Assembly (NCBI RefSeq): GCF_000024965.1
Contig: NC_013530.1
Location: 310,001 to 374,000 of the forward strand
Source of the DNA: Xylanimonas cellulosilytica DSM 15894
GTDB lineage: Bacteria > Actinomycetota > Actinomycetes > Actinomycetales > Cellulomonadaceae
DNA length: 64,000 bases
Reading direction: 5' to 3'
Below, piece by piece: positions 1 to 64,000 of this stretch. The notes under the pieces were generated by a model. It did no database searches, had not been told where the DNA came from, and saw nothing but the letters and a program-made list of their open reading frames with translations. Numbering within the stretch: position 1 is the first letter of the stretch; each line of letters opens with the position of its first letter. The translations under genes were made by a program, and so were the position numbers.

Positions 1-243
1 ATCATGCAGGGCATCCAGTACTCGACCATCTACAAGGACACCCGTGAGCTGGTGGCCGAGACCATCCGCCAGGTCCAGCGCGCGCAGGCCGGCGACGACT
101 TCGAGTCCAACGACACGGTCAACAACGGCGTCCAGGACGTCCCGACGTTCTTCCTCCCGCCGGTCATCGTGACCCAGGAGAACGCCGTCGAGGTGTTCGC
201 CGGCGACCCGATCCTCGAGCCCGTGATGAGCGAGTTCGAGTGA
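1..243 (+). CDS. Sugar ABC transporter substrate-binding protein, C-terminal fragment (ChvE-like)
   Basis: This is the last 80 codons of a gene that starts before the window. The tail carries a VPTFFLPPVIVT segment and an upstream YSTIYKDTRELV stretch, which resemble the C-terminal end of ChvE-type periplasmic binding proteins that bind xylose, glucose or other monosaccharides for a CUT2 importer. The reading frame is open from base 1 to the TGA at 241. A strong hairpin follows, so this is probably the end of a transcription unit or of the binding-protein cistron. With only the tail visible, the ligand cannot be named; family assignment is moderate. Confidence 0.7.
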   Translation: MMQGIQYSTIYKDTRELVAETIRQVQRAQAGDDFESNDTVNNGVQDVPTFFLPPVIVTQENAVEVFAGDPILEPVMSEFE

Positions 244-274
244 CGGTCACCGCCGTCTGAACGTCACGCAGCGG

Positions 275-303
275 AGCGGTCCACGGGTTTCCCGTGGGCC
301 GCT
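275..303 (+). terminator. Hairpin terminator after the sugar-binding protein
   Basis: A 12-bp stem (276-287 with 291-302, one G-U pair) closes a 3-nt TTT loop, and an outer A-T pair at 275/303 extends it. It starts 32 nt after the stop codon. There is no long U run, which is common for GC-rich actinobacterial terminators. Confidence 0.7.
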
Positions 304-321
304 TCGCGCTGTCCGGCGTCA

Positions 322-342
322 GACGGCGGTCAGACCGCCGTC
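322..342 (-). terminator. Hairpin at the 3' end of the alpha-galactosidase gene
   Basis: Perfect 9-bp arms GACGGCGGT (322-330) and ACCGCCGTC (334-342) with a 3-nt loop. The hairpin overlaps the stop codon of the leftward GH36 gene. Together with the rightward hairpin just upstream it separates two convergent genes. Confidence 0.5.
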
Positions 343-2501
343 AGGTGCAGCACCAGCGCCTGCACCGGCCACAGCGTCGGCAGTTGCAGCCCGACGTCGG
401 TCAGGACGCGTCCGGGCACGACGACCGGATCCTTGCCCAGCCACCCGGGTGTCACCCAGCCCCAGCGTGCGGCGCCGACGTCGTCGCGCACCCGGACGGC
501 GTAGGACCGTGACGGGTCGAGGCCGGGCAGGCGCAGCCGTTCGGCGAGCGCCTCCTCGGGGGCGGCGAGGCACGCGACCGTCCACACCGCCTGCGAACGG
601 TCCGGCGCGACGACGCCGCGGGCGCGGAGCACCGGGTCGGCGACGTCGGCGTGCACCACCGTGCCGGTGTGCAGCAGCCCGCGCAGCTCGCGGTACAGCG
701 CGGCGAGCGCCGCGACACCCTCCAGGTCCGACGGCGCGGCGTCGAGCAGGTTCCACTCCAGCCCGGCGTGCCCGGTCAGGGCGAGCGCCGCCCGGAAGGA
801 CAGGTCGGTGGCCCGGTGCGTCGAGTGCGCCGGGGACGGCCCGACGTGCGCGCCGATGAGCTCCGGCGGCAGCACGAGCTCCGTCCAGCGGTGCACGTCC
901 CACCGGTCGACGGGGTCGTTGTTGTCGCTGGCCCAGACCCGGTCGGTGTGCGCGAGCACCCCGAGGTCCGTGCGCGCCCCGCCCGAGGAGCACGACTCGA
1001 TCTCGAGGCCGGGGTGCTCGGCCCGGAGGGCGTCCATGAGCCGGTACGCGGCCAGCGTCTGGGCGCGCGTGCCGGGGCGGCCCGTGTGTGACGGGTCGTG
1101 GTGGACAGCCTCGACCAGGTCACGGTTGTGGTCCCACTTGACGTAGTCGACGCCGAGCCGGCGGATCGCGTCGGACATCTGCCCGCGGACGTGCTCGAAC
1201 GCGTCGGGGTTCGCGAGGTCCAGGACGTACTGGGAGCGGAACGACAGCCCTTCGGGGGAGGGCACGGACTCGGGGCTGCCGAGCACCCAGTCCGGGTGGG
1301 CGCGCGCCACCTGCGAGTCGAGCGAGATCATCTCGGGCTCGAACCACAGCCCGAGCTGCATCCCCAGGTCGTGCACCAGCGCGGCCAGCGGCTCCAGCCC
1401 GTCCGGGTACACGTGGGGGTCCACCACCCAGTCGCCCAGCGAGGTCGTGTCGTCGCGCCGGCCCAGGAACCAGCCGTCGTCGAGCACGAAGCGTTCGACG
1501 CCGACGCGCGCGGCTTGCCGGGCGAGCGCCTCGAGCCGCGCGGGGTCGTGGTCGAAGTACACGGCCTCCCAGGTGTTGAGCACGAGCGGTCGTGGGGTGC
1601 GCGGGTGTCGCGCGCGGGCGCGCAGGTGCGTGTGGAAGCGGTCCGAGATCCCGTCGAGACCGGCGTCGGACCAGGCGAAGTACGCCGTCGGGGTCCGGTA
1701 GGTATCGCCCGGTACGAGGCGCACCTCGTGCGGGCGCAGCAGCTCGCCCGCGCCGAGCAGGGTGACGTGCTCGGTGACCCGGTCGATGCGGTGCCGCACG
1801 TCGGCGCTCCAGCCCAGGTGCACCGCCCAGACCTCGCCCGACCGGTGGCGGGGCGCCCCCGCGGACGCGAGCGTCACCCACGGCTGGTCGTGCCCGGGCC
1901 GTCCGCGCCGCGACTCGCGCAGCCACGTCCCGCGCGGCATCGCCGCCGTCGTCGGCGTCTTCTCGCGGTTCCAGCGGCCGCCGAACGAGGTGAGCGTGTC
2001 GGCGGCCCGGGGCACCGGCAGCGTGGCCTCCACGTGCACGACCTCGAGCTCGCCGTCCCCGGTGTTCGTCAGCTCGTGGTCGACGAGCACGAGCCCGCCG
2101 TCGGCGATGCGCAGCCGGGTGACCAGCGCGAGGCCCGCCGCCGCATCGTCGGCGGTCACGACGAGCATGCCGCCGTCGGCGGTCACGGCGGGCGTGCCGC
2201 CGTCGGGCATGGTGACGCTGCCCTGCCAGCGGGGGAACACGGGTCGCCCGTCCCGGGCGAGCAGCAGGCCGGGCCGGCCGGACCAGCCGTCGGACTCCTG
2301 CGGGAGCAGGGGCAGGCGCCACGCGGCGTCGAGCGTGCCGGGTGCCGTCTGCCGTGCGGTCGCGAGGTCGAGCGCGGCCAGCCCCTCGGAGTCGAGGTCG
2401 CCGAGGTCGGCACCCCAGTGCACGACGGCGGGCAGGCCGACGTCCGGGACGCTCACGACGATGCCGACTCCGTGCCCGCGCAGGGCGATGTGCTGCACCA
2501 T
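330..2501 (-). CDS. Alpha-galactosidase, glycoside hydrolase family 36
   Basis: A cytoplasmic enzyme (no signal peptide) of about 723 residues, the usual size for GH36. It hydrolyses terminal alpha-1,6-galactosyl residues from raffinose-type sugars or galactomanno-oligosaccharides. The N-terminal half is a beta-sandwich; the central TIM barrel has LGLWFEPEMIS, then YVKWDHNRD with the expected nucleophile Asp near residue 456, and SDNNDPVDR with the expected acid/base Asp near residue 528. An ESCSSGGARTDLG segment is also typical. I start at the ATG at 2501 (MVQHIAL); an in-frame codon nine residues upstream is possible but falls in the repeat-rich leader. Its position beside a mannoside operon suggests side-chain removal from galactomannan fragments. 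Confidence 0.9.
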   Translation of the reverse strand: MVQHIALRGHGVGIVVSVPDVGLPAVVHWGADLGDLDSEGLAALDLATARQTAPGTLDAAWRLPLLPQESDGWSGRPGLLLARDGRPVFPRWQGSVTMPDGGTPAVTADGGMLVVTADDAAAGLALVTRLRIADGGLVLVDHELTNTGDGELEVVHVEATLPVPRAADTLTSFGGRWNREKTPTTAAMPRGTWLRESRRGRPGHDQPWVTLASAGAPRHRSGEVWAVHLGWSADVRHRIDRVTEHVTLLGAGELLRPHEVRLVPGDTYRTPTAYFAWSDAGLDGISDRFHTHLRARARHPRTPRPLVLNTWEAVYFDHDPARLEALARQAARVGVERFVLDDGWFLGRRDDTTSLGDWVVDPHVYPDGLEPLAALVHDLGMQLGLWFEPEMISLDSQVARAHPDWVLGSPESVPSPEGLSFRSQYVLDLANPDAFEHVRGQMSDAIRRLGVDYVKWDHNRDLVEAVHHDPSHTGRPGTRAQTLAAYRLMDALRAEHPGLEIESCSSGGARTDLGVLAHTDRVWASDNNDPVDRWDVHRWTELVLPPELIGAHVGPSPAHSTHRATDLSFRAALALTGHAGLEWNLLDAAPSDLEGVAALAALYRELRGLLHTGTVVHADVADPVLRARGVVAPDRSQAVWTVACLAAPEEALAERLRLPGLDPSRSYAVRVRDDVGAARWGWVTPGWLGKDPVVVPGRVLTDVGLQLPTLWPVQALVLHLTAV

Positions 2502-2515
2502 CGCGCCATTATGGC

Positions 2516-2612
2516 GGCGGCGGGTCACCGGCGGCAGGTCGGTGGTGGTGGGGTCGGTGGTGGTGGGGTCGGTGGCGTGGGGTCAGTGGCGGCGGGTCAC
2601 CGGCGGCAGGTC
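2516..2612. repeat. Short tandem repeat array between the GH36 and kinase genes
   Basis: A 25-bp sequence at 2516-2540 recurs exactly at 2588-2612. Between them lie two identical 15-mers GGTGGTGGTGGGGTC (2541-2555, 2556-2570) and a degenerate third copy. Read leftward, the array starts right at the kinase stop codon and consists of 14-15 bp units, several beginning TGACC, so it looks like repeated slippage duplication anchored at the stop codon. Confidence 0.85.
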
Positions 2613-3558
2613 AGCTGCGGCGCAGGAGCGCCCGGGCGAGGGTGAGGTCGGGGTCGGCGAACCAGGCGCGGTGGCCCTCGGCCAGCCAGGTGAGGTTGGC
2701 GAGGAGGCGTGCGAGGGTCCACGCGCGGGCCCGGTCGCGGTCGAGGCCCATGACCTCGGTGAGCAGGTCGAGGCGGCGCAGGCCTTCGCGGGCCGGGTCG
2801 CCGGTGGCGACGGCGAGCTCCCACCGGTTGTGCACGGCGGGCAGCAGCTCGTACCCGGGGTCGCCGAGCAGGGGTTTGGGGTCGATGGCGAGCCAGTCGC
2901 CGCGCGCGGCCGCGGCGCTGCCGGGCAGCGGCGCGAGCACGTTCCGGTAGTGCAGGTCCCAGTGCAGGAGCCGGTCGCCGGGCTCGGGCAGCACCTCGGT
3001 GACGACGGCGGCGCACCGGTCGAGCACGTCCCGCAGGTCAGGGCCCGACGACGCGGCCACGACCCGGGTGCGCTCCAGGATGCGGGCGGCGTCGTCGGCG
3101 AGTCGTCGTAGACCGGTCGTGGCGGGCGGTGCGTGGGCGTGCAGTCGCCGCGCGAGCCCGCCGATGGTCTCGAGGGCGGTGTCGACGTCGATCGTGTCGA
3201 GGGAGCGCGTCGCGTCGAGGCGTTCGAGGAGCATCGCACCGCTGGCGGCGTCGTGCTCCAGCATCAGGACGGCGCCGTCGCCTCCCCAGGCGGCGAGGGC
3301 GGTGGGCTCGCCCACGGTCTCCTCGTCCTGCGGCTGGAGCTTGAGCACGGCCGGGCTGCCGTCGGCGCGCCGGACGGGCACGATCCAGGCGACGGTGCCG
3401 TGCGTCGCGGGGCCGTCCGGGGTGAGCGTCCACGCGTCGAGCAGCCGGGCCAGGACGGCGGGGGCGGCGTCGACCCACGCCCGGGCGTCGTCGCCCCAGT
3501 ACTCCTGGTGAGAGGCGGCGAGCGCCTCGGGGACGTGCGTGCGGTCCATCGCCCGCAC
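2611..3558 (-). CDS. APH-like kinase, aminoglycoside/hydroxyurea phosphotransferase family
   Basis: A predicted cytoplasmic small-molecule kinase of 315 residues. It has the kinase-like catalytic loop LLHWDLHYRNVL near residue 199 (catalytic Asp in HWDLH, Asn downstream) and the metal-binding segment WLAIDPKPLLGDPGYEL, the pattern of the APH(6)/hydroxyurea-resistance family. Such proteins phosphorylate streptomycin-like drugs or hydroxyurea, but many chromosomal members have no known substrate, so resistance should not be assumed. The start is GTG at 3558; an ATG three codons later (3549) is an equally good choice. It lies divergent from the ABC importer operon, and GH36 follows on the same strand. 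Confidence 0.85.
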   Translation of the reverse strand: MRAMDRTHVPEALAASHQEYWGDDARAWVDAAPAVLARLLDAWTLTPDGPATHGTVAWIVPVRRADGSPAVLKLQPQDEETVGEPTALAAWGGDGAVLMLEHDAASGAMLLERLDATRSLDTIDVDTALETIGGLARRLHAHAPPATTGLRRLADDAARILERTRVVAASSGPDLRDVLDRCAAVVTEVLPEPGDRLLHWDLHYRNVLAPLPGSAAAARGDWLAIDPKPLLGDPGYELLPAVHNRWELAVATGDPAREGLRRLDLLTEVMGLDRDRARAWTLARLLANLTWLAEGHRAWFADPDLTLARALLRRS

Positions 3559-3600
3559 TCAACCGGAACCGAGGGCGGGCGGCAACCCGCGGCAGGCGCG

Positions 3601-3633
3601 CGATGTGACGCAGGTCACCGTTAGGTCACATCG
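3601..3633 (+). promoter_or_regulatory. CRP-like site inside a 9-bp inverted repeat
   Basis: TGTGA-N6-TCACC at 3604-3619 matches the CRP/GlxR consensus TGTGA-N6-TCACA at 9 of 10 positions. The same region carries a perfect inverted repeat CGATGTGAC (3601-3609) and GTCACATCG (3625-3633). It lies just upstream of the -35 element of the importer operon, fitting global carbon control. Binding is inferred. Confidence 0.5.
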
Positions 3634-3645
3634 TCGAACGAACCC

Positions 3646-3675
3646 TTGACTCACTTTCTTTCCTGAACAAAGAAT
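3646..3675 (+). promoter_or_regulatory. Promoter and candidate ROK operator of the mannoside operon
   Basis: A -35 element TTGACT (3646-3651) is followed after 18 bp by a weak -10 AAGAAT (3670-3675). An inverted repeat TTCTTT-N7-AAAGAA (3656-3661, 3669-3674) fills the spacer and -10, where a repressor would block transcription. ROK repressors of sugar operons often bind AT-rich palindromes of this kind, and a ROK gene is the sixth gene of this run. Confidence 0.5.
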
Positions 3676-3762
3676 GTGGATCGTGGCGGGAATCAGCTCG
3701 TCACCTGGTCGGCGCGGGAAGCCGGCCGGCGAGCGCAGTGTGGCGCAGAAAGAGGATCAACG

Positions 3763-5526
3763 ATGTTCCGCTTACGCACCCGGAGGAGTGCCGCCGTTGC
3801 CGCGGTGGCCGCCTCCATGCTCATCCTCGCCGCTGGTTGCTCCAGCGACGGGGGCTCCACCACCGACCCCACGCCCACCGAGGGCGGCGAGGCCACCGAG
3901 GAGGTCCCCGACGTCGTCGGCGAGTACCCCCGAGCCGAGACCGTCTTCACCTCGGGCACCCAGTGGGGTCCGCCGTCGAGCTGGAACCCGATCCCGGGCT
4001 CCGGCGACGCGACCGGCACCCGCGGTCTGCTCTACGAGACCTTGTTCCACTTCGACCCGAGCACGCTCGAGCTCTCGCCCTGGCTCGCCGAGTCCGGCGA
4101 GTGGGTCGACGACCAGACCTACACGGTCACGCTCCGTGACAACGCGACCTGGACCGACGGCGAGGCGCTCGACGCCGAGGACGTCGTGTTCACCACCGAG
4201 CTCGGCCAGCAGCCGGGCGTGCCGTGGCAGAACCTGTGGAACTGGCTCGACTCCGTCGAGGCCGTCGACGCGCACACCGTCACCTGGCACTTCTCCGAGT
4301 CGCGCCCGCAGGAGTGGGAGAACTGGCTCTACACCCGCACGATCCTGCCGCAGCACATCATGGGCGACTGGACCGGTGAGGACATCACCACCAACGCCAA
4401 CCCGGACCCGGTCGGCTCGGGCCCGTTCGTGTACTCGACCCACAGCCAGGACCGCATGGTCTGGGAGCGCAACGACGACTGGTGGGGCACCGAGGCCATG
4501 GGCATCGAGTTCCCGATGCGCTACGTCGTCGACATCGTGAACCCGTCGAACGAGGTCGCGCTCAGCCTGCTCATGCAGGGCACGCTGGACGTCTCGAACA
4601 ACTTCCTGCCCGGCATCACGCAGCTCGTCGAGTCCGGAGCGGTCGCGACGTACTACGACGAGGCGCCGTACATGCTCTCGGCCAACACCGCGATGCTCAT
4701 CCCGAACGCCACCAAGGCGCCGGGCAACGACGCCGCGTTCCGCCGCGCGCTCGCGCACGCCATCGACATCGACACCATCGTCACGACCGCCTACGGCAAC
4801 ATCGTCCAGGCGGCCAACCCGACCGGTCTGCTGCCCGCGTTCGAGACGTACTACGACCAGGACGTCATCGACGAGCTCGGGTTCACCTTCGACGTCGAGA
4901 CGGCCAAGCAGCTCCTGGCCGACGCCGGGTACGAGGACAGCGACGGCGACGGGTACGTCGAGAACCTCGACGGTTCGGAGATGAACCTCGAGCTCATCGT
5001 CCCCGCCGGCTGGACCGACTGGATGGACGCGGCGCAGATCATCGCCGAGTCGGCCGGCGAGGCGGGCATCCACATCACCAACGCCACGCCCGACTCGGGC
5101 GCCGTCGACGACGCCCGCACCACGGGCAACTTCGACCTGGTGATGAACAACTGGGCGCAGATGTCCAACACGCCGTGGACGTACTACAACTACCTGTTCA
5201 GCATGCCGATCCAGGACTCGATGTGGTCCGGCAACTTCGGTCGCTGGGACGCCACCGAGGCGTTCGCGAAGGTCAACGATCTCGCTCGCGCCCAGTCCGG
5301 TTCGCCGGAGTTCCAGGCGGCGATCAGCGACCTCCAGCGCATCTCGCTGGAAGAGATGCCGATGATCCCCATGTGGTACAACGGCCTGTGGTCGCAGGTC
5401 ACGGACGGTACGTGGACCAACTGGCCGTCGTCTGACGGCCCGGTCACCGCCTTCCCGTCGACGTGGCACGGCTACTGGGAGATGGGCGGCCTCGAGATGC
5501 TCGCCAGCCTGACGCCGGCCGGCTGA
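3763..5526 (+). CDS. Oligopeptide-family ABC transporter substrate-binding lipoprotein
   Basis: A secreted lipoprotein of 587 residues, typical for the SBP_bac_5 family. It opens with a basic n-region, a hydrophobic stretch and the lipobox LAAGC (Cys26), followed by a Ser/Thr/Glu-rich linker. The start ATG has the Shine-Dalgarno AAAGAGGA seven bases upstream; the longer open frame from 3676 would bury the signal peptide. This family binds peptides, but several members bind oligosaccharides (for example the Thermotoga manno-oligosaccharide importers). Genes for two permeases, two ATPases, a beta-mannosidase and mannose-processing enzymes follow, so beta-mannosides are the likely cargo. The ligand is inferred from context only. 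Confidence 0.9.
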   Translation: MFRLRTRRSAAVAAVAASMLILAAGCSSDGGSTTDPTPTEGGEATEEVPDVVGEYPRAETVFTSGTQWGPPSSWNPIPGSGDATGTRGLLYETLFHFDPSTLELSPWLAESGEWVDDQTYTVTLRDNATWTDGEALDAEDVVFTTELGQQPGVPWQNLWNWLDSVEAVDAHTVTWHFSESRPQEWENWLYTRTILPQHIMGDWTGEDITTNANPDPVGSGPFVYSTHSQDRMVWERNDDWWGTEAMGIEFPMRYVVDIVNPSNEVALSLLMQGTLDVSNNFLPGITQLVESGAVATYYDEAPYMLSANTAMLIPNATKAPGNDAAFRRALAHAIDIDTIVTTAYGNIVQAANPTGLLPAFETYYDQDVIDELGFTFDVETAKQLLADAGYEDSDGDGYVENLDGSEMNLELIVPAGWTDWMDAAQIIAESAGEAGIHITNATPDSGAVDDARTTGNFDLVMNNWAQMSNTPWTYYNYLFSMPIQDSMWSGNFGRWDATEAFAKVNDLARAQSGSPEFQAAISDLQRISLEEMPMIPMWYNGLWSQVTDGTWTNWPSSDGPVTAFPSTWHGYWEMGGLEMLASLTPAG

Positions 5527-5616
5527 GCACCACCGAGCCGAACGACGCGGTGATGGGGCCGGACGGCCCCGGCCCCATCACCGCGCCCGTCTCCCTGCCA
5601 CGACCGAAGGCGAAAC

Positions 5617-6612
5617 GTGCGTACCTATCTCCTGAGAAAGCTCGCGATCTACGTGCTGACCTTCGTGGTCGCCGTGACGCTCAACTGGGTCCTGCCGCGC
5701 CTGATGCCCGGTGACCCGGTCCAGACCATGCTCGCCCGCGCGGCCTCGTCCCACCCCGAGACCGTGGGCGCCATGCGCGACTACTACAACGCGATCTTCG
5801 GGTTCGACCTGCCGATCTGGCAGCAGTACCTCAACTACTGGGTCGAGCTGTTCCGGGGCAACCTGGGCATCTCCGTGTGGCTGTTCCCCACGCCCGTCAC
5901 CGAGGTGCTCTCCAGCGCGATCCCGTACACCCTGGCCCTGATGCTGCCGTCGATCCTCCTGTCGTGGCTCGTCGGCAACCGCCTCGGCGCGCTCGCCGCC
6001 CGCAGCCGGTGGCTCGACAACACCGTGCTGCCCGTCGGCTACGTGCTCACCGCGATGCCGTACATGTGGCTGGCGATCATGCTCGCCTGGTCGCTGGGCA
6101 TCGTCGCCGGCGTGCTCCCCGTGGCCGGCGGGTACAGCTTCGAGCTCGTCCCGAGCTTCTCGTGGAAGTTCGTCTCCAGCCTGCTGCAGCACTGGCTCCT
6201 GCCGTTCCTGTCCCTGTTCCTCGTCCAGCTCGGCGGGTGGGCCATCGGCATGCGCAACCTCATCATCTACGAGCTCGAGTCGGACTACGCGAACTACCTG
6301 GACGCCCTGGGCGCCCCCCGCGGCCTGGTGCGCGGCTACGCGTTCCGCAACGCGATGCTGCCGCAGGTCACCGGCCTGGCCCTCCAGCTCGGCACCGTCG
6401 TCGGTGGTGCCCTCGTCACCGAGATCGCCTTCGCGTACCCCGGCCTGGGCCGGCTGATCCTCAACGCGATCCAGAACCAGGACTTCTTCCTGCTCCAGGG
6501 TGCGCTGCTGTTCATCGTGCTCGGCGTGCTGATCGCCAACTTCGTCATCGACATCGTCTACGTCCTGATCGACCCCCGGACGCGGACCGGCCTCCAGGGA
6601 GCGACCGCATGA
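5617..6612 (+). CDS. ABC transporter permease, DppB/OppB type
   Basis: An inner-membrane permease of 331 residues with an N-terminal transmembrane segment and the conserved five-helix BPD_transp_1 core. It forms a heterodimer with the next gene's product. The start is GTG with a GAAGG ribosome-binding site; the N-terminus MRTYLLRKLAIYVLTF is typical for DppB homologues. The EAA-type loop GAPRGLVRGYAFRNAMLPQ contacts the ATPases. Spacing of 90 bp from the binding-protein gene and a 4-bp ATGA overlap with the next gene place it in the same operon. Confidence 0.92.
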   Translation: MRTYLLRKLAIYVLTFVVAVTLNWVLPRLMPGDPVQTMLARAASSHPETVGAMRDYYNAIFGFDLPIWQQYLNYWVELFRGNLGISVWLFPTPVTEVLSSAIPYTLALMLPSILLSWLVGNRLGALAARSRWLDNTVLPVGYVLTAMPYMWLAIMLAWSLGIVAGVLPVAGGYSFELVPSFSWKFVSSLLQHWLLPFLSLFLVQLGGWAIGMRNLIIYELESDYANYLDALGAPRGLVRGYAFRNAMLPQVTGLALQLGTVVGGALVTEIAFAYPGLGRLILNAIQNQDFFLLQGALLFIVLGVLIANFVIDIVYVLIDPRTRTGLQGATA

Positions 6613-7508
6613 CCACGCCACCCACCACGGATGTCGTCGTCGCCACGCCCCGCCGCCGGCGCAACGAGACGCTCTACTTCGCGCTGCGCAACCCCAAGGT
6701 GGTCGGGGCGATCGTCATCGTCGGCGGGCTGCTGCTGCTGGGCGTCCTCGGGCCGATGTTCCTGTCGTACGGGCCCACCGAACGCATCCCGGGCGCGGCC
6801 ATGAAACCGCCCGGTTCCGAGCACTGGTTCGGCACCACGATGCAGGGCCACGACGTGTTCACGCAGTTCGTCGTCGGGCTGCGGGCGACGTTCGTCGTCG
6901 GCGTCCTGGGTGCCGCGATCTCGGGCCTGATCGGCATGCTCGTCGGGTTCGTGGCGGGCTACCGCGGCGGCGTCGTCGACGACCTGCTGAACATGCTGAC
7001 GAACATCGTGCTGGTGATCCCCGGCTTCGTCGTCCTGATCATCATCAACGCCTACATGGGCGTGCGGTCCATCCCCATGCAGGCCATCTTCATCGGCCTG
7101 TCCTCGTGGCCGTGGGTGGCCCGCGCGGTGCGGTCCCAGACGCTGTCGCTGCGGTCCCGCGACTATATCGACCTGGCCCGCACCTCCGGGCTGGGCACGG
7201 CGGCGATCATCCGGCGCGAGATCGCGCCGAACATGTACTCGTACCTCTTCATGACGTTCGTGCTGCTGTTCGGCGGGTCGGTGCTCACCGCCGCCGCACT
7301 GGACTTCATCGGCCTCGGGCCCACGGGCAGGAACGCGATGTCGCTCGGCCTGATGATGAACCAGGCCGTCCAGTGGAGCGCCCTGACGCTGAACATGTGG
7401 TGGTGGTTCCTGGTGCCCGGCGCCGGCATCACCGTCATCGTCGGCTCGCTCTACATCATGAACGTCGGCCTGGACGAGGTCTTCAACCCCAAGCTGCGGG
7501 AGATGTGA
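6609..7508 (+). CDS. ABC transporter permease, DppC/OppC type
   Basis: The second permease subunit, 299 residues. The open frame extends far upstream, but the ATG overlapping the previous stop (ATGA) gives a proper DppC N-terminus: a short cytoplasmic arm with RRRR, then a first membrane helix near residues 37-58. The EAA-type loop is around SGLGTAAIIRREIAPN. It pairs with the DppB-like protein to form the channel of the importer. Confidence 0.92.
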   Translation: MTTPPTTDVVVATPRRRRNETLYFALRNPKVVGAIVIVGGLLLLGVLGPMFLSYGPTERIPGAAMKPPGSEHWFGTTMQGHDVFTQFVVGLRATFVVGVLGAAISGLIGMLVGFVAGYRGGVVDDLLNMLTNIVLVIPGFVVLIIINAYMGVRSIPMQAIFIGLSSWPWVARAVRSQTLSLRSRDYIDLARTSGLGTAAIIRREIAPNMYSYLFMTFVLLFGGSVLTAAALDFIGLGPTGRNAMSLGLMMNQAVQWSALTLNMWWWFLVPGAGITVIVGSLYIMNVGLDEVFNPKLREM

Positions 7509-7509
7509 C

Positions 7510-8463
7510 ATGAGCCTGAAGGTGGAGGACCTGAAGGTCTACTACGCGTCGCTGCGCGGCGACGTCAAGGCGCTCGACGGCGTCAGCTTCGAGGTCGCCG
7601 ACGGCGAGATCATGGGCGTGGCCGGTGAGTCCGGCTGCGGCAAGACGACGCTCGGCAAGGCGCTCATCCGGCTCGACTCCCGCCAGCGGCACGTGGGCGG
7701 CAAGGTGTTCCTCGACGACGTCGAGATGAAGCCCGGCGACGAGTCCTCGATGCGCAAGCGGCGCTACCAGGACGTCTCGCTCATCCCGCAGTACGCGATG
7801 AGCGCGATGAACCCGACCCGCAAGATCGGCAAGATGATCGCCGACCTGGTCAAGGCGCACGGGCGCCGGTACACCGAGATCCGCCCGGAGCTCGAGCGCC
7901 GCCTGGAGCTGGTCGGGCTCGACGTCGAGGTGCTGGAGCGGTACCCGATCGAGCTGTCCGGCGGCATGAAGCAGCGCGTGGTCCTGGTGATCTCCACGCT
8001 GCTCAACCCGTCGCTGCTCATCGGCGACGAGGTCACCAGCGCACTGGACGTCACCAGCCAGAAGGCGGTGGCCCGAGCGCTCGTGGAGTTCCGCGACGCC
8101 GGGTTCGTCACCTCGATGATCGTCATCACGCACGACATCTCGGTGCTGTTCCAGGTGGCCGACACGATCATGGTCATGTACGCCGGCCACCTGGCCGAGA
8201 AGGCCCCGGCGAAGACCATCATCAACGAGCCCCTGCACCCGTACACGAAGATGCTCATCGGCGCGCTGCCCAAGGTGGGCGACCGCTACGGGGAGCAGGA
8301 GCTGCAGGGCATCGAGGGGCGGCCGCCGTCGCTGCTCAACCCGCCCGAGGGCTGCCGCTTCCGCGACCGCTGCCCGCTGGCGCACGACAGGTGCGTGGAA
8401 CGCCCACCGTTCGTCGAGGTGGCCCCCGGTCACCAGGTCGCGTGCTGGGCGGTGACGGCATGA
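7510..8463 (+). CDS. ABC transporter ATP-binding protein, DppD/OppD type
   Basis: A 317-residue ATPase. It has a Walker A GESGCGKTT near residue 40, the signature LSGGMKQR, and a Walker B region reading IGDEVTSALD; the usual catalytic Glu follows the Asp. The C-terminal oligopeptide-transporter extension contains CRFRDRCPLAHDRC, four cysteines that in relatives hold an iron-sulfur cluster or zinc. The start is one base after the previous stop. It works with the DppF-like ATPase encoded next. Confidence 0.93.
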   Translation: MSLKVEDLKVYYASLRGDVKALDGVSFEVADGEIMGVAGESGCGKTTLGKALIRLDSRQRHVGGKVFLDDVEMKPGDESSMRKRRYQDVSLIPQYAMSAMNPTRKIGKMIADLVKAHGRRYTEIRPELERRLELVGLDVEVLERYPIELSGGMKQRVVLVISTLLNPSLLIGDEVTSALDVTSQKAVARALVEFRDAGFVTSMIVITHDISVLFQVADTIMVMYAGHLAEKAPAKTIINEPLHPYTKMLIGALPKVGDRYGEQELQGIEGRPPSLLNPPEGCRFRDRCPLAHDRCVERPPFVEVAPGHQVACWAVTA

Positions 8464-9461
8464 CCGCGACGGCATCCGCACCCCAGACCCGCGAGACCCG
8501 CACGCCCGTGCTGTCCCTGGACGCCGTGGACAAGGTCTACAAGGTCGGCACCTTCGGCTCCGGCGAGCTGCGGGCCGTGCGGTCCGCGAGCCTCGAGGTC
8601 CACGCCGGCGAGGTGGTCTCGCTCATCGGCGAGTCCGGCTCCGGCAAGTCGACCATCGGCAAGATGGTGCTGCACCTCGTCTCGACCGACGGCGGCACCA
8701 TGCGTGTCGGCGGGCAGGACGTCACCCGGCTGAAGCGGGGACGGCTGCGCGACTACTACCGCGACGTCCAGGGCGTCTTCCAGGACCCGTTCTCCTCCTT
8801 CAACCCGATCTACAAGGTGGACCGGGTGTTCGACACGGTGCGCCGCTCGTACTTCCCCAAGATCCGGCGCGCCGACTGGCACCTCAAGGTCGACGACGCC
8901 CTCGCCGCGGTGACCCTGCGCCCCGAGGAGATCCTGGGCAAGTTCCCGCACCAGCTCTCCGGCGGGCAGCTCCAACGGCTGCTGGTGGCGCGAGCGCTGC
9001 TGCTGGACCCCAAGCTGCTCGTGGCCGACGAGATCATCTCGATGCTCGACGCCTCGACCCGCGTGGACGTCCTCAACCTCCTCGTGGAGCTCAAGCACAA
9101 GGGCCTCGGCATCCTGTTCGTCACGCACGACCTCTCGCTGGGCAACTACGTCAGCGACCGCGTCGTGATCCTCTACCGCGGCCGCATCGTCGAGTCCGGC
9201 GAGACCCGCGAGGTGTTCGAGAACCCGCTGCACCCCTACACGCGCGACCTGCTCGCGTCCGTGCCGCAGCTCGACGCGACCTGGGCGGAGGTCGAGGCGC
9301 AGGAAGCCGTCCGCACCCGGCGCCTGGCCGGGACCTGCGTGTTCCACTCCCTGGCCCCGTCGGAGCCCGACGCCGCGGAGGGCCTCGCCCAGGTCACCGA
9401 CGGGCACCAGGTCGGCTGCTTCCGGCTCGGCGCCGACGATCCCTGCCCCCGACACGAATGA
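8460..9461 (+). CDS. ABC transporter ATP-binding protein, DppF/OppF type
   Basis: The second ATPase, 333 residues, beginning at an ATG that overlaps the previous stop codon (ATGA). Walker A is GESGSGKST, the signature is LSGGQLQR, and Walker B is VADEIISMLD. In this last motif the usual ADEP sequence is replaced by ADEI, keeping the catalytic Glu. The C-terminus has the family extension, here with only a CVFHSL remnant of the cysteine motif. Together with the other four proteins it completes a binding-protein-dependent importer. Confidence 0.92.
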   Translation: MTATASAPQTRETRTPVLSLDAVDKVYKVGTFGSGELRAVRSASLEVHAGEVVSLIGESGSGKSTIGKMVLHLVSTDGGTMRVGGQDVTRLKRGRLRDYYRDVQGVFQDPFSSFNPIYKVDRVFDTVRRSYFPKIRRADWHLKVDDALAAVTLRPEEILGKFPHQLSGGQLQRLLVARALLLDPKLLVADEIISMLDASTRVDVLNLLVELKHKGLGILFVTHDLSLGNYVSDRVVILYRGRIVESGETREVFENPLHPYTRDLLASVPQLDATWAEVEAQEAVRTRRLAGTCVFHSLAPSEPDAAEGLAQVTDGHQVGCFRLGADDPCPRHE

Positions 9462-9468
9462 GGTCCCT

Positions 9469-10713
9469 GTGCAAGGCAGCGGAGCCGGCCACGCGAACGC
9501 GCGGTCGACGATCATCGACGCCGTCCGCGCTGCCGGGGTGGTGTCGCGCACCGGCATCGTCCAGGCGACCGGGCTGACCGGGGCGACGGTCTCCAAGGAG
9601 GTCCGTGCCCTCCTCGACGAAGGTCTCCTCGTCGAGTCCGGCACGGCCCCGTCGACCGGCGGACGGTCCCAGGTGCTCCTGCAGCTCCAGCGCGCCAGCC
9701 GGTACGCGGCGGGCCTGCACCTCGACCACGACGGCGTCACGGCCGTGCTGCTCGACCTCGGCGGTGCCGTCGTCGCCGAGCAGCGGATGCGCTGGGTCGG
9801 CGCCGCGGAACCGGCCGTCGTCGTCGACTCCATGATCGAGCGGCTCGGCGCGATGCTGCGCGGCGTCGGCGCGGAACGCGAGCGCCTCCTCGGCATCGGC
9901 GTCGTGGCCCCCGGCCCCGTGACCCCGGGCGAGGGCATCGTCGCGTCCCGGCCCGCGCTGCGCGAATGGGTGCGGTTCCCGTTCGCGGAACGGCTCAGCC
10001 GCACGGCCGGGCTGCCCGTCATCGTCGACAACGACGCGACCGCCTCCGCCGTCGGCGAGCTGTGGACGGGCGGCGCTCGCGGCTCGAACGTGTTCACCGC
10101 GCTCTACATGGCCACCGGCATCGGCTCGGGCACCGTCGTCGACGGCGTCCCGTACCGGGGCGCGAGCCTGACCGTCGGGGAGATCGGGCACGTGTGCATC
10201 GACCTGGCGGGCCCGGAGTGCTGGTGCGGCAACGTCGGGTGCCTCGAGGCGGTCGCCGGGCCCAGCGCCGTCGTCGCCGAGGGGCGGGCCGCCGGGCTGA
10301 TGCTGCCCGAACGTCTCACGGTGGCCGAGGCGTTCGCCGAGGTCGTCTCCCTCGCCCGGCGGGGCGACGGCGTCGCCGTCGACATCGTGCAGCGGTCGGC
10401 CCAGCACCTCGCCGTCGCCGCGCAGACCCTGTGCACCCTCATGGCCGTCGACCTGGTCGTGCTGACCGGCGCGAGCTTCGGCGTGGCGGGCGACCTGTAC
10501 CTGCCGACGGTGCGGGAACGGGTCCGCTCGTCGTTCCTGGCGCACGCGTCGGGGACGGTCCGCGTCGAGGTCTCCCAGCAGGCCCGGCGCGCCCCGGCCG
10601 TCGGGGCGGCCGCGCTCGTCCTGCAGGACGCGCTCGTGCCCCGTTCGTTCAGCACCCGGCTCGCGCTCCCGAGCGCAGAGCCGTCCGCCCTCGTCCCCGG
10701 AGAGTCACGATGA
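9469..10713 (+). CDS. ROK-family transcriptional repressor
   Basis: A 414-residue regulator with an N-terminal winged helix-turn-helix (SRTGIVQATGLTGATVSKEV, about residues 26-45) and a C-terminal sugar-kinase-like ROK domain. The zinc-binding motif CWCGNVGCLE and an IVDNDATA sugar-site segment are present. The start is GTG, 7 nt after the ATPase stop. ROK repressors release DNA on binding a sugar; here the inducer is likely mannose, mannobiose or a related sugar. The TTCTTT-N7-AAAGAA palindrome at the operon promoter is a plausible target. The stop overlaps the beta-mannosidase start. Confidence 0.9.
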   Translation: MQGSGAGHANARSTIIDAVRAAGVVSRTGIVQATGLTGATVSKEVRALLDEGLLVESGTAPSTGGRSQVLLQLQRASRYAAGLHLDHDGVTAVLLDLGGAVVAEQRMRWVGAAEPAVVVDSMIERLGAMLRGVGAERERLLGIGVVAPGPVTPGEGIVASRPALREWVRFPFAERLSRTAGLPVIVDNDATASAVGELWTGGARGSNVFTALYMATGIGSGTVVDGVPYRGASLTVGEIGHVCIDLAGPECWCGNVGCLEAVAGPSAVVAEGRAAGLMLPERLTVAEAFAEVVSLARRGDGVAVDIVQRSAQHLAVAAQTLCTLMAVDLVVLTGASFGVAGDLYLPTVRERVRSSFLAHASGTVRVEVSQQARRAPAVGAAALVLQDALVPRSFSTRLALPSAEPSALVPGESR

Positions 10714-13241
10714 CGTTCGTCCCCGCCACCTTCCGCCCGCTGCACGACGGGTGGTCCGTGACCGCCGTCGAAGGACCTGTGCCCGACGACGCCGTCGGAG
10801 CGCTCGCGGCCGGGATCCCGGCGGTCGTGCCCGGCGAGGCGCACCTGGACCTGCTGGCCGCGGGCCTGATCGCGGACCCGTTCGACGGCGACAACGAGGC
10901 CGCGCAGCAGTGGATCGGTGACACGTCGTGGCGGTTCGCGACCACGTTCGAGTGGGCACCCGACGGCGAGACCCGCCACGACCTGGTGGCGTACGGCCTG
11001 GACACGGTCGCGCGGGTGGAGCTCAACGGCGTCGTCGTCGCCACCACGCAGAACATGCACCGGTCGTACCGCTGGGACGTGCGCCCGCTGCTGCGTGCGG
11101 GGGCGAACACGCTGACGGTGACGTTCGCGGCGCCGGTCCCGGAGGCGGCCGCGCGGGCCGAGCGCAACGGCGCGCTGCCGCGCGTGAACCACCACGAGTA
11201 CAACCAGCTCCGCAAGATGGCGTGCTCCTTCGGGTGGGACTGGGGGATCGACGTCGCAGGCGCGGGGATCTGGAAGCCGATCGGCCTGGACTCGTGGTCG
11301 GGGGCGCGGATCGCCGCGGTGCGTCCGTTGGTGGATGTCGACGACGACGGCGTGGGGCTGCTGACCGCGCACGTGGAGGTGGAGCGCGCGACCGGGGACG
11401 AGGCGGTGCCGGTCACGGTCACGCTGACCCCGCCGTCGGGCGGTGCCGCCCTGACGGCGACAGCGGTGGTCCCGGCGGGGACGACGTCGACGGCGGTGGT
11501 CGTGCGGGTGCCTGACGTGGCGGTGTGGTGGCCCGTGGGTCACGGCGACCAGCCGCTGTACGGCGTCGACGTCGTGGCGGGTGACGCGTCGTGGGCGGGC
11601 CGGGTCGGCTTCCGCACGGTCGCCGTCGACACCTCCGACGACGCCGCGGGTGCCGGGTTCGTGCTGCGGGTCAACGGGGAGCCGGTCGAGGTCCGCGGGG
11701 TGAACTGGATCCCGGACCACGCGTTCCTCACGAAGGTGACCCGGGAGCGGTACGCCCGCGGCATCGACGACGCCCTGGGCGCGAACGTGAACCTGCTGCG
11801 CGTGTGGGGTGGCGGCATCTACGAGGACGACGACCTGTACGACCTCGCGGACGAGGCCGGCATCCTGGTCTGGCAGGACTTCCTGTTCGCGTGCGCGGCA
11901 TACGCGGAGGACGCCGAGACGTGGGCGGAGGTCGAGGCCGAGGCGCGCGAGAACGTGACCCGTCTGTCCCCGCACCCGTCGCTGGTGATCTGGAACGGGA
12001 ACAACGAGAACACGTGGGGGTCGGTGGACTGGGGCTGGGGCGGCCGGCTCGCGGGCCGGGCGTGGGGCGACGGGTACTACACCCGCCTGCTGCCGGGCAT
12101 CCTGGCCGAGCTGGACCCGACGAGGTTCTACTCCCCGGCGTCCCCGTTCTCGTTCGGCCCGTACCGGCACCCGAACGACGAACGGTTCGGCACGATGCAC
12201 GTCTGGGACGTGTGGAACCGCGCGGACTACACGGTGTACCGGGACTACCGGCCGCGGTTCGTCAGCGAGTTCGGGTTCCAGGCCCCGCCCGCCTGGTCCA
12301 CCCTCACGGCGGTGGTGCACGACCAGCCGCTGGACCCGTTCGGGCCGCAGATGCTGGTGCACCAGAAGGCCAACCTGGGCAACAAGAAGCTGGAGCGCGG
12401 CTGGCAGGGCCACCTGCCGGACCCGACCAGCATCGAGGACTGGCACTGGACCACCCAGCTCAACCAGGCCCACGCGATCCGGTTCGGCATCGCGCACTTC
12501 CGGTCCCTGACCCCGCACTGCACGGGCGCGGTGCTGTGGCAGCTCAACGACAACTGGCCCGTGATGTCCTGGGCGGCCGTGGACCACGCCGGGCACCGCA
12601 AGCCGCTGTGGTTCGCGTTGCGGGACGTGTTCTCCCCGCGCCTGGCCACCCTCCAGCCGCGCGCGTCCCAGCACGCGATCGACACGGCGTGGGAGGGCCT
12701 GGCCCCCGACCCCGACATCACCGCCCTGGTCCTGGTCAACGACACCGCCGAGCCGTTCACGGGCACGTTCACCGCGACCCGGCAACGCTTCGACGGCACG
12801 GTGCTCGCCACCGCGACCCTGCCCGCGGCCGTCCCCGCCCGTGGCGCCGTCGACGTCGTGCTGCCCGCCGACGTCGCCACCTTCGACGACGCCGCGTGCG
12901 AGGTCGTCGTCGTCACGCCCGACGACGCGGACAGCGGCTTCGCGACCGCGTTCCTCGACGGCGCCGACGTCGTCGGGCAGGCGCTCGACCCCGACGCCCT
13001 GACGGTCGACGCCCACGCCGTCGACGGGGGAGTGGAGCTGCGGCTGACCGCACGGTCCTACGTGCGCGACGTGTTCGTGCACGCCGACAAGGTGGACCCG
13101 GCCGCGCGCACGAGCGCCGGGCTGATGTCGCTTCCGGCGGGTGCGTCGGCGACGATCGTGGTGGACACCGCCTCCGACGCCGCCCCGGCGGCCTTCGCGG
13201 GCACCGTCCGCACCGCGAACGACCTGACTGGAAAGGGCTGA
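10710..13241 (+). CDS. Beta-mannosidase, glycoside hydrolase family 2
   Basis: An 843-residue cytoplasmic exo-enzyme that removes mannose from the non-reducing end of beta-mannosides. It has the GH2 order: sugar-binding jelly roll, immunoglobulin-like domain, TIM barrel, and C-terminal sandwich domains. The barrel shows WNGNNENTWG with the acid/base Glu near residue 432 and FVSEFGFQ with the nucleophile Glu near residue 520; the Trp-rich surroundings are those of beta-mannosidases rather than beta-galactosidases. There is no signal peptide, so substrates must be imported, presumably by the preceding transporter. It starts at an ATG overlapping the ROK stop. Confidence 0.92.
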   Translation: MTFVPATFRPLHDGWSVTAVEGPVPDDAVGALAAGIPAVVPGEAHLDLLAAGLIADPFDGDNEAAQQWIGDTSWRFATTFEWAPDGETRHDLVAYGLDTVARVELNGVVVATTQNMHRSYRWDVRPLLRAGANTLTVTFAAPVPEAAARAERNGALPRVNHHEYNQLRKMACSFGWDWGIDVAGAGIWKPIGLDSWSGARIAAVRPLVDVDDDGVGLLTAHVEVERATGDEAVPVTVTLTPPSGGAALTATAVVPAGTTSTAVVVRVPDVAVWWPVGHGDQPLYGVDVVAGDASWAGRVGFRTVAVDTSDDAAGAGFVLRVNGEPVEVRGVNWIPDHAFLTKVTRERYARGIDDALGANVNLLRVWGGGIYEDDDLYDLADEAGILVWQDFLFACAAYAEDAETWAEVEAEARENVTRLSPHPSLVIWNGNNENTWGSVDWGWGGRLAGRAWGDGYYTRLLPGILAELDPTRFYSPASPFSFGPYRHPNDERFGTMHVWDVWNRADYTVYRDYRPRFVSEFGFQAPPAWSTLTAVVHDQPLDPFGPQMLVHQKANLGNKKLERGWQGHLPDPTSIEDWHWTTQLNQAHAIRFGIAHFRSLTPHCTGAVLWQLNDNWPVMSWAAVDHAGHRKPLWFALRDVFSPRLATLQPRASQHAIDTAWEGLAPDPDITALVLVNDTAEPFTGTFTATRQRFDGTVLATATLPAAVPARGAVDVVLPADVATFDDAACEVVVVTPDDADSGFATAFLDGADVVGQALDPDALTVDAHAVDGGVELRLTARSYVRDVFVHADKVDPAARTSAGLMSLPAGASATIVVDTASDAAPAAFAGTVRTANDLTGKG

Positions 13242-13242
13242 C

Positions 13243-14496
13243 ATGCCTGCGCACATCCCCTGGCCGCACCTTGCGTCGCACCGCACCTGGCTCGACGACG
13301 AGGCGCGGCGGCTGCTGGCCTTCGGGTCCGCGGCGGCGCTGCCCTCGACCGCCGGGACGGGCGGTGGGGCCGCGTACCTGGACGGCGCCGGGCGCCCCGA
13401 CCCGGCCCACGGCGTGCAGACCTGGATCACCGCGCGCACGGTGCACTCGTACAGCCTCGGGCACCTGCTGGGCGTCCCCGGCAGCGGCGCGGTCGCCGAC
13501 GCCGCCCTCGCCGGGCTGACCGGCGTGCTGCACGACGACGCGCACGGCGGGTGGTTCCACGCCGTCTCCACGGACGGCGAGCCCGACGTCGCGGCGGGCA
13601 AGTCCGCGTACGACCACGCGTTCGTGATGCTGGCCGGCGCCTCGGCGACGATCGCGGGGCGGCCTGGTGGGGCCGACCTGCTGGCGGAGGCGACGGCCGT
13701 GTACCTGGAGCGGTTCTGGGACGAGGAGACCGGACGCCCCGTCGACACCTGGGACGTGTCCTTCACCTCGCTCGACCCCTACCGCGGCCTGAACGCGACC
13801 ATGCACTCGGTCGAGGCGATGCTGACGGTGGCCGACGCGGTGCCCGACGCCGAGGCCGGCGCGTGGCGTGAGCGTGCGGCGCGGGCGGCGGCGTTCGTCG
13901 TGGAGCTCGCGGCGACGCACGACGGCCGCCTGCCCGAGCACTTCGGCCCCGACTGGGCGCCGGACCTGGAGCTCAACGCCGACCAGCCGGGCGACCAGTT
14001 CAAGCCGTACGGTGCGACCCCCGGCCACGGGCTGGAGTGGGCGCGGCTGCTGCTGCACCTGGAGGCGGTGTCCCCGGACCCGGCCCTGCTGGCCACGGCG
14101 GTCACGCTGTTCGACCGGGCCGTGGCGGACGCGTGGGCCCCCGACGGCGCCGACGGGTTCGTCTACACGACCGACTGGGCGGGTGCGCCCGTGGTGCGCA
14201 CCCGCATGCACTGGGTGGTCACCGAGGCCATCGCCACCGCGGCGGCCCTGGTCGAACGGACGGGCGACGCCCGGTTCGCGCGGTGGTATGCCACCTGGTG
14301 GGACTACGCGGCCCGGCACCTGATCGACCGGGAGGACGGCTCGTGGCACCACGAGCTCGACACCGCCAACCGGCCGGCGGCGACCGTGTGGCCCGGCAAG
14401 CCGGACGTCTACCACGCGCTCCAGGCCACGCTGATCCCCCGGCTCCCGCTGGCCCCGACGCTCGCCCGAGCCCTGCGCGAAGGACTGCTCCGATGA
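13243..14496 (+). CDS. AGE-family epimerase/isomerase, probable D-mannose isomerase
   Basis: A 417-residue (alpha/alpha)6-barrel protein of the N-acylglucosamine 2-epimerase family. Features include TWITARTVHSYSLGH near residue 60, MHWVVTEAI near residue 320 and SWHHELD near residue 367, supplying the Arg and His residues used for proton transfer in YihS/mannose isomerases. In this setting, mannose released by the upstream mannosidase would be isomerised to fructose and phosphorylated by the next gene's product. Cellobiose/mannobiose 2-epimerase activity is an alternative in the same family. The start lies one base after the previous stop and the end overlaps the kinase start. Confidence 0.8.
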   Translation: MPAHIPWPHLASHRTWLDDEARRLLAFGSAAALPSTAGTGGGAAYLDGAGRPDPAHGVQTWITARTVHSYSLGHLLGVPGSGAVADAALAGLTGVLHDDAHGGWFHAVSTDGEPDVAAGKSAYDHAFVMLAGASATIAGRPGGADLLAEATAVYLERFWDEETGRPVDTWDVSFTSLDPYRGLNATMHSVEAMLTVADAVPDAEAGAWRERAARAAAFVVELAATHDGRLPEHFGPDWAPDLELNADQPGDQFKPYGATPGHGLEWARLLLHLEAVSPDPALLATAVTLFDRAVADAWAPDGADGFVYTTDWAGAPVVRTRMHWVVTEAIATAAALVERTGDARFARWYATWWDYAARHLIDREDGSWHHELDTANRPAATVWPGKPDVYHALQATLIPRLPLAPTLARALREGLLR

Positions 14497-15479
14497 AGTT
14501 CGTGATCCTCGGCGAGGCGCTCGTCGACGTCGTGCCCGACAACGTCGATGCTGACGCCGCCGCACCGGACACCACAGCCCCAGACGCTGCCGCTGCCGCT
14601 GCCGCTGCCGCCGCCGCAGGCAGCACCCGGGACCTGCCGGGCGGCAGCCCTGCCAACGTGGCCGTCACGCTGGGCCGGCTCGGCCACCGCCCCACCCTGG
14701 TCACCGCGCTCGCCGACGACGCCCGCGGGGCGTTGGTGCGCGGCTGGCTGGAGGCGTCGGGGGTGGACGTGCAGGCGTCCGTGCCCGCCACGGGGCGCAC
14801 GTCGACGGCCGCCGTCGTGCTGGGGGCCGACGGCGGCGCGTCCTACGAGTTCGACCTCGACTGGTCGCTGCCCGCCGAGCAGGCCGCCGCCGTCGAGGGC
14901 GCCGACGTCGTGCACGCGGGTTCCATCGCGACCGTCCTGGCGCCGGGGGCCGACGTCGTCGAGGCCGCGCTGCGTGCCGCGCGCGGACACGCCCTCGTCT
15001 CCTTCGACCCCAACGCGCGCCCCGCGATCACGCCCGACGTCGCCGCGGTGCGCGTGCGCGTCGAGCGGCTGGTCGGGCTCGCCGACGTCGTCAAGGTCTC
15101 CGAGGAGGACCTCGACTGGTACCACCCCGGCACCGACCCGGTCGACACCGCGCGCGCGTGGGCGACCCAGGGCCCGGCGGTCGTCGTCGTCACCCTGGGC
15201 GGGGACGGCGCCGTCGTCGTCCGCGGCGACACGGTGGTGCGGGTGGCGGGCGTGAAGGTCGAGGTCGCGGACACCATCGGCGCGGGCGACACGTTCATGG
15301 GGGCGCTGCTCGACGCGCTCGCCGGGCTGGGCGCCCACGGGCCACAGGCCCGGTCCGTGCTGGAAGGGCTGACCCCCGAGCAGCTCGCGGAGGCGGCCTC
15401 CTGGGCGGCCCGGGCCGCCGCCGTCACGGTCTCCCGCCCGGGCGCGGACCCGCCGACCCGCGCCGAGCTCGCCGACTGA
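14493..15479 (+). CDS. PfkB-family carbohydrate kinase, probable fructokinase
   Basis: A 328-residue ribokinase-fold kinase. The N-terminal substrate motif GGSPANVAVTLGRLG and the C-terminal ATP/catalytic motif DTIGAGDTF (catalytic Asp in GAGD) are intact. It probably phosphorylates fructose from the mannose isomerase to fructose 6-phosphate and closes the pathway into glycolysis. Unusual is a low-complexity insert of about 27 residues between the first beta-strand and the GG motif, with 11 consecutive alanines encoded in part by (GCTGCC)4 at 14586-14609. The insert is in a loop and the rest of the enzyme is regular. Confidence 0.87.
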   Translation: MKFVILGEALVDVVPDNVDADAAAPDTTAPDAAAAAAAAAAAGSTRDLPGGSPANVAVTLGRLGHRPTLVTALADDARGALVRGWLEASGVDVQASVPATGRTSTAAVVLGADGGASYEFDLDWSLPAEQAAAVEGADVVHAGSIATVLAPGADVVEAALRAARGHALVSFDPNARPAITPDVAAVRVRVERLVGLADVVKVSEEDLDWYHPGTDPVDTARAWATQGPAVVVVTLGGDGAVVVRGDTVVRVAGVKVEVADTIGAGDTFMGALLDALAGLGAHGPQARSVLEGLTPEQLAEAASWAARAAAVTVSRPGADPPTRAELAD

Positions 15480-15488
15480 CGGCCGATG

Positions 15489-15507
15489 CCGGGGCCGAGC
15501 GGCCCGG
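15489..15507 (+). terminator. Probable terminator of the mannoside operon
   Basis: CCGGGGCC (15489-15496) pairs with GGCCCGG (15501-15507) around a GAGC loop, with one bulged G, 10 nt after the kinase stop. No U tail. It separates the sugar operon from the CorA leader. Confidence 0.45.
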
Positions 15508-15570
15508 AACGTCACACCACGAGCATGATTGGCGGAGCGAACCGGGACGCTCACCGGCCGGCATCGGGTC

Positions 15571-15576
15571 TAGACT
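15571..15576 (+). promoter_or_regulatory. Candidate -10 element of the corA leader
   Basis: TAGACT fits the TAnnnT pattern of actinobacterial -10 boxes. No convincing -35 hexamer sits at 17 bp. If used, the transcript would start near 15583 and carry a leader of about 180 nt before the channel gene. Confidence 0.35.
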
Positions 15577-15624
15577 GACCCGCGGCCCATCCAAGGGGCC
15601 CCGGGACGAAGGAGGTGGCACGCC

Positions 15625-15663
15625 ATGCGCAGCGAGCCCCCCAGTAGTCCCTGCCGCGGCTGA
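15625..15663 (+). CDS. Putative 12-codon leader peptide upstream of corA
   Basis: A short ORF encoding MRSEPPSSPCRG begins 8 nt after AAGGAGGT (15609-15616), one of the strongest ribosome-binding sites in the window. It ends 29 nt before a strong hairpin and 98 nt before the CorA start. The early acidic-proline run EPPSSP resembles the type of nascent sequence (as in MgtL of enteric bacteria) that destabilises ribosomes at low Mg2+. No homologue can be checked here, so a regulatory role is inferred from position, signal strength and composition. Confidence 0.45.
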   Translation: MRSEPPSSPCRG

Positions 15664-15692
15664 CGCCCGGCATTCCGCGACCCTTTCCCTCG

Positions 15693-15724
15693 CTTCGAGG
15701 GCACGCTGCCGTGTGCCCTCGAAG
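15693..15724 (+). promoter_or_regulatory. Strong hairpin in the corA leader (attenuator-like)
   Basis: Perfect 12-bp arms CTTCGAGGGCAC (15693-15704) and GTGCCCTCGAAG (15713-15724) enclose an 8-nt loop. A second, weaker GC hairpin follows around 15726-15744, just before the GGAGG of corA. There is no U run. The placement between a short ORF and the Mg2+ channel suggests a conditional terminator or ribosome-binding-site switch. Confidence 0.6.
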
Positions 15725-15761
15725 TGCGCGCCTCGACGCGCGCGCCCCCGCGGAGGTTCCC

Positions 15762-16874
15762 TTGGCCACCACCCTGCCCACCCGCACGTCCCGCCAGCTC
15801 CTGAGCGGCGTGCTGCGTTCCCGCCGCCGGCCCGACGGCGTCGCCCCCGTCGTCGACACGGTCCCGCCGCGCCGCCGCGCCCTCGTCACCTCGGCGATCT
15901 ACGACGACGGCGCCCGCACGTCGTCGCACGCCACGCTCGGCGAGACGTTCCGTGCGCTGCGCTCGCGCCCCGGCGGCATGGCGTGGATCGGCCTCGAGCG
16001 GCCCGACCCGCGCGAGCTCGCCTCGCTCGCCGCCGAGTTCGACCTGCACGCGCTCGCCGTCGAGGACGCCATCCAGGCCCACCAGCGCCCCAAGCTGGAG
16101 CGTTACGGCGACACCCTGTTCATCGTCCTGCACGCGGCCCGGTACGACGACGCTGCCGAGGAGGTCGAGTTCTCCGAGCTGCACGTGTTCGTGGGACCGG
16201 ACTTCGTGGTGACCGTGCGGCACGGCGCCTCGCCCAACCTGCCGGCGGTGCGCCGTCGTCTGGAGGCGGACCCCGTGATGCTCGCGCGCGGCCCTGAGGC
16301 GGTGCTGTACGCGATCCTCGACGCCGTCGTCGACGGGTACGCCCCCGTCGTCGCCGGCCTGGAGAACGACATCGACGAGATCGAGTCGCAGGTGTTCTCG
16401 ATGGGCGCGGAGGCGTCGCGGCGCATCTACGAGCTGTCGCGCGAGGTCGCGGACTTCCAGCGGGCCGTGCGCCCGCTGCGGCAGGTGCTGCACGCGCTCA
16501 CGAAGGGCTTCGCGAAGTACGAGGTGGACGAGGAGCAGCAGGCACGACTGCGCGACGTCGCGGACCACCTCACGGAGGTGGCCGAGCGGGTCGAGACCCA
16601 CCGCGGCGCCCTGCGCGACATCCTCACCGTCAACGCCACGCTCGTCGCGCAGCGGCAGAACGAGGAGGCCAAGGCGCAGAACGACGAGATCAAGAAGATC
16701 TCCTCCTGGGCCGCCATCCTCTTCGCGCCCACCGTCGTCGGCGGGATCTACGGCATGAACTTCGACGTCATGCCCGAGCTGCACTGGGCGTTCGGCTACC
16801 CGTTCGCGCTCGGGCTCATGCTCGCCGTCAGCGTGGTCCTGTGGGGAGTGTTCCGGCTGCGCCGCTGGATCTGA
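15762..16874 (+). CDS. corA: CorA-family magnesium/cobalt transport protein
   Basis: A 370-residue pentameric divalent-cation channel of the cytoplasmic membrane. The large cytoplasmic N-terminal domain and long stalk helix lead to two C-terminal membrane helices; the signature [11 protein letters not shown] contains the GMN selectivity filter and the MPEL loop. I place the start at TTG ([12 protein letters not shown]) because GGAGG lies at 15752-15756, five bases upstream; the frame is open further upstream through the leader hairpin, which is unlikely to be coding. Expression is probably controlled by the structured leader described separately. Confidence 0.9.
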
Positions 16875-16954
16875 CCGCTCGTCCGGACCTCACGAAGGAC
16901 CGGTTCCCCGAGCGGCATCTCGGAGGGTCAGAGGGGGCACGTAGGGTGGCGGGT

Positions 16955-17554
16955 GTGTATGAGGGCGCGGTTCAGGATCTGATCGACGAGCTCGGGCGAC
17001 TGCCTGGGGTCGGGCCGAAGAGTGCCCAGCGGATCGCGTTCCATCTGCTCGCGGCCGACGCCGGTGACGTGCGCCGCCTCGCGGACGCGCTCATCGAGGT
17101 CAAGGCGCGGGTGCGGTTCTGCGAGGTGTGCGGGAACGTCGCCGAGGCGGAGCGGTGCCGGGTGTGCGTCGACCCGCGGCGGTCCGACGACGTCATCTGC
17201 GTCGTCGAGGAACCCAAGGACGTCGTCGCCATCGAGCGCACGCGCGAGTTCCGCGGCCGGTACCACGTGCTCGGCGGCGCCATCAACCCGATCGAGAACG
17301 TAGGCCCCGACGACCTGCGCATCAAGGACCTGCTCTCGCGTCTGGCCGACGGCCGCGTGCAGGAGGTCATCCTCGCCACCGACCCGAACGTGGAGGGCGA
17401 GGCCACGGCCACCTACCTGGCCCGCCTCATCGGGCCGATGGGCGTCACAGTGTCCCGCCTCGCCTCCGGCTTGCCGGTCGGGGGAGACTTGGAGTACGCC
17501 GACGAGGTCACGCTCGGGCGGGCGTTCGAGGGACGCCGCGTCGTCGGACGTTGA
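16955..17554 (+). CDS. recR: Recombination mediator RecR
   Basis: A 199-residue ring-forming DNA-repair protein that acts with RecF/RecO to load RecA at gaps. It has the N-terminal helix-hairpin-helix [19 protein letters not shown], the zinc finger [16 protein letters not shown] near residues 55-70, and the Toprim domain from [10 protein letters not shown] to the [11 protein letters not shown] segment. I chose GTG at 16955 because it gives the family's usual M-Y-E start; another GTG at 16946 is in frame with GAGGGGG better spaced, so three extra residues are possible. dnaX is not seen upstream in this window. Confidence 0.95.
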
Positions 17555-17594
17555 CCGGCCGAGCACTGCGGGACCCGGACGAAGGAGCAGGACG

Positions 17595-18164
17595 ATGGGC
17601 GAGATCGAGACCGGCAGCGACCTGCGGGACGTCGCGAGCAAGACGCAGGCGCACGTGCGCGCGTACCTCTCGACGGTGAGCGAGGTCGCCTCCGGAGCCG
17701 CGCCCGGAGCCGAGCTCGGGCTGCTGCTGCTCGCCACCAGCGACCTGCTGGCGTGCGGCGCGCACCTCGCGGCCATCACCGACGTCGTCCCCGCGGAGCG
17801 CTTCGAGCCCGACGCCGACGACGAGACCGACGTCGACCCCCTGCGCGTCGCGCTGGCGAAGATGTTCGACGGGTTCGACGACTACCTCGAGGTGGTGGAC
17901 CCGGTGCTGTCCTCCGAGGTGGGTCCGGCGACGCTGTCCGGCGACATCGCCTGCGTCGTCGAGGAGCTCGCCAAGGGCCTCGCTCACTACGACGAGGGGC
18001 ACGAGCTCGAGGCCCTGTGGTGGTGGCAGTTCAGCTTCCTGAGCCTGTGGGGCGAGCGCGCCGCGTCCGCGGTGCGGGTGCTGCAGGCGCTGCTCGCCCA
18101 CCTGCGCCTCGACGTCGACGACGACGTGGCGGCCGAGGCGGAGTACGACGCGCTGCACGCCTGA
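17595..18164 (+). CDS. DUF5063 family protein downstream of recR
   Basis: A 189-residue acidic, helical, soluble protein with no signal peptide. The sequence (RAYLSTVSEV near the start and EALWWWQFSFLSLWGERA near residue 140) matches the DUF5063 proteins commonly found after recR in actinobacteria. The ATG follows GAAGGAGCAG with good spacing and lies 40 nt after recR, so the two are likely cotranscribed. Its function is unknown; the conserved pairing hints at a role linked to recombination or replication-fork processing, but nothing in the sequence proves it. Confidence 0.8.
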   Translation: MGEIETGSDLRDVASKTQAHVRAYLSTVSEVASGAAPGAELGLLLLATSDLLACGAHLAAITDVVPAERFEPDADDETDVDPLRVALAKMFDGFDDYLEVVDPVLSSEVGPATLSGDIACVVEELAKGLAHYDEGHELEALWWWQFSFLSLWGERAASAVRVLQALLAHLRLDVDDDVAAEAEYDALHA

Positions 18165-18165
18165 G

Positions 18166-18187
18166 ACGCCGCGCCAGTCAGCGGCGT
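18166..18187. terminator. Bidirectional hairpin between DUF5063 and the nuclease gene
   Basis: Arms ACGCCGC (18166-18172) and GCGGCGT (18181-18187) are perfect and enclose an 8-nt loop. It sits across the convergent 3' ends and contains the nuclease stop codon. Confidence 0.5.
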
Positions 18188-19509
18188 GGATCCCACTCGC
18201 AGCCAACACCGTCGTTGTCGCGGTCGAGTCGGGAGTGGAAGCCTGGTTCGCCTCGCCGGATTGGGCGGCCGAGCGTGTCCCATACCGCGGTGCAGTTGCG
18301 GAACGGGGCGCGGGTAGCCGGCGCCGGGCTCGCCGCGCGCGGTGGTGCGGATGGGGCGGGCCTGGGCGCAGACCGGGCCGGGGTGCTCACGACAGCGTGG
18401 CCGGCGTCGAGCAGCATGCGGTTGAGCAGCAGTGCGCGGCGTTGTTCCGCGTTGCCTGTCGACGTCGGGACGTCAAGCCAGACGTTGCGGCGCAGCCTGT
18501 TGAAGCGGTCCCGGCTGTCTCCGGACCGCTCCAGCCAGACGGTGCCACCGGCTCGGTCGATTGCCGTGCGGGCGAAGGCCGTGGCGCTGTCGGCGCCGGG
18601 CCTGCCCACCTCGGGAGCGTTGATCCCGGCGAGGCGTACCCGCTCGGTCTGCCCGGCGACCTCCACCTCGATCGTGTCGCCGTCGATTGTCCGAGTCACC
18701 CGTGCCTGCGTGAGCCCAGCGTTCGAGATCACGGTCTGACGCCTGCGCTCGGCGGCAACCCGCTCGGCCTCGACGCGCTCCGCTTCGATGCGTGCCTGCT
18801 CGGTGTCCCACGCGTCGCGTGCCCGCTGGATGTCGTACTTGCGTGCCGAGATGTCCTCGCGCAGCCCGTGCGCGGTGTCGCGCGCGTCGATGTGCGCGGT
18901 GAGGGTCGGTGTGGGCTCGTAGCCGAGGGCTGTCCGTGCCCCGTAGACCGCCGTTGCCAGCGCGACCCGGACGGCGTCGTCGAGCACTCTGGCCTCCGAG
19001 TCGGCGAGTGCCGCCTCGGCGGCGTCGACCGGCGCTCGCAATGCGTCGCGGGCCGACACGAACTCTTCGAACACCGTGAGCGCCTCGGTCAGCGGGACGG
19101 TATCGCGTCCGATCTGCCGGGAACCGTCAGCGGCCGCCTCCCTGGCGGAGCGAACCGCTTGTGTATCCGCCTCAACGTCCTGTCGGCTGGCATTCGCGTT
19201 GCAGGTTGGCGGGCTGGACGCCCGGACGCGGGACGCGGACTCCACCGTCGTCGCAAGCACCTGGTGTTTCTCCGATGCGAGGGCCAGCCCAGAGGTCGCG
19301 AGGAGAAGCTCGCGGGCATCGGTGTAGGCGACTTCGAGCGTGTCCCTCGCCAGTGCATGGTCCGTCAGTGCGGCCTCGCACGCGGCAACCGCCTCGTCCC
19401 TGCGTTCAGCCTCCAACCGCTGTGCCACGGAGTGGACGACCCCCACACCGGTTGCGAGGGTAAGTGCCGCGCCGACCGTGATCGCCGTGACTTGCAGTCG
19501 CCGACTCAT
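18178..19509 (-). CDS. Secreted thermonuclease-family protein with excalibur calcium-binding domain
   Basis: A 443-residue exported protein. An N-terminal hydrophobic segment (VTAITVGAALTLATGVGVV) acts as signal or anchor, followed by about 220 residues of charged helical, probably coiled-coil sequence. Next is a staphylococcal-nuclease-like domain (VTRTIDGDTIEVEV, RLAGINAPE, RDRFNRLRRNVW) and a C-terminal excalibur motif (DRDNDGVGCEWDP). The metal-site Asp of RLAGIDAPE is Asn here, a change seen in some active relatives, so activity is likely but not certain. I start at MSRRLQV, which places the hydrophobic segment properly; an upstream in-frame ATG at 19560 would add 17 residues. It probably degrades extracellular nucleic acid. 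Confidence 0.85.
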   Translation of the reverse strand: MSRRLQVTAITVGAALTLATGVGVVHSVAQRLEAERRDEAVAACEAALTDHALARDTLEVAYTDARELLLATSGLALASEKHQVLATTVESASRVRASSPPTCNANASRQDVEADTQAVRSAREAAADGSRQIGRDTVPLTEALTVFEEFVSARDALRAPVDAAEAALADSEARVLDDAVRVALATAVYGARTALGYEPTPTLTAHIDARDTAHGLREDISARKYDIQRARDAWDTEQARIEAERVEAERVAAERRRQTVISNAGLTQARVTRTIDGDTIEVEVAGQTERVRLAGINAPEVGRPGADSATAFARTAIDRAGGTVWLERSGDSRDRFNRLRRNVWLDVPTSTGNAEQRRALLLNRMLLDAGHAVVSTPARSAPRPAPSAPPRAASPAPATRAPFRNCTAVWDTLGRPIRRGEPGFHSRLDRDNDGVGCEWDPRR

Positions 19510-19623
19510 CGTGTGACGCACCTTCCTGTACCTCGACCTGCTGACGGCGAATCTCAGCACGGAAGAGGTTGGTTCTGATGCACGGTGGCTGAGGTCGTCA
19601 CGATGGACGGCGCGGCGTGCCGG

Positions 19624-20781
19624 TCAGGCGACCCGGGTTCCCTGCGGCAGCGTCCGGGTGGGGATGCGCAGCCGGTTGACGGCGACGACGACGGCGCCGC
19701 CGGCCACGACCAGCAGCACGCCGAGACCCCACGGCCATACGGCCTGGTCGCTGGGTTCGACCCTCTCGACCGGCGAGTCCGGCCGGGTGTCCGACCCGTC
19801 GACGAACCCGCCGTAGTAGGGGCACCAGTCCTCCTCCGCGGAGGGGCCTGTGCGTGCGTACCGGACGCCGAGCTGGATGAGCCCGAGCGGGCTCGTCGCC
19901 CCGGCGCGCTCGATCTCCTCCCGGTCGCCGAGCGGCTGCGAGTCCGCCACGATCACGAACGGGTTGACGGCCAGCAGCCACCACGTGCGCTCGGTGTGCA
20001 CCCGCGACATGGTCTCGGTCTCCCAGCGGCACAGAGAAGGCGAGGGGTTGGTCTCCTCCCAGGCGGAGGCCGGCAGGGTCCAGACCCGCACCTCCTCCTG
20101 GGTGGTGACCAGCGGCGTCGACAGCCCGAACAGCACCGGCGTCACCACGCTGAGCCCGCCGACCGTGAGGTAGGTCAGCACCGCCGACCCGGAGGTCTTG
20201 GCGACGAGCGCCGAGAAGCCGAGGCCGATCGCACACACCACGAGCAGCACGACGGCGAGCATCAGCAGCGTGGTGACCAGCGACAGCACGGCCACCCCGC
20301 CGGCCGCGAGCGCCCACACGATGAACGGCACGCTCGCCGCGAGGAACGCGAGCGCGGCCAGCCAGGCGGCGAGCAGCTTGCCGATCACGATCTCGGCAGG
20401 GCTGAGCAGCGTCGCCTGGAGGGTGGCGAGGGTGCCCGCGTTGCGGTCGCCGTTGATCGACGCGGCGCTGAGCGTCGGGGAGACGAGCAGCCCGAGGAAC
20501 AGCACGAAGAACACGACGATGCCGAAGATCAGCGCGCCGAGCGGTTCGTCGTCGCCAGAGCTCTGCAGCGCGTGGAGTGCCCCGGTGGTCAGCCCGGTGA
20601 TCCCGCCGACGACGACGAACCACACGATCAGGGCGACCTTCCACCGGGTGGAGCGCACCCGCTGCCGCAGCTCGAGCTGTGTGACGGTGCGGATGCCGTG
20701 CCAGGTCAGCCGCCAGTCCTCGCGGCGCCGCGACGTCGTCGGGCCTCCGGGCTGTGCCGTGATCTCGGTGTCCACGCTCAT
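19624..20781 (-). CDS. ABC-2 type transporter permease
   Basis: A 385-residue membrane protein with a cytoplasmic N-terminus, a first helix near residues 48-68, a cluster of helices through residue 220, a large external loop and a last helix near residue 355. The motif SINGDRNAGTLATLQATLLSP is the one found in ABC-2 permeases of Na+ or peptide export systems (NatB-like). Its start overlaps the ATPase stop by 4 bp. It probably exports a small molecule or ion; the substrate is unknown. Confidence 0.85.
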   Translation of the reverse strand: MSVDTEITAQPGGPTTSRRREDWRLTWHGIRTVTQLELRQRVRSTRWKVALIVWFVVVGGITGLTTGALHALQSSGDDEPLGALIFGIVVFFVLFLGLLVSPTLSAASINGDRNAGTLATLQATLLSPAEIVIGKLLAAWLAALAFLAASVPFIVWALAAGGVAVLSLVTTLLMLAVVLLVVCAIGLGFSALVAKTSGSAVLTYLTVGGLSVVTPVLFGLSTPLVTTQEEVRVWTLPASAWEETNPSPSLCRWETETMSRVHTERTWWLLAVNPFVIVADSQPLGDREEIERAGATSPLGLIQLGVRYARTGPSAEEDWCPYYGGFVDGSDTRPDSPVERVEPSDQAVWPWGLGVLLVVAGGAVVVAVNRLRIPTRTLPQGTRVA

Positions 20782-21812
20782 CGCCGCTCCTCCTCGAGTG
20801 CCAGGTACGCCTGTTCCAGCACGCCGCCGGCGGGCGCGATCGACGAGACCGGCACCCCGTCGGAGACGGCGGCGCGCAGCAGGGCGGCGGCGGCGACGGC
20901 ACCGTCCAGGTCGACCAGCACCCCGCCTTCCCCAGGGTCTTCGCCGCGGGTTTCGTCCGGGCCTTCCCCGGGGTCCTTCGCGGTGGCGGGACCGGCGATG
21001 GGACCGGTGACGTCGGGAGCCAGGGTGTCGCGAGGTCCGCTGGTCGGGCCTGCGGCCGGGAGGTAGCCGTTCGCCGCCAGCCAGGCTCGCAGCGCGACCG
21101 TGTCCAGGGCCGTGATCCGCCAGGGGCGGCGCTCCGCCGCGGCGGCGGTCACCGACCGGGTCGCGACGGTGCGGCCGCGCGAGAGGAAGACGGCGTCGTC
21201 GGCCATCTCGTCCAGCTCGGTGAGCACGTGGCTGGAGATCAGCACCGTCTTGCCCTGCGCCGCGAGGCGGCGGACCAGCTCGCGCAGGTCCACCCGTGAG
21301 CGCGGGTCGAGGCCCGACGCCGGCTCGTCGAGCAGCAGCACGTCGGGGTCGTGCACCAGTGCGCGGGCCAGGCCGAGCCGCTGCTTCTGTCCGCGCGAGA
21401 GCACGTGGGCGGGGGCGTCGGCGTACTCGTCGAGGTGCACCAGCGTGAGCAGCTCGGCGGCTCGGGCGGCGCCGACGTCGCGGGGCAGGCGGTAGGCGGC
21501 CGCCACCGTGGTCAGCACCTCGCGGCAGGTGAGCGAGTCCCAGGTGCCGAAGACGTCGGGCATCCAGCCGGTGCGGCGTCGGGCCTCCACGCCCTGCGTC
21601 ACGGGGTCGAAGCCTGCGACGGTGACCTCACCGGCGTCGGGCACGAGGAGCCCGGCGAGCACGAGCAGCAGCGTCGTCTTGCCCGAACCGTTGGGGCCCA
21701 CCAGGGCCGTGACCCGGCCGGGCCGTGCCACCAGGTCGACGCCGTCGACCGCCTTGACCTGGCCGAACGCGCGCCTCACGTCGCGGGCCCGGATGCCGCC
21801 GTCGCTGCTCAT
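20778..21812 (-). CDS. ABC transporter ATP-binding protein (export type)
   Basis: A 344-residue ATPase with Walker A GPNGSGKTT near residue 39, a signature region reading LSRGQKQRLGLARAL, Walker B VLLLDEPASGLDP and a switch His. The last about 90 residues are a variable, acidic and repetitive extension (EDPGEGPDETRGEDPGEG). The -10 box TACGTT (21819-21824 on the opposite strand) lies six bases before the ATG, so the mRNA is probably leaderless. It energises the ABC-2 permease encoded downstream. Confidence 0.9.
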   Translation of the reverse strand: MSSDGGIRARDVRRAFGQVKAVDGVDLVARPGRVTALVGPNGSGKTTLLLVLAGLLVPDAGEVTVAGFDPVTQGVEARRRTGWMPDVFGTWDSLTCREVLTTVAAAYRLPRDVGAARAAELLTLVHLDEYADAPAHVLSRGQKQRLGLARALVHDPDVLLLDEPASGLDPRSRVDLRELVRRLAAQGKTVLISSHVLTELDEMADDAVFLSRGRTVATRSVTAAAAERRPWRITALDTVALRAWLAANGYLPAAGPTSGPRDTLAPDVTGPIAGPATAKDPGEGPDETRGEDPGEGGVLVDLDGAVAAAALLRAAVSDGVPVSSIAPAGGVLEQAYLALEEERR

Positions 21813-21818
21813 GCCTGG

Positions 21819-21824
21819 AACGTA
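21819..21824 (-). promoter_or_regulatory. -10 box giving a leaderless transcript of the ABC exporter
   Basis: Read leftward: TACGTT, six bases, ATG. The -35 region is weak. The geometry is that of actinobacterial leaderless genes. Confidence 0.45.
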
Positions 21825-21898
21825 GCGGGGTGCGGCCTGAACGGACAGAGGCCACGCTGCGTGAACCGGGTGGACTGGTGGGACTCACCCGCCCTCGG

Positions 21899-21943
21899 AA
21901 CCGTCACCGATGTCCTGATGCAGAACTGTCACCGATGTCCTGA
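21899..21943. repeat. Two direct copies resembling an insertion-sequence end
   Basis: AACCGTCACCGATGTCCTGA (21899-21918) and AACTGTCACCGATGTCCTGA (21924-21943) differ at one base. The GTCACCGATGTCCTGA core resembles terminal repeats of IS481-type elements in actinobacteria, from memory. No transposase gene is present, so this may be a scar or solo end. Confidence 0.5.
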
Positions 21944-22003
21944 CACATCACGCACGCGCTCCGTGGGGAGATGGCTTACGCCGATATCCGTCCAGGTCAG
22001 AGG

Positions 22004-22032
22004 TTGCGAGTCGAACAGGTGTACTATAGAGT
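22004..22032 (+). promoter_or_regulatory. Promoter of a leaderless HNH-protein mRNA
   Basis: TTGCGA (22004-22009), 17-bp spacer, TAGAGT (22027-22032), then seven bases to the ATG at 22040. This fits the actinobacterial leaderless pattern and supports the chosen start over upstream in-frame codons. Confidence 0.65.
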
Positions 22033-22039
22033 TGTCCGC

Positions 22040-24184
22040 ATGACGCAGCCGCCAGGGGATGACCTGCAGGGGTTCGACCCCGACGCGGGCGAACCTGCCC
22101 GGGATGCGTTCCTGACGAACCTGCGCGCTCGGATGGCGTCCCTGCCTGCCGTCGTGACGTCCGACGACGGGTCGCTGGAGGCGCGCCTGACCGACCGGCG
22201 CGGCTTGCTCGACTCGATGCTCGGCCGGGACCTGCTCGACCCGCTCGACATGACCTTCCGGGCCGGCGAGGTCACGGACACCCTCGCTCAGGACGTTGCC
22301 CAGAGCGTTGCCCCGGATGCTGCCCAGAGCGCCCAGAGCGCCCAGAGCGCCCAGAGCGCCCAGAGCGCCCAGAGCACCCAGAGCGTCAGCGTCGCCCCGA
22401 TGGGCGGGGGTGCTGATGCCGATGATGGTCTGGCAGCCGCTGCCGCCGGGGACGCTGCCCTCCCGCCGCAGGTGGCCGACCTGTTGCGCGTGGTCGGCCC
22501 GGTGGCCGCGCGGGACCTGGACGTGACGATCGACGCCCTGACCCTGGTCCGCTCGCGGGTCAACGCGCTCGAGGCGCTCGAGGCGGTGCTGCTGGAACGG
22601 GCCCGTCGCCAAGCCCTGCGCGCATCCGTGCTCGACGAGTCCGAGCCGCTGATCCGTTCGGCGTCGGGCGACCTGCGCCGGTCGCTGGCCCGCCGGGCGG
22701 TGGTCGCCGACGTCGCCCTGGCCGTGCGGGCGACCGAGCGGCAGCTCAGCGACCGCATGGACCGCGCCCACGCACTGACCTCCCGGGCCCCGCACACGCT
22801 GGGTGCCGCGCTGGCCGGGGACGCGTGCTGGGCCAACGCGGCCAAGGTCGCCGACGCGGTCGGTGAGCTCGAACCCGCGGTGGCGGCCCGCCTCGACCGC
22901 GACGTCGCCGCCGCGGCCCGGTGCCAGGACCCGCGCCGGTTCGCCGCCACCGTGCGCCGCACCCGGGACCGCCTGCACCCCACCCCGCTCGTCGTGCGCC
23001 ACCAGGAGGCCGCAGCTCGACGCGCCGTCTGGGTCGACCCGGCCCGTGACGCCATGGCCTACCTGACGCTCTTTGCCCCTGCTCCCACCATCCACGCGAT
23101 CAAGGACCGCCTGGACCGCACCGCCACCCACCTGCGCGCCACCGGCGACCCGCGGATCCTGCCCCAGCTACGTGCGGACGTCGCCTGTGCCCTCCTGCTC
23201 GACGACGGCACCCTCGACCTGAACGCCGCCACCCTCGCCGCGACCGGCGCGACTGGCGCGACCGGCGCGACCGGCGCGACCGGCATGGCCGCAGCGACTG
23301 GCATGACGACAGCAACTGGCATGACGGCTGGTGCGACCGCCGCGACCGCCGCGACCGCCGCAACCGACGCGACTACCGCGACCGGAGCGACTGGCGCGGG
23401 CCGGGTCGACGGGAGGAACGCCACGCCGGCGCACCTGTCCGCCCATGGAGCCGACGTGTCGGAGGTCGCCGGTGCGGGCCCGGTGGGTGGCGCGGGCAGT
23501 GACGGTGCGTACGCGTCGACCGCCCCAGACCTGGCGGTCATCGCCCGGTCGATCCGTCCGCACGTCTACCTGACGGTGCCCGTGCTGTCCCTGCTCGGGC
23601 GGGCCGACGAACCCGCCCTGCTCGACGGGACCGTCCCCATCGACGCGGACACCGCCCGGCAGCTCGCGGTGCTGGCACCGTCGTTCTCGCGCGTCCTGAC
23701 GCATCCCGTCACCGGCAACGTGCTCGCCATGGACGCGAGGACGTACACCCCGCCGCCAGGGTTGCGTCGTCACCTCGTCGTGCGTGACACGAGCTGCCGG
23801 TTCCCCGGCTGTCAGCGGAGAGCAGTTCAGACCGACGCCGACCACACCACCGCGTACGCCGCCGGTGGGCGAACGACGGGGGCGAACCTGGCGTTGCTAT
23901 GCCGCCACCATCACCTGCTCAAACACCAGGCCAGGTACGACGTCGTGCAGCATCCCGACGGGTCCGGCACGCTCACCTGGACCACGCCCACCGGGCGCAC
24001 CCACACCGACCGCCCCGAGCCGGTTCCGGCCACCGTGCACAGCACCGTGCCCGCACCCCTCCATGTCCCGGGAGTCGGAGCCGGCGGTGAGTACGAGCCC
24101 GAACCCCTTGGCGACAGCGCCGACGGGCACCCCGACGGTGCGTGCGTGGCTGTCGCAGACCTCGACGGGGAACCACCGTTCTGA
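22040..24184 (+). CDS. DUF222/HNH endonuclease-domain protein with minisatellite tracts
   Basis: A 714-residue protein of the actinobacterial 13E12-repeat/DUF222 family. The N-terminal and middle parts are helical DUF222; the C-terminal HNH domain (about residues 585-640) has CRFPGC, DADHTTAYAAGG and NLALLCRHHHLLKH, giving the metal-binding His and Cys pattern. Two in-frame low-complexity tracts interrupt it: an SAQ repeat near residues 94-115 and a TGA/TAA repeat near residues 400-453. Such proteins occur in many copies per genome and may be nucleases tied to mobile repeats; their role is not established. The start is set by the promoter seven bases upstream. Confidence 0.85.
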   Translation: MTQPPGDDLQGFDPDAGEPARDAFLTNLRARMASLPAVVTSDDGSLEARLTDRRGLLDSMLGRDLLDPLDMTFRAGEVTDTLAQDVAQSVAPDAAQSAQSAQSAQSAQSAQSTQSVSVAPMGGGADADDGLAAAAAGDAALPPQVADLLRVVGPVAARDLDVTIDALTLVRSRVNALEALEAVLLERARRQALRASVLDESEPLIRSASGDLRRSLARRAVVADVALAVRATERQLSDRMDRAHALTSRAPHTLGAALAGDACWANAAKVADAVGELEPAVAARLDRDVAAAARCQDPRRFAATVRRTRDRLHPTPLVVRHQEAAARRAVWVDPARDAMAYLTLFAPAPTIHAIKDRLDRTATHLRATGDPRILPQLRADVACALLLDDGTLDLNAATLAATGATGATGATGATGMAAATGMTTATGMTAGATAATAATAATDATTATGATGAGRVDGRNATPAHLSAHGADVSEVAGAGPVGGAGSDGAYASTAPDLAVIARSIRPHVYLTVPVLSLLGRADEPALLDGTVPIDADTARQLAVLAPSFSRVLTHPVTGNVLAMDARTYTPPPGLRRHLVVRDTSCRFPGCQRRAVQTDADHTTAYAAGGRTTGANLALLCRHHHLLKHQARYDVVQHPDGSGTLTWTTPTGRTHTDRPEPVPATVHSTVPAPLHVPGVGAGGEYEPEPLGDSADGHPDGACVAVADLDGEPPF
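22322..22384 (+). repeat. 9-bp minisatellite GCCCAGAGC, seven units
   Basis: Six perfect copies and one variant (ACCCAGAGC) lie in frame inside the HNH gene and encode repeating Ser-Ala-Gln. Degenerate copies occur just upstream. The 9-bp unit preserves the frame at any copy number. Confidence 0.9.
23239..23399 (+). repeat. Degenerate 9-bp repeats of the GCGACCGGC type
   Basis: A run of GCGACCGGC/GCGACTGGC units, then GCATGACG variants and GCGACCGCC units, all in frame in the HNH gene. They encode Thr-Gly-Ala and Thr-Ala-Ala tripeptides in a linker before the HNH domain. Confidence 0.85.
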
Positions 24185-24214
24185 CGAGCCGTGGTGGGCC
24201 GCGGCTTGCCGTGG

Positions 24215-24367
24215 GGTGGTTTCGGCAGGCTCAACCACCGGAGACCGCCGCAGCGAGTGGGGTGTCTCGACGGGCTCAGTCACCTGGGTCCGGTGTCGGG
24301 TGGTTTCGACAGGCTCAACCACCGGAGCGGGGTCGGGCGGCGGGTGGTTTCGACGAGCTCAACCACC
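24215..24367. repeat. Cluster of four REP-like palindromes
   Basis: A 25-bp palindromic element (GGTGGTT...AACCACC arms) occurs at 24215-24239, 24299-24323 and 24343-24367, with a degenerate copy at 24261-24284. The centres read TCGGCAGGCTC, TCGACAGGCTC and TCGACGAGCTC. It fills the gap between the HNH and TSUP genes. Similar elements are dispersed in many actinobacterial genomes. Confidence 0.85.
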
Positions 24368-24386
24368 GGGGTGAGACCATGCGCGG

Positions 24387-25163
24387 GTGCCGGAGCTTGA
24401 TGTCCTTGCCTGGGTGCTTCTCGTCGTGGCGGGGTTCGCCGCCGGGTGGGTCGACGCCGTCGTCGGCGGGGGCGGGCTCATCCAGCTGCCCGCGCTGCTG
24501 CTCGTGCCCGGCATCGCACCCGTGCAGGCGCTCGCCACCAACAAGGTGGGGTCCATCATGGGCACCTCGACGTCGTCGATCACCTACGCCCGGCGGGTCC
24601 AGCCCGACTTCACCACCGCAGGGCCGATGGCGGTCGCGGCGCTCGCGGGGGCCGTCGGGGGAGCTGTGCTGGCGGCACGCATCCCCGCGGCAGCGTTCCG
24701 GCCGATCATCCTCGTGGTGCTGGTCGCGGTGTTCGTCTACACGCTGCTCAAGCCCTCGCTCGGCGACCGCACCCGGCTGCGCTGGGAGGGCAACCGGCAC
24801 CGCGTCACCGCGGCCATGACCGGCCTGGTCATCGGTGTGTACGACGGCGTGCTCGGTCCGGGGACGGGCACGTTCCTGGTGATCGCGCTCGTGGGCGTGC
24901 TGGGGTACGCGTTCCTGCCCGCGTCGGCGCTGGCGAAGATCGTCAACTTCGCCACCAACCTCGGGGCGCTCATCTTCTTCGTGCCCGCCGGGCACGTGAT
25001 CTGGCACCTCGGGCTCGCGATCGGCGCCGCGAACCTCATGGGCGGATACCTGGGCGCCCGCATGGCGGTGGCCCGCGGTTCACGGTTCGTGCGGGTGGTG
25101 TTCGTCGTCGTCGTCGGGGCGCTGATCCTGCGGCTCGGGTACGACGTGGTGACGGGCGGCTGA
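24387..25163 (+). CDS. TSUP/TauE-SafE family membrane permease
   Basis: A 258-residue integral membrane protein with about eight predicted helices in two homologous halves. GGGGLIQLPALLL after the first helix and GPGTGTFLV in the second half are the paired motifs of the TauE/SafE family, which exports sulfite, sulfoacetate or related anions, or exchanges organosulfur compounds. The start is GTG, directly after the REP cluster; a Shine-Dalgarno is not clear. No sulfur-metabolism gene is adjacent, so the substrate is open. Confidence 0.85.
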   Translation: MPELDVLAWVLLVVAGFAAGWVDAVVGGGGLIQLPALLLVPGIAPVQALATNKVGSIMGTSTSSITYARRVQPDFTTAGPMAVAALAGAVGGAVLAARIPAAAFRPIILVVLVAVFVYTLLKPSLGDRTRLRWEGNRHRVTAAMTGLVIGVYDGVLGPGTGTFLVIALVGVLGYAFLPASALAKIVNFATNLGALIFFVPAGHVIWHLGLAIGAANLMGGYLGARMAVARGSRFVRVVFVVVVGALILRLGYDVVTGG

Positions 25164-25227
25164 GCGCGGCGCCGGCGATGGGCCGAACGCCGACGATGTC
25201 ACCCGGCCGGAGTGGTCCGAGGCACCT

Positions 25228-26034
25228 TCACTGCGTCGGAGGGCCGTCGTCCTCGTGCCCGTCCTCGTGCCCGGCAGGGGCGGGCGCACGCGTCTCGATG
25301 TAGGTGCCGATGCCGTCGATGAGCCTGTCCAGGCCGAAGCGGAAGCCGAGGCTGGCCCAGATGTCGACCGGTGGCGGCTCGGGCGGTGGTGCGGTCATCG
25401 CCTGGAGCACCATCGGGAACTCGGCCGGGTCGAGAACGCGTCCGAGCGCCTCCGCGCGGCGAGTGTGCGTCTCGTCGTCGCTCAGCGTGGACTCTTGCTC
25501 GGCACGGAGGATTCCGACGGTGAGCTTGGCGGCGCCGAGGACGAAGTAGGAGATCGACAACGCGATGTCGAGCGACTCCCCATGGTTGAGACCGGTCTTC
25601 CGCAGGGCGGTGAGGACGGACTCCAGATACCGCATCTGGTGGGGCGTCACCGGTGGGCCCTCGACGTTGATCTGCATGATCCAGGGGTGGCCCTGGTACA
25701 GCTCGAGGAGGGCTTCGGCCGATGTGCGCAGGTGCTCGCGCCAGTCGGCGGAGGCATCGGGCAGCGTCACCTCGGCCAGGGCCCGGTCGAGCATCAGGTG
25801 CAGCAGCGTCGCCTTGTCGGGCACGTAGGTGTAGAGCGTCATCGTGCCGACCTTCAGCACCTCCGCGAGGCGCTTCATGGAGACGGCATCCAGCCCTGCG
25901 TCGTCGGCCAGCGCGATCGCGGCCTGGGCGACCTGCTCCACGGTCAGCGACGGCTTGGGACCCCGGGCGCGTACGGGCGTGCGACCCCAGATCACGTCGA
26001 GGCGCTCCGGATCCAGACTGCTCGGCGGGCACAT
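25228..26034 (-). CDS. TetR-family transcriptional regulator
   Basis: A 268-residue repressor with an N-terminal helix-turn-helix (SLTVEQVAQAAIALADDAGLDAVSMKRLAEVLKVGTMTLYTYV, broken here only for reference to residues 29-71) and a C-terminal ligand domain of the tetracycline-repressor type. The acidic tail is variable. The ATG at 26034 follows AGGGAGGT; an open frame continues upstream through the operator region and is not coding. It is divergent from a GNAT gene, and a twin 13-bp palindrome in the gap is its likely operator. Confidence 0.9.
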   Translation of the reverse strand: MCPPSSLDPERLDVIWGRTPVRARGPKPSLTVEQVAQAAIALADDAGLDAVSMKRLAEVLKVGTMTLYTYVPDKATLLHLMLDRALAEVTLPDASADWREHLRTSAEALLELYQGHPWIMQINVEGPPVTPHQMRYLESVLTALRKTGLNHGESLDIALSISYFVLGAAKLTVGILRAEQESTLSDDETHTRRAEALGRVLDPAEFPMVLQAMTAPPPEPPPVDIWASLGFRFGLDRLIDGIGTYIETRAPAPAGHEDGHEDDGPPTQ

Positions 26035-26105
26035 GGTCGACCTCCCTGGTGATCGGTGATCCGAGGCTACCGACACCGCGGGGGCCGACGATCGACGCCA
26101 CACCC

Positions 26106-26144
26106 TTGACCCCGTACTTCGTACGACGTTACGTTCTTCGTACG
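26106..26144 (+). promoter_or_regulatory. Promoter of the GNAT gene with twin TetR operators
   Basis: -35 TTGACC (26106-26111) and -10 TACGTT (26130-26135), 18-bp spacer. Two near-identical 13-bp palindromic sites, CGTACTTCGTACG (26113-26125) and CGTTCTTCGTACG (26132-26144), are 19 bp apart and cover the spacer and the -10. Two TetR dimers could bind side by side and shut the promoter. Confidence 0.65.
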
Positions 26145-26236
26145 CTATACGAGGTAGTCGGGCGCTGCGAGGCATCCGCACCATCGGGTCAGGGCGAGCC
26201 GCAGAGCCGGGCACAACAGAGACGAGGGCACCCATC

Positions 26237-26821
26237 GTGATCCAGATCAGGCGCATGGACGCCTACGACCGAGAGGTCCGCGACGAGGTCGCCGACCTCT
26301 TCATCGAGGGCTTCTACAACAAGCTCCACTTCTTCACCAAGGACCCGCAGCGGCTCAAGGTGGCCTTCCGGGACGAGCTGCGGGCGGACATGTTCTACGT
26401 CGCCGAGCTCGACGGGCAGATCGCCGGGATCCTCGCGGTGTCCAGCAGCACCCGCCGTGCGGTGGTCGCGGACAAAGGCTCCCTGCGACGGGGCCTCGGG
26501 TTCCTCATGGGGACCGTCGCCTACAGCGCCCTGAAGAACGACTTCAACTCCCCCCTGCCCTACGACGACGAGACCGGCTACATCGAATGGGTCGCCACCG
26601 CCGAGCAGGCGCGCGGGCAGGGTGTCTCCACCGCACTGTTCCAGCACGTGCTGCAGCAGCTGCCCTACACCACGTTCGTCCTCGAGGTCCTTGACTTCAA
26701 CGAGAACGCACACCGGCTCTACCTCAAGCTCGGGTTCGAGGAGTACGACCGCAGACCGGCCAAGGGCGGCGAGAAGAAGGTGTTCAAGGAGCGCATCTTC
26801 ATGAGACGCCGTTCCGGCTAG
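26237..26821 (+). CDS. GNAT-family N-acetyltransferase
   Basis: A 194-residue acetyl-CoA-dependent acetyltransferase. The core shows IEWVATAEQARGQGVSTALFQHV (residues about 116-138), with the Q/RxxGxG/A acetyl-CoA loop as ARGQGV, followed by ENAHRLYLKLGFEEYD, the usual motif B. The start is GTG after GACGAGGG. It is transcribed from the promoter carrying the twin operators, so the TetR protein probably controls it. The acceptor may be a drug or metabolite; the sequence does not say. Confidence 0.85.
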   Translation: MIQIRRMDAYDREVRDEVADLFIEGFYNKLHFFTKDPQRLKVAFRDELRADMFYVAELDGQIAGILAVSSSTRRAVVADKGSLRRGLGFLMGTVAYSALKNDFNSPLPYDDETGYIEWVATAEQARGQGVSTALFQHVLQQLPYTTFVLEVLDFNENAHRLYLKLGFEEYDRRPAKGGEKKVFKERIFMRRRSG

Positions 26822-26920
26822 CCTCGATCCGAACGCGGTGTGACGGACGGCCGCACGCGGCACTGTCGGTGATCGGGTGCAGTCGTGCGTCGTCCTGCAC
26901 GACGACGGAGGGGATCGACG

Positions 26921-27025
26921 ATGACAGACGACGACAACGCCGTGACACTGACCGACGTGCCCGCGGGTACGCCGAGTCGCTCGCGGACCTCGGCTGCCGA
27001 TCCCAGCCGGGTGCCGGCCCCGTGA
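26921..27025 (+). CDS. Possible 34-residue ORF coupled to the next gene
   Basis: Starts with MTDDDNAVTLTDVPAG after a CGGAGGGG ribosome-binding site and ends in a GTGA overlap with the following start codon. Its first residues resemble the N-terminus of some small GNAT proteins, so it could be a decayed remnant or a translational coupler. Support is limited to the ribosome-binding site and the overlap. Confidence 0.3.
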   Translation: MTDDDNAVTLTDVPAGTPSRSRTSAADPSRVPAP

Positions 27026-27357
27026 GCATCGCGCGCACGCCCGAGCCGCCGTACACGGCCGTCATCTTCACGTCGCTGCGCACGCCCGGCGACCAGGGCT
27101 ACGCCCGCATGTCCGAGCGGATGGTGGAGCTCGCGGCGCAGCAGCCCGGCTTCCTCGGTATCGAGTCCGCGCGGGAGGGCCTCGGCATCACAGTCTCCTA
27201 CTGGTCCGACGACGACGCCGCGGCCGCCTGGAAGCAGGTGCACGAGCACGTGGTCGCACAGGAGCGCGGGAGGTCCACCTGGTACGAGGACTACGAGGTG
27301 CGGATCGCGACCGTGACCCGCGCCTACGGCAAACCTGCGGCTGACCCGACCGACTGA
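27022..27357 (+). CDS. Antibiotic-biosynthesis-monooxygenase-like (ABM) domain protein
   Basis: A 111-residue dimeric ferredoxin-like alpha+beta barrel. The pattern [12 protein letters not shown]...[33 protein letters not shown] (split around residues 10-75) is that of small ABM/YqjZ-type proteins, which may act as cofactor-free monooxygenases or haem-handling proteins. I start at GTG 27022 because homologues begin close to this point; the longer frame from 26869 has no family match upstream. Function in vivo is unknown. Confidence 0.75.
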
Positions 27358-27464
27358 GACACCGCGGCGCCCTGCGTCGTCGGCCGCGTACCATCGACCC
27401 CGCAAGCACAAGCACCCGGCGGGCCGTTGAAAGAGACGGAGGCCGGCGACAGAAAGAGCAGAGC

Positions 27465-28769
27465 ATGGCACTAGTCGTGCAGAAGTACGGCGGGTCCTCG
27501 GTCGCGGACGCGGAGAGCGTCAAGCGGGTCGCCAAGCGCATCGCCGAGGCGAAGCGGGCCGGGAACGACGTCGTCGTCGTCGTGAGCGCCATGGGCGACA
27601 CCACGGACGAACTCCTCGACCTCGCAGCGCAGGTGACCCCCCTGCCACCCCAGCGCGAGCTCGACATCCTCCTCACCGCGGGCGAGCGCATCTCGATGTC
27701 GCTGCTCGCGATGGCGATCAACAGCCTCGGCGTGAAGGCCAAGTCCTTCACGGGCCAGCAGGCGGGCGTCATCACCGACGCCGTCTACGGCAAGGCCAAG
27801 ATCGTCGACGTCGTCCCCGCGCGCATCCGCGAGACGCTCGATCGGGGGCAGGTGGCGATCGTCGCCGGCTTCCAGGGCGTCAACACCGACACCAACGACG
27901 TCACGACGCTGGGCCGCGGCGGCTCCGACACCACCGCCGTCGCCATCGCCGCCGGGCTCTCCGCCGACGTCTGCGAGATCTACTCCGACGTCGACGGCGT
28001 GTTCACCGCCGACCCGCGCATCGTCCCGACCGCCCGGAAGGTCGACCGCCTCACGTACGAGGAGATGCTGGAGCTGGCTGCCTGCGGCGCGAAGATCCTC
28101 GCGCTGCGCGCCGTCGAGTACGGCCGCCGCTACGGCGTGCCGATCCACGTCCGCTCGTCCTTCTCCAACGCCACCGGCACGCTCGTCGCAGGCACCTACG
28201 GCGACCTCATCGACCCCAACGCACCCGCACACGGCCAGGAGGCTGACGTGGAAGCACCGATCATCTCCGGCGTCGCGCACGACCGCAGCGAGGCCAAGAT
28301 CACCGTCGTCGGCGTGCCCGACGTGCCCGGCATGGCCGCCCGCATCTTCGAGGTCGTGGCCGCCGCCGGAGCCAACATCGACATGATCGTGCAGAACGTG
28401 TCGGCCGCCCACACCGGGCTCACGGACATCTCGTTCACCCTGCCCGAGGGCGACGGCCCGCTGACCCTGACCGCGCTGCGCGGCGTGCAGGACGAGATCG
28501 GGTACGCGTCGCTGCAGTTCGACGACCAGATCGGCAAGCTGTCGCTGGTCGGCGCGGGCATGAAGACCAACCCGGGTGTCTCGGCCCGCCTGTTCGGCGC
28601 GCTGCGCGACGCCGGCATCAACATCGAGATGATCTCGACCTCGGAGATCCGCATCTCCGTGGTGACCCGCGCCGACTCGCTGGACGACGCCGTGCGGGCC
28701 GTCCACTCGGCGTTCGGGCTGGACACGACCGAGGGCGAGGCCGTGGTCTACGCCGGGACGGGGCGCTGA
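27465..28769 (+). CDS. lysC: Aspartate kinase
   Basis: A 434-residue enzyme that phosphorylates L-aspartate, the entry to lysine, threonine, methionine and diaminopimelate synthesis. The amino-acid-kinase domain begins with [16 protein letters not shown], and two ACT domains follow (from about residue 265) for feedback control by lysine and threonine. asd begins four bases after the stop, the usual actinobacterial order. An internal GTG with AGGAGG (see next entry) probably gives a separate beta subunit, as in Corynebacterium LysC alpha2beta2. Confidence 0.96.
28248..28769 (+). CDS. Aspartate kinase beta subunit from an internal start
   Basis: In frame inside the kinase gene, GTG at 28248 is preceded five bases upstream by a perfect AGGAGG (28237-28242). 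The 173-residue product ([17 protein letters not shown]...) contains just the two ACT domains and begins where the Corynebacterium glutamicum beta subunit begins. The strong internal ribosome-binding site supports real translation of a regulatory subunit. Confidence 0.75.
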
Positions 28770-29873
<1,104 letters not shown>

Positions 29874-29885
29874 CGCGCCCGCCCG

Positions 29886-29945
29886 TTCGGCACAAAGTCC
29901 TCGTTTCGGCAGTTCGCATTGCCGAAGCGAGGACTTTCTGCCGAA
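29886..29945. repeat. 60-bp palindrome after asd (26-nt arms)
   Basis: Arms 29886-29911 and 29920-29945 pair along their whole length except one C/C mismatch and one G-U, with an 8-nt loop. The inner part holds AAAGTCCTCG/CGAGGACTTT, and TTCGGCA/TGCCGAA occurs twice in each arm. It lies between convergent genes and would terminate both, but its size and internal repetition also fit a dispersed palindromic element. Confidence 0.8.
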
Positions 29946-29974
29946 CATCCCGGCGTCTGCCGAACCGGCGAACG

Positions 29975-30646
29975 TCAGGCAGCCGCCCGCCGCGCCGAAC
30001 CGAGCGCCGGGGCGAGCATCCACAGCGCTGCCGCCGCGAGCACGTGCCACACCGCGTGCCCCGACCACCCGGACGCGAACCACGCGCTCGACGGGTCGCA
30101 CCACGGCCAGCCCGGGCGGCTCAGCGTCCCGATCAGCCCGCCCGCGCCGAGCAGCGCCGTCGCGGCGAGCGACCGGGCCCGCACCGCCGGCCGACGCCAC
30201 GCCCGGAGCAGCGTCACCCCCACCGCGACGACGGCCATCGCGGACTGCGCCGCCGACGACGCACCCGAGGAGACCGCCGCCAGCACGACGACGACCGCCG
30301 TCGGCGCCACCCACCACCAGTGCCGGAACCGCCGCCCCGCAAGGTCCGCGACGCCGTCCGCCGCGACGAGGGCCAGCGCGCCCATCAGCGGCGGGTCGTG
30401 CACCAGCGGGTTCCACGACGGCGCCGGCCCGTGCTGCACCACCGACCCGACCCCCACGAGGACCGTCAGGACGCCCAGCACCGCCGCCCGCGGACCAGCA
30501 CCCGCCCGCGACGCCCGGACCACGATCGCCACCCCGGCGACGACGAACGCCAGGCTCGTCCAGGCGCTCGCGGGCTGCGTCCACAGGGCAGGCCCGAGCG
30601 GTTCGCAGGACGGCGGGACGGAAGACACGCCACCAGCATCCGTCAC
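29975..30646 (-). CDS. CREST/ceramidase-like multipass membrane protein
   Basis: A 223-residue protein with about seven predicted helices. It carries the scattered polar pattern of the CREST hydrolase superfamily: SVVQHGPAPSW (Ser and His), NPLVHDPP (Asp) and a last-helix GHAVWHVLAAAALW (two His). CREST members include alkaline ceramidases and haemolysin III/PAQR proteins, and use these residues to bind zinc and cleave amides. The GTG start overlaps the SNF2 stop by 4 bp (GTGA), so it is translationally coupled to the helicase; the functional link is unclear. Confidence 0.65.
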   Translation of the reverse strand: MTDAGGVSSVPPSCEPLGPALWTQPASAWTSLAFVVAGVAIVVRASRAGAGPRAAVLGVLTVLVGVGSVVQHGPAPSWNPLVHDPPLMGALALVAADGVADLAGRRFRHWWWVAPTAVVVVLAAVSSGASSAAQSAMAVVAVGVTLLRAWRRPAVRARSLAATALLGAGGLIGTLSRPGWPWCDPSSAWFASGWSGHAVWHVLAAAALWMLAPALGSARRAAA

Positions 30647-33600
30647 GGTGCAGACGTGAGCAGCCCGCGGATGTCGTCTGCGTCCAGGGCGCGGGAGAAC
30701 ACGTCGTCGCCGTCCCCGAGCACCGCCCCGACGGCCGCGGCCTTGCGTTCCTTGAGGGCCATGACCTTCTCCTCGATGGTCCCGGCGGCCACCATGCGCA
30801 CCACGTTGACGGGGCGGGTCTGCCCGATGCGGTGGGTGCGGTCCACGGCCTGCGCCTCGGTGGCCGGGTTCCACCACGGGTCGAGGAGGAACACGTGGTC
30901 GGCCTCAGTGAGGTTGAGACCGAACCCGCCGGCCTTGAGGCTGATGAGGAACAAGGGCGCGTCGCCCTCGCGGAAACCCCGCACGACGTCGGCGCGTCGC
31001 CGGGTCGACCCGTCCAGGTACGCGAACCGCAGCCCCAGCGCGTCCAGGCGCGCCGCCACCAGCGACAGATACCCCGTGAACTGGGAGAACACCAGCGCCC
31101 GGTGCCCCTCGGCCACCACCTCGGCGACCTGCTCGACCAGCACGTCGAGCTTCGACGACGGGATCCCCGCAGACGCCGAGGGGTCGACGAGCGACGCGTC
31201 CAGGGCCATGCGCCGCAGCGTCGTCAGCGACTTGAAGATGGCCAGCCGGTTGCCGTCGACGTCGTCGAGCATGCCGAGCACGCGCGTGCGCTCGCGCTGC
31301 AGCCGCGCGTCGTAGGCGCGCCGGTGCGCGGGTGCGAGGTCGACGGTGAGCACCTGTTCCTGCCGCTCGGGCAGCTCGGGGGCCACCTGGTCCTTGGTGC
31401 GCCGCAGCATCAGCGGACGCACGCGCCGTCGCAGCAGCCCGGCGCGCGAGGCCGCGAGCCTGCGCACCGCGGGGTCTGCGCCTGGCCGGGACGCCGCCGT
31501 CAGCGGCTTGACGTAGTCCTCCGCGAACCGCCGTCGTGACGGGTACAGCCCCGGTGCGACGACGCTGAGCAGCGCCCACAGCTCCCCGACGTCGTTCTCC
31601 ATGGGCGTGCCCGTGATCGCCAGCTTGAACGGCGCGGGCAGCGAGCGCGCGCAGGCGTTCGCCCGCGACGCGTGGTTCTTCACGAACTGCGCCTCGTCGA
31701 GGATCAGGCCCGCCCACGGCAGGTCGTGGAAGGCGTCGGAGTCGAGCCGGAAGATCGCGTACGACGTGACGACGACGTCGGCGCCCGCCACCTCCTCGAC
31801 GAGCGGGGCGGCGGCACGCGTCGACGTCGTCGTCCGGGTGACCACGCGCAGGCCGGGCGTGAACTGTGCGGCTTCGGCGGCCCAGTTGCTCACCACGCTC
31901 GCCGGCGCGACGACGAGGAACGGCGCCCCGCCGCGCGACTCCCGCGCGTGCGCGATCAGCGCGAGCGTCTGCACCGTCTTCCCCAGCCCCATGTCGTCCG
32001 CCAGGACGCCACCGAGCCCGTGCTCGTGCAGGAACGCGAGCCACTCGTAGCCCTGCTGCTGGTAGGGCCGCAGCTGTGCCTTGAGGCCCGACGGCGGTGG
32101 CAGCGGCTGGGGGCGCGCCTCCTCGCCGCCGGACGTGAGCGCGAGGAGCCCGCCCACGGACGCCCGCCAGCGTTCGGAGACGTCGACGACGTCGGCGAGC
32201 TCGTCGAGGTCCTCCCACAGTCCCGCGTGGTAGCGGTTGATGCTGGGCGCGTAGGGCCGCCCGGGGCGGTCGCTGAGCCGGGACGCCTCGTCGAGCAGCT
32301 CGCGCAGCCGCTCGAGCGCGGGGTGGTCGAGCCGCAGCCACGAGCCGTCGACCAGCATCAGCCGCTTCTTGCCCGTGCCGAGCGCCTCGATGATCGCGCG
32401 CAGCGGCACGTCGTGGTCGGCCACCCGGACCGTGACCGCGAGGTCGAACCAGTCGGTGCGCTCGGTGTCGACGGCGGCGACCGTGACCTGGGGAGCGCCC
32501 GTGAGCTCGTTGTACGCGGGCTCGCGCTCGACGTCGACGCGCACGCCCTCGATCTCGTCGAGCGCGGGCAGCAGCACCTCGGCCGCATCGAGCGCGTCGA
32601 TGTCGGTGAACGTGAGGTGTTCGCCGAGCGTCGTGTCGGCCAGCGCCGGCAGGTCCCGGATCGCGAGCGCGACGGCGTCGCGCAGCCGTTGCTCGGCCGG
32701 CAGGTCCCGGCCGGCGGCGTCGCGCGTCGTCGCCTGCCACGGGTGCTCGACGGGGCCGGCCGGCGTCGGGTACTCCCAGGAGCACGCGACGCGCAGCAGC
32801 GGGGGGCCCTCGAAGGTGGCCGTGACCACGAGCGCGGGCAGGGACGGTGCGGGGAGGTCCACGGTGCCGTCGCTGCTGGTCAGCGTGACCTGGCGGGCCA
32901 GCCGTGGATGGTAGGCGGACCAGAAGTCCGCGACGTCGGCGGCGGGGACGGCGACCGGTGCCGCGCCCAGCAGCTCGATCGCGGCGAGGCTGAGCGGCTC
33001 GGGCGTGGGGCCGATCACGAGCACGTCGTCGTCGACGGCGAACAGGCCACCGTCGCCGATCGCGCCGCGCACCGGGGCGGTGACCGGCAGGCCGTCGAGC
33101 GTCATCGTGGGGGTCAGCAGCAGACCGTCGCCGTCGGCGGTGAGGTCGAGGGCGATCTCTCCGCCGTCGGCGAGCCGCACCGTCCCTCCGCCGGGGCCGA
33201 GCAGCGGCACGCCGAGCTCGACGCCGCGGGCCAGGTGCGGCCACAGCAGCCGGGGGATGAAGCCGCCGAGGCCGTCCCAGGTGCTCGACCCGTAGTGCGG
33301 TGCGGAGGGTTTGCGCAGGGCGGCGAGCTCCGTCAGCCAGCCGTGGGCCACCGGCTCCCAGCGGGTGCCGTAGTACGGGTGCGCGAGCACGTCCCAGCTC
33401 ACGTCGTAACCGCCGGACCACCCGCCCTTGACGCCTTGTCTGACGGGCCGCACGGACACCGAGGCCCCGTTGGCCTTGCCGGCACCGTCCACGCGGAGCT
33501 GGAGGGCGAGCCGGACCACCCGGTCCCGCTCCGGGAGGGTGGCCGGGGCGGTGCTCGGCAGCCGGTCGAGGGTGCGGCGCCAGGCGGGGCCCGGGCCCGA

Positions 33601-33951
33601 CGGCGCTACCGGGGCGCTCGGTCCGCCGTCGTCCAGGGCGAGGCCCGCCTGCACGCGGGCGTGGGCCTCCAGCAGCAGCGCGGCGACGTGCTTGCAGTCG
33701 ACGGCGACGGGGCAGGTGCACACCGACTCGTCGGGCAGGAGGCGGTGGTCCGAGCGCGTGAACCAGACCGACGCCGTGTAGACGTGCCGCCCGCTGCCAC
33801 GCACCAACCCTTCGAGGCGGTGGGTGCCGGGGGACCAGCGGATCTCGCTGACGCGCCCCTCGTCCCGGTAGGCGGCACCGCGCCCGAACGCACCAGGGCC
33901 CACCAGTCCGGCGACCATGGCCGGGGTGGGTGGGGTCAGGGCGGTGCGCAC
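30643..33951 (-). CDS. SNF2-family DNA translocase/helicase with SWIM zinc finger
   Basis: A 1102-residue protein. An N-terminal SWIM finger (CTCPVAVDCKH near residues 75-90) precedes a long variable region and then the two-lobe SNF2 ATPase: Walker A DDMGLGKTVQ, box II ILDEAQFVKN (DEAQ), GTPMEN, and the C-terminal lobe with ALVFSQFTGYL and DRTHRIGQTRPV. This is the bacterial HepA/RapA-like architecture with SWIM, thought to remodel protein-DNA complexes. I start at GTG 33951 (MRTALTPPTPAM), since the frame further upstream covers the intergenic region and a CRP-like site. Confidence 0.9.
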   Translation of the reverse strand: MRTALTPPTPAMVAGLVGPGAFGRGAAYRDEGRVSEIRWSPGTHRLEGLVRGSGRHVYTASVWFTRSDHRLLPDESVCTCPVAVDCKHVAALLLEAHARVQAGLALDDGGPSAPVAPSGPGPAWRRTLDRLPSTAPATLPERDRVVRLALQLRVDGAGKANGASVSVRPVRQGVKGGWSGGYDVSWDVLAHPYYGTRWEPVAHGWLTELAALRKPSAPHYGSSTWDGLGGFIPRLLWPHLARGVELGVPLLGPGGGTVRLADGGEIALDLTADGDGLLLTPTMTLDGLPVTAPVRGAIGDGGLFAVDDDVLVIGPTPEPLSLAAIELLGAAPVAVPAADVADFWSAYHPRLARQVTLTSSDGTVDLPAPSLPALVVTATFEGPPLLRVACSWEYPTPAGPVEHPWQATTRDAAGRDLPAEQRLRDAVALAIRDLPALADTTLGEHLTFTDIDALDAAEVLLPALDEIEGVRVDVEREPAYNELTGAPQVTVAAVDTERTDWFDLAVTVRVADHDVPLRAIIEALGTGKKRLMLVDGSWLRLDHPALERLRELLDEASRLSDRPGRPYAPSINRYHAGLWEDLDELADVVDVSERWRASVGGLLALTSGGEEARPQPLPPPSGLKAQLRPYQQQGYEWLAFLHEHGLGGVLADDMGLGKTVQTLALIAHARESRGGAPFLVVAPASVVSNWAAEAAQFTPGLRVVTRTTTSTRAAAPLVEEVAGADVVVTSYAIFRLDSDAFHDLPWAGLILDEAQFVKNHASRANACARSLPAPFKLAITGTPMENDVGELWALLSVVAPGLYPSRRRFAEDYVKPLTAASRPGADPAVRRLAASRAGLLRRRVRPLMLRRTKDQVAPELPERQEQVLTVDLAPAHRRAYDARLQRERTRVLGMLDDVDGNRLAIFKSLTTLRRMALDASLVDPSASAGIPSSKLDVLVEQVAEVVAEGHRALVFSQFTGYLSLVAARLDALGLRFAYLDGSTRRRADVVRGFREGDAPLFLISLKAGGFGLNLTEADHVFLLDPWWNPATEAQAVDRTHRIGQTRPVNVVRMVAAGTIEEKVMALKERKAAAVGAVLGDGDDVFSRALDADDIRGLLTSAP

Positions 33952-34041
33952 CTGGCGATGATGGCACGGGGGTCCGACGACGCTGCCCCGCGGCCGCATT
34001 TCGCTCGCCGGGCGGGCTGGCGGGGCACAGTAGTGGGCTGC

Positions 34042-34057
34042 TGTGACCGGTGTCACG
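34042..34057 (+). promoter_or_regulatory. CRP-like site upstream of the HesB-like gene
   Basis: TGTGACCGGTGTCACG matches TGTGA-N6-TCACA at 9 of 10 positions and contains the palindrome GTGACCGGTGTCAC apart from its centre. It lies in the divergent region between the SNF2 and HesB-like genes. Confidence 0.4.
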
Positions 34058-34169
34058 CAGAGTCTCACCATTCGGGAGATTTCGGCCCAACGGCGTCTCA
34101 GCGTTGCCATTCCGTGACCGGCTCTGCTTCGGTGGAAATGCCCGCAAGAACCAACGAGAGGAGCTCAGC

Positions 34170-34451
34170 GTGCTCACCGTGACCGACAACGCGCGAGCGG
34201 CAGTCGAAGACCTGGCGCAGCAGGCAGGCGTCCCGAGCGAAGGTGGTCTGCGGATCGCCCAGTCAGCCGGCCAGCCCGGCAACTTCGAGCTGGCCCTGGT
34301 GCCCGCCCCGCAGCCCGACGACCAGGTCGTCGACGAGGGGGCCACCCACGTCTTCGTCGAGAAGGACGCGGCGGACGCCCTGGAGGCCCTCACCCTCGAC
34401 ACCGACCCGGCCGCACAGGGCCCGGGCTTCGTCCTCACGCCTCAGGCCTGA
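34170..34451 (+). CDS. HesB/IscA-like protein lacking the cluster cysteines
   Basis: A 93-residue protein with the HesB/IscA fold pattern (LTVTDNARAAVEDLAQQAG, GGLRIAQ, THVFVEKDAADAL). The three conserved cysteines of IscA are absent; there is no cysteine at all, so it cannot carry an iron-sulfur cluster in the usual way. Such cysteine-free homologues are common in actinobacteria and their role is unknown. The GTG start follows GAGAGGAG. A very strong hairpin follows the stop. Confidence 0.75.
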   Translation: MLTVTDNARAAVEDLAQQAGVPSEGGLRIAQSAGQPGNFELALVPAPQPDDQVVDEGATHVFVEKDAADALEALTLDTDPAAQGPGFVLTPQA

Positions 34452-34462
34452 GACCACGCACG

Positions 34463-34504
34463 ACGACGATGGCCGCTGTCCCTCGGGGTGGCGGCCATCG
34501 TCGT
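34463..34504. terminator. Bidirectional terminator with 14-bp perfect stem
   Basis: ACGACGATGGCCGC (34463-34476) pairs perfectly with GCGGCCATCGTCGT (34491-34504) around a 14-nt loop. It lies between the convergent HesB-like and HxlR genes. Confidence 0.8.
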
Positions 34505-34519
34505 GTGCAACCCCTGCGG

Positions 34520-34909
34520 TCAGGAGGAACGCGTGCGGTCGTACGTCTCCTGCGACGTCGACACGTCGTGGAGGTGGGTGATCGACCACTCTTCCAGGGC
34601 GCGCAAGGGCTCACGCAGGGTGCGGCCCGCCTCGGTGAGCGTGTACTCGACGCGGATCGGCACCTCGGGGTACACCGTGCGACGCACGAGCCCGTCCCGT
34701 TCGAGCGCGCGGAGAGTCTGGGTGAGCATCTTGTGCGAGACGCCCTCGACGCGTCGGCGCAGCTCGGAGAAACGGACGTTGCCGTCCCCGAGCGCGCCCA
34801 CCGTGAGCACCGTCCAGCGGTCGCCGATGCGGTCCAGGATGCGGCGGGACGGGCAGTCCGCCCGGTAAGGGCTGCCGACGACCACTGACTCGCTCGAGGT
34901 GGTTACCAC
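34520..34909 (-). CDS. HxlR-family transcriptional regulator
   Basis: A 129-residue winged-helix protein. The motif YRADCPSRRILDRIGDRWTVLTVGAL with Cys19 near the N-terminus, then FSELRRRVEGVSHKMLTQTLR, are typical of HxlR regulators such as the redox-sensing HypR/QorR group. The start is GTG at 34909, with GAAGG spaced six bases upstream. It diverges from an NAD(P)H-binding protein gene; a cysteine-sensing switch for a quinone or aldehyde stress enzyme is a reasonable inference. Confidence 0.88.
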   Translation of the reverse strand: MVTTSSESVVVGSPYRADCPSRRILDRIGDRWTVLTVGALGDGNVRFSELRRRVEGVSHKMLTQTLRALERDGLVRRTVYPEVPIRVEYTLTEAGRTLREPLRALEEWSITHLHDVSTSQETYDRTRSS

Positions 34910-34949
34910 AAAGTGCCTTCTTCCGGTCGGGGGCCTGCCTTCCTACGGT
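34899..34949 (+). promoter_or_regulatory. HxlR operator and divergent promoter
   Basis: The 11-bp palindrome GTGGTTACCAC (34899-34909) overlaps the HxlR start codon and would allow autoregulation. A weak rightward promoter, TTCCGG (34921-34926), 17 bp, TACGGT (34944-34949), could serve the NAD(P)H-binding gene. Confidence 0.4.
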
Positions 34950-34996
34950 GAGCATGCGACGTCGTCCGATGCCGCACCCCCGCAGGAAGGCTGCTC

Positions 34997-35644
34997 ATGT
35001 CTCGCATCACCGTCATCGGAGGCACCGGCCACGCCGGCTCGGCGATCGTCGCGGAGGCCGCCGGTCGCGGCCACCAGGTCACCGCGCTGAGCCGCTCGCT
35101 CCCTGCGGAACCCGTCCCCGGCGTGACCTACCTCCAAGGTGACGCGACGGACGAGGCGACGCTGTCGCAGGCGATCGACGGCGCGGACGTCGTGGCGAGC
35201 GCCTACTCCGCACGGAGTCCGCACGCCCCCAGCCTCCGGGACTTCTACCGCACGGCCGCTCGCGTGGCCGATACCGCAGGGGTCCCCCTGTACATCGTCG
35301 GCGGCTACTCGTCGCTGCGCCCGGCGCCGGGGGCGGACCGCTTCGTCACCGACCTCAGCGACATCCCCGCGGAGCTCCACGCGGAGATCCGCGACGGCGC
35401 GCAGCTCATCATCGAGGATCTTCCGGCCACTCCCGCGACGCTCGACTGGGTCTTCGTCAGCCCGGCGCTCCGGTTCGGCGCCCGGATGCCCGGCGAGCGG
35501 CTCGGCCGCTACCGGCTCGGCGACGACGTCGCGGTCGAGCCCGACGGTGGTGGCGCCATCTCCGCCGCGGACTACGCCCTCGGGTTCGTCGACCTCATCG
35601 AGAAGGGCGACCATCACCGGGAACAGGTCAACCTCGGCCATTGA
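34997..35644 (+). CDS. NAD(P)H-binding (NmrA/atypical SDR) family protein
   Basis: A 215-residue Rossmann-fold protein. The dinucleotide motif VIGGTGHAGSAI starts at residue 5 and YIVGGYSSL lies near residue 97; the catalytic YxxxK of classical SDRs is not evident, fitting the atypical class. The ATG follows AGGAAGG by six bases. It is divergent from the HxlR regulator, a common pairing in which the enzyme detoxifies an electrophile. Its 3' end overlaps the convergent MmyB-type regulator by 17 bp. Confidence 0.85.
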   Translation: MSRITVIGGTGHAGSAIVAEAAGRGHQVTALSRSLPAEPVPGVTYLQGDATDEATLSQAIDGADVVASAYSARSPHAPSLRDFYRTAARVADTAGVPLYIVGGYSSLRPAPGADRFVTDLSDIPAELHAEIRDGAQLIIEDLPATPATLDWVFVSPALRFGARMPGERLGRYRLGDDVAVEPDGGGAISAADYALGFVDLIEKGDHHREQVNLGH

Positions 35645-36584
35645 GCAGGCGTGAGGGCACGACCCCGGGCGAGTCAGGGTGCTGCTGCGCGGTTCGAGGT
35701 GGCGCCGTGTGGTGTGAGGGCCGGTCGCCGACGAGCTGGGCCAGCAGGGTGATCGCCTCCGCCGACGGCGAACCGGCCGGAGTCGTGTGCGTGACGAGGG
35801 TCTGGTCGGGGCGGTCGATCGATCGCAGGGTCTGCTGGGTGACGGTGAGGTCGCCGACCAGGGGGTGGTGCAGGGCGTAGTCGGCGGTGGCGCAGGCCTG
35901 GACCTGGTGATCGGCCCACAGGGAGGCGAACTCCGTGCTCGTCATCGTGAGGCGCCCGACGAGGGACGCGAGCTCGGGATCGTCCGGGTGCTGGCCGGCG
36001 GTGAGGCGAAGGTTGCCGACGACGGCCCGGGACTTCGCCCGCCAGTCGGCGTAAAGCTCGCGGGTGTCGACGTCGGTGAAGACCAGGGTGGCCATGTTCG
36101 GGCGGGTGGCGGCGGCCTCGGGGGCGTCAGGGCGCAGGTGCCCGGCGAGCAGGGCGTGGCCGAGCGGGTTCCACGCGAGGACGTCGCTGCGGCGTCCCAT
36201 GACGAGCGCCGGCACGGCGGCGAGCGAGTCCAGGAGCCCTGCGAGGGCGGGGGCGACCGTCTCCGGCGTCGGCCGCCTGGCGGGTTGCCGGTGGCCTCGA
36301 CCACCCGCGAGGCGGCCGAGGTGTGCGCGTTCGGCGTCGTCGAGCTGCAGCGCGGAGGCCAGGGCGTCGAGCACCTCGGGTGACGCGTTGCGCGACTGGC
36401 CCTGCTCGAGACGCGTGTAGTACGACGCGCTGACCCCGGCGAGCAGGGCGAGCTCCTCGCGGCGCAGGCCGACGACCCGGCGGCGCTCCCCGTAGCGGGG
36501 GATGCCCGCGTCCTCGGGCGTGATCCGTGCGCGGCTCGCCCGCAGGAAGGCGCCGAGCGAGTCGGTCGGGATGTCGGCGGGCAT
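35628..36584 (-). CDS. XRE-family regulator with MmyB-like ligand-binding domain
   Basis: A 318-residue regulator. The N-terminal HTH (GLRREELALLAGVSASYYTRLEQG, residues about 38-61) is followed by a PAS-like MmyB domain with VMGRRSDVLAWNPLGHALL and a distal DYALHHPLVGDLT segment, a domain thought to bind fatty-acid-like ligands. I start at MPADIPTD; the upstream frame runs through the operator. Divergent is a metallo-beta-lactamase-fold gene, and a long palindrome between them is the probable operator. Confidence 0.88.
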   Translation of the reverse strand: MPADIPTDSLGAFLRASRARITPEDAGIPRYGERRRVVGLRREELALLAGVSASYYTRLEQGQSRNASPEVLDALASALQLDDAERAHLGRLAGGRGHRQPARRPTPETVAPALAGLLDSLAAVPALVMGRRSDVLAWNPLGHALLAGHLRPDAPEAAATRPNMATLVFTDVDTRELYADWRAKSRAVVGNLRLTAGQHPDDPELASLVGRLTMTSTEFASLWADHQVQACATADYALHHPLVGDLTVTQQTLRSIDRPDQTLVTHTTPAGSPSAEAITLLAQLVGDRPSHHTAPPRTAQQHPDSPGVVPSRLLNGRG

Positions 36585-36611
36585 GGTCGACAGTCTCCGG
36601 CACCCGCCCCC

Positions 36612-36644
36612 CTCGTGCCTGCCCCTGCCAGGGGTAGGCACGAG
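36612..36644. promoter_or_regulatory. 33-bp palindrome between MmyB regulator and MBL gene
   Basis: Arms CTCGTGCCTGCCCCT and AGGGGTAGGCACGAG pair over 15 positions with one G-T mismatch around a 3-bp centre. It lies 27 bp upstream of the regulator start and 83 bp upstream of the hydrolase start, fitting a shared operator. Confidence 0.65.
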
Positions 36645-36727
36645 CGGGTCTGGTGACGGCCTGCGCTCCTGACGATCGTGGATGCCGCAGGCCCGCCCTT
36701 CCCACCACCACGCGAACGGACGACGCG

Positions 36728-37681
36728 ATGACCACGAGCACGACGACCGAGACCATCACGACCAGCGATCACCTCACCTTCGGGGAGGTCACGGTGAGCA
36801 GGGTCGTGGAGAGCGTCGGCAGCATCGGCATGACGCCGGACCAGTTCTTCCCCGGCACCGACCCGGACGCCTGGGTCGGGCACGAGGACGAGCTCCGGCC
36901 GTACTTCCTCGAGAACGACGGCGAGACGACGATGGCGAGCACGGCGCGCGTCGCGATGCAGACCTGGATCCTGCGCAGCGGCGGCAGGACGGTGCTCCTC
37001 GACGCGTGCGTCGGCAATGACAAGGACCGCCCCGACGTCCCCGGCTGGTCTCATCTGCGCACCGCGTTCCTCGGGCACCTTGCCGCGGCGGGGGTCACCC
37101 CGGAGAGCGTCGACGTCGTCGTCAACACGCACCTGCACGCCGACCACGTCGGCTGGAACACGCGCCTGACCGACGGCGCCTGGGTCCCGTCCTTCCCGAA
37201 CGCCGAGTACCTGATGCCCGCCGAGGACCTGGAGTTCTGGGACCCGGCGCGGAACCGCACGACGGTGATGGGTCCCGGCGCCCACCGCGTGTGGGCGGAC
37301 AGCATCGCGCCGGTGGTCGCCGCCGGGCAGGTCACGGCGTGGAGCGGGAGCCACCGCATCGACGACGCGCTGACGCTCGAGGCGGCGCCCGGTCACACTC
37401 CCGGCGCGTCGATCCTCCGGCTGGTCTCGGGCGACGACGAGGTGCTCTTCCTCGGGGACACCCTCCACAGTCCGGCCCAGGTCCAGGACGTGCACACCAG
37501 CAGTTGCTTCGACGAGGACCCGGCGCAGGCGCACCTCACCCGGGCCCGCCTGTTCACCGAGGCCGCGGAGAAGAACCTGCTCCTGCTTCCCGCTCACTTC
37601 GCGGGGCACGGAGGGTTCCGCGTGGAGCAGAGCGGAGACGCCTTCCGGATCGTCGGCTGGGCGGGGCTGACGGCCGTCTGA
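36728..37681 (+). CDS. Metallo-beta-lactamase-fold hydrolase
   Basis: A 317-residue cytoplasmic hydrolase. The zinc-binding motif THLHADHVGWN, a distal GHTPGAS and FLGDTLH (Asp bridging the zincs), plus AHFAGHG, give the full MBL-fold ligand set. Members near this type act on lactones or thioesters. The ATG at 36728 follows the operator region; the frame continues upstream without support. Control by the divergent MmyB-type regulator is likely. Confidence 0.87.
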   Translation: MTTSTTTETITTSDHLTFGEVTVSRVVESVGSIGMTPDQFFPGTDPDAWVGHEDELRPYFLENDGETTMASTARVAMQTWILRSGGRTVLLDACVGNDKDRPDVPGWSHLRTAFLGHLAAAGVTPESVDVVVNTHLHADHVGWNTRLTDGAWVPSFPNAEYLMPAEDLEFWDPARNRTTVMGPGAHRVWADSIAPVVAAGQVTAWSGSHRIDDALTLEAAPGHTPGASILRLVSGDDEVLFLGDTLHSPAQVQDVHTSSCFDEDPAQAHLTRARLFTEAAEKNLLLLPAHFAGHGGFRVEQSGDAFRIVGWAGLTAV

Positions 37682-37714
37682 CGACGACCTCGGCGGTGGT
37701 GCGGTCGTGGGCGC

Positions 37715-38458
37715 TCAGGTCCAGACGGGCCCCACGATCCACCACGCGCCGAGCGCCAGCGCCCCCACGGTGACCAGCAGGAACACCGCCACCCAGAACA
37801 GCCCGGGCAGCCCGGTGAGCCGCGCGAGCTGGTCGGCGTCGGACTGCCGCGCCCGGCGCCGGAACCGCTGCGCCTGCAGCTCGAGGACCGGCCGCACCGC
37901 GCCCAGCAGCAGGAACCAGGTGACGGCGTACGCCACCGCGGACTGCGTGGGCTCGTCGAGCCACCACGACACGGCCACCAGCGCCGCGCCCGCCACCAGC
38001 ACCGACCACAGCCCGAACAGGTTGCGGACCTTGAGCAGCAGCAGCGCGAGCAGCACGACCAGCAGCCACAGCAGCCCGACGGCGTAGCCCGCGCGCAGCA
38101 CCCACGCCGCCCCGAGGCCGACGAGGCCCGGCCCGACATAGCCCGCGAACGTCGTCGCGACCATCCCGAACCCGCGCGGACGCCCGGCGGAGACCGTCAG
38201 GCCGGAGGTGTCGGAGTGCAGGCGGATAGCGTCCAGCCGCCGCCCGGTGAGGGTGGCCACGAGCGCGTGGGCGCCCTCGTGCGCGATGGTCACCACGTGC
38301 CGGGCGATGCGCCACACCGGGGTCACCAGCACCACGGCGAGCGCGGCCAGCGCCATCGCCAGCACGACCGACTGGGGCGGCGCGGGCACCGGGGTGGTGG
38401 CCGCGTCCCAGATGCGGCCGAGGACGTCGCCGAGGCTGTCGAAGCTCACGGCGTTCAT
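37715..38458 (-). CDS. M50B-like membrane metalloprotease
   Basis: A 247-residue membrane protein with about six helices. The motif TIAHEGAHALVA near residue 50 is the zinc-binding HExxH in a membrane-embedded helix, as in M50B-like peptidases (YpuA/YydF-associated types). The third ligand, often in a later NxxD-type motif, is not obvious, so activity is uncertain. I start at ATG 38458; an in-frame ATG at 38485 would add nine residues. Confidence 0.75.
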   Translation of the reverse strand: MNAVSFDSLGDVLGRIWDAATTPVPAPPQSVVLAMALAALAVVLVTPVWRIARHVVTIAHEGAHALVATLTGRRLDAIRLHSDTSGLTVSAGRPRGFGMVATTFAGYVGPGLVGLGAAWVLRAGYAVGLLWLLVVLLALLLLKVRNLFGLWSVLVAGAALVAVSWWLDEPTQSAVAYAVTWFLLLGAVRPVLELQAQRFRRRARQSDADQLARLTGLPGLFWVAVFLLVTVGALALGAWWIVGPVWT

Positions 38459-38646
38459 GCAACCACACCGATCGCCCTGCGCCATGAGACACTGGTGTCC
38501 TCGCGCGCCGTCACACCGCAGGTCGATCCTGCGGCGGCGCCGACGTCGTGGTGATCGCCCCCGGACCTCCTTCAGGAGGCTCCTCTTCGCCCGGGACCCC
38601 CGGAGACGAAGGATCGTGCGCGGCGAACCACGCCCCGAAAGGCACC

Positions 38647-40158
38647 ATGAACTTCACCGACCTCGGTCTGCCCATGCCCGTCGTCGCCTCCCTCGCGGAG
38701 CGCGGCATCACCTCCCCCTTCCCCATCCAGGCGGCCTCGCTGCCCGACTCCCTCGCCGGCAAGGACGTGCTCGGCCGTGGCCGCACCGGTTCCGGCAAGA
38801 CGGTCGCGTTCGCGCTGCCCGTCGTCACCCGCCTGGCCGGTGGCCGCCGCGCGCCCCGCCGCCCGCGTGCCCTGATCCTCGCGCCGACCCGCGAGCTCGC
38901 GCTCCAGATCGACGCCACGACGGCGCCCCTGGCCAAGGTCATGGGCCTGCGCACGACCGTGGTGTTCGGCGGCGTCGCGCAGTCGCGCCAGGTCACCGCG
39001 CTCGATGCGGGCGTCGACATCCTCATCGCCTGCCCCGGGCGCCTGGAGGACCTGCTCAACCAGAGGCTCCTCACGCTCGACGGCATCGAGATCACGGTGC
39101 TCGACGAGGCCGACCACATGGCCGACCTCGGCTTCCTGCCGGGCGTCAAGCGCCTCATGGACCGGACGCCGACGAAGGGTCAGCGCCTGCTGTTCTCCGC
39201 GACGCTCGACAACGGCGTCGACGTGCTGGTCAAGCGCTACCTGCACCAGCCCGTCACGCACTCGGTCGACGAGGCCGCCGCGCCGCCGCCGCTGATGACG
39301 CACCACGTGCTCGCGGTCGCCGACGCCGCGGCCAAGCGCGACGTCGTGCGCCAGCTCGCCGCGGGCACCGGCCGCCGCGTGCTGTTCATGCGCACCAAGC
39401 ACCACGCCAAGAAGCTCGCCAAGCAGCTCACGCTCGACGGCGTCCCCGCGGTCGACCTGCACGGCAACCTGGGCCAGGGGGCGCGCGAGCGCAACCTCGC
39501 CGCGTTCACCTCGGGTGACGTCAAGGTGCTGGTCGCCACCGACATCGCCGCGCGCGGCATCCACGTCGACGACATCGAGCTCGTCGTGCACGTGGACCCG
39601 CCGGCCGAGCACAAGGCATACCTGCACCGCTCCGGCCGCACGGCCCGCGCGGGCTCGGGCGGCGACGTCGTCACGATCATGCTCCCGGAGCAGCGCAAGG
39701 ACGTCGCGGACCTGACCCGCAAGGCCAAGATCACGGCTCAGCCGCAGCCCGTCGTCCCCGGCGACCGCACCGTGACCGCCCTCGTGGGCGAGGCCGCGGC
39801 GCCCGTCATCACCCCGGAGATCCGCCAGGCGCGCGCCCGGGCCGACGCGACGCGCACCGCGCAGGAGCGCGCCCGCACCGGGGCGTCGGGCACCTCGTCG
39901 TCTTCCCGCACGGCGCCGTCGGCCCGCGCCGGGCGGTCGGGTGCAGCGTCGTCCACTCGCGCTGCGTCGCCGTCCGGCCGTGCGTCGTCGGGCACCACGT
40001 CGTCGGGCAGTGCCTCGTCGGGCCCGTCGTCGCCGGGCGCTCCGGCGTCGTCGCGGACCTCCACCTCGTCCTCCTCCTCGCGGCGCGGCGGCCGGGGCCG
40101 CCGCCCCGGGAACAGGTCGGGTGATCGCGCGGTTGCCCGCTTCGGAGGTGCGTCATGA
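38647..40158 (+). CDS. DEAD-box RNA helicase with Ser-rich C-terminal tail
   Basis: A 503-residue RNA helicase. It has the Q motif (FPIQAAS), Walker A RTGSGKT, PTRELA, DEAD (LDEADHMAD), SAT and HRSGRTARAG. The tail from about residue 400 is disordered, Ser/Thr/Ala-rich, ending in RRGGRGRRPGNRSG, a basic RGG-like RNA-binding end. The 160-nt gap upstream includes a CCTCC-TTCA-GGAGG hairpin (38566-38579), which might bear on expression under cold. The stop overlaps the msrB start. Confidence 0.93.
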   Translation: MNFTDLGLPMPVVASLAERGITSPFPIQAASLPDSLAGKDVLGRGRTGSGKTVAFALPVVTRLAGGRRAPRRPRALILAPTRELALQIDATTAPLAKVMGLRTTVVFGGVAQSRQVTALDAGVDILIACPGRLEDLLNQRLLTLDGIEITVLDEADHMADLGFLPGVKRLMDRTPTKGQRLLFSATLDNGVDVLVKRYLHQPVTHSVDEAAAPPPLMTHHVLAVADAAAKRDVVRQLAAGTGRRVLFMRTKHHAKKLAKQLTLDGVPAVDLHGNLGQGARERNLAAFTSGDVKVLVATDIAARGIHVDDIELVVHVDPPAEHKAYLHRSGRTARAGSGGDVVTIMLPEQRKDVADLTRKAKITAQPQPVVPGDRTVTALVGEAAAPVITPEIRQARARADATRTAQERARTGASGTSSSSRTAPSARAGRSGAASSTRAASPSGRASSGTTSSGSASSGPSSPGAPASSRTSTSSSSSRRGGRGRRPGNRSGDRAVARFGGAS

Positions 40159-40556
40159 CGGACTACGAAGTCACGAAGACCGACGACCAGTGGCAGGCCG
40201 AGCTGGACCCGCAGGAGTTCGCGGTGCTGCGCCAGGCGGCCACGGAGCGGCCCTGGACGGGTGAGCTGCTCGACGAGCAGCGCGTCGGGGTGTACCGCTG
40301 CCGGGCGTGCGGCAACGAGCTGTTCCGCAGCGAGACCAAGTTCGACTCCCACTGCGGCTGGCCGAGCTTCTACAGCCCGCTCGCGGGCGACCGGGTGGAG
40401 CTGCTGGAGGACCGCAGCCTCGGCATGGCCCGCACCGAGGTGCGCTGCGCGCGCTGCGGCAGCCACCTGGGGCACGTCTTCGACGACGCCCCGCAGACCC
40501 CGACGGGTGACCGGTTCTGCATGAACTCGGTGAGCCTCACGTTCGAGCAGGCCTGA
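40155..40556 (+). CDS. msrB: Peptide-methionine (R)-S-oxide reductase
   Basis: A 133-residue enzyme that reduces methionine-R-sulfoxide in proteins. Two CxxC pairs (CRACG, CARCG) bind zinc, and the catalytic cysteine is in RFCMNS near residue 122; SHCGWPSF is also conserved. A resolving cysteine other than the zinc ligands is not evident. The start overlaps the helicase stop by 4 bp, coupling repair of oxidised protein to the RNA helicase. A 20-bp tandem duplication spans the stop. Confidence 0.95.
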   Translation: MTDYEVTKTDDQWQAELDPQEFAVLRQAATERPWTGELLDEQRVGVYRCRACGNELFRSETKFDSHCGWPSFYSPLAGDRVELLEDRSLGMARTEVRCARCGSHLGHVFDDAPQTPTGDRFCMNSVSLTFEQA

Positions 40557-40582
40557 CCGGGGTCGAGCAGGCCTGACCGGGG
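40543..40582 (+). repeat. 20-bp tandem duplication across the msrB stop codon
   Basis: 40543-40562 is repeated exactly at 40563-40582. The unit contains the last codons and TGA of msrB, so a second TGA appears 20 nt downstream in another frame. Confidence 0.95.
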
Positions 40583-40704
40583 TCGGTCCGTGGACGTACA
40601 ACGGGCCGGCGCCGGTCAGTCACATCGGGCGTGAGCCTTGGCGCGGAGCGAGGCAGGACGACGCTCGACAGGTGGGCGAGGCCTGGTCGGTCAACCGGTT
40701 GAGC

Positions 40705-41115
40705 TCAGCGTCTTCCCCGTAGCCGCACGAGGGCGATGGCCGCTGTCGCACAACACACGAGGCAGAGGGCAGCCGTGAGAACGAGTCCCTGCAACAGCGC
40801 CAGTGCGAAGACCAGTGCCATGAAGATGACGACTTGTCGTGCGATCCATGACGCCGATGCGCCGGTCACACCGTGCGCTCCTATCCAGCCGAGGCCCGCG
40901 CCGCAAACCAGAGCAACGATGCTCCGGCCGGCCGCCAGCCGGCCGACTTCCATGAAGTCGCTGGGGGACGTGGCGGTATCGGGCGCGATGGGGCCCGCAG
41001 CGTGCAGCACGACGCCCCCGATGAGGAGGACAGCCCCGACGACCAGCAGACCAACCGGCAGCCACAGCGAACCAGGTGCCCGGCTGTCGGCCGAGTCGTC
41101 CTGGGGTCCACTCAT
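40705..41115 (-). CDS. Small membrane protein of unknown function
   Basis: 136 residues with a hydrophilic N-terminus and about four hydrophobic segments (near residues 17-38, 62-80, 93-110, 112-128), ending RLRGRR. No family is recognised. The C-terminal half contains CLVCC in a membrane segment. It lies alone on the minus strand between msrB and a MarR gene. Codon use and GC are like the neighbours. The reading frame is moderately supported. Confidence 0.5.
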   Translation of the reverse strand: MSGPQDDSADSRAPGSLWLPVGLLVVGAVLLIGGVVLHAAGPIAPDTATSPSDFMEVGRLAAGRSIVALVCGAGLGWIGAHGVTGASASWIARQVVIFMALVFALALLQGLVLTAALCLVCCATAAIALVRLRGRR

Positions 41116-41127
41116 GCCGGCGCGGCC

Positions 41128-41613
41128 CTAGTCCGTGGAGTGCGCGTCCCGCCAGCGCACCCACGACTCGGAGTAGCGTCGCAGCAGCGTCGCGAGCTGG
41201 GCGACGTCGGCGGGGTCCCACTCGGCGAGCGCGTGCCCGAGCGCGTCGATGCGCCCGTCGCGGGCGGCCGCGAAGCGCGCCTCGCCGTCGTCGGTGAGCG
41301 TGATCTGCTGGCCGCGCGTGTCCTCGGGGTCCACCTCGCGGTGGATGAGGCCGAGCTGCGCGAGGCGCGAGAGCTGGCGGGACACCGTGGCGCGCCCGAC
41401 GCCGAAGTGCGCGGCGAGGTCGGACCCGCGCGTGCCGGGGTTCAGGTGGATGTGCGCGAGCAGCGGGTAGGCGCTGGCGTCGAGCTCTGGGTGGACCCGC
41501 CGTGCCGTCTGTGCGGCGCTCGATGCGGCGCGGCGCACCAGGATGCGTAGCTCGCGTTCGAGGGCGCCGACGGGGTCGGCCGTGGGGTCGGGCGCTGGTG
41601 GTGCGTGCGTCAT
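41128..41613 (-). CDS. MarR-family transcriptional regulator
   Basis: A 161-residue winged-helix dimer. The core TRGSDLAAHFGVGRATVSRQLSRLAQLGLIHREVDPEDTR (around residues 60-100) includes the recognition helix and the wing with DPEDTR. I start at MTHAPPAPD; the open frame continues upstream without a match. It lies in the same direction as an MFS pump gene but a strong terminator separates them, so it is its own unit. Confidence 0.87.
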   Translation of the reverse strand: MTHAPPAPDPTADPVGALERELRILVRRAASSAAQTARRVHPELDASAYPLLAHIHLNPGTRGSDLAAHFGVGRATVSRQLSRLAQLGLIHREVDPEDTRGQQITLTDDGEARFAAARDGRIDALGHALAEWDPADVAQLATLLRRYSESWVRWRDAHSTD

Positions 41614-41663
41614 GGGCACATCATGGCGTGTGAACCGGCTCGCGGGTAGGCGAACCGCCAGCG

Positions 41664-41706
41664 CGCCGACGGCGAGGCGCCCGGTGGGGGCACCTCGCCG
41701 TCGGCG
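41664..41706 (-). terminator. Terminator of the MarR-MFS operon
   Basis: Perfect 14-bp arms CGCCGACGGCGAGG (41664-41677) and CCTCGCCGTCGGCG (41693-41706); the inner loop can pair further (GCCC/GGGC). It starts six bases after the MFS stop. Confidence 0.8.
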
Positions 41707-41711
41707 GGTGG

Positions 41712-43307
41712 TCAGTGCGAGGCGAGCGCGGGTTCCGCGTCCTGCTCCGCCGCGTTCTCCTCGAGCATCTGCTGGATGCCCGAACGTTGGCCGAGCGGGA
41801 CCTCCTTGAGGAAGATCACGCAGACCAGGGCGATCACGGCCATCGGCACCGCGATGAGGAACAGCTCCGAGATGCCGTCGGAGTAGGCGTCCTGCACCAC
41901 GTGAGCGATCGGGGCGGGCAGCGTCGCGATGTTCGGGACGGTGCCGCCCACGCCCATCGCGTCGGTGGAGACCCCGAGCTTCGAGAGCCCGTGGACGATG
42001 TCGGACTTGACCGTGGACGCGAGCACCGCGCCGAGCGCGGAGACGCCCACGGCGCCGCCGAGCGACCGGAAGAACGCCACCGTCGAGGTGCCGGCGCCCA
42101 TCTCCTTGACGTCGAGCGTGTTCTGCACCGCGAGCACCAGGTTCTGCATGAGCGCGCCGACGGAGATGCCCAGCCCGAACAGGTAGGTGCCGATCAGCCA
42201 GAAGCTCGTGTGGGAGTCGATCGTGCTCATGCCGAGCAGCGAGGCGATGAGGACGACGCCGCCGCCGACCATGATCCCCTTGTAGCGGCCTGTGATCGAG
42301 ATGATCCGGCCGAGCACCACACCGGCGAGCATGGTGCCCACCACCATCGGGATGGTCAGCAGGCCGGACTCCGTCGGCGTCTTGCCGCGGGAGATCTGCA
42401 GGTACTGCGACAGGAAGACGGCGGTGCCGAACATCGCGACGCCCACGGCGATGGAGCCGACGACGGCGAGCACGAAGGTGCGGTTCTTGAACAGGTGCAG
42501 CGGGATGACCGGCTCGTCGACGACGCGCTCGACGAGCACGGCGGCCACGAGCGCGACGACGGCGGCGCCGACCATGACGCCCGTCTGCCACGAGGCCCAC
42601 GCGAACTGGTTCCCGGCGAACGTGACCCACACGAGGACCAGGGAGACGCCCAGCGAGATGAGCGCGGCGCCCCAGTAGTCGATCTTCGCGACGCGGCGGG
42701 GCCGGGCCGGCAGGTGCAGCGTCTTCTGGAGCACGATGATCGCGGCGATCGCGAACGGGACGCCGACGAAGAAGTTCCAGCGCCAGCCGATCGAGTCGGT
42801 CAGCACGCCGCCGAGCAGCGGGCCGCCCACCTGCGAGACGGCCATGACGCCGCCCATGAGGCCCATGTACCGGCCGCGCTCACGCGGCGAGACGATGTCG
42901 GCGATCAGGATCGTGGCCAGCGCCATCAGGCCGCCCGCGCCCAGGCCCTGCACGGCGCGGCAGGCGATGAGCGTGCCGATGTCCTGCGAGAACCCGGCCG
43001 CCGCGGCGGACAGCACGGTGATGACGAGCGCGATCTGCACGAGCAGCTTGCGGCCGAACAGGTCGGCGAACTTGCCCCACAGCGGGGTGGAGACGGTCTG
43101 GGCGAGCAGCGTGGCGGTGACCACCCAGGTGTAGGAGCTCTGCGAGCCGCCGAGGTCGCTGACGATGCGGGGCATCGAGGAGCTCGTGATGGTCGCCGCG
43201 AGCAGCGCGACGAACATGCCGAGGATGATGCCGGAGAGCGCCTCGAGGGTCTCCCGGTGGGTCATCCCGGCCGCGCTCGTGGGAGCGGTGGCGGTGGTGG
43301 TGGACAT
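41712..43307 (-). CDS. MFS drug exporter, EmrB/QacA (DHA2) family
   Basis: A 531-residue 14-helix proton-driven exporter. The motif A loop GKFADLFGRK follows helix 2, and SQVGGPLLGGVLTDSIGWRW (motif C, about residues 158-177) marks drug-proton antiporters. QEVPLGQRSG-like sequence ends the transport domain. It overlaps the upstream MarR gene by 4 bp, so the pair is an inducible efflux operon. Its substrates are probably lipophilic or cationic compounds. Confidence 0.92.
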   Translation of the reverse strand: MSTTTATAPTSAAGMTHRETLEALSGIILGMFVALLAATITSSSMPRIVSDLGGSQSSYTWVVTATLLAQTVSTPLWGKFADLFGRKLLVQIALVITVLSAAAAGFSQDIGTLIACRAVQGLGAGGLMALATILIADIVSPRERGRYMGLMGGVMAVSQVGGPLLGGVLTDSIGWRWNFFVGVPFAIAAIIVLQKTLHLPARPRRVAKIDYWGAALISLGVSLVLVWVTFAGNQFAWASWQTGVMVGAAVVALVAAVLVERVVDEPVIPLHLFKNRTFVLAVVGSIAVGVAMFGTAVFLSQYLQISRGKTPTESGLLTIPMVVGTMLAGVVLGRIISITGRYKGIMVGGGVVLIASLLGMSTIDSHTSFWLIGTYLFGLGISVGALMQNLVLAVQNTLDVKEMGAGTSTVAFFRSLGGAVGVSALGAVLASTVKSDIVHGLSKLGVSTDAMGVGGTVPNIATLPAPIAHVVQDAYSDGISELFLIAVPMAVIALVCVIFLKEVPLGQRSGIQQMLEENAAEQDAEPALASH

Positions 43308-43804
43308 CAGTGGGTGCCTTCTTCGTCGTCATGGCTGAGATCACGGATGGTGGAGATCGCGGCGGCGACCCGGCGGATCTGGTCGACGGCGTCCGTGAGG
43401 TCGGCGGCGGTCCAGCCGTCGAAGACCTCCCCGAACAGCGCCGAGAACCGGGCGCTGAGCTCGCCGACGAGCGCGTGGCCCTCGTCGGTCAGCTCGAGCA
43501 CGCGTGCCCGGCGGTCGTCGGCGTCCACGGTGCGGCGCACGTACCCGGCGTCGACGAGCTGGCCGACCTGCCGGCTCGCGACCGAGACGTCGACACGCAG
43601 CCTGGCGGCGACGTCGGTGAGCTGCACCGGCCCGCACCGGGCGAGCATGCGGACGACGCCGACCCCGGCGCGGGGCCAGTCCAGCCGGCGAGCCATCCAG
43701 GCAGCGGCCTCGCGCTGGGCGCGGCCGAGCTCCTCCAGGGCGGAGTAGAGCGTCTCTGCGGGGGGTGGCGTCGCGACCGGAGCGGGGGATTCGTGGGTGA
43801 TCAC
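43307..43804 (-). CDS. MarR-family regulator of the MFS operon
   Basis: A 165-residue MarR protein. Its DNA-binding core VQLTDVAARLRVDVSVASRQVGQLVDAGYVRR and the wing VDADDRRARVLELT are clear. The start is GTG with AAGGAG seven bases upstream; the frame further upstream crosses the operator. Position at the head of the operon and a perfect palindrome over its own -10 element indicate autoregulation. Confidence 0.9.
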   Translation of the reverse strand: MITHESPAPVATPPPAETLYSALEELGRAQREAAAWMARRLDWPRAGVGVVRMLARCGPVQLTDVAARLRVDVSVASRQVGQLVDAGYVRRTVDADDRRARVLELTDEGHALVGELSARFSALFGEVFDGWTAADLTDAVDQIRRVAAAISTIRDLSHDDEEGTH

Positions 43805-43815
43805 GTGACACTCCT

Positions 43816-43859
43816 TGGTTGCTGCGCGCAACCATATATCTGTTGCTTGCATCAAACAA
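43816..43859 (-). promoter_or_regulatory. Promoter and operators of the MarR-MFS operon
   Basis: Leftward promoter: -35 TTGTTT (43854-43859), 17 bp, -10 TATGGT (43831-43836). The palindrome TGGTTGC-N5-GCAACCA (43816-43834) overlaps the -10 and start region. A second imperfect site, GTTG...CAAC (43842-43860), lies over the -35. This suits repression by a MarR dimer. Confidence 0.65.
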
Positions 43860-43898
43860 CCATGGGGGAGCGCGTGTGAGGAGAGAGACACTGGACCC

Positions 43899-44528
43899 AT
43901 GAACGACGCCCGTTTCCGCCGCCCTGCCCGGCTCGACCAGCGTGCCGCCGAGGAGCTGGCCGGCGAGTCCGACCCCGCGCTGCGCGACGAGGTCGCCCAC
44001 ACCACGGCCCGGGCCGTGGTGCACCGCGCCCGCGCCGCCGAGGACCCCGCCGTCGTCGAGCGCCTGGTGCGGCTCGTGGAGACCGAAGGACTCGACGCCG
44101 TCGCCGCGCTGTGGGCCGACGCCGCGCCGGTGAGCCTCCCGGGCGCCCTCTGGCGGCTGTACGTGCTGCGCGAGTGGGTGCGCCGCGACCCCCAGACCGT
44201 CACCCTGCGCTACCGGCTCGGCGTCGACGCGGCACCCGTGCACGAGGCCGTCGCCGGCGTTCCCGCACCGCCCGGACCCGAGGACCTGCGTACGCTCGCC
44301 GACGCCGTCCTGTCCGGCGTGTACGCCGGAGACCTCGCCGTGGCGCTGGAACGGGCGGCATCCTTCTGCCGCATCCTCGCCACCGGCGCGGCCTTCGACG
44401 CCGACGCGCGCGAGGTCGCCGACCCGGACGGGGCCGACCGCCTCACGCGCGGCGGCGCGGGCCTCCAGCGAACCGCGGAGGAGCTGGAGCACGCGGCCCG
44501 GTACTGGCGCTCCGGGGCGCTGGAGTGA
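43899..44528 (+). CDS. Conserved hypothetical protein, helical
   Basis: A 209-residue soluble, helix-rich protein with no signal peptide, metal motif or recognised domain. It is acidic overall. The ATG at 43899 is preceded by AGGAGAG at a long distance (13 nt). A divergent arrangement with the MarR operon and a rightward position before the phosphate genes say little about function. Similar proteins are often misnamed as polymerase subunits in automatic annotation. Confidence 0.7.
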   Translation: MNDARFRRPARLDQRAAEELAGESDPALRDEVAHTTARAVVHRARAAEDPAVVERLVRLVETEGLDAVAALWADAAPVSLPGALWRLYVLREWVRRDPQTVTLRYRLGVDAAPVHEAVAGVPAPPGPEDLRTLADAVLSGVYAGDLAVALERAASFCRILATGAAFDADAREVADPDGADRLTRGGAGLQRTAEELEHAARYWRSGALE

Positions 44529-44560
44529 GGGGCGCGACCCGGGCTCCCGACGGCGGAGCG

Positions 44561-44566
44561 TAGACT
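44561..44566 (+). promoter_or_regulatory. Candidate -10 for the DUF47-pit operon
   Basis: TAGACT in the context GCGTAGACT is a good actinobacterial -10; the -35 is weak. A second candidate, TACCCT at 44704-44709, is nearer the gene. The rest of the 222-bp gap shows nothing else clear. Confidence 0.3.
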
Positions 44567-44750
44567 TCTGGGGCGGCGTCGGGCCGCGGCAGCCCCGGGC
44601 TCCATCTTCAGCCGCTACGAGCGGCCACGCGCCGAGAGGCGCTCCCGGTCCGACGTCGCATTTTCAGTGCCAGCGTTGGTGGTTGGGTGCGTCATCTGCT
44701 GGCTACCCTGTGTTCGCACTGCATTCCCATCCTCTCCCTGGAGTCTCGAC

Positions 44751-45371
44751 GTGCGCCTGCGCCTCACCCCGCGCGACACCACCTACTTCGACCTTTTCAC
44801 CGAGCTCGCCGGTCACGTCGTCACCGGGGTAGGCCTGCTGGCCGAGCTGCTCGGGGCGGACAAAGCGGAGCGCAAGTCCATCTCCGCCCGGTTCGTCGAG
44901 GCAGAGCACGCGGCCGACGAGGCCACCCACGCCATCACCAAGCGGCTCAACCAGACGTTCGTCACCCCGTTCGACCGGGACGACATCTACGGCCTGGCCA
45001 ACGCGCTCGACGACGTCGTCGACTCGATGGAAGAGGCCTGCGACCTCATCGTGCTCTACAAGCTCGAAGAGCTCCCCAAGCGCGTCTCCGAGGTGATCCA
45101 GGTGCTGCAGCGCTGCGCCGAGCTGACCGCCGAGGCGATGCCCAAGCTGCGCACGATGGAGACCCTCAACGGCTACTGGGTCGAGATCCACCGCCTGGAG
45201 AACCAGGCCGACAAGCTGCACCGCAAGCTCGTGGCCGAGCTGTTCGACAACACCACGGACGCCGTCACGCTCATCAAGCTCAAGGAGGTCGTCGACATCC
45301 TCGAGGAGGCCTGCGACGGCTTCGAGCGGGTGGCGACGATGGTCGAGACCATCGCCCTCAAGGAGTCCTGA
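44751..45371 (+). CDS. DUF47 (PhoU-like) phosphate-transport accessory protein
   Basis: A 206-residue all-helical protein with two PhoU-like three-helix repeats; motifs FVEAEHAADEATHAI and VEIHRLENQADKLHRKL carry the metal-binding E/DxxxD patterns. DUF47 proteins are paired with Pit transporters and are thought to tune them. The GTG start has GGAG seven bases upstream. A 13-bp piece of its 3' end, including the stop and a Shine-Dalgarno, is duplicated 92 bp downstream just before pit. Confidence 0.9.
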   Translation: MRLRLTPRDTTYFDLFTELAGHVVTGVGLLAELLGADKAERKSISARFVEAEHAADEATHAITKRLNQTFVTPFDRDDIYGLANALDDVVDSMEEACDLIVLYKLEELPKRVSEVIQVLQRCAELTAEAMPKLRTMETLNGYWVEIHRLENQADKLHRKLVAELFDNTTDAVTLIKLKEVVDILEEACDGFERVATMVETIALKES

Positions 45372-45463
45372 TGCGGAGCGCAGCGGAGGTGAGTGCCGAG
45401 GTACGAGGCGCTCGCTGGAGCGGAGTGCAGCGTCAGGTCGACCAGACAAGCAAGGAGTCCTGA
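45359..45463 (+). repeat. 13-bp direct repeat flanking a 79-bp insert before pit
   Basis: CAAGGAGTCCTGA occurs at 45359-45371 (the DUF47 stop) and at 45451-45463 (just before the pit start). The 79 bp between them are purine-rich, with GGAGCGCAGCGGAGG and GGAGCGGAGTGCAGCG segments like small dispersed repeats. Confidence 0.9.
45371..45463 (+). CDS. Possible 30-residue coupling ORF in the insert
   Basis: An ATG overlapping the DUF47 stop (TGATG) opens a frame that ends in KES-stop, the same last residues as DUF47, and finishes four bases before the pit GTG. Start overlap and end position would keep ribosomes moving into pit. The product itself is probably without function. Confidence 0.3.
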   Translation: MRSAAEVSAEVRGARWSGVQRQVDQTSKES

Positions 45464-45466
45464 CCG

Positions 45467-46465
45467 GTGGAGGCTGCGCTCGTCGTCCTCGTGGTGGCGC
45501 TCGCCCTCGGGTTCGACTACACCAACGGGTTCCACGACGCCGCGAACGCCATCGCCACCTCGGTGTCCACGCGCGCGCTGACGCCGCGCGTGGCCCTCGT
45601 CATGGCCGCGGTGATGAACTTCGCGGGTGCCTTGCTGGGCACGGAGGTGGCCGAGACGATCGCCAAGTCGATCGTCGCGCTCGACCACGCCTCCACGAGC
45701 ACCGAGCTCACGGTGGTGCTCTGCGCCCTCGTGGGGGCGATCGTGTGGAACCTCATCACGTGGTGGTTCGGGCTGCCGTCGTCGTCGACGCACTCGCTCA
45801 TCGGCGGCCTGGTCGGCGCCGGGATGGCCGGCGGGCTGCCCATCTTCTGGAGCGCGATCGTCGACAAGGTCGTGCTGCCGATGGTGCTCTCGCCGCTCAT
45901 CGGGTTCGTCCTCGCGTTCGCGGTGATGATCGGGATCCTGTGGATCTTCCGGAACGCCGCCCCCGCCCGTACGCACCGCCGCTTCCGGATCGCGCAGACG
46001 GCGTCGGCGGCTGCGATGGCACTGGGCCACGGTCTGCAGGACGCGCAGAAGACGATGGGCGTCATCTTCCTGGCGCTGCTCTCGGTCGGCTGGGCCGACC
46101 CGGCGAACGGCATCCCGCTGTGGGTCAAGCTCGCCGCCGCCGCGGCCATCTCGCTCGGCACGTACTCGGGCGGCTGGCGCATCATGCGCACCCTGGGCCG
46201 CCGCATCATCGAGCTCGACCCCGCGCGCGGGTTCGTGGCCGAGACCGTCTCCGCCGTCGTGCTCTACGCCAACGCGTTCATCCTGCACGCCCCGGTGTCC
46301 ACGACGCACACCATCACCTCGGCGATCATGGGCGTCGGCGCCACCCGCCGGCTCTCGGCCGTGCGCTGGGGCGTCGCGAAGAACATCGCCGTCGCGTGGG
46401 TGCTGACCATCCCGGCCTCGGCCGCGGTGGCCGCCGCCGCGACGTGGCTCGTCACCGTGTGGTGA
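45467..46465 (+). CDS. pit: Low-affinity inorganic phosphate transporter, Pit family
   Basis: A 332-residue membrane protein with about ten helices. GFDYTNGFHDAANAIATSVSTRAL near the N-terminus and APVSTTHTITSAIMGVG near the C-terminus are the paired signatures of PiT transporters, which import metal-phosphate with protons. The GTG start uses the AGGAGT inside the duplicated 13-bp repeat. It follows DUF47, its usual partner, and faces the ppk operon. Confidence 0.93.
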   Translation: MEAALVVLVVALALGFDYTNGFHDAANAIATSVSTRALTPRVALVMAAVMNFAGALLGTEVAETIAKSIVALDHASTSTELTVVLCALVGAIVWNLITWWFGLPSSSTHSLIGGLVGAGMAGGLPIFWSAIVDKVVLPMVLSPLIGFVLAFAVMIGILWIFRNAAPARTHRRFRIAQTASAAAMALGHGLQDAQKTMGVIFLALLSVGWADPANGIPLWVKLAAAAAISLGTYSGGWRIMRTLGRRIIELDPARGFVAETVSAVVLYANAFILHAPVSTTHTITSAIMGVGATRRLSAVRWGVAKNIAVAWVLTIPASAAVAAAATWLVTVW

Positions 46466-46507
46466 CGGACGGCGTCTGGCGGACGGCGGCTGACGGGCGC
46501 CCGCCCG

Positions 46508-46529
46508 GCTGACGGCGGCTGCCGTCAGC
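46508..46529. terminator. Bidirectional terminator between pit and the MutT1-like gene
   Basis: GCTGACGGC (46508-46516) pairs with GCCGTCAGC (46521-46529) around a GGCT loop. It overlaps the MutT1-like stop codon. Confidence 0.6.
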
Positions 46530-47499
46530 TGAGCGGGGGAGTCACCTTCTCGACGGCGACGACGCGCGGCCCCTTGCCCGTGCGGGCGACGTGCGCGACC
46601 AGCAGCTCGCCGGGATCCAGGAACGGGTCGTCGGACGGCAGCTTGTCGGCCACCGAGCGGCGCGAGTGCTGGCCCAGCACGTCCAGCACCGTCGGCAGCA
46701 CGGGCCGGTGCGTGCACAGCACCACCGACGACGGCGTCTCGAGCAGCTCGCGGACGGTGGCCGCCACCCGGGCGGGGGAGCGCTCGTGCTCGGTCTCCGT
46801 GAGGTGCTCGGAGTACCACGGCTTGAGGCGGGCGGCCTGGACGTACGGGGCGACGGTCGCCGCGCACCGCTCCCAGCGGGAGCTGACCACGCGGGTGACG
46901 CCGTACGCGGCCAGCACCGGCACGATGGCGGCCGCGTGCGCGTGCCCCATCGGGGTGAGCGGACGCGTCGCCTCGTCGCCGGGCCACGTGGACCGCGCCA
47001 TCGCCTTGCCGTGCCGGGCGATGACGACGACGTGCGTCGGCAGGCGGCCCTGCTCGAACTCCTCGGCCAGCGCGACCAGCGGCTTGCGGTCGGTGCGCCG
47101 GGTCAGCTTCGCCGTGGCCGCCGCGACGTCGAGCCAGCGCGTCTGGTCGATCTCCTCCTCGGAGACCGGCGGGACGGGGTGGCGGGCCGCCAGCGCCGCG
47201 AAGTCGTCGATGGTGCGCGACCGGCGCGCCGCCCAGTAGGTGACCGTCTTCCAGCGGCCGTCCGGCATGCGGTAGCGCAGGCTCGGCAGGGGGGCGCCGA
47301 GCACCACGGGCTTGCCCGTCTCCTCGGCGATCTCGCGGACCGCGGCCGCCTGGTGCGACTCGCCGATCTCGAGCTTGCCCTTGGGCCACGACCAGTCGTC
47401 ATACCGGGGCCGGTGCACCAGCAGCACCTGGAGCCTGCCGCCGCGCACGCGCCACACCAGGCCGCCCGCGGTGCGGACGGCGGCGACCCGGGCGGTCAC
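46525..47499 (-). CDS. MutT1-like protein: NUDIX hydrolase fused to histidine phosphatase
   Basis: A 324-residue two-domain enzyme. The NUDIX box [22 protein letters not shown] (about residues 42-63) is complete; the second half is a phosphoglycerate-mutase-like phosphatase with the RHG signature ([11 protein letters not shown]) and a distal CTHRPVL. This is the architecture of mycobacterial MutT1, which removes 8-oxo-dGTP and diadenosine polyphosphates. The GTG start overlaps the ppk stop (GTGA), as in mycobacteria where the two genes are also adjacent. Confidence 0.9.
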
Positions 47500-49784
47500 C
47501 GGGCGGACTCCCGGCGCCGGCGGTGACGTCTGACGAGCACGGCCTGCAGGTCGGCCAGCGGCTTGCCCTCGTCGTCGACGTGGTGGCGCGTCCAGGTGTC
47601 GTCCGGGCCCAGGTGCCACGACGCCGTGGAGTCCGCCGTCGACACCTCGAGCAGGTCGAGCAGCTCCGCGACGTGCGCCTCGTCCGTGATGCGCACGAGC
47701 GCCTCGACGCGGCGGTCCAGGTTGCGGTGCATGAGGTCGGCCGAGCCGATGAACACCTCGGGGCCCGTCTCGGGGCCCTCGCCGATCGCCGGCCCCACGG
47801 AGTTCGCGAACGCGTAGATGCGCGAGTGCTCCAGGAAGCGGCCCAGCAGCGAGCGCACCCGGATGTTCTCGCTCAGGCCGGGCACCCCCGGGCGGAGCGC
47901 GCAGATGCCACGGACCACGAGGTCGACCTGCACGCCCGCCTGCGAGGCCCGGTACAGCGCGTCGATCGTAGCCTCGTCGACGGCCGAGTTGACCTTGAGC
48001 TTGACCCACGCCTCGTGGCCGGCCCGGGCGGCGTCGGCCTCGCGCTCGATGCGCTCGATGAGGCCGGCGCGCACCGAGCGGGGGGCCACCAGCAGGCGGT
48101 GGAAGCGGGACTGCGGGGCGTAGCCGCTGAGCTGGTTGAAGAGCCGCGTGAGGTCCTGCCCCACGTCGGGGTCGCAGGTCAGCAGGCCGTGGTCGGTGTA
48201 CACCCGCGCCGTCTTCGGGTGGTAGTTGCCCGTGCCGACGTGGCAGTAGCGGCGCAGGCCGTCGGCCTCCTGCCGCACCACCAGGCTCAGCTTGGCGTGC
48301 GTCTTGAGGCCGACGATGCCGTAGACGACGTGGACGCCCGCCTCCTCCAGCTTGCGGGCCCAGGAGATGTTGGCCTGCTCGTCGAACCGCGCCTTGATCT
48401 CCACCAGCGCGAGCACCTGCTTGCCGGCCTCGGCGGCGTCGATGAGCGCGTCGACGATGGGGGAGTCGCCCGACGTCCGGTACAGGGTCTGCTTGATGGC
48501 CAGGACCTTGGGGTCGGCGGCGGCCTGCTCCAGGAACGTCTGCACCGACGTCGAGAACGAGTCGTACGGGTGGTGCAGCAGCACGTCGCGCCGCTTGATC
48601 GCCACGAACACGTTGGTGGCCGTGGCCGACTCGACCTCCGCGAGCTGGCGGTGCGTCGTCGGCACGAAGGGCGGGAAGTGCAGGGCCGGGCGCTCGACGT
48701 CGGCGATGATCGTGAGCCCGGTCAGGTCCAGCGGGGCGGGCAGCTCGTAGACCTCGTCCTGCGAGACGCCCAGCTCGCGCACCAGCAGGTCGCGGATGCG
48801 AGGGCTGATGCCCTCGGCGATCTCCAGGCGCACCGGCGGGCCGAACCGGCGGCGCAGCAGCTCCTTCTCCATCGCCTTGAGGAGGTTCTCGGCGTCGTCC
48901 TCCTCGACCTCGACGTCCTCGTTGCGCGTCACGCGGAACGTGTGCGACTCGACGACCTCCATGCCGGGGAACAGGTGGTCGAGGTGCTGCGCGATGACCT
49001 CTTCCAGCGGCACGAACGACGTCGGCCGCTGCGCGGCGCTGCCCGCCGCCGGGTCGGAGGGACGGCCGCGCTCGTCCACCGCGATGAAGCGCGGCAGCAG
49101 GGCGGGCACCTTGACGCGCGCGAAGTGCTCCTTGCCCGTCACGGGGTTGCGCACCAGCACGGCGAGGTTGAGCGACAGGCCCGAGATGTACGGGAACGGG
49201 TGCGCCGGGTCCACCGCGAGCGGGGTGAGGACCGGGAAGATCTGCTTGCGGAAGAACTTGTGCAGACGGTCCTGCTCGCGCGTCTCCAGGTCGTCCCAGT
49301 GGACGATCGTGATGCCCTCCGCGGCCAGCGCCGGCTGGACGTCGCCCGCGAAGACCTTCGCGTGCCGGTCCATGAGGATGTGGGCGGCCTTGCCGATGCC
49401 GCCCAGCACCTCGTGCGGGGACTGGCCCGACGCCGCCGTGACCGCGATGCCGATGGCGATGCGGCGCTTGAGGCCCGCGACGCGCACCATGAAGAACTCG
49501 TCGAGGTTGGAGGCGAAGATCGCCAGGTAGCGCAGCCGCTCCAGGAGCGGCAGGTCGGGATCCTCGGCGAGCTCGAGCACGCGCTCGTTGAACGCCAGCC
49601 AGCTCAGCTCGCGGTCGGCGAACCGGTCCGTGGGCAGCGGAGCCTGGTCGGGCGGTGCCGGGAGGTGGTCGGTGGCCCCGGCGTCCTCGGCGATGTGCTC
49701 GGCGATGTGTGCCGCCAGCTCAGGGTCGATCGCGCGAGCGAAGCGGCCCTGCTCGTCCCGGGTGCGCGTCTCCGAGGTGTCCAT
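47496..49784 (-). CDS. ppk1: Polyphosphate kinase 1
   Basis: A 762-residue enzyme that makes polyphosphate from ATP. It has the N-terminal helical domain ([19 protein letters not shown]), the PPK head domain, and the catalytic region with [20 protein letters not shown], which holds the phosphorylated His, plus a second conserved His in the C-terminal domain. About 45 extra residues precede the core. A -10 TACGCT lies seven bases before the ATG, so the mRNA is probably leaderless. Together with Pit and DUF47 across the terminator this forms a phosphate storage and uptake locus. Confidence 0.95.
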
Positions 49785-49791
49785 GGGGCGA

Positions 49792-49797
49792 AGCGTA
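49792..49797 (-). promoter_or_regulatory. -10 box of the leaderless ppk transcript
   Basis: Read leftward: TACGCT, seven bases, ATG. The same box and spacing occur at the ridA-like gene. The -35 is weak. Confidence 0.5.
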
Positions 49798-49843
49798 TCG
49801 AGCAACGGCGGGTCCGGGTCGAGGCAGAGCGCATCGCGGCGGG

Positions 49844-50287
49844 TCAGTCGACGTAGGCGATCTCGATGTCGGCGACGTCCTGGTCGGTCAGGTTGACCAC
49901 GATGTTGTCCGGGGTGCGCGTCGTCATCCAGACGAGCTCCTCGGTGCGGCTCAGGTTGCCCTCGATGTGCGGGACGAACGGCGGCACGTAGACGAAGTCG
50001 CCCTCGGCGAGGTAGACGATCTCCTCGTAGCGCTCGCCGAAGCGGATGAAGCCGTGGCCCTTGAACACGTAGCCGCCGGTCTCGGCCTCGCCGTGGTGGT
50101 GCGGGTCCGAGACCTCGCCGGGGCCGGTGTACACCTTGCCGAACCAGAGGTCCGTGACCTCGGTGTTCTCCTTGCTGACGCCGGAGATGCGGCGGGCGTG
50201 CCGGGTCTGCCCGGGGGCCTGGGCGAGGTCGTCGCCGCGCTGGACGCTCAGGTTCTTGAGGGCGGCCTGGGTCGGGGTCTGGGACAT
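49844..50287 (-). CDS. Single-domain cupin protein
   Basis: A 147-residue cupin. Motif 1 is [19 protein letters not shown] and motif 2 [16 protein letters not shown], with His and Glu residues for a metal. It is too small for a classical gentisate 1,2-dioxygenase (about 350 residues, two cupins), so it may be a small dioxygenase, isomerase or metabolite-binding protein. The ATG follows AGGAG. It is the last gene of the leftward ridA-cupin unit beside the aromatic operon, which suggests a role in that pathway. Confidence 0.8.
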
Positions 50288-50330
50288 CGTCGTCTCCTGT
50301 TCGGTGCGGGGTGCTGCTCGGGGATGCGGT

Positions 50331-50370
50331 GCTGCTCAGGTGCTTGCTGCTCAGGTGCTTGCTGTTCAGG
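50331..50370 (-). repeat. 15-bp tandem repeats across the ridA-like stop codon
   Basis: GCTGCTCAGGTGCTT at 50331-50345 and 50346-50360, followed by a partial third copy that contains the stop. Read leftward this gives three TGA codons in the same frame, 15 nt apart. Confidence 0.9.
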
Positions 50371-50797
50371 GGGTGGGCGTCACGAGGCGCTCGTCGGGGA
50401 TGACGGCGACGCCGGCGATCTCGATGAGGGCCTCGGGCTGCCACAGGCGGGTGGTGCCGATGCCGGCCATCGCCGGGTAGACGGGACCGGCCAGCTCCCG
50501 CCAGGCGGCGCCGATCTCGCGGCCGTGTGCCTGGTAGTCGGGGATGTCGGTCAGGTAGATCGTGATCGACACGAGGTCCTCGGGCACGCCGCCGGCGGCG
50601 CGCAGCGTCGTGAGCACGTTGCCGAACGCCTGCCGGAACTGCTCGACGATGCCGCCGGGGACGATCCGCATGTTCGCGTCGAGGGCGGTCTGGCCGCCGA
50701 GGTGGAGCGTGTTGCCGCTCAGCGTGCCGTGGGAGTACCCGCTCGGTGCGGGCAGCGAGGCCGGGTTGACCGGCCGGGGAGTCAGGTCCGTGCTCAT
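50366..50797 (-). CDS. RidA-family (YjgF/UK114) enamine/imine deaminase-like protein
   Basis: A 143-residue trimeric protein. [23 protein letters not shown] and [25 protein letters not shown] follow the family pattern; the catalytic Arg of strict RidA (CR/VR in the last third) appears as TRLWQP, so it may belong to a sister class. In catabolic operons such proteins hydrolyse reactive enamines or imines. A leaderless promoter precedes the ATG. Its divergence from the FAH operon over a shared palindrome links it to that pathway. Confidence 0.85.
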
Positions 50798-50804
50798 GCT
50801 TCGC

Positions 50805-50848
50805 AGCGTAGACACCTATTGACAATCTGGCAACGTTCGTGCGAGAAC
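50805..50848. promoter_or_regulatory. Divergent promoter and operator between ridA-like and FAH operons
   Basis: Leftward: -35 TTGCCA (50828-50833), 17 bp, -10 TACGCT (50805-50810), then seven bases to the ATG. Rightward: TTGACA (50819-50824) as -35; its -10 is unclear. The near-palindrome TTGACA-ATC-TGGCAA (50819-50833) covers both -35 boxes, and GTTC-N6-GAAC (50835-50848) lies next to it. One regulator, perhaps PaaX or a GntR-type protein elsewhere, could control both directions. Confidence 0.6.
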
Positions 50849-50854
50849 TGCAAT

Positions 50855-51655
50855 ATGCGAATCGCGACCGTCACCACCCCGCACGGCACCGCCGCCGCGG
50901 TCCAGGCCGACGCCGGCTGGCGCGCGCTGCCCGCCCCGGACCTCTCGGCCCTGCTGGCCGACGGCGACGCCTGGGAGCCCGGCGACCTCCTGGCGGACGC
51001 GGTACCGACGCTGCCGCTGCCCCGCCCCGGCAAGGTGATCTGCTGCGGCCTGAACTACGGCGACCACATCGCCGAGATGGGCCGCGACCTGCCCACCCAC
51101 CCGACCCTCTTCGCCAAGCACGCCGACACGCTGCTCGCCGACGGGCAGGACATCCGGCTCCCGGCCGGTCTCCAGATCGACTGGGAGGCCGAGCTCGCCG
51201 TCGTCGTCGGGCGCGAGCTGCGGCACGCCGACGAGGACCAGGCGCGTGCGGCGATCGCCGGCTACACCGTCGCCAACGACATCTCGGTGCGCGACTGGCA
51301 GCGGCGCACGCCGCAGTGGTTCCAGGGCAAGGCCTGGGACGCCACCACGCCGCTCGGCCCCGTCGTCGTCACCCCGGACGAGGTCGACCCCGAAGCAGGG
51401 CTCGAGGTGATCTGCCGCGTCAACGGCGTCGAGCACCAGCGGGGCAGCACCAAGACCCTCGTGTTCTCCAGCGCCGCGCTGCTCGCCTACGTCTCCACGT
51501 TCACCGTGCTGCGGCCCGGCGACATCGTGCTCACCGGGACGCCGGGCGGCGTCGGCATGGGCATGGAGCCGCCGGTCTACCTCGCCGACGGTGACGTCGT
51601 CGAGACCGAGATCCCGGGCATCGGCGCCCTCACCAACACCGTCCGCCTCGCATGA
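50855..51655 (+). CDS. Fumarylacetoacetate hydrolase (FAH) family protein
   Basis: A 266-residue metal-dependent hydrolase. [34 protein letters not shown] (metal Glu residues in DWEAE), [14 protein letters not shown] and [12 protein letters not shown] give the full FAH pattern. Members cleave C-C bonds of acylpyruvates or decarboxylate/hydrate ring-cleavage products. Strict start choice: the frame is open far upstream, but the ATG gives a standard N-terminus. It is the first gene of a five-gene coupled operon ending in paaX. Confidence 0.9.
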
Positions 51656-51675
51656 CGCCCCGACAGGAGCCGACG

Positions 51676-52635
51676 ATGCCCACCACAGCGATCCCCACCA
51701 CCGCGCTGCCCGCGCCCACGATGCCCACCTCCGCGACCCTCACCGACGTTCTCACCCTCAAGCCCGTCGACCCCGAGGTGTTCGACGTCGCGTTCACCGC
51801 GACCACCGGGCCCTGCCCGTGGCCCAAGGCCTACGGCGGGGACATGGTCGCCCAGGCCCTGGTCGCCGCGACCCGCACCGTCACGGACGGCAAGGCGATC
51901 CACTCGACCCACGCGTACTTCCTGCGGCCCGTCGACGTCGGGGCCGAGGTCCGCTACGAGGTCGAGGTGCTGCGCGACGGCCGCGGGTACAGCACCCGAC
52001 AGGTGCGCGGCTTCCAGCACGGCAAGCCCGTCTACGTCTGCCTGGCGAACTTCGCCGCCGGCGAGCCCGGCGGCTCCTTCCAGGCGTCCATGCCCGACGA
52101 CGTCCCGGCCCCGGACGAGCTGCCGACGTCGGCGGCCTGCCTGGACGGGCGCAGCGGCGGCACGACGACGGACGCCGCCCGGGCCTACTGGGCGGGCGGG
52201 CGCAGCGTCGACATGCGGCACGTGCCCGGCCCGCTCTACCTCGCCGTCGACGGCGGGCGCGTGCCCACCCAGGCCGTCTGGGTCGCGCCGTACGACGTGC
52301 TGCGGCCCGTCGACGGGCTCACCACCGCGCAGCGCGACGCCGCGGCGCTGGCCTACGTCTGCGACTACACCATCCTCGAGCCCCTCCTGCGGGTGCTCGG
52401 GCACGCGTGGGCCGACGACGGGCTGGTCACGGCCAGCCTCGACCACGCCATGTGGTTCCACCGCCCCGTCGCCATGGACGGGTGGCTGCTCTACGCCCAG
52501 GAGGCGTGGTCGGTGGCGGACGGCCGCGGCAGCGCGACCGGCCACTTCTTCACCGCCGACGGCGCCCTGGTGGCGACCGTCGTCCAGGAAGGCATGATCC
52601 GGGCCACCGCGCCCGCGAAGGGAGACCTGTCATGA
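51676..52635 (+). CDS. Acyl-CoA thioesterase, TesB type (double hotdog)
   Basis: A 319-residue enzyme with two hotdog domains. KAYGGDMVAQALVAATRTV in the first and ASLDHAMWFHRPVAMDGWLLY in the second include the catalytic Asp, and a Gln/Thr region is near residue 250-290. It releases CoA from medium or aromatic acyl-CoAs. I start at ATG 51676 because of a CAGGAG seven bases upstream; an ATG at 51652 overlapping the FAH stop adds eight residues. The end overlaps the next start. Confidence 0.87.
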   Translation: MPTTAIPTTALPAPTMPTSATLTDVLTLKPVDPEVFDVAFTATTGPCPWPKAYGGDMVAQALVAATRTVTDGKAIHSTHAYFLRPVDVGAEVRYEVEVLRDGRGYSTRQVRGFQHGKPVYVCLANFAAGEPGGSFQASMPDDVPAPDELPTSAACLDGRSGGTTTDAARAYWAGGRSVDMRHVPGPLYLAVDGGRVPTQAVWVAPYDVLRPVDGLTTAQRDAAALAYVCDYTILEPLLRVLGHAWADDGLVTASLDHAMWFHRPVAMDGWLLYAQEAWSVADGRGSATGHFFTADGALVATVVQEGMIRATAPAKGDLS

Positions 52636-55004
52636 AGATCGCGATCGTGGGTGGCGGCCCCGGGGGTCTCTACTTCGCCACCCTGATGAAGACGCTCGAC
52701 CCGACGCACGACATCACGCTCTGGGAGCGCAACGCTGCCGACGACACCTTCGGGTTCGGCGTCGTCTTCTCCGACGAGACGCTCGGCAGCATCGACGGGG
52801 CCGACCCGGTGATCCACGAGCGCATGGAGGCGAGCTTCGCTCGGTGGAGCGACATCGACGTCACCTTCGACGGGCAGCCCCTGACCGTCGGCGGGCAGGG
52901 CTTCGCCGCGATGTCCCGCAAGGAGCTGCTGCAGATCCTGCAGCAGCGCGCCCTCGAGCTCGGGGTGACCGTGCACTTCCGCACCCAGGCGCCCGACCTC
53001 GACACCCTGCAGTCGACGCACGACCTCGTGCTGGCCGCCGACGGGCTCCACTCGGCCATCCGCACCAAGTACTCCGACCACTTCCGCCCGTCCCTGGACC
53101 GGCGCGGCAACAAGTACATCTGGCTCGGCACCGACCTCGTGTTCGAGGCGTTCCAGTTCTTCGTCAAGAACACGCCCTGGGGCACGATGCAGGTCCACGG
53201 CTACCCCTACTCGGCCGAGGGGTCGACGTTCATCGTCGAGATGCACGAGGACGTGTGGCGACGCGCCGGGTTCGACGCGACCGAGGGCGAGAGCTTCCCG
53301 CCCGGCGTCTCCGACGAGCACGCCGTCGCACGGATCGCGGAGATCTTCGCCGACGAGCTCCAGGGCCACGCCATCGCGACCAACAACTCCAAGTGGATCA
53401 ACTTCCACACGGTCCGCAACGAGCGCTGGCACCACGAGAACGTCGTGCTGCTGGGCGACGCCGCCCACACCGCCCACTTCTCCATCGGCTCCGGCACCAA
53501 GCTCGCCATGGAGGACGCGCTCGCACTGGCCGCGTGCCTGCACGAGCACCCGCGGCTCGACGAGGCGCTCGCGGCCTACCAGACGGAGCGGAAGCCCGTG
53601 GTCGAGTCGACCCAGCGCGCGGCGCAGGCCTCGCTCGAGTGGTTCGAGAACATCGGCATGTACGCCCACCAGGACCCGTCCGAGTTCGCCTTCAACCTCC
53701 TGACCCGCTCCCGCCGGATCACCTTCGAGAACCTCCACGACCGCGACGCCGCGTTCGCCACCCGGATCGGGTCGGCGTTCGCGCGCCGGCAGGGCGGCGA
53801 CGAGGGCGCCCCGGCGATGTTCCAGCCCGTCCGGGTCGGCGAGCTCGAGCTGAAGAACCGCGTCATGCTCTCGCCGATGGACATGTACTCGGCCACCGAC
53901 GGCATGATCGACGAGTTCCACCTGGTCCACCTCGGGTCGAAGGCGCTCGGCGGTGCCGGCCTGGTGATGACGGAGATGACGTGCGTGTCCCCCGAGGGCC
54001 GGATCACCCCCGGCTGCCCCGGCCTGTGGACCGACGCCCAGCGTGACGCCTGGCGCACCGTGACCGAGTTCGTCCACGCACGCTCCACCGCGAAGATCGG
54101 CGTCCAGCTCGGCCACTCGGGCCGCAAGGGCTCGACCCGGCTCATGTGGGAGGGCATCGACAAGCCGCTCGAGGACGGCAACTGGGAGGTCGTCGGGCCC
54201 TCGGCGCTGCCCTACGGCAGCGGCTGCCACGTGCCGCGCGAGGCGACGCGCGCCGACCTCGACAAGGTCGTCGCCGACTTCGTCGCGGCCGCCCGTCGTG
54301 CGGTCGACGCGGGCTTCGACCTCGTCGAGGTGCATGCCGCGCACGGCTACCTGCTCAGCTCCTTCCTCTCGCCCGTCGCCAACCGGCGTGACGACGAGTA
54401 CGGCGGCAGCCTCGAGAACCGGCTGCGCTTCCCGCTCGAGGTCTTCGCCGCGGTCCGCGCGGCCGTGCCGGCCCGGGTCCCGGTGACGGTCCGCATCTCG
54501 GCCACCGACTGGGTCCCGGACGGGAACACCGCGCAGGACGGCGTCGAGATCGCCCGCGCCTTCGTCGCCGCGGGGGCCGCCGCGATCGACGTCTCCTCGG
54601 GTCAGGTCACCCAGGACGAGCGGCCGGCGTTCGGCCGGTCGTACCAGACCCCGTTCGCCGACAAGATCCGCCACGAGGTGGCCGCCCCCGCCGGTGTGGC
54701 CGTGATCGCCGTCGGGGCCATCTCCTCGTACGACGACGTCAACTCGATCCTGCTGGCCGGCCGGGCCGACATCTGCGCGCTGGGCCGCACCCACCTCTAC
54801 GACCCGAGCTGGACGCTGCATGCGGCCGCCGAGCAGGGGTACGCGGGGGACGCGGCGGCGTGGCCGGTGCAGTGGGCCGCGGGCCGCCGCAAGCCCCCGG
54901 CGTCGCGCACGGACAAGATCCCGCCGCGCCTGCAGCTGCTGCGCGAGGGCGAGACGACGGTGCCCCACCTGCGCTGGCGCGCCGGTGCTACGGTTCCGGC
55001 GTGA
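52632..55004 (+). CDS. Fused FAD monooxygenase/OYE reductase, aryl-CoA hydroxylase-reductase type
   Basis: A 790-residue fusion. Residues 1-380 are a group A flavin hydroxylase: GGGPGGLYFATLMK (FAD), GVVFSDETLGSIDG, and GDAAHTAHFSIGSGTKLAMEDA (GD motif). Residues from about 395 are an old yellow enzyme: FQPVRVGELELKNRVMLSPM, GLVMTEMTCVSPEGR, and a HAAHGYLLSSFLSP segment. This order is that of Azoarcus 2-aminobenzoyl-CoA monooxygenase/reductase and of proteins called bifunctional salicylyl-CoA 5-hydroxylase/oxidoreductase. It would hydroxylate and then reduce the ring of an aryl-CoA. The 4-bp overlaps on both sides place it in the FAH-paaX operon. The exact aryl-CoA is unknown. Confidence 0.88.
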   Translation: MKIAIVGGGPGGLYFATLMKTLDPTHDITLWERNAADDTFGFGVVFSDETLGSIDGADPVIHERMEASFARWSDIDVTFDGQPLTVGGQGFAAMSRKELLQILQQRALELGVTVHFRTQAPDLDTLQSTHDLVLAADGLHSAIRTKYSDHFRPSLDRRGNKYIWLGTDLVFEAFQFFVKNTPWGTMQVHGYPYSAEGSTFIVEMHEDVWRRAGFDATEGESFPPGVSDEHAVARIAEIFADELQGHAIATNNSKWINFHTVRNERWHHENVVLLGDAAHTAHFSIGSGTKLAMEDALALAACLHEHPRLDEALAAYQTERKPVVESTQRAAQASLEWFENIGMYAHQDPSEFAFNLLTRSRRITFENLHDRDAAFATRIGSAFARRQGGDEGAPAMFQPVRVGELELKNRVMLSPMDMYSATDGMIDEFHLVHLGSKALGGAGLVMTEMTCVSPEGRITPGCPGLWTDAQRDAWRTVTEFVHARSTAKIGVQLGHSGRKGSTRLMWEGIDKPLEDGNWEVVGPSALPYGSGCHVPREATRADLDKVVADFVAAARRAVDAGFDLVEVHAAHGYLLSSFLSPVANRRDDEYGGSLENRLRFPLEVFAAVRAAVPARVPVTVRISATDWVPDGNTAQDGVEIARAFVAAGAAAIDVSSGQVTQDERPAFGRSYQTPFADKIRHEVAAPAGVAVIAVGAISSYDDVNSILLAGRADICALGRTHLYDPSWTLHAAAEQGYAGDAAAWPVQWAAGRRKPPASRTDKIPPRLQLLREGETTVPHLRWRAGATVPA

Positions 55005-55504
55005 CCCACGAACCGCTGGCCATCGGTGTCGCTCGCGCCCGGGTGGAGTGGGTCGACACCGATGCCGCGGGCATCTATCACAACAGCACCGTCATCCGGT
55101 TCGTGGAGTCCGCCGAATCCCGCCTCATGGTCGAGCGCGGCCTGCCCGACTACTTCCCCTCCAGCCCGCGCGTCCGGTTCGAAGCCGACTTCCAGGCGCC
55201 GCTCTTCTTCACCCAGGACGTCACGACCCGCGTCCTGCTCACGCGCATCGGCACGTCGTCGATGCACTGGGAGTTCGAGGTGTGGGGCGAGGCGTTCGAC
55301 GGCCGCCCACGGCGGCGCGCGGCCCGCGGCCGGTACGTCACCGTCCACATCGGGGTCGGGAACCGGGCCGGGTACGACGTCGGGAGCGTCCCGTGGCCGG
55401 AATCGTGGGTCGCGGCGCTGACCGGTGAGCCGGCCGCGCCAGCCTCCCCGGCTTCCCCGGCCGATCCGGCCCTCCGCCCGACGCCGGTGGAGTCCATCCC
55501 GTGA
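55001..55504 (+). CDS. Hotdog-fold acyl-CoA thioesterase (4HBT type)
   Basis: A 167-residue single-hotdog protein. EWVDTDAAGIYHNSTVIRFVE holds the catalytic Asp of the DxDAAGIxYH motif of 4-hydroxybenzoyl-CoA thioesterases. The GTG start overlaps the previous stop (GTGA), and the end overlaps paaX. The last 25 residues are a low-complexity APASPASPADP tail. It is probably a proofreading or pathway thioesterase for aromatic CoA esters. Confidence 0.85.
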   Translation: MTHEPLAIGVARARVEWVDTDAAGIYHNSTVIRFVESAESRLMVERGLPDYFPSSPRVRFEADFQAPLFFTQDVTTRVLLTRIGTSSMHWEFEVWGEAFDGRPRRRAARGRYVTVHIGVGNRAGYDVGSVPWPESWVAALTGEPAAPASPASPADPALRPTPVESIP

Positions 55505-56409
55505 CCGCCGCCGCCACCGAGCCCTCCGGCACGGGAGTCGGCAACGCACAGGACACCGGCAGCGCGGACACCGGTACACAGGACACCGGTGCTCAGGCGA
55601 CCCGTCGCTCCCGGACCACCGTGGTGACGTTCCTCGGCGCCGTCGTCCGCCCGCTCGGCGGCTGGACCCCGATCGCGGGCGCCGTCGAGCTGCTCTCGCA
55701 GTGCGGCCTCGACGACCCGGGCGTGCGGACCGCGATCCACCGGCTCAAGCGCAAGGGCTGGCTCGCCTCGCAGACGCGCGACGGCGTCCGCGGCTATGCC
55801 CTGACCGAGACCGCGACAGCGACGCTGGCCGCCGGGGACGAGGTCATCTGGCACGCGCGCACGCCCCCGGCGCTCGCGGACGGCTGGTGCATCGTGAACT
55901 TCAGCGTGCCGGAGTCGAAGCGGGCGCTGCGTCACCAGCTCCGGGCGCACCTCGCGGCGCTCGGCTTCGGCAACATCGGCACGGCCGTGTGGATCGCCCC
56001 CGCCCGGATGCGTCCCGCCGCGGCGCGAGCCGTCGCCGAGCTCGGGCTCGAGCCCTTCACGACGATCTTCACGGGCGACTACCACGGCCCTCAGGATCTG
56101 ACGACCCTGGCCTACGACAGCTGGGACCTGGCCGCGATCGACCAGGGCTACCGCGGCTTCGTCGACGCGTACGGAGACCTCGCGAGCCGCATCGAGGAGG
56201 CGGCGCCGTCGGGCCGCGAGGCGTTCACGCTCCATCTGCAGATGATCGACGCGTGGCGCCGGCTGCCGTTCCGCGACCCCGGGCTGCCCCGCGAGGTGCT
56301 GGCGGCCGACTGGCCGGGACCGTCAGCGGCCCGGCTGTTCGAGCGGATGGTCGCGGTGCTGGAGGCTCCGGCGCTCGCGCACGCGGCGGGGTACTGGCCG
56401 AAGGCCTGA
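55501..56409 (+). CDS. PaaX-family transcriptional regulator
   Basis: A 302-residue GntR-like winged-helix repressor with the PaaX C-terminal domain. The HTH region VVTFLGAVVRPLGGWTPIAGAVELL, VRTAIHRLKRKGWLASQ and the later segment LGFGNIGTAVWIAPARM are typical. PaaX proteins bind DNA until an aryl-CoA such as phenylacetyl-CoA releases them, which suits a pathway working through aryl-CoA. The first 35 residues hold a QDTGSADTGTQDTGAQ repeat encoded by near-identical DNA copies. It closes the operon by a GTGA overlap. Confidence 0.87.
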   Translation: MTAAATEPSGTGVGNAQDTGSADTGTQDTGAQATRRSRTTVVTFLGAVVRPLGGWTPIAGAVELLSQCGLDDPGVRTAIHRLKRKGWLASQTRDGVRGYALTETATATLAAGDEVIWHARTPPALADGWCIVNFSVPESKRALRHQLRAHLAALGFGNIGTAVWIAPARMRPAAARAVAELGLEPFTTIFTGDYHGPQDLTTLAYDSWDLAAIDQGYRGFVDAYGDLASRIEEAAPSGREAFTLHLQMIDAWRRLPFRDPGLPREVLAADWPGPSAARLFERMVAVLEAPALAHAAGYWPKA

Positions 56410-56423
56410 GCCCGGACGCGGCT

Positions 56424-56458
56424 GACGGCGGGCGGCCCGAGTGGGCCCGCCCGCCGTC
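56424..56458 (+). terminator. Terminator of the FAH-paaX operon
   Basis: A 15-bp stem, GACGGCGGGCGGCCC with GGGCCCGCCCGCCGTC and one bulged C, around a 4-nt loop, 15 nt after the paaX stop. The convergent LLM monooxygenase gene ends 41 bp further on. Confidence 0.8.
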
Positions 56459-56479
56459 GTCCTCGCCGATGCGCCGCCG

Positions 56480-56513
56480 GATCAGCCGGGGTCCTCGATC
56501 AGCCGAGGTCCTC
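56480..56513 (-). repeat. 17-bp tandem duplication across the LLM stop codon
   Basis: 56480-56496 and 56497-56513 are 17-mers differing at one base (GATCAGCCG[G/A]GGTCCTC). The gene's TGA lies in the second; the first provides a TGA in another frame. Confidence 0.9.
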
Positions 56514-57602
56514 GGGGCGCAGGCCCTTCTTCACCAGGCGCGGCATGACCTCCTGGGCGAAGTACTCCAGCTCGCCCACGTAGTCGACGAACGCCATGGT
56601 GATGCCGCCGAAGCCGGCCTTGGCGAACCGCTCGATCTCGTCGGCGACGTCGTCGGGCGAACCGATGAGCGGGCAGGTGCCGTGCCCGGCCGCGAACCGG
56701 CTGCGGAAGTTCTGCAGCAGGTCCTTGCTGAACGACTGCGCGTGCAGGCCCTGCAGCTTCATGAGGTTGTCGACGGCGTCCCAGTCGGCGTTCTCCTCGG
56801 CGTAGTAGTGCAGGTACTCCTCCGCCTCCTTGCGGGTCGGGCGGCACACGACGTGCGTCGGCGTGAGCACGCCCGCCTTGCGGCCCAGGGCGGCCGAGTT
56901 GGCCTCGAGCTCCTTGACGACGCCCGCGCCGTCCTCGGGGCCGCCGACGATCGTGAAGACGAAGTCGGCGTTGCGTGCGGCGTACGCCTTGCCCTGCACG
57001 GACGAGCCCGCGTTGAGGATCGGCAGGCGGCGGGCCGCAGGCTTCGGCACCGACTCGATGCGCTCGAGGTTCCAGAACCGGCCCGTGAGGTCGTAGCGGC
57101 CGTCGCGCGACCACAGGGTGGTCAGGACGTCGATCCACTCCTGGGCCAGCTCGTAGCGCGAGTCGTGGTCCTGCGGCAGATCGACGCCCATGGCGACGTA
57201 CTCGGGCTGGTTCCAGCCGGCGACGACGTTGACGCCGACGCGCCCCGGCGCCATCTGGTCGATGGTGGCGAGCTGCTTGGCGGTGACCGCGGGGTGGTTG
57301 AAGGCCGTGTGGACCGTCGCGAAGGCGGTCAGCCGCTCGGTGTGGGCGAGGATCGCCGTCGCCCACGGGACGGGTTCGAGGACGCCCTCGTGGAAGTTGG
57401 TCTCGCCGCCGTAGCCGATCCAGCGGGCGATGGGGAGCATGAAGTCGATGCCCGTCTCGTCCGCGAGCTTCGCGAGGCGGAGGTTGTCCTCCCACGACGC
57501 CGACCACCGCTCGGGGATCGTGGTGACGGCGAGGCCGCCGGAACAGTTGGACGAGAACAGGCCGAGCCGGAAGTGGTTCGACTCGAGGACGGGGATGCTC
57601 AT
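56499..57602 (-). CDS. Flavin-dependent LLM-class monooxygenase, RutA/SfnG-like
   Basis: A 367-residue TIM-barrel oxygenase using FMNH2 supplied by a partner reductase. The segment MLPIARWIGYGGETNFHEGVLEP, RVGVNVVAGWNQPEYVAMG and LNAGSSVQGKAYAARNADFVFT are close in pattern to RutA, which oxidatively opens the uracil ring, and to dialkylsulfone monooxygenases. The ATG follows a strong AGGAGGAAC. The flavin reductase gene is immediately upstream on the same strand. In this setting a nitrogen heterocycle is a sensible substrate; this is inference. Confidence 0.88.
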   Translation of the reverse strand: MSIPVLESNHFRLGLFSSNCSGGLAVTTIPERWSASWEDNLRLAKLADETGIDFMLPIARWIGYGGETNFHEGVLEPVPWATAILAHTERLTAFATVHTAFNHPAVTAKQLATIDQMAPGRVGVNVVAGWNQPEYVAMGVDLPQDHDSRYELAQEWIDVLTTLWSRDGRYDLTGRFWNLERIESVPKPAARRLPILNAGSSVQGKAYAARNADFVFTIVGGPEDGAGVVKELEANSAALGRKAGVLTPTHVVCRPTRKEAEEYLHYYAEENADWDAVDNLMKLQGLHAQSFSKDLLQNFRSRFAAGHGTCPLIGSPDDVADEIERFAKAGFGGITMAFVDYVGELEYFAQEVMPRLVKKGLRPEDLG

Positions 57603-57634
57603 CGTGGTTCCTCCTGAGGGTCGCAAGGGTGGGG

Positions 57635-57676
57635 TCAGCGTTGGAGCGTCAGCGTTGGAGCGTCAGCGTTGGAGCG
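57635..57676 (-). repeat. Three 14-bp tandem copies across the flavin reductase stop codon
   Basis: TCAGCGTTGGAGCG at 57635-57648, 57649-57662 and 57663-57676, all identical. Read leftward, the gene's TGA is in the first copy met, and each further copy places a TGA in the next frame, so all three frames are closed. Confidence 0.95.
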
Positions 57677-58139
57677 TCATGGGGACGTGGTCGGCGGCCG
57701 TCATGGTGACCACCTCGCCGATGAGGTAGACGTGGTCGCCGACGTCGAACCTGTTGGCGACGCGGCACTCGAGCCGCAACGGGACCTCGTGCGTGAGCAG
57801 CGGGATGCCGTCGAGTCCGGGGGCCGTCTCGAGGCCGTCGAACCGGTCGGTGCCCGACGTCGCGAAGCGCGAGATCAGGTCCGTCTGGTGGCCCGCCATC
57901 ACGTGCACCGCGTACCCGGAGGTCGTGATCCACTCGTCGAACCGGCTCGACTTCCGGTCGATGCACCAGCCGACGAGGGCGGGTTCGAGCGAGGCGGCGT
58001 GGAAGCTGTTGACGGTCTTGCCCAGGGGACGGGCGGTGCCGTTGGCGGTGATGATCGCGACGCCGGTGGGCCACCGCGCGAGCTGGCCGCGAAGCGACGA
58101 GGGCGTCACCTCGAGTGTGTTGGGGGTCACACAAGTCAT
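57663..58139 (-). CDS. Flavin reductase, partner of the LLM monooxygenase
   Basis: A 158-residue split-barrel flavin reductase. LARWPTGVAIITA, LGKTVNSFHAASLEPALVGWCI and ECRVANRFDVGDHVYLIGEV match the HpaC/RutF-type family that supplies reduced FMN. The start at ATG 58139 gives a normal N-terminus although no Shine-Dalgarno is visible. It precedes the LLM gene by 60 bp, forming a two-component oxygenase unit controlled from the divergent AraC region. Confidence 0.87.
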   Translation of the reverse strand: MTCVTPNTLEVTPSSLRGQLARWPTGVAIITANGTARPLGKTVNSFHAASLEPALVGWCIDRKSSRFDEWITTSGYAVHVMAGHQTDLISRFATSGTDRFDGLETAPGLDGIPLLTHEVPLRLECRVANRFDVGDHVYLIGEVVTMTAADHVPMTLQR

Positions 58140-58171
58140 GGGATGATGCTGCGGCCGGGGTGCGGCACGGG

Positions 58172-58218
58172 CTATCCACCTGAGGCGCGTGACTATCCAT
58201 CCCACGCTGACATATCAT
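58172..58218. promoter_or_regulatory. AraC half-sites and promoter in the divergent gap
   Basis: CTATCCAC (58172-58179) and CTATCCAT (58193-58200) are direct repeats with a 21-bp period, two helical turns, the usual layout of an AraC-family binding site. A rightward -10 TATCAT (58213-58218) follows. A related half-site lies before the cyclase gene. Confidence 0.55.
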
Positions 58219-58268
58219 CACCGTGACGATCGTTGCGTTGTTGGTAGATGCGAGCAGGGAGCTGCGCC

Positions 58269-59237
58269 ATGACCCGAGTGACGACACCGCTGGCCTCGCA
58301 CGGGGTCCTGCGCACCACCGACGTGGACGACGCCCGCAGCTCCGTCGCCGCGTCGCTGGCGCCCCACCGGCTGACCCCGCTGCGTGACGCCGGCGCGTTC
58401 GAGGCGCTCCACAACGTCGCGGTGCTCGACCGGCTGAGCCTGCACTACATCGACTACGGCACCGAGGTGGAGGTCACCACCGAGCGCCTCGGGTTCCACC
58501 TCGTGCAGATCCCGCTCGGCGGCCTGAGCACGATCCAGGCCGGCACCAGCACCCTGGCCGCCACCCCGCGCAGCGCCGCCGTCACCGCGTCCGGCGAGGT
58601 GCTGCGCATGCGGTACTCCGCGGGCAACCCGCGGCTGATGCTGTGCATCGCGCCCGACCTGCTGCGCGAGCGGCTGGAGGTCGCGGCCGAGGTCGGCGTC
58701 GTGGTGACGATCCGGGGCGGGGCCACGGTCGACATCACCGCAGGTGCCGGCCGGAGCTGGCGTGGCCTGGTGGACGTCGTCCTGGCCGACCTGGAGCACG
58801 AGGGCGGGCTCGGCCGCTCACCCCTGGCCGCGACGACGCTCCAGCTCGCCGTCGTCGACGGCCTGATCGCGTCGCTCGCCGAGCCCTGGACGGATCCGGG
58901 CGACCACTCGACCCCCGAGCGGGTCATCCGGCGCGCCGCACGCCTCATCGAGGAGCACTGCGCGGAGCCCTTGGGCACCCCCGACATCGCCGAGGCGGTC
59001 GGCATCTCGGTCCGCGCGCTGCAGGCGGGGTTCAAGGCGCACCTGAGCACGACGCCGATGGCGTACATGCGCCACGCGCGCCTGCGGCGGGTGCGCGGGT
59101 CGCTCACGGACGGCAGCGCGCACTCGGTCGCCGAGGCGGCGAGCAGGTGGGGCGTCACCCACCTCGGCCGCTTCTCCGCCGACTACCGCGCCGCCTTCGG
59201 CGAGTTCCCGAGCGAGACGTTCCGGCGCGCGCGCTGA
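58269..59237 (+). CDS. AraC-family transcriptional regulator
   Basis: A 322-residue regulator with an N-terminal cupin-like AraC-binding domain (FHLVQIPLGGLSTIQAG) and a C-terminal double HTH (GTPDIAEAVGISVRALQAGF; AEAASRWGVTHLGRFSADYRAAFGEFPSETFRR). AGGGAG seven bases upstream fixes the ATG at 58269 over an in-frame ATG at 58248. It sits between the flavin-oxygenase unit and the cyclase-Ior operon, and shared GGATAG half-sites in both gaps suggest it activates both. Confidence 0.9.
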   Translation: MTRVTTPLASHGVLRTTDVDDARSSVAASLAPHRLTPLRDAGAFEALHNVAVLDRLSLHYIDYGTEVEVTTERLGFHLVQIPLGGLSTIQAGTSTLAATPRSAAVTASGEVLRMRYSAGNPRLMLCIAPDLLRERLEVAAEVGVVVTIRGGATVDITAGAGRSWRGLVDVVLADLEHEGGLGRSPLAATTLQLAVVDGLIASLAEPWTDPGDHSTPERVIRRAARLIEEHCAEPLGTPDIAEAVGISVRALQAGFKAHLSTTPMAYMRHARLRRVRGSLTDGSAHSVAEAASRWGVTHLGRFSADYRAAFGEFPSETFRRAR

Positions 59238-59297
59238 TCCCTGGCGGACGTGAGGTCCGTCACGTGATCGGCGCATTCCGGCCGACGCGAGCGCAAA

Positions 59298-59361
59298 GCG
59301 GATAGAGGCGCCCGGCCGCCGCGGCCTACGTTCCTGACTCCGGCGTGTGATCACGCTCACG
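59298..59361 (+). promoter_or_regulatory. Promoter of the cyclase-Ior operon with AraC-like half-site and CRP-like site
   Basis: GCGGATAG (59298-59305) is the reverse complement of the CTATCC half-sites near the araC gene and lies at the -35 position of a -10 TACGTT (59327-59332), as for AraC-activated promoters lacking a good -35. TGTGA-N6-TCACG (59346-59361) downstream matches the CRP consensus at 9 of 10 positions and could mediate carbon repression. Confidence 0.5.
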
Positions 59362-59380
59362 TCCTGAGAAAGGTGCGCCC

Positions 59381-60151
59381 ATGCCTGCCATCGATGCGCT
59401 GCTGACTGCCCTCACCACCGGTGAGGTCGAGCTGGTCGACCTCACCGCCCCGCTCACCCCCGAGACCCCGATCCTGCAGCTCCCCGCCCCGTTCGCGAAC
59501 ACCATCCCGATGTCCCTCGAGGTCGTCAGCGACTTCGACGACGCGGGCCCGGCGTGGGGCTGGAACAACATCCACACCGGCGAGCACACCGGCACCCACC
59601 TCGACGCGCCCGTCCACTGGGCCACCGGGCGGCAGGGCTACACGGTCGACGCCATCCCGCCGTCGCGACTGATCGGCCCCGCCGTCGTGCTCGACCTCAC
59701 CGCCGAGGTCGCGGAGAACCCCGACTTCGTCCTCGAGCCGGAGCACTTCGAGAAGCACGTCGCCGAGCACGGCCCGCTGCCCGAGGGTGCCTGGCTCGTG
59801 TTCCGCACCGGGTGGAGCGCCTTCAACAAGGACGCCGCGGCCTTCGCCAACGCCGACGAGCACGGCCCGCACACGCCGGGCGTCTCCCCGGAGGGCGCGC
59901 AGTGGCTCGCCGCCTCCGCGATCACGGGCTTCGCGGTCGAGACCGTCGGCATCGACGCGGGGCAGGCAGGCGGCATGGAGCCGCCGTTCCCCGCCCACCA
60001 CTTCCTGCTCGGCGCCAACAAGTTCGGCCTCACGCAGCTCCAGAACGTCGACCGGCTGCCCGTGACCGGCGCCGTCATCGTCGCGTCGCCGCTGCCCATC
60101 GTCGGCGGCACGGGATCGCCGGCGCGCGTGCTGGCGTTCGTCCCCGCCTGA
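59381..60151 (+). CDS. Cyclase-family metal hydrolase, isatin-hydrolase/KynB-like
   Basis: A 256-residue hydrolase of the cyclase/kynurenine-formamidase family. The signature HTGEHTGTHLDAPVHWATG supplies the manganese or zinc ligands (HxxTHxDxPxH), and FAVETVGIDAGQ near residue 186 is also conserved. Isatin hydrolase, which opens isatin to isatinate, and kynurenine formamidase belong here. The ATG follows GAAAGGTG. It is the first gene of the operon that continues into the indolepyruvate-type oxidoreductase. Which lactam or amide it opens is not proven. Confidence 0.85.
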   Translation: MPAIDALLTALTTGEVELVDLTAPLTPETPILQLPAPFANTIPMSLEVVSDFDDAGPAWGWNNIHTGEHTGTHLDAPVHWATGRQGYTVDAIPPSRLIGPAVVLDLTAEVAENPDFVLEPEHFEKHVAEHGPLPEGAWLVFRTGWSAFNKDAAAFANADEHGPHTPGVSPEGAQWLAASAITGFAVETVGIDAGQAGGMEPPFPAHHFLLGANKFGLTQLQNVDRLPVTGAVIVASPLPIVGGTGSPARVLAFVPA

Positions 60152-60172
60152 GCCGCCTGAGCCGCCTGAGCC
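60146..60172 (+). repeat. Three 9-bp tandem copies across the cyclase stop codon
   Basis: GCCTGAGCC at 60146-60154, 60155-60163 and 60164-60172. The TGA of the gene is in the first copy; the others give two more TGA codons in the same frame, 9 nt apart. Confidence 0.95.
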
Positions 60173-60218
60173 GCCGGTTCGCCCCTGCCCGCCACGACCA
60201 GCAAAGGAAGTAGACCCG

Positions 60219-62393
60219 ATGGCCGAACGTTCGTTCGCGCACGAGGTGCGCAAGCTCCGCACGGGAGCGGGAGACACGCTCTCGGGGGAGGGCATCCTCG
60301 CGGTGACCAAGGCCCTGCTGCAGTCCGGCGTCGCGTACGTCGGCGGGTACCAGGGCGCCCCCATCTCCCACCTGATGGACGTGCTCGGGGACGCGCACGA
60401 GATCCTCGAGGAGCTCGGGGTCTACTTCGAGAACAGCGCGTCGGAGGCGACGGCGGCCGCGATGCTGGCGGCGTCGGTGAACTACCCGCTGCGCGGGGCC
60501 GTCACCTTCAAGTCGACCGTCGGCACCAACGTCGCCTCCGACGCCCTCGCGAACCTCTCCAGCGGCGGCGTGCGGGGCGGGGCTCTCGTCATCGTCGGTG
60601 AGGACTACGGCGAGGGCTCCAGCATCATGCAGGAGCGCTCGCACGCGTTCGCCATGAAGTCGCAGATGTGGCTGCTCGACCCGCGGCCCAACATCGAGGC
60701 GATCGTCAACGCCGTCGAGGCCGGCTTCGAGCTCTCCGAGGCGAGCAGCACCCCGGTGATGCTGCAGCTGCGGCTGCGCTCGTGCCACCTGTACGGGAGC
60801 TTCACGGCGAAGGACAACGTCCGGCCGCCGATGACGGTCAAGGACGCCGTCGAGAACCCCTCCCGGCAGCTCGACCGCATCGTGCTGCCGCCCGCGAGCT
60901 TCCTGCACGAGAAGGAGAAGATCGAGGACCGCTGGCCCGCCGCCGTCGAGTACATCACCAGCCACGGGCTCAACGAGGTGCTCGGAGCGGGCACGTCCGA
61001 CGTCGGGATCATCGTCCAGGGTGGCGTCTACAACACCCTCAACCGGGCCATGGAGCTGCTCGGCGTCTCGGACGCCTACGGCAACACCCAGGTGCCGACG
61101 TACGTCATGAACGTCACCTACCCGGTGGTGGACGCCGAGATCCTCGACTTCGTCGCCGACAAGCGGGCGGTGCTGCTGCTCGAGGAGGGGCAGCCCGACT
61201 ACATCGAGCAGAACCTCAACGCGATCCTGCGCCGCGCCGGTTCCGACGTCGCGCTGCACGGCAAGGACCTGCTGCCGGTCGCCGGCGAGTACACCGCCAC
61301 CGTCGTGACCCAGGCCCTGCACGCCTTCCTCAGCAAGTACCTGCCCGGGACGGTGGCCGAACGCCCGGCCCTGCTGCTGCCGCACAGCGACCCCGGCAGC
61401 CCGTTCGCCCCGCGCGTCGAGGCGAGCGTCGTCCGCACGCGCCCGCCGGGCCTGTGCACCGGCTGTCCCGAGCGGCCCATCTTCTCGGCGCTCAAGCTTG
61501 CGGAGAAGGAGACCGGCAAGAAGCACCACGTCAGCGCCGACATCGGCTGCCACCTCTTCGCGATCAACGAGCCGTTCAACCTCGGGGCCACGACGATGGG
61601 CTACGGCCTCGGCTCGGCCGGTGCGGCAGCCCTCAACTCCAAGGACGCCGACCGGCGCACCGTCGCCGTCATGGGCGACGGCGGGTTCTGGCACAACGGC
61701 CTGACCAGCGGCGTCGGCAACGCCGTCTTCAACCAGAGCGACCAGCTCCTGCTCGTCGTCGACAACGCCTACAGCGCCGCGACCGGCGGGCAGGACGTGC
61801 TCTCCTCCCGGGCCGACAGCGCGCTGCGCTCCACCAAGCACCCGATCGAGAAGGCCGTCCGGGGCATCGGGGTGACCTGGGCGCGGACCGTCACGAACAC
61901 GTACAAGATCGGCGAGCTCAAGGATCTCTTCGTCAAGGCGCTGACCACCAAGGAGCCCGGCCCCAAGGTCATCGTCGCCCAGAGCGAGTGCCAGCTGAAC
62001 AAGCAGCGGCGGGAGAAGCCGCAACGAGCAAAGGCGATCAAGGAGGGCAAGCGCGTCGTCAAGGAACGGTTCGGCGTCGACGCCGACACCTGCACGGGAG
62101 ACCACGCCTGCATCCGCGTCTCGGGCTGCCCGTCCCTGTCGATCAAGGCCAACCCGGACCCCATGCGCACCGACCCGGTGGCCACGGTGCTCGACTCCTG
62201 CGTGGGCTGCGGCGTCTGCGGTGCCAACGCCCATGCGGCGTCGCTGTGCCCGTCGTTCTACCGCAGCGACCTGGTCTTCAACCCGACCTGGCGTGACCGG
62301 ACGCTGGCCTGGCTGCGTGCGCGCTGGATCGGCGCGCTGTCCCTGGGCGTGGAGCGCCGCGCCGACCGTTTCGAACCTGCCGAGGTGAACTGA
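60219..62393 (+). CDS. Indolepyruvate-type 2-oxoacid:ferredoxin oxidoreductase, alpha subunit
   Basis: A 724-residue thiamine-diphosphate enzyme. The N-terminal pyruvate-oxidoreductase domain (GYQGAPISHLMDVLGDA, ENSASEATAAAML) is followed by the ThDP domain (GDGGFWHNGLTSGVGNAVFN, with GDG...N) and two iron-sulfur sites at the C-terminus. The first site reads C-x2-D-x2-C-x5-CP (CTGDHACIRVSGCP), with Asp at one cluster position as in Pyrococcus ferredoxin; the second, CVGCGVC...LCP, has four cysteines. Such enzymes turn aryl-2-oxoacids and CoA into aryl-acyl-CoA plus CO2. Within an oxygenase cluster this is notable. The stop overlaps the beta start (TGATG). Confidence 0.9.
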   Translation: MAERSFAHEVRKLRTGAGDTLSGEGILAVTKALLQSGVAYVGGYQGAPISHLMDVLGDAHEILEELGVYFENSASEATAAAMLAASVNYPLRGAVTFKSTVGTNVASDALANLSSGGVRGGALVIVGEDYGEGSSIMQERSHAFAMKSQMWLLDPRPNIEAIVNAVEAGFELSEASSTPVMLQLRLRSCHLYGSFTAKDNVRPPMTVKDAVENPSRQLDRIVLPPASFLHEKEKIEDRWPAAVEYITSHGLNEVLGAGTSDVGIIVQGGVYNTLNRAMELLGVSDAYGNTQVPTYVMNVTYPVVDAEILDFVADKRAVLLLEEGQPDYIEQNLNAILRRAGSDVALHGKDLLPVAGEYTATVVTQALHAFLSKYLPGTVAERPALLLPHSDPGSPFAPRVEASVVRTRPPGLCTGCPERPIFSALKLAEKETGKKHHVSADIGCHLFAINEPFNLGATTMGYGLGSAGAAALNSKDADRRTVAVMGDGGFWHNGLTSGVGNAVFNQSDQLLLVVDNAYSAATGGQDVLSSRADSALRSTKHPIEKAVRGIGVTWARTVTNTYKIGELKDLFVKALTTKEPGPKVIVAQSECQLNKQRREKPQRAKAIKEGKRVVKERFGVDADTCTGDHACIRVSGCPSLSIKANPDPMRTDPVATVLDSCVGCGVCGANAHAASLCPSFYRSDLVFNPTWRDRTLAWLRARWIGALSLGVERRADRFEPAEVN

Positions 62394-64000
62394 TGAGCAG
62401 CTGGAGCTCGGGCCGCCGGCCCATCACGATCGCGATCCTCGCCATGGGTGGCGAGGGCGGCGGCGTCCTCGCCGACTGGATCGTCGCCGTCGGCGAGAAC
62501 GCGGGGTATCACTCGCAGAACACCTCGGTCGCCGGCGTCGCCCAGCGCACCGGGGCCACCGTCTACTACGTCGAGCTGTACCCGGGCGGCCGCTCCCAGG
62601 GCGACGACGTGCGTCGCGAGCCGGTGCTGAGCCTCTTCCCGACGCCGGGCGAGGTCGACATCGTCATCGCGTCGGAGCTGATGGAGGCCGGGCGGGCGAT
62701 CCAGCGGGGCTTCTCGACGCCGGACCGCACCACCCTCATCGCCTCGACCAACCGGGTCTACTCGATGGACGAGAAGCTCGCCCTGGGCGACGGGCGCGTC
62801 GACAGCAACACGCTGCTCGAGGCCGCGCACGCCGGCGCCAAGCACTTCATCGGTGCCGACTTCATGGAGCTGGCCCTCGCGGCCCGCAGCGTCATCAGCG
62901 CCTCGCTGTTCGGTGCGCTCGCCGGGTCGGGCGCGCTGCCGTTCGACCGCACCGGCTTCGAGGACGCGATCCGCGCCAGCGGCAAGGGCGTCGACGCCTC
63001 GCTCGCCGCCTTCGCGGCCGGCTACGACGCCGCGCAACGCCCGGCGCCGCTCCCGCTCCCCGCGGCGCCCACCCCGGCGAGCGGCGGGCCCGTGGCCGTG
63101 ACCATCGGCCTCAGCCGCCCCGTCGACCCCGCCGAGGAGGCCGCCACCGCGGCGGAGAAGCGCCGCGAGGAGCAGGCCGTCCGCGACCCCGGCGCGCTTG
63201 TCGGAGCCGCGCTGCAGCACGCCGCCGCCCGCGTCACCGCGGACTTCCCCGCGCCGGCACGCTCGATGCTGCTGCACGGCGTCGTGCGCACCGCCGTCTA
63301 CCAGGACACCCGCTACACCGACGCCTACCTCGACCGCGTGGCCCGGTTCGCGGCCGTGGAACGGCCGGACGGCCCGGCCCGGCTGACCACCGAGGCCGCC
63401 CGCCACATCGCCCTGTGGATGTGCTACCAGGACACCATCCAGGTCGCGCAGCAGAAGATCCGCCGCCGCCGTCTGGACGGGGTCCGCACCGAGGCCAAGG
63501 CGGCCCCCGGCCAGCTGCTGAACGTCCGCGAGTACCTGCACCCGCAGGTCGAGGAGATCGCAGACACCCTGCCCACCGCGCTCGGACGCTGGGTCGCCGG
63601 GTCGGCCTGGTTCGGCAAGGCGGTCGGCAGGCTCACGCGCAACGGCATGATCGTCAACACCACGGGCATCATCGGCTTCACGATGCTGTGGGCGATGGCC
63701 ATGTTCCGCCCGCTGCGGCCACGGTCCCTGCGCTTCGGGCGCGAGCAGGCGGCCATCGACGCCTGGCTCGACCAGGCGCTCGCGGCGGCCGCGATCGACT
63801 ACGACCTCGCCTGCGAGATCGTCGAGTGCCAGCGCGTGCTCAAGGGGTACGGCGCCACGCACCAGCACGGCACGGAGAGCTTCGCGATCCTCCTGGCGGA
63901 GGCTGCCGCGCTCGCGGGCCGGCCCGACGCCGCCGCGACGCTCGTGCGGCTGCGCGACGCCGCCCTCGCGGACGAGGACGGCAGCGCGCTGCAGCAGGCG
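62393..64000 (+). CDS. Indolepyruvate-type oxidoreductase, beta subunit (partial, runs off the window)
   Basis: At least 536 residues with no stop before the window ends. The N-terminal gamma-type domain (ILAMGGEGGGVLADWIVAVGENAGYHSQNTSVAGVAQRTGATVYY) binds the partner, and the long C-terminal part matches the DUF6537 extension of large aerobic-type IorB proteins (HPQVEEIADTLPTALGRW). The ATG overlaps the alpha stop. With the alpha subunit it forms the 2-oxoacid oxidoreductase. A proline/alanine-rich linker lies near residues 215-235. Confidence 0.88.
   Translation, partial: MSSWSSGRRPITIAILAMGGEGGGVLADWIVAVGENAGYHSQNTSVAGVAQRTGATVYYVELYPGGRSQGDDVRREPVLSLFPTPGEVDIVIASELMEAGRAIQRGFSTPDRTTLIASTNRVYSMDEKLALGDGRVDSNTLLEAAHAGAKHFIGADFMELALAARSVISASLFGALAGSGALPFDRTGFEDAIRASGKGVDASLAAFAAGYDAAQRPAPLPLPAAPTPASGGPVAVTIGLSRPVDPAEEAATAAEKRREEQAVRDPGALVGAALQHAAARVTADFPAPARSMLLHGVVRTAVYQDTRYTDAYLDRVARFAAVERPDGPARLTTEAARHIALWMCYQDTIQVAQQKIRRRRLDGVRTEAKAAPGQLLNVREYLHPQVEEIADTLPTALGRWVAGSAWFGKAVGRLTRNGMIVNTTGIIGFTMLWAMAMFRPLRPRSLRFGREQAAIDAWLDQALAAAAIDYDLACEIVECQRVLKGYGATHQHGTESFAILLAEAAALAGRPDAAATLVRLRDAALADEDGSALQQA

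Follow-up and report, generated by a model that had tools for sequence, protein, structure and literature searches.

An IorAB-type oxidoreductase as the candidate link between isatin hydrolysis and anthraniloyl-CoA in a gene cluster of Xylanimonas cellulosilytica

How could an indole-type compound be brought to anthraniloyl-CoA by a gene cluster that encodes the enzymes acting on this thioester but no CoA ligase? The question is raised by 13 genes of Xylanimonas cellulosilytica DSM 15894 (NC_013530.1) at positions 49844-64054 of the window, that is, of the whole stretch of 64,000 nucleotides analysed (positions 310,001 to 374,000 of the contig). It touches on points that a 2018 review (PMC6221969), in its accessible part, names as unsettled: whether the degradation of indole really passes through isatin, what role isatin hydrolase genes have, and which genes act later on anthranilate. 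The genes are as follows.

49844..50287, minus strand: monocupin of 147 aa, metal ligands conserved (Pfam Cupin_2, 32 bits)
50366..50797, minus strand: RidA-family protein, likely an enamine/imine hydrolase (PF01042, E 4e-20; TIGR00004, 45 bits against a cut-off of 106)
50855..51655, plus strand: FAH-family C-C hydrolase (PF01557, E 3e-70; 58% to the FAH of pAL1)
51652..52635, plus strand: TesB-type acyl-CoA thioesterase (TIGR00189, 180 bits against a cut-off of 293; 54% to pAL1)
52632..55004, plus strand: FAD monooxygenase/old-yellow-enzyme fusion of the 2-aminobenzoyl-CoA monooxygenase/reductase type (NF006101, 1224.6 bits, cut-off 1078)
55001..55504, plus strand: hotdog-fold thioesterase, its GTG start overlapping the stop of the fusion gene (4HBT_2, 30.5 bits against a cut-off of 25.5, with the query extended 7 residues upstream of the assigned start)
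55501..56409, plus strand: PaaX-family repressor (TIGR02277, 150 bits against a cut-off of 265)
56499..57626, minus strand: RutA/SfnG-like flavin-dependent LLM monooxygenase (TIGR04021, 198 bits, and TIGR03612, 165 bits, both below cut-off)
57663..58205, minus strand: flavin reductase, likely the partner of the LLM oxygenase (PF01613, E 3e-29)
58248..59237, plus strand: AraC-family regulator, closest curated model AndR (NF041686, 142.7 bits against a cut-off of 350)
59381..60151, plus strand: isatin-hydrolase-type cyclase (E 2e-75 to PDB 5nmp, 7e-75 to 4j0n)
60219..62393, plus strand: IorA-type large subunit of a 2-oxoacid oxidoreductase, ThDP and Fe-S (PF02775, E 1e-16; TIGR03336, 275.1 bits against a cut-off of 650.9)
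62393..64054, cut by the window at 64000, plus strand: IorB-type subunit, POR and DUF6537 (NF006179, 719 bits, cut-off 348)

All enzymes named in an earlier, sequence-only reading of the window were recovered at their positions by profile searches and comparison with solved structures. The extent which that reading gave the cluster holds within the window, but IorB is not complete at 64000 and ends 54 bases further. The monocupin at 49844-50287 was absent from its list. A palindrome near TGACGATCGTCA lies between the RidA and FAH genes of related loci and may be a PaaX operator; in the window as a whole, the 12-mer occurs more often than expected when up to 3 mismatches are allowed (76 matches against 36). 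It is not taken as a sign of co-regulation here: in a matrix scan other positions score equal to intergenic position 58224, and the RidA-FAH site falls outside the 25 best.

The cyclase is 47-49% identical to the isatin hydrolases LaIHA, LaIHB and RsIHA, with which it has in common the fold family, the metal motif HxG[T/A]HxDxPxH (as HTGTHLDAPVH), the aromatic pocket motif WxW/FxW (as WGW) and the catalytic Asp and His, found in IDAGQ and FPAH. It differs from them at the place of the isatin hydrolase signature, published as GLQC or GLAS (PMC6117287, in the portion available), where it has GLTQ, as do the cyclases of loci L024, L025, L026, L029, L073 and L160; that of Tsukamurella has GLTS. 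Because the signature is absent, the protein is called isatin-hydrolase-type here and not a member of the family.

IorA and IorB contain TPP_enzyme_C and POR domains (Pfam), with Fer4_10 below the gathering score, and in an alignment of 7 homologous sequences the GDG of IorA and its cysteines C625, C631, C637, C661, C664, C667 and C677 are invariant. With a ThDP domain, Fe-S cysteines and a POR (gamma) domain the pair has these features of the OFOR superfamily of CoA-acylating 2-oxoacid oxidoreductases. The best NCBIfam model for IorA is TIGR03336, the equivalog of indolepyruvate:ferredoxin oxidoreductase, though the score misses the cut-off (275.1 against 650.9 bits). Of the best 80 relatives, 66% or more were matched at 63-89% identity, many of them in loci with iad genes, and a Rieske gene is present in 26 of the 80 loci, by genome contig matches.

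The fusion protein covers positions 1-764 of the 768 of NF006101, a model named salicylyl-CoA 5-hydroxylase/oxidoreductase, and contains both Pfam domains (FAD monooxygenase and old yellow enzyme); it is 72.0% identical to the fusion of the anthranilate CoA-thioester cluster on pAL1 of Arthrobacter sp. Rue61a (ARUE_113p00220/00230). RidA, FAH hydrolase, monocupin, TesB, fusion, PaaX and hotdog thioesterase are shared between pAL1 and the window; the RidA of the window is 72-73% identical to those of the Tsukamurella and pAL1 clusters, and homologs of the monocupin occur in 11 related clusters at 47-71% identity. However, pAL1 has an anthranilate-CoA ligase and, in the stretch examined, neither cyclase nor IorAB, while in the window the situation is reversed. 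According to the available part of PMC4539516, the Azoarcus fusion converts anthraniloyl-CoA to 2-amino-5-oxocyclohex-1-ene-1-carbonyl-CoA.

The sequence-only reading had named a salicylate or anthranilate CoA ligase just beyond 64000 as a finding that would speak against it; the ligase encoded there is AcsA, an acetate-CoA ligase (966 bits, cut-off 725). In the genome, which is 99.99% complete, no ortholog of the proven Arthrobacter anthranilate-CoA ligase was found, the best match having 33-34% identity. A search of the same genome for a StyA-type indole monooxygenase as the first step, run without a positive control, gave no match.

The conserved neighbourhood that had been proposed as a check exists: Nocardioides acrostichi (L025) has the full set in the same order save for the place of the cupin, and the order is largely the same in Nocardioides CER19 (L024, plus a ligase) and in Pimelobacter simplex (L026), where the RutA-like pair is missing. 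Such recurrence in three organisms means that these genes do not stand together by chance. The LLM oxygenase is retained in loci L024, L025, L027, L030 and L032, and the cyclase is linked to IorA in 38 of 51 full-flank loci. On a genome-wide scale, the fusion is encoded in 49 of 50 genomes with window-type IorA (taken from the 80 IorA loci, mostly long contigs, isolates preferred over MAGs) as compared to 37/296, 56/299 and 20/150 in background draws (12-19%), and this co-occurrence spans two phyla.

A ligase adjoins the fusion in 28 of 52 IorA-positive loci versus 32 of 35 IorA-negative ones (p 1.5e-4), an adjoining ligase being a match of at least 200 bits to the pAL1 ligase no more than 9 kb from the fusion. 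The set of 52 was obtained by dropping G699 (no fusion), G691 (OYE half only) and G731 (fusion at contig start), and by adding the genome of the window itself together with four controls that turned out to be IorA-positive. The controls were a non-random choice of 39 fusions, from which those 4 were reassigned: 19 were the best non-self matches, and 20 were places of high rank that lay on long contigs. One control, L193, was scored as ligase-positive at just 35% identity. For G694 and G730, a ligase homolog lies 12-14 kb off, slightly beyond the 9-kb frame. With one vote per cluster of 80% identity, a tie within a cluster being scored as ligase present, the difference holds (p 0.001); it weakens to p 0.0097 with clusters of 75% identity and short flanks removed. 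A homolog of 47-62% identity is present elsewhere in 16 of the 23 searched IorA-positive genomes without an adjacent ligase, and IorAB and ligase occur together in Tsukamurella, Nocardioides CER19 and Nocardia arthritidis. Among the 35 IorA-negative fusion loci, 5 have the cyclase, all 5 with an adjoining ThDP decarboxylase-like enzyme and a retained ligase. In Alloyangia, indole monooxygenase, cyclase, IorAB and fusion are found together, and the gene table of that stretch has no ligase.

From these comparisons the cluster probably degrades an indole-type compound by opening of isatin, with the product passing straight to anthraniloyl-CoA. The RutA/SfnG-like oxygenase and its flavin reductase would form an isatin-type lactam, the starting compound perhaps being indole, indole acetate or a different indolic. 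This lactam the cyclase, given its identity to isatin hydrolases and its conserved active-site residues, would hydrolyse to isatinate, a 2-oxoacid. The key step is assigned to IorAB, which with ThDP, Fe-S clusters and CoA would decarboxylate isatinate oxidatively to anthraniloyl-CoA. By homology to Azoarcus, the fusion would then yield 2-amino-5-oxocyclohex-1-ene-1-carbonyl-CoA; RidA may hydrolyse the enamine, and FAH hydrolase, cupin and thioesterases may accomplish ring opening and acid release. The chemistry proposed for IorAB (aryl-glyoxylate to aryl-CoA) is that of the phenylglyoxylate:acceptor oxidoreductase of Azoarcus, a multi-subunit, anaerobic enzyme.

The fusion co-occurrence, the more frequent absence of the ligase where IorA is present and the exchange for another ThDP enzyme where the ligase is kept make IorAB most likely a CoA-acylating isatinate oxidoreductase that forms anthraniloyl-CoA directly; its one step thus would equal the ThDP decarboxylase-like enzyme plus the ATP-using anthranilate-CoA ligase of related clusters. 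Together with the lack of a ligase ortholog in this genome, these genomic tests support the core of the earlier reading, a ligase-free passage from lactam through aryl-glyoxylate to anthraniloyl-CoA and on to the fusion. Loss of the ligase where IorA is present is indirect support for CoA as the acceptor. A further point in favour of the route is the AraC protein, whose best curated model, though below cut-off (142.7 against 350), is AndR, a regulator of anthranilate dioxygenase. Against it stand the 28 of 52 IorA-positive loci that still hold a ligase beside the fusion, the homologs found elsewhere in 16 of 23 genomes, the three organisms with both IorAB and ligase, the GLTQ of the cyclase, and the Variovorax iadC-K2 region, by name without iadAB, which restores anthranilate according to the accessible part of PMC12633357. 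On balance, it is considered likely that the cluster degrades an indole-type compound aerobically without passing through free anthranilate, IorAB taking the place of a CoA ligase.

Instead, the cyclase might act like IifA, converting 3-hydroxyindolin-2-one (dioxindole) to free anthranilate, with an unrecognised CoA ligase feeding the fusion and another role for IorAB. Precedent comes from iif clusters, in which IifA/DhoA, a cofactor-independent oxygenase, is described in the excerpts available as carrying out this conversion and the Providencia GS-A protein is a PF04199 cyclase; Variovorax iadI, by a similarly partial account, works downstream of C8H7NO2. We nevertheless regard this as improbable: the genome yielded no anthranilate-CoA ligase ortholog, almost every locus examined links the cyclase to one or the other of two ThDP enzymes of 2-oxoacid type, and IorA is found on 40 of 57 plasmid records bearing the cyclase (in the plasmid tally, of 57, 50 and 8 records, accession lists were matched by hand, and many records are near-identical ones of Sulfitobacter and Roseibium/Labrenzia). 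Quite improbable, too, is that IorAB is an ordinary indolepyruvate/phenylpyruvate oxidoreductase forming arylacetyl-CoA, a mere neighbour of the anthraniloyl-CoA cluster, even though public records label the subunits as indolepyruvate oxidoreductase and a PaaX-family regulator adjoins. Since indolepyruvate decarboxylase likewise depends on ThDP, the exchange of ThDP enzymes taken alone is compatible with this role; the TIGR03336 score far below cut-off, the linkage of IorA to cyclase and fusion, and the presence of IorAB in clusters with an indole monooxygenase argue otherwise.

The name of the fusion model would suit an oxygen analogue, in which the opening of a lactone would give 2-hydroxyphenylglyoxylate, IorAB would form salicyloyl-CoA and the fusion would be the salicylyl-CoA 5-hydroxylase; a gentisate route would also suit two thioesterases and an FAH hydrolase. 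Yet the fusion and the gene set match the pAL1 anthranilate cluster, RidA fits an enamine substrate, the single-domain cupin of 147 aa matches gentisate dioxygenase weakly (E 0.03), and sister clusters hold an indole monooxygenase, which makes this reading very unlikely. Equally slight is the chance that the cluster is made up of two independent pathways that happen to be neighbours, a ligase-less anthraniloyl-CoA remnant and an unrelated cyclase-IorAB operon: the two cluster halves are distinct transcription units and the operator search gave no operator common to both, but their pairing is repeated in several actinobacteria and, genome-wide, in two phyla.

If isatinate and CoA are indeed converted to anthraniloyl-CoA by IorAB, this would bear on the questions of the review and on IadA/IadB of the auxin-induced iad operon, for which the literature found, as far as accessible, gives no function; in many plant bacteria that degrade auxin, the iadAB genes would gain one. 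An ATP-using ligase would be spared, and degraders of indole and auxin would have a way to avoid free anthranilate, a tryptophan precursor. We hold it reasonably likely that IorAB/IadAB is a new activity through which isatin hydrolysis feeds directly into the pathway of the anthraniloyl-CoA fusion. It would be the link so far lacking in the aerobic breakdown of indole and auxin, with a parallel solution elsewhere in the ThDP decarboxylase-like enzyme plus ligase. The exchange of ThDP enzymes offers an independent genetic handle.

Among known systems, the iif indole clusters of Acinetobacter, Burkholderia and Providencia are described, in the sources as accessible, with a cyclase-family protein, a flavin reductase and an AraC regulator as in the window, but are reported to end at free anthranilate; the window's genome, as noted, lacks a match to the StyA-type monooxygenase. 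The anaerobic auxin pathway of Aromatoleum (iaa) ends at the same thioester, 2-aminobenzoyl-CoA, yet is set apart by its different gene set, as described in the part of PMC9613470 available. The same source gives IadA/IadB as markers of the iad locus, with the family link to IorAB drawn by COG. The iad auxin-degradation locus (Variovorax, Achromobacter, Bradyrhizobium) has these relatives of IorAB and an isatin-hydrolase-type cyclase, as the window does, but is described, in what could be consulted, as ending at free anthranilate, and the Rieske oxygenase IadDE, the ligase IadF and the thiolase IadG have no match in the window; by gene content, the window is a relative that shares cyclase and IorAB with iad and not an iad locus. 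Roseibium aggregatum has, within a cluster of the iad type, a gene whose product is identical to LaIHA in 243 of 254 positions.

Family scans back all 13 gene assignments between 49844 and 64054, 54 bases past the end of the window (G000:C1:310001-374000; G+C 72%; source genome 3.83 Mb, 99.99% complete), and thereby the enzymes named in the sequence-only reading:

Upstream of the cluster: polyphosphate-kinase-like gene, assigned by eye
Minus strand: monocupin (147 aa, 49844-50287), RidA
Plus strand: FAH hydrolase, TesB thioesterase, fusion of FAD monooxygenase and old yellow enzyme (OYE), hotdog thioesterase, PaaX
Minus strand: RutA/SfnG-like oxygenase, flavin reductase
Plus strand: AraC, isatin-hydrolase-type cyclase, IorA, IorB
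Downstream: GNAT-like gene, assigned by eye
Downstream: acetate-CoA ligase AcsA (966 bits, cut-off 725)
Downstream: OYE separate from the fusion

That reading had proposed that the cyclase opens a lactam to isatinate, which IorAB converts to anthraniloyl-CoA for the fusion without a CoA ligase; genome comparison supports this ligase-free route, whose mechanism is a proposal. An aromatic CoA ligase just outside the window, named there as counterevidence, is not encoded; the downstream ligase is AcsA, for acetate. The enzyme kinds are already known; the surprise for the specialist is their connection and the enzyme swap described below.

Modules like the left half of the cluster are already known. 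Its fusion shares 72.0% identity with the counterpart on Arthrobacter Rue61a plasmid pAL1, where a PaaX-RidA group stands next to FAH, cupin, TesB, an AMP-ligase, fusion, PaaX and a hotdog thioesterase; the window carries this gene set without the ligase. No ortholog of the pAL1 anthranilate-CoA ligase was found in the window's genome, the best matches being 33% and 34% (the latter AcsA). According to passages of PMC3534580, extracts of E. coli carrying the Rue61a ligase gene produced anthraniloyl-CoA; anthraniloyl-CoA, presumed hydroxyanthraniloyl-CoA and C7H8O4-CoA were detected in Rue61a cells on anthranilate, and a plasmid-free mutant kept growth on anthranilate, which the authors explain by chromosomal paralogs. 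Similar gene sets occur close to the gene for a PQS dioxygenase in R. erythropolis BG43 and next to kynureninase in Arthrobacter ERGS1; both enzymes would be expected to supply anthranilate. The monocupin is kept across actinobacterial anthraniloyl-CoA clusters; its sole PDB sequence match is a weak one to gentisate dioxygenase (E 0.03). In some bacteria a bicupin, an FAH hydrolase and a nitrilase-like hydrolase (a racemase-fold enzyme in some) adjoin the fusion and/or IorAB (L017:18825-25700; also the fetched stretches L044, L063, L068, L070, L141, L178 and L030). The bicupin is gentisate dioxygenase-like (330 bits, cut-off 442), and the set is a candidate for a gentisate-like anthranilate branch via 5-hydroxyanthranilate, maleamylpyruvate, maleamate and maleate.

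What sets the cluster apart is its right half. Its cyclase shares 47–49% identity with crystallised isatin hydrolases and like them retains the metal motif, the WxW pocket, Asp and His, while it reads GLTQ where the signature published in a passage of PMC6117287 is GLQC or GLAS. IorA is distant from the curated indolepyruvate oxidoreductase model (275 bits, cut-off 651). At E <= 1e-60 it was found only in its own genome, both among 297 genomes of the order and among 396 of the phylum; a scan of named genomes confirmed at least 591 relatives among at least 596 pattern matches, of which the best 80, mostly proteobacterial, were retained. Among the matches listed, the closest are from Nocardioides (88–89%) and Pimelobacter (88%); because of these nearest relatives and the absence from the other 296 sampled genomes of the order, the cluster looks horizontally acquired. 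The Rieske gene of the auxin-degradation (iad) loci lies within the fetched stretch in 26 of these best 80 of at least 591.

Of the best 80 of at least 591, 51 loci are flanked by 8 kb or more on each side; all 51 have IorB, 38 the cyclase and 12 the fusion. Genome-wide, the fusion is encoded in 49 of 50 IorA-positive genomes from the same best 80 (48 full length), against backgrounds of 37/296 actinobacteria, 56/299 proteobacteria and 20/150 Burkholderiales, each draw containing one IorA-positive centre genome. With that genome removed, the fusion is found in 8/8 IorA-positive versus 36/295 background actinobacteria (p 1e-7) and in 41/42 versus 55/298 proteobacteria (p 5e-25); these p-values assume independent genomes, an assumption that does not hold. 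Physical hitch-hiking alone does not account for the link, since only 12 of the 51 loci with full flanks carry the fusion within 10 kb.

A pAL1-like ligase lies within 9 kb of the fusion in 32/35 loci without window-type IorA versus 28/52 with it (p 1.5e-4); the difference persists when ligase-less short-flank loci are dropped (32/34 versus 28/47, p 6e-4) and with one vote per 80%-identity fusion cluster (18/20 versus 12/28, p 0.001). Against a strong reading, 16 of the 23 IorA-positive genomes without an adjacent ligase have a 47–62% homolog elsewhere, some of which may be benzoate-CoA ligases; one has a 35% homolog only and six have none at E <= 1e-60, so that, the window's own genome counted, eight lack a close homolog.

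Five of the 35 fusion loci without IorA have a cyclase (L160, L172, L173, L175, L176), and all five retain the ligase. In each, an acetolactate synthase/benzoylformate decarboxylase-type ThDP enzyme that stays below every NCBIfam cut-off directly adjoins the cyclase (L160:12628-14325), as also in L227 and L228, likewise without IorAB; its product may be 2-aminobenzaldehyde or anthranilate. Deinococcus psychrotolerans combines fusion, enoyl-CoA hydratase, acyl-CoA dehydrogenase, ligase, cyclase, ThDP enzyme and RidA in the same block. Over 174 loci the 63 cyclase copies occur with IorA in 51, with the ThDP enzyme in seven, with both in none and with neither in five, whose genomes encode IorA elsewhere; the 51 were mostly fetched for IorA and two of the seven for the ThDP enzyme. 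Among 57 hand-compared cyclase records of a plasmid collection, IorA occurs in 40, the ThDP enzyme in five, both in none and neither in 12; conversely, 10 of 50 IorA records lack the cyclase. Since two unrelated enzymes, both of kinds acting on 2-oxoacids, take each other's place behind the cyclase, a 2-oxoacid is the simplest assumption for the cyclase product, and isatinate would fit; the ligase stays where the replacement of IorAB is of a non-CoA kind.

The IorAB relatives IadA and IadB serve as markers of iad loci, with an IadR operator preceding iadA (passages of PMC9613470), and their function is unstated in the passages concerned of PMC9613470, PMC10374108, PMC11630574 and PMC12633357; the iadA/iadB in a passage of PMC8383072 stand in a different cluster order with iac-gene homologs and may not be the same genes. 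Against the proposed route, the Variovorax iadC-K2 region, named without iadAB, restores anthranilate (passage of PMC12633357), so that an IadAB-free way to free anthranilate exists there. The anaerobic auxin pathway of Aromatoleum ends at 2-aminobenzoyl-CoA (passage of PMC9613470), and arrival there from auxin is thus not new in itself; an aerobic isatinate route would be, and in the open PMC literature we found no proposal of isatin or isatinate conversion to anthraniloyl-CoA by a ferredoxin oxidoreductase.

Upstream modules vary among loci, with cyclase and IorAB as the common meeting point: auxin entry in proteobacterial iad loci, the RutA/SfnG-like oxygenase in the window and its close relatives, and a StyA-type monooxygenase in L140 (Leucobacter), L073 (Embleya), L204–L206, Alloyangia and Azospirillum, mostly with flavin reductase, SDR and CrtO-like flavoprotein also near the cyclase. 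The Leucobacter protein matches PDB 7z4x (E 4e-151), an Acinetobacter indole monooxygenase; the indole monooxygenase had no match in the window's genome. In Alloyangia pacifica an indole monooxygenase, the fusion, RidA, FAH, cupin, cyclase and IorAB share one stretch, whose gene table, incomplete by design in that collection, lists no ligase. The CrtO/phytoene-desaturase-like flavoprotein (L015:18905-20506; homologs in L026, L028, L032, L073, L140, L160, L204, L205 and L206), a neighbour of the cyclase in many loci, is a candidate dioxindole-to-isatin oxidase.

Within the cluster, GCGTTGGAGCGTCA occurs three times in tandem (57640-57680) before the oxygenase-reductase junction and the short tandem repeat TGAGCCGCC (60150-60176) separates cyclase and IorA; the short dispersed repeat GTTTCGACAGGCTCAACCA has copies on both strands, at 24303 in the window and, with the numbering carried on past its end, downstream at 64581, 64625, 76867 and 77495.
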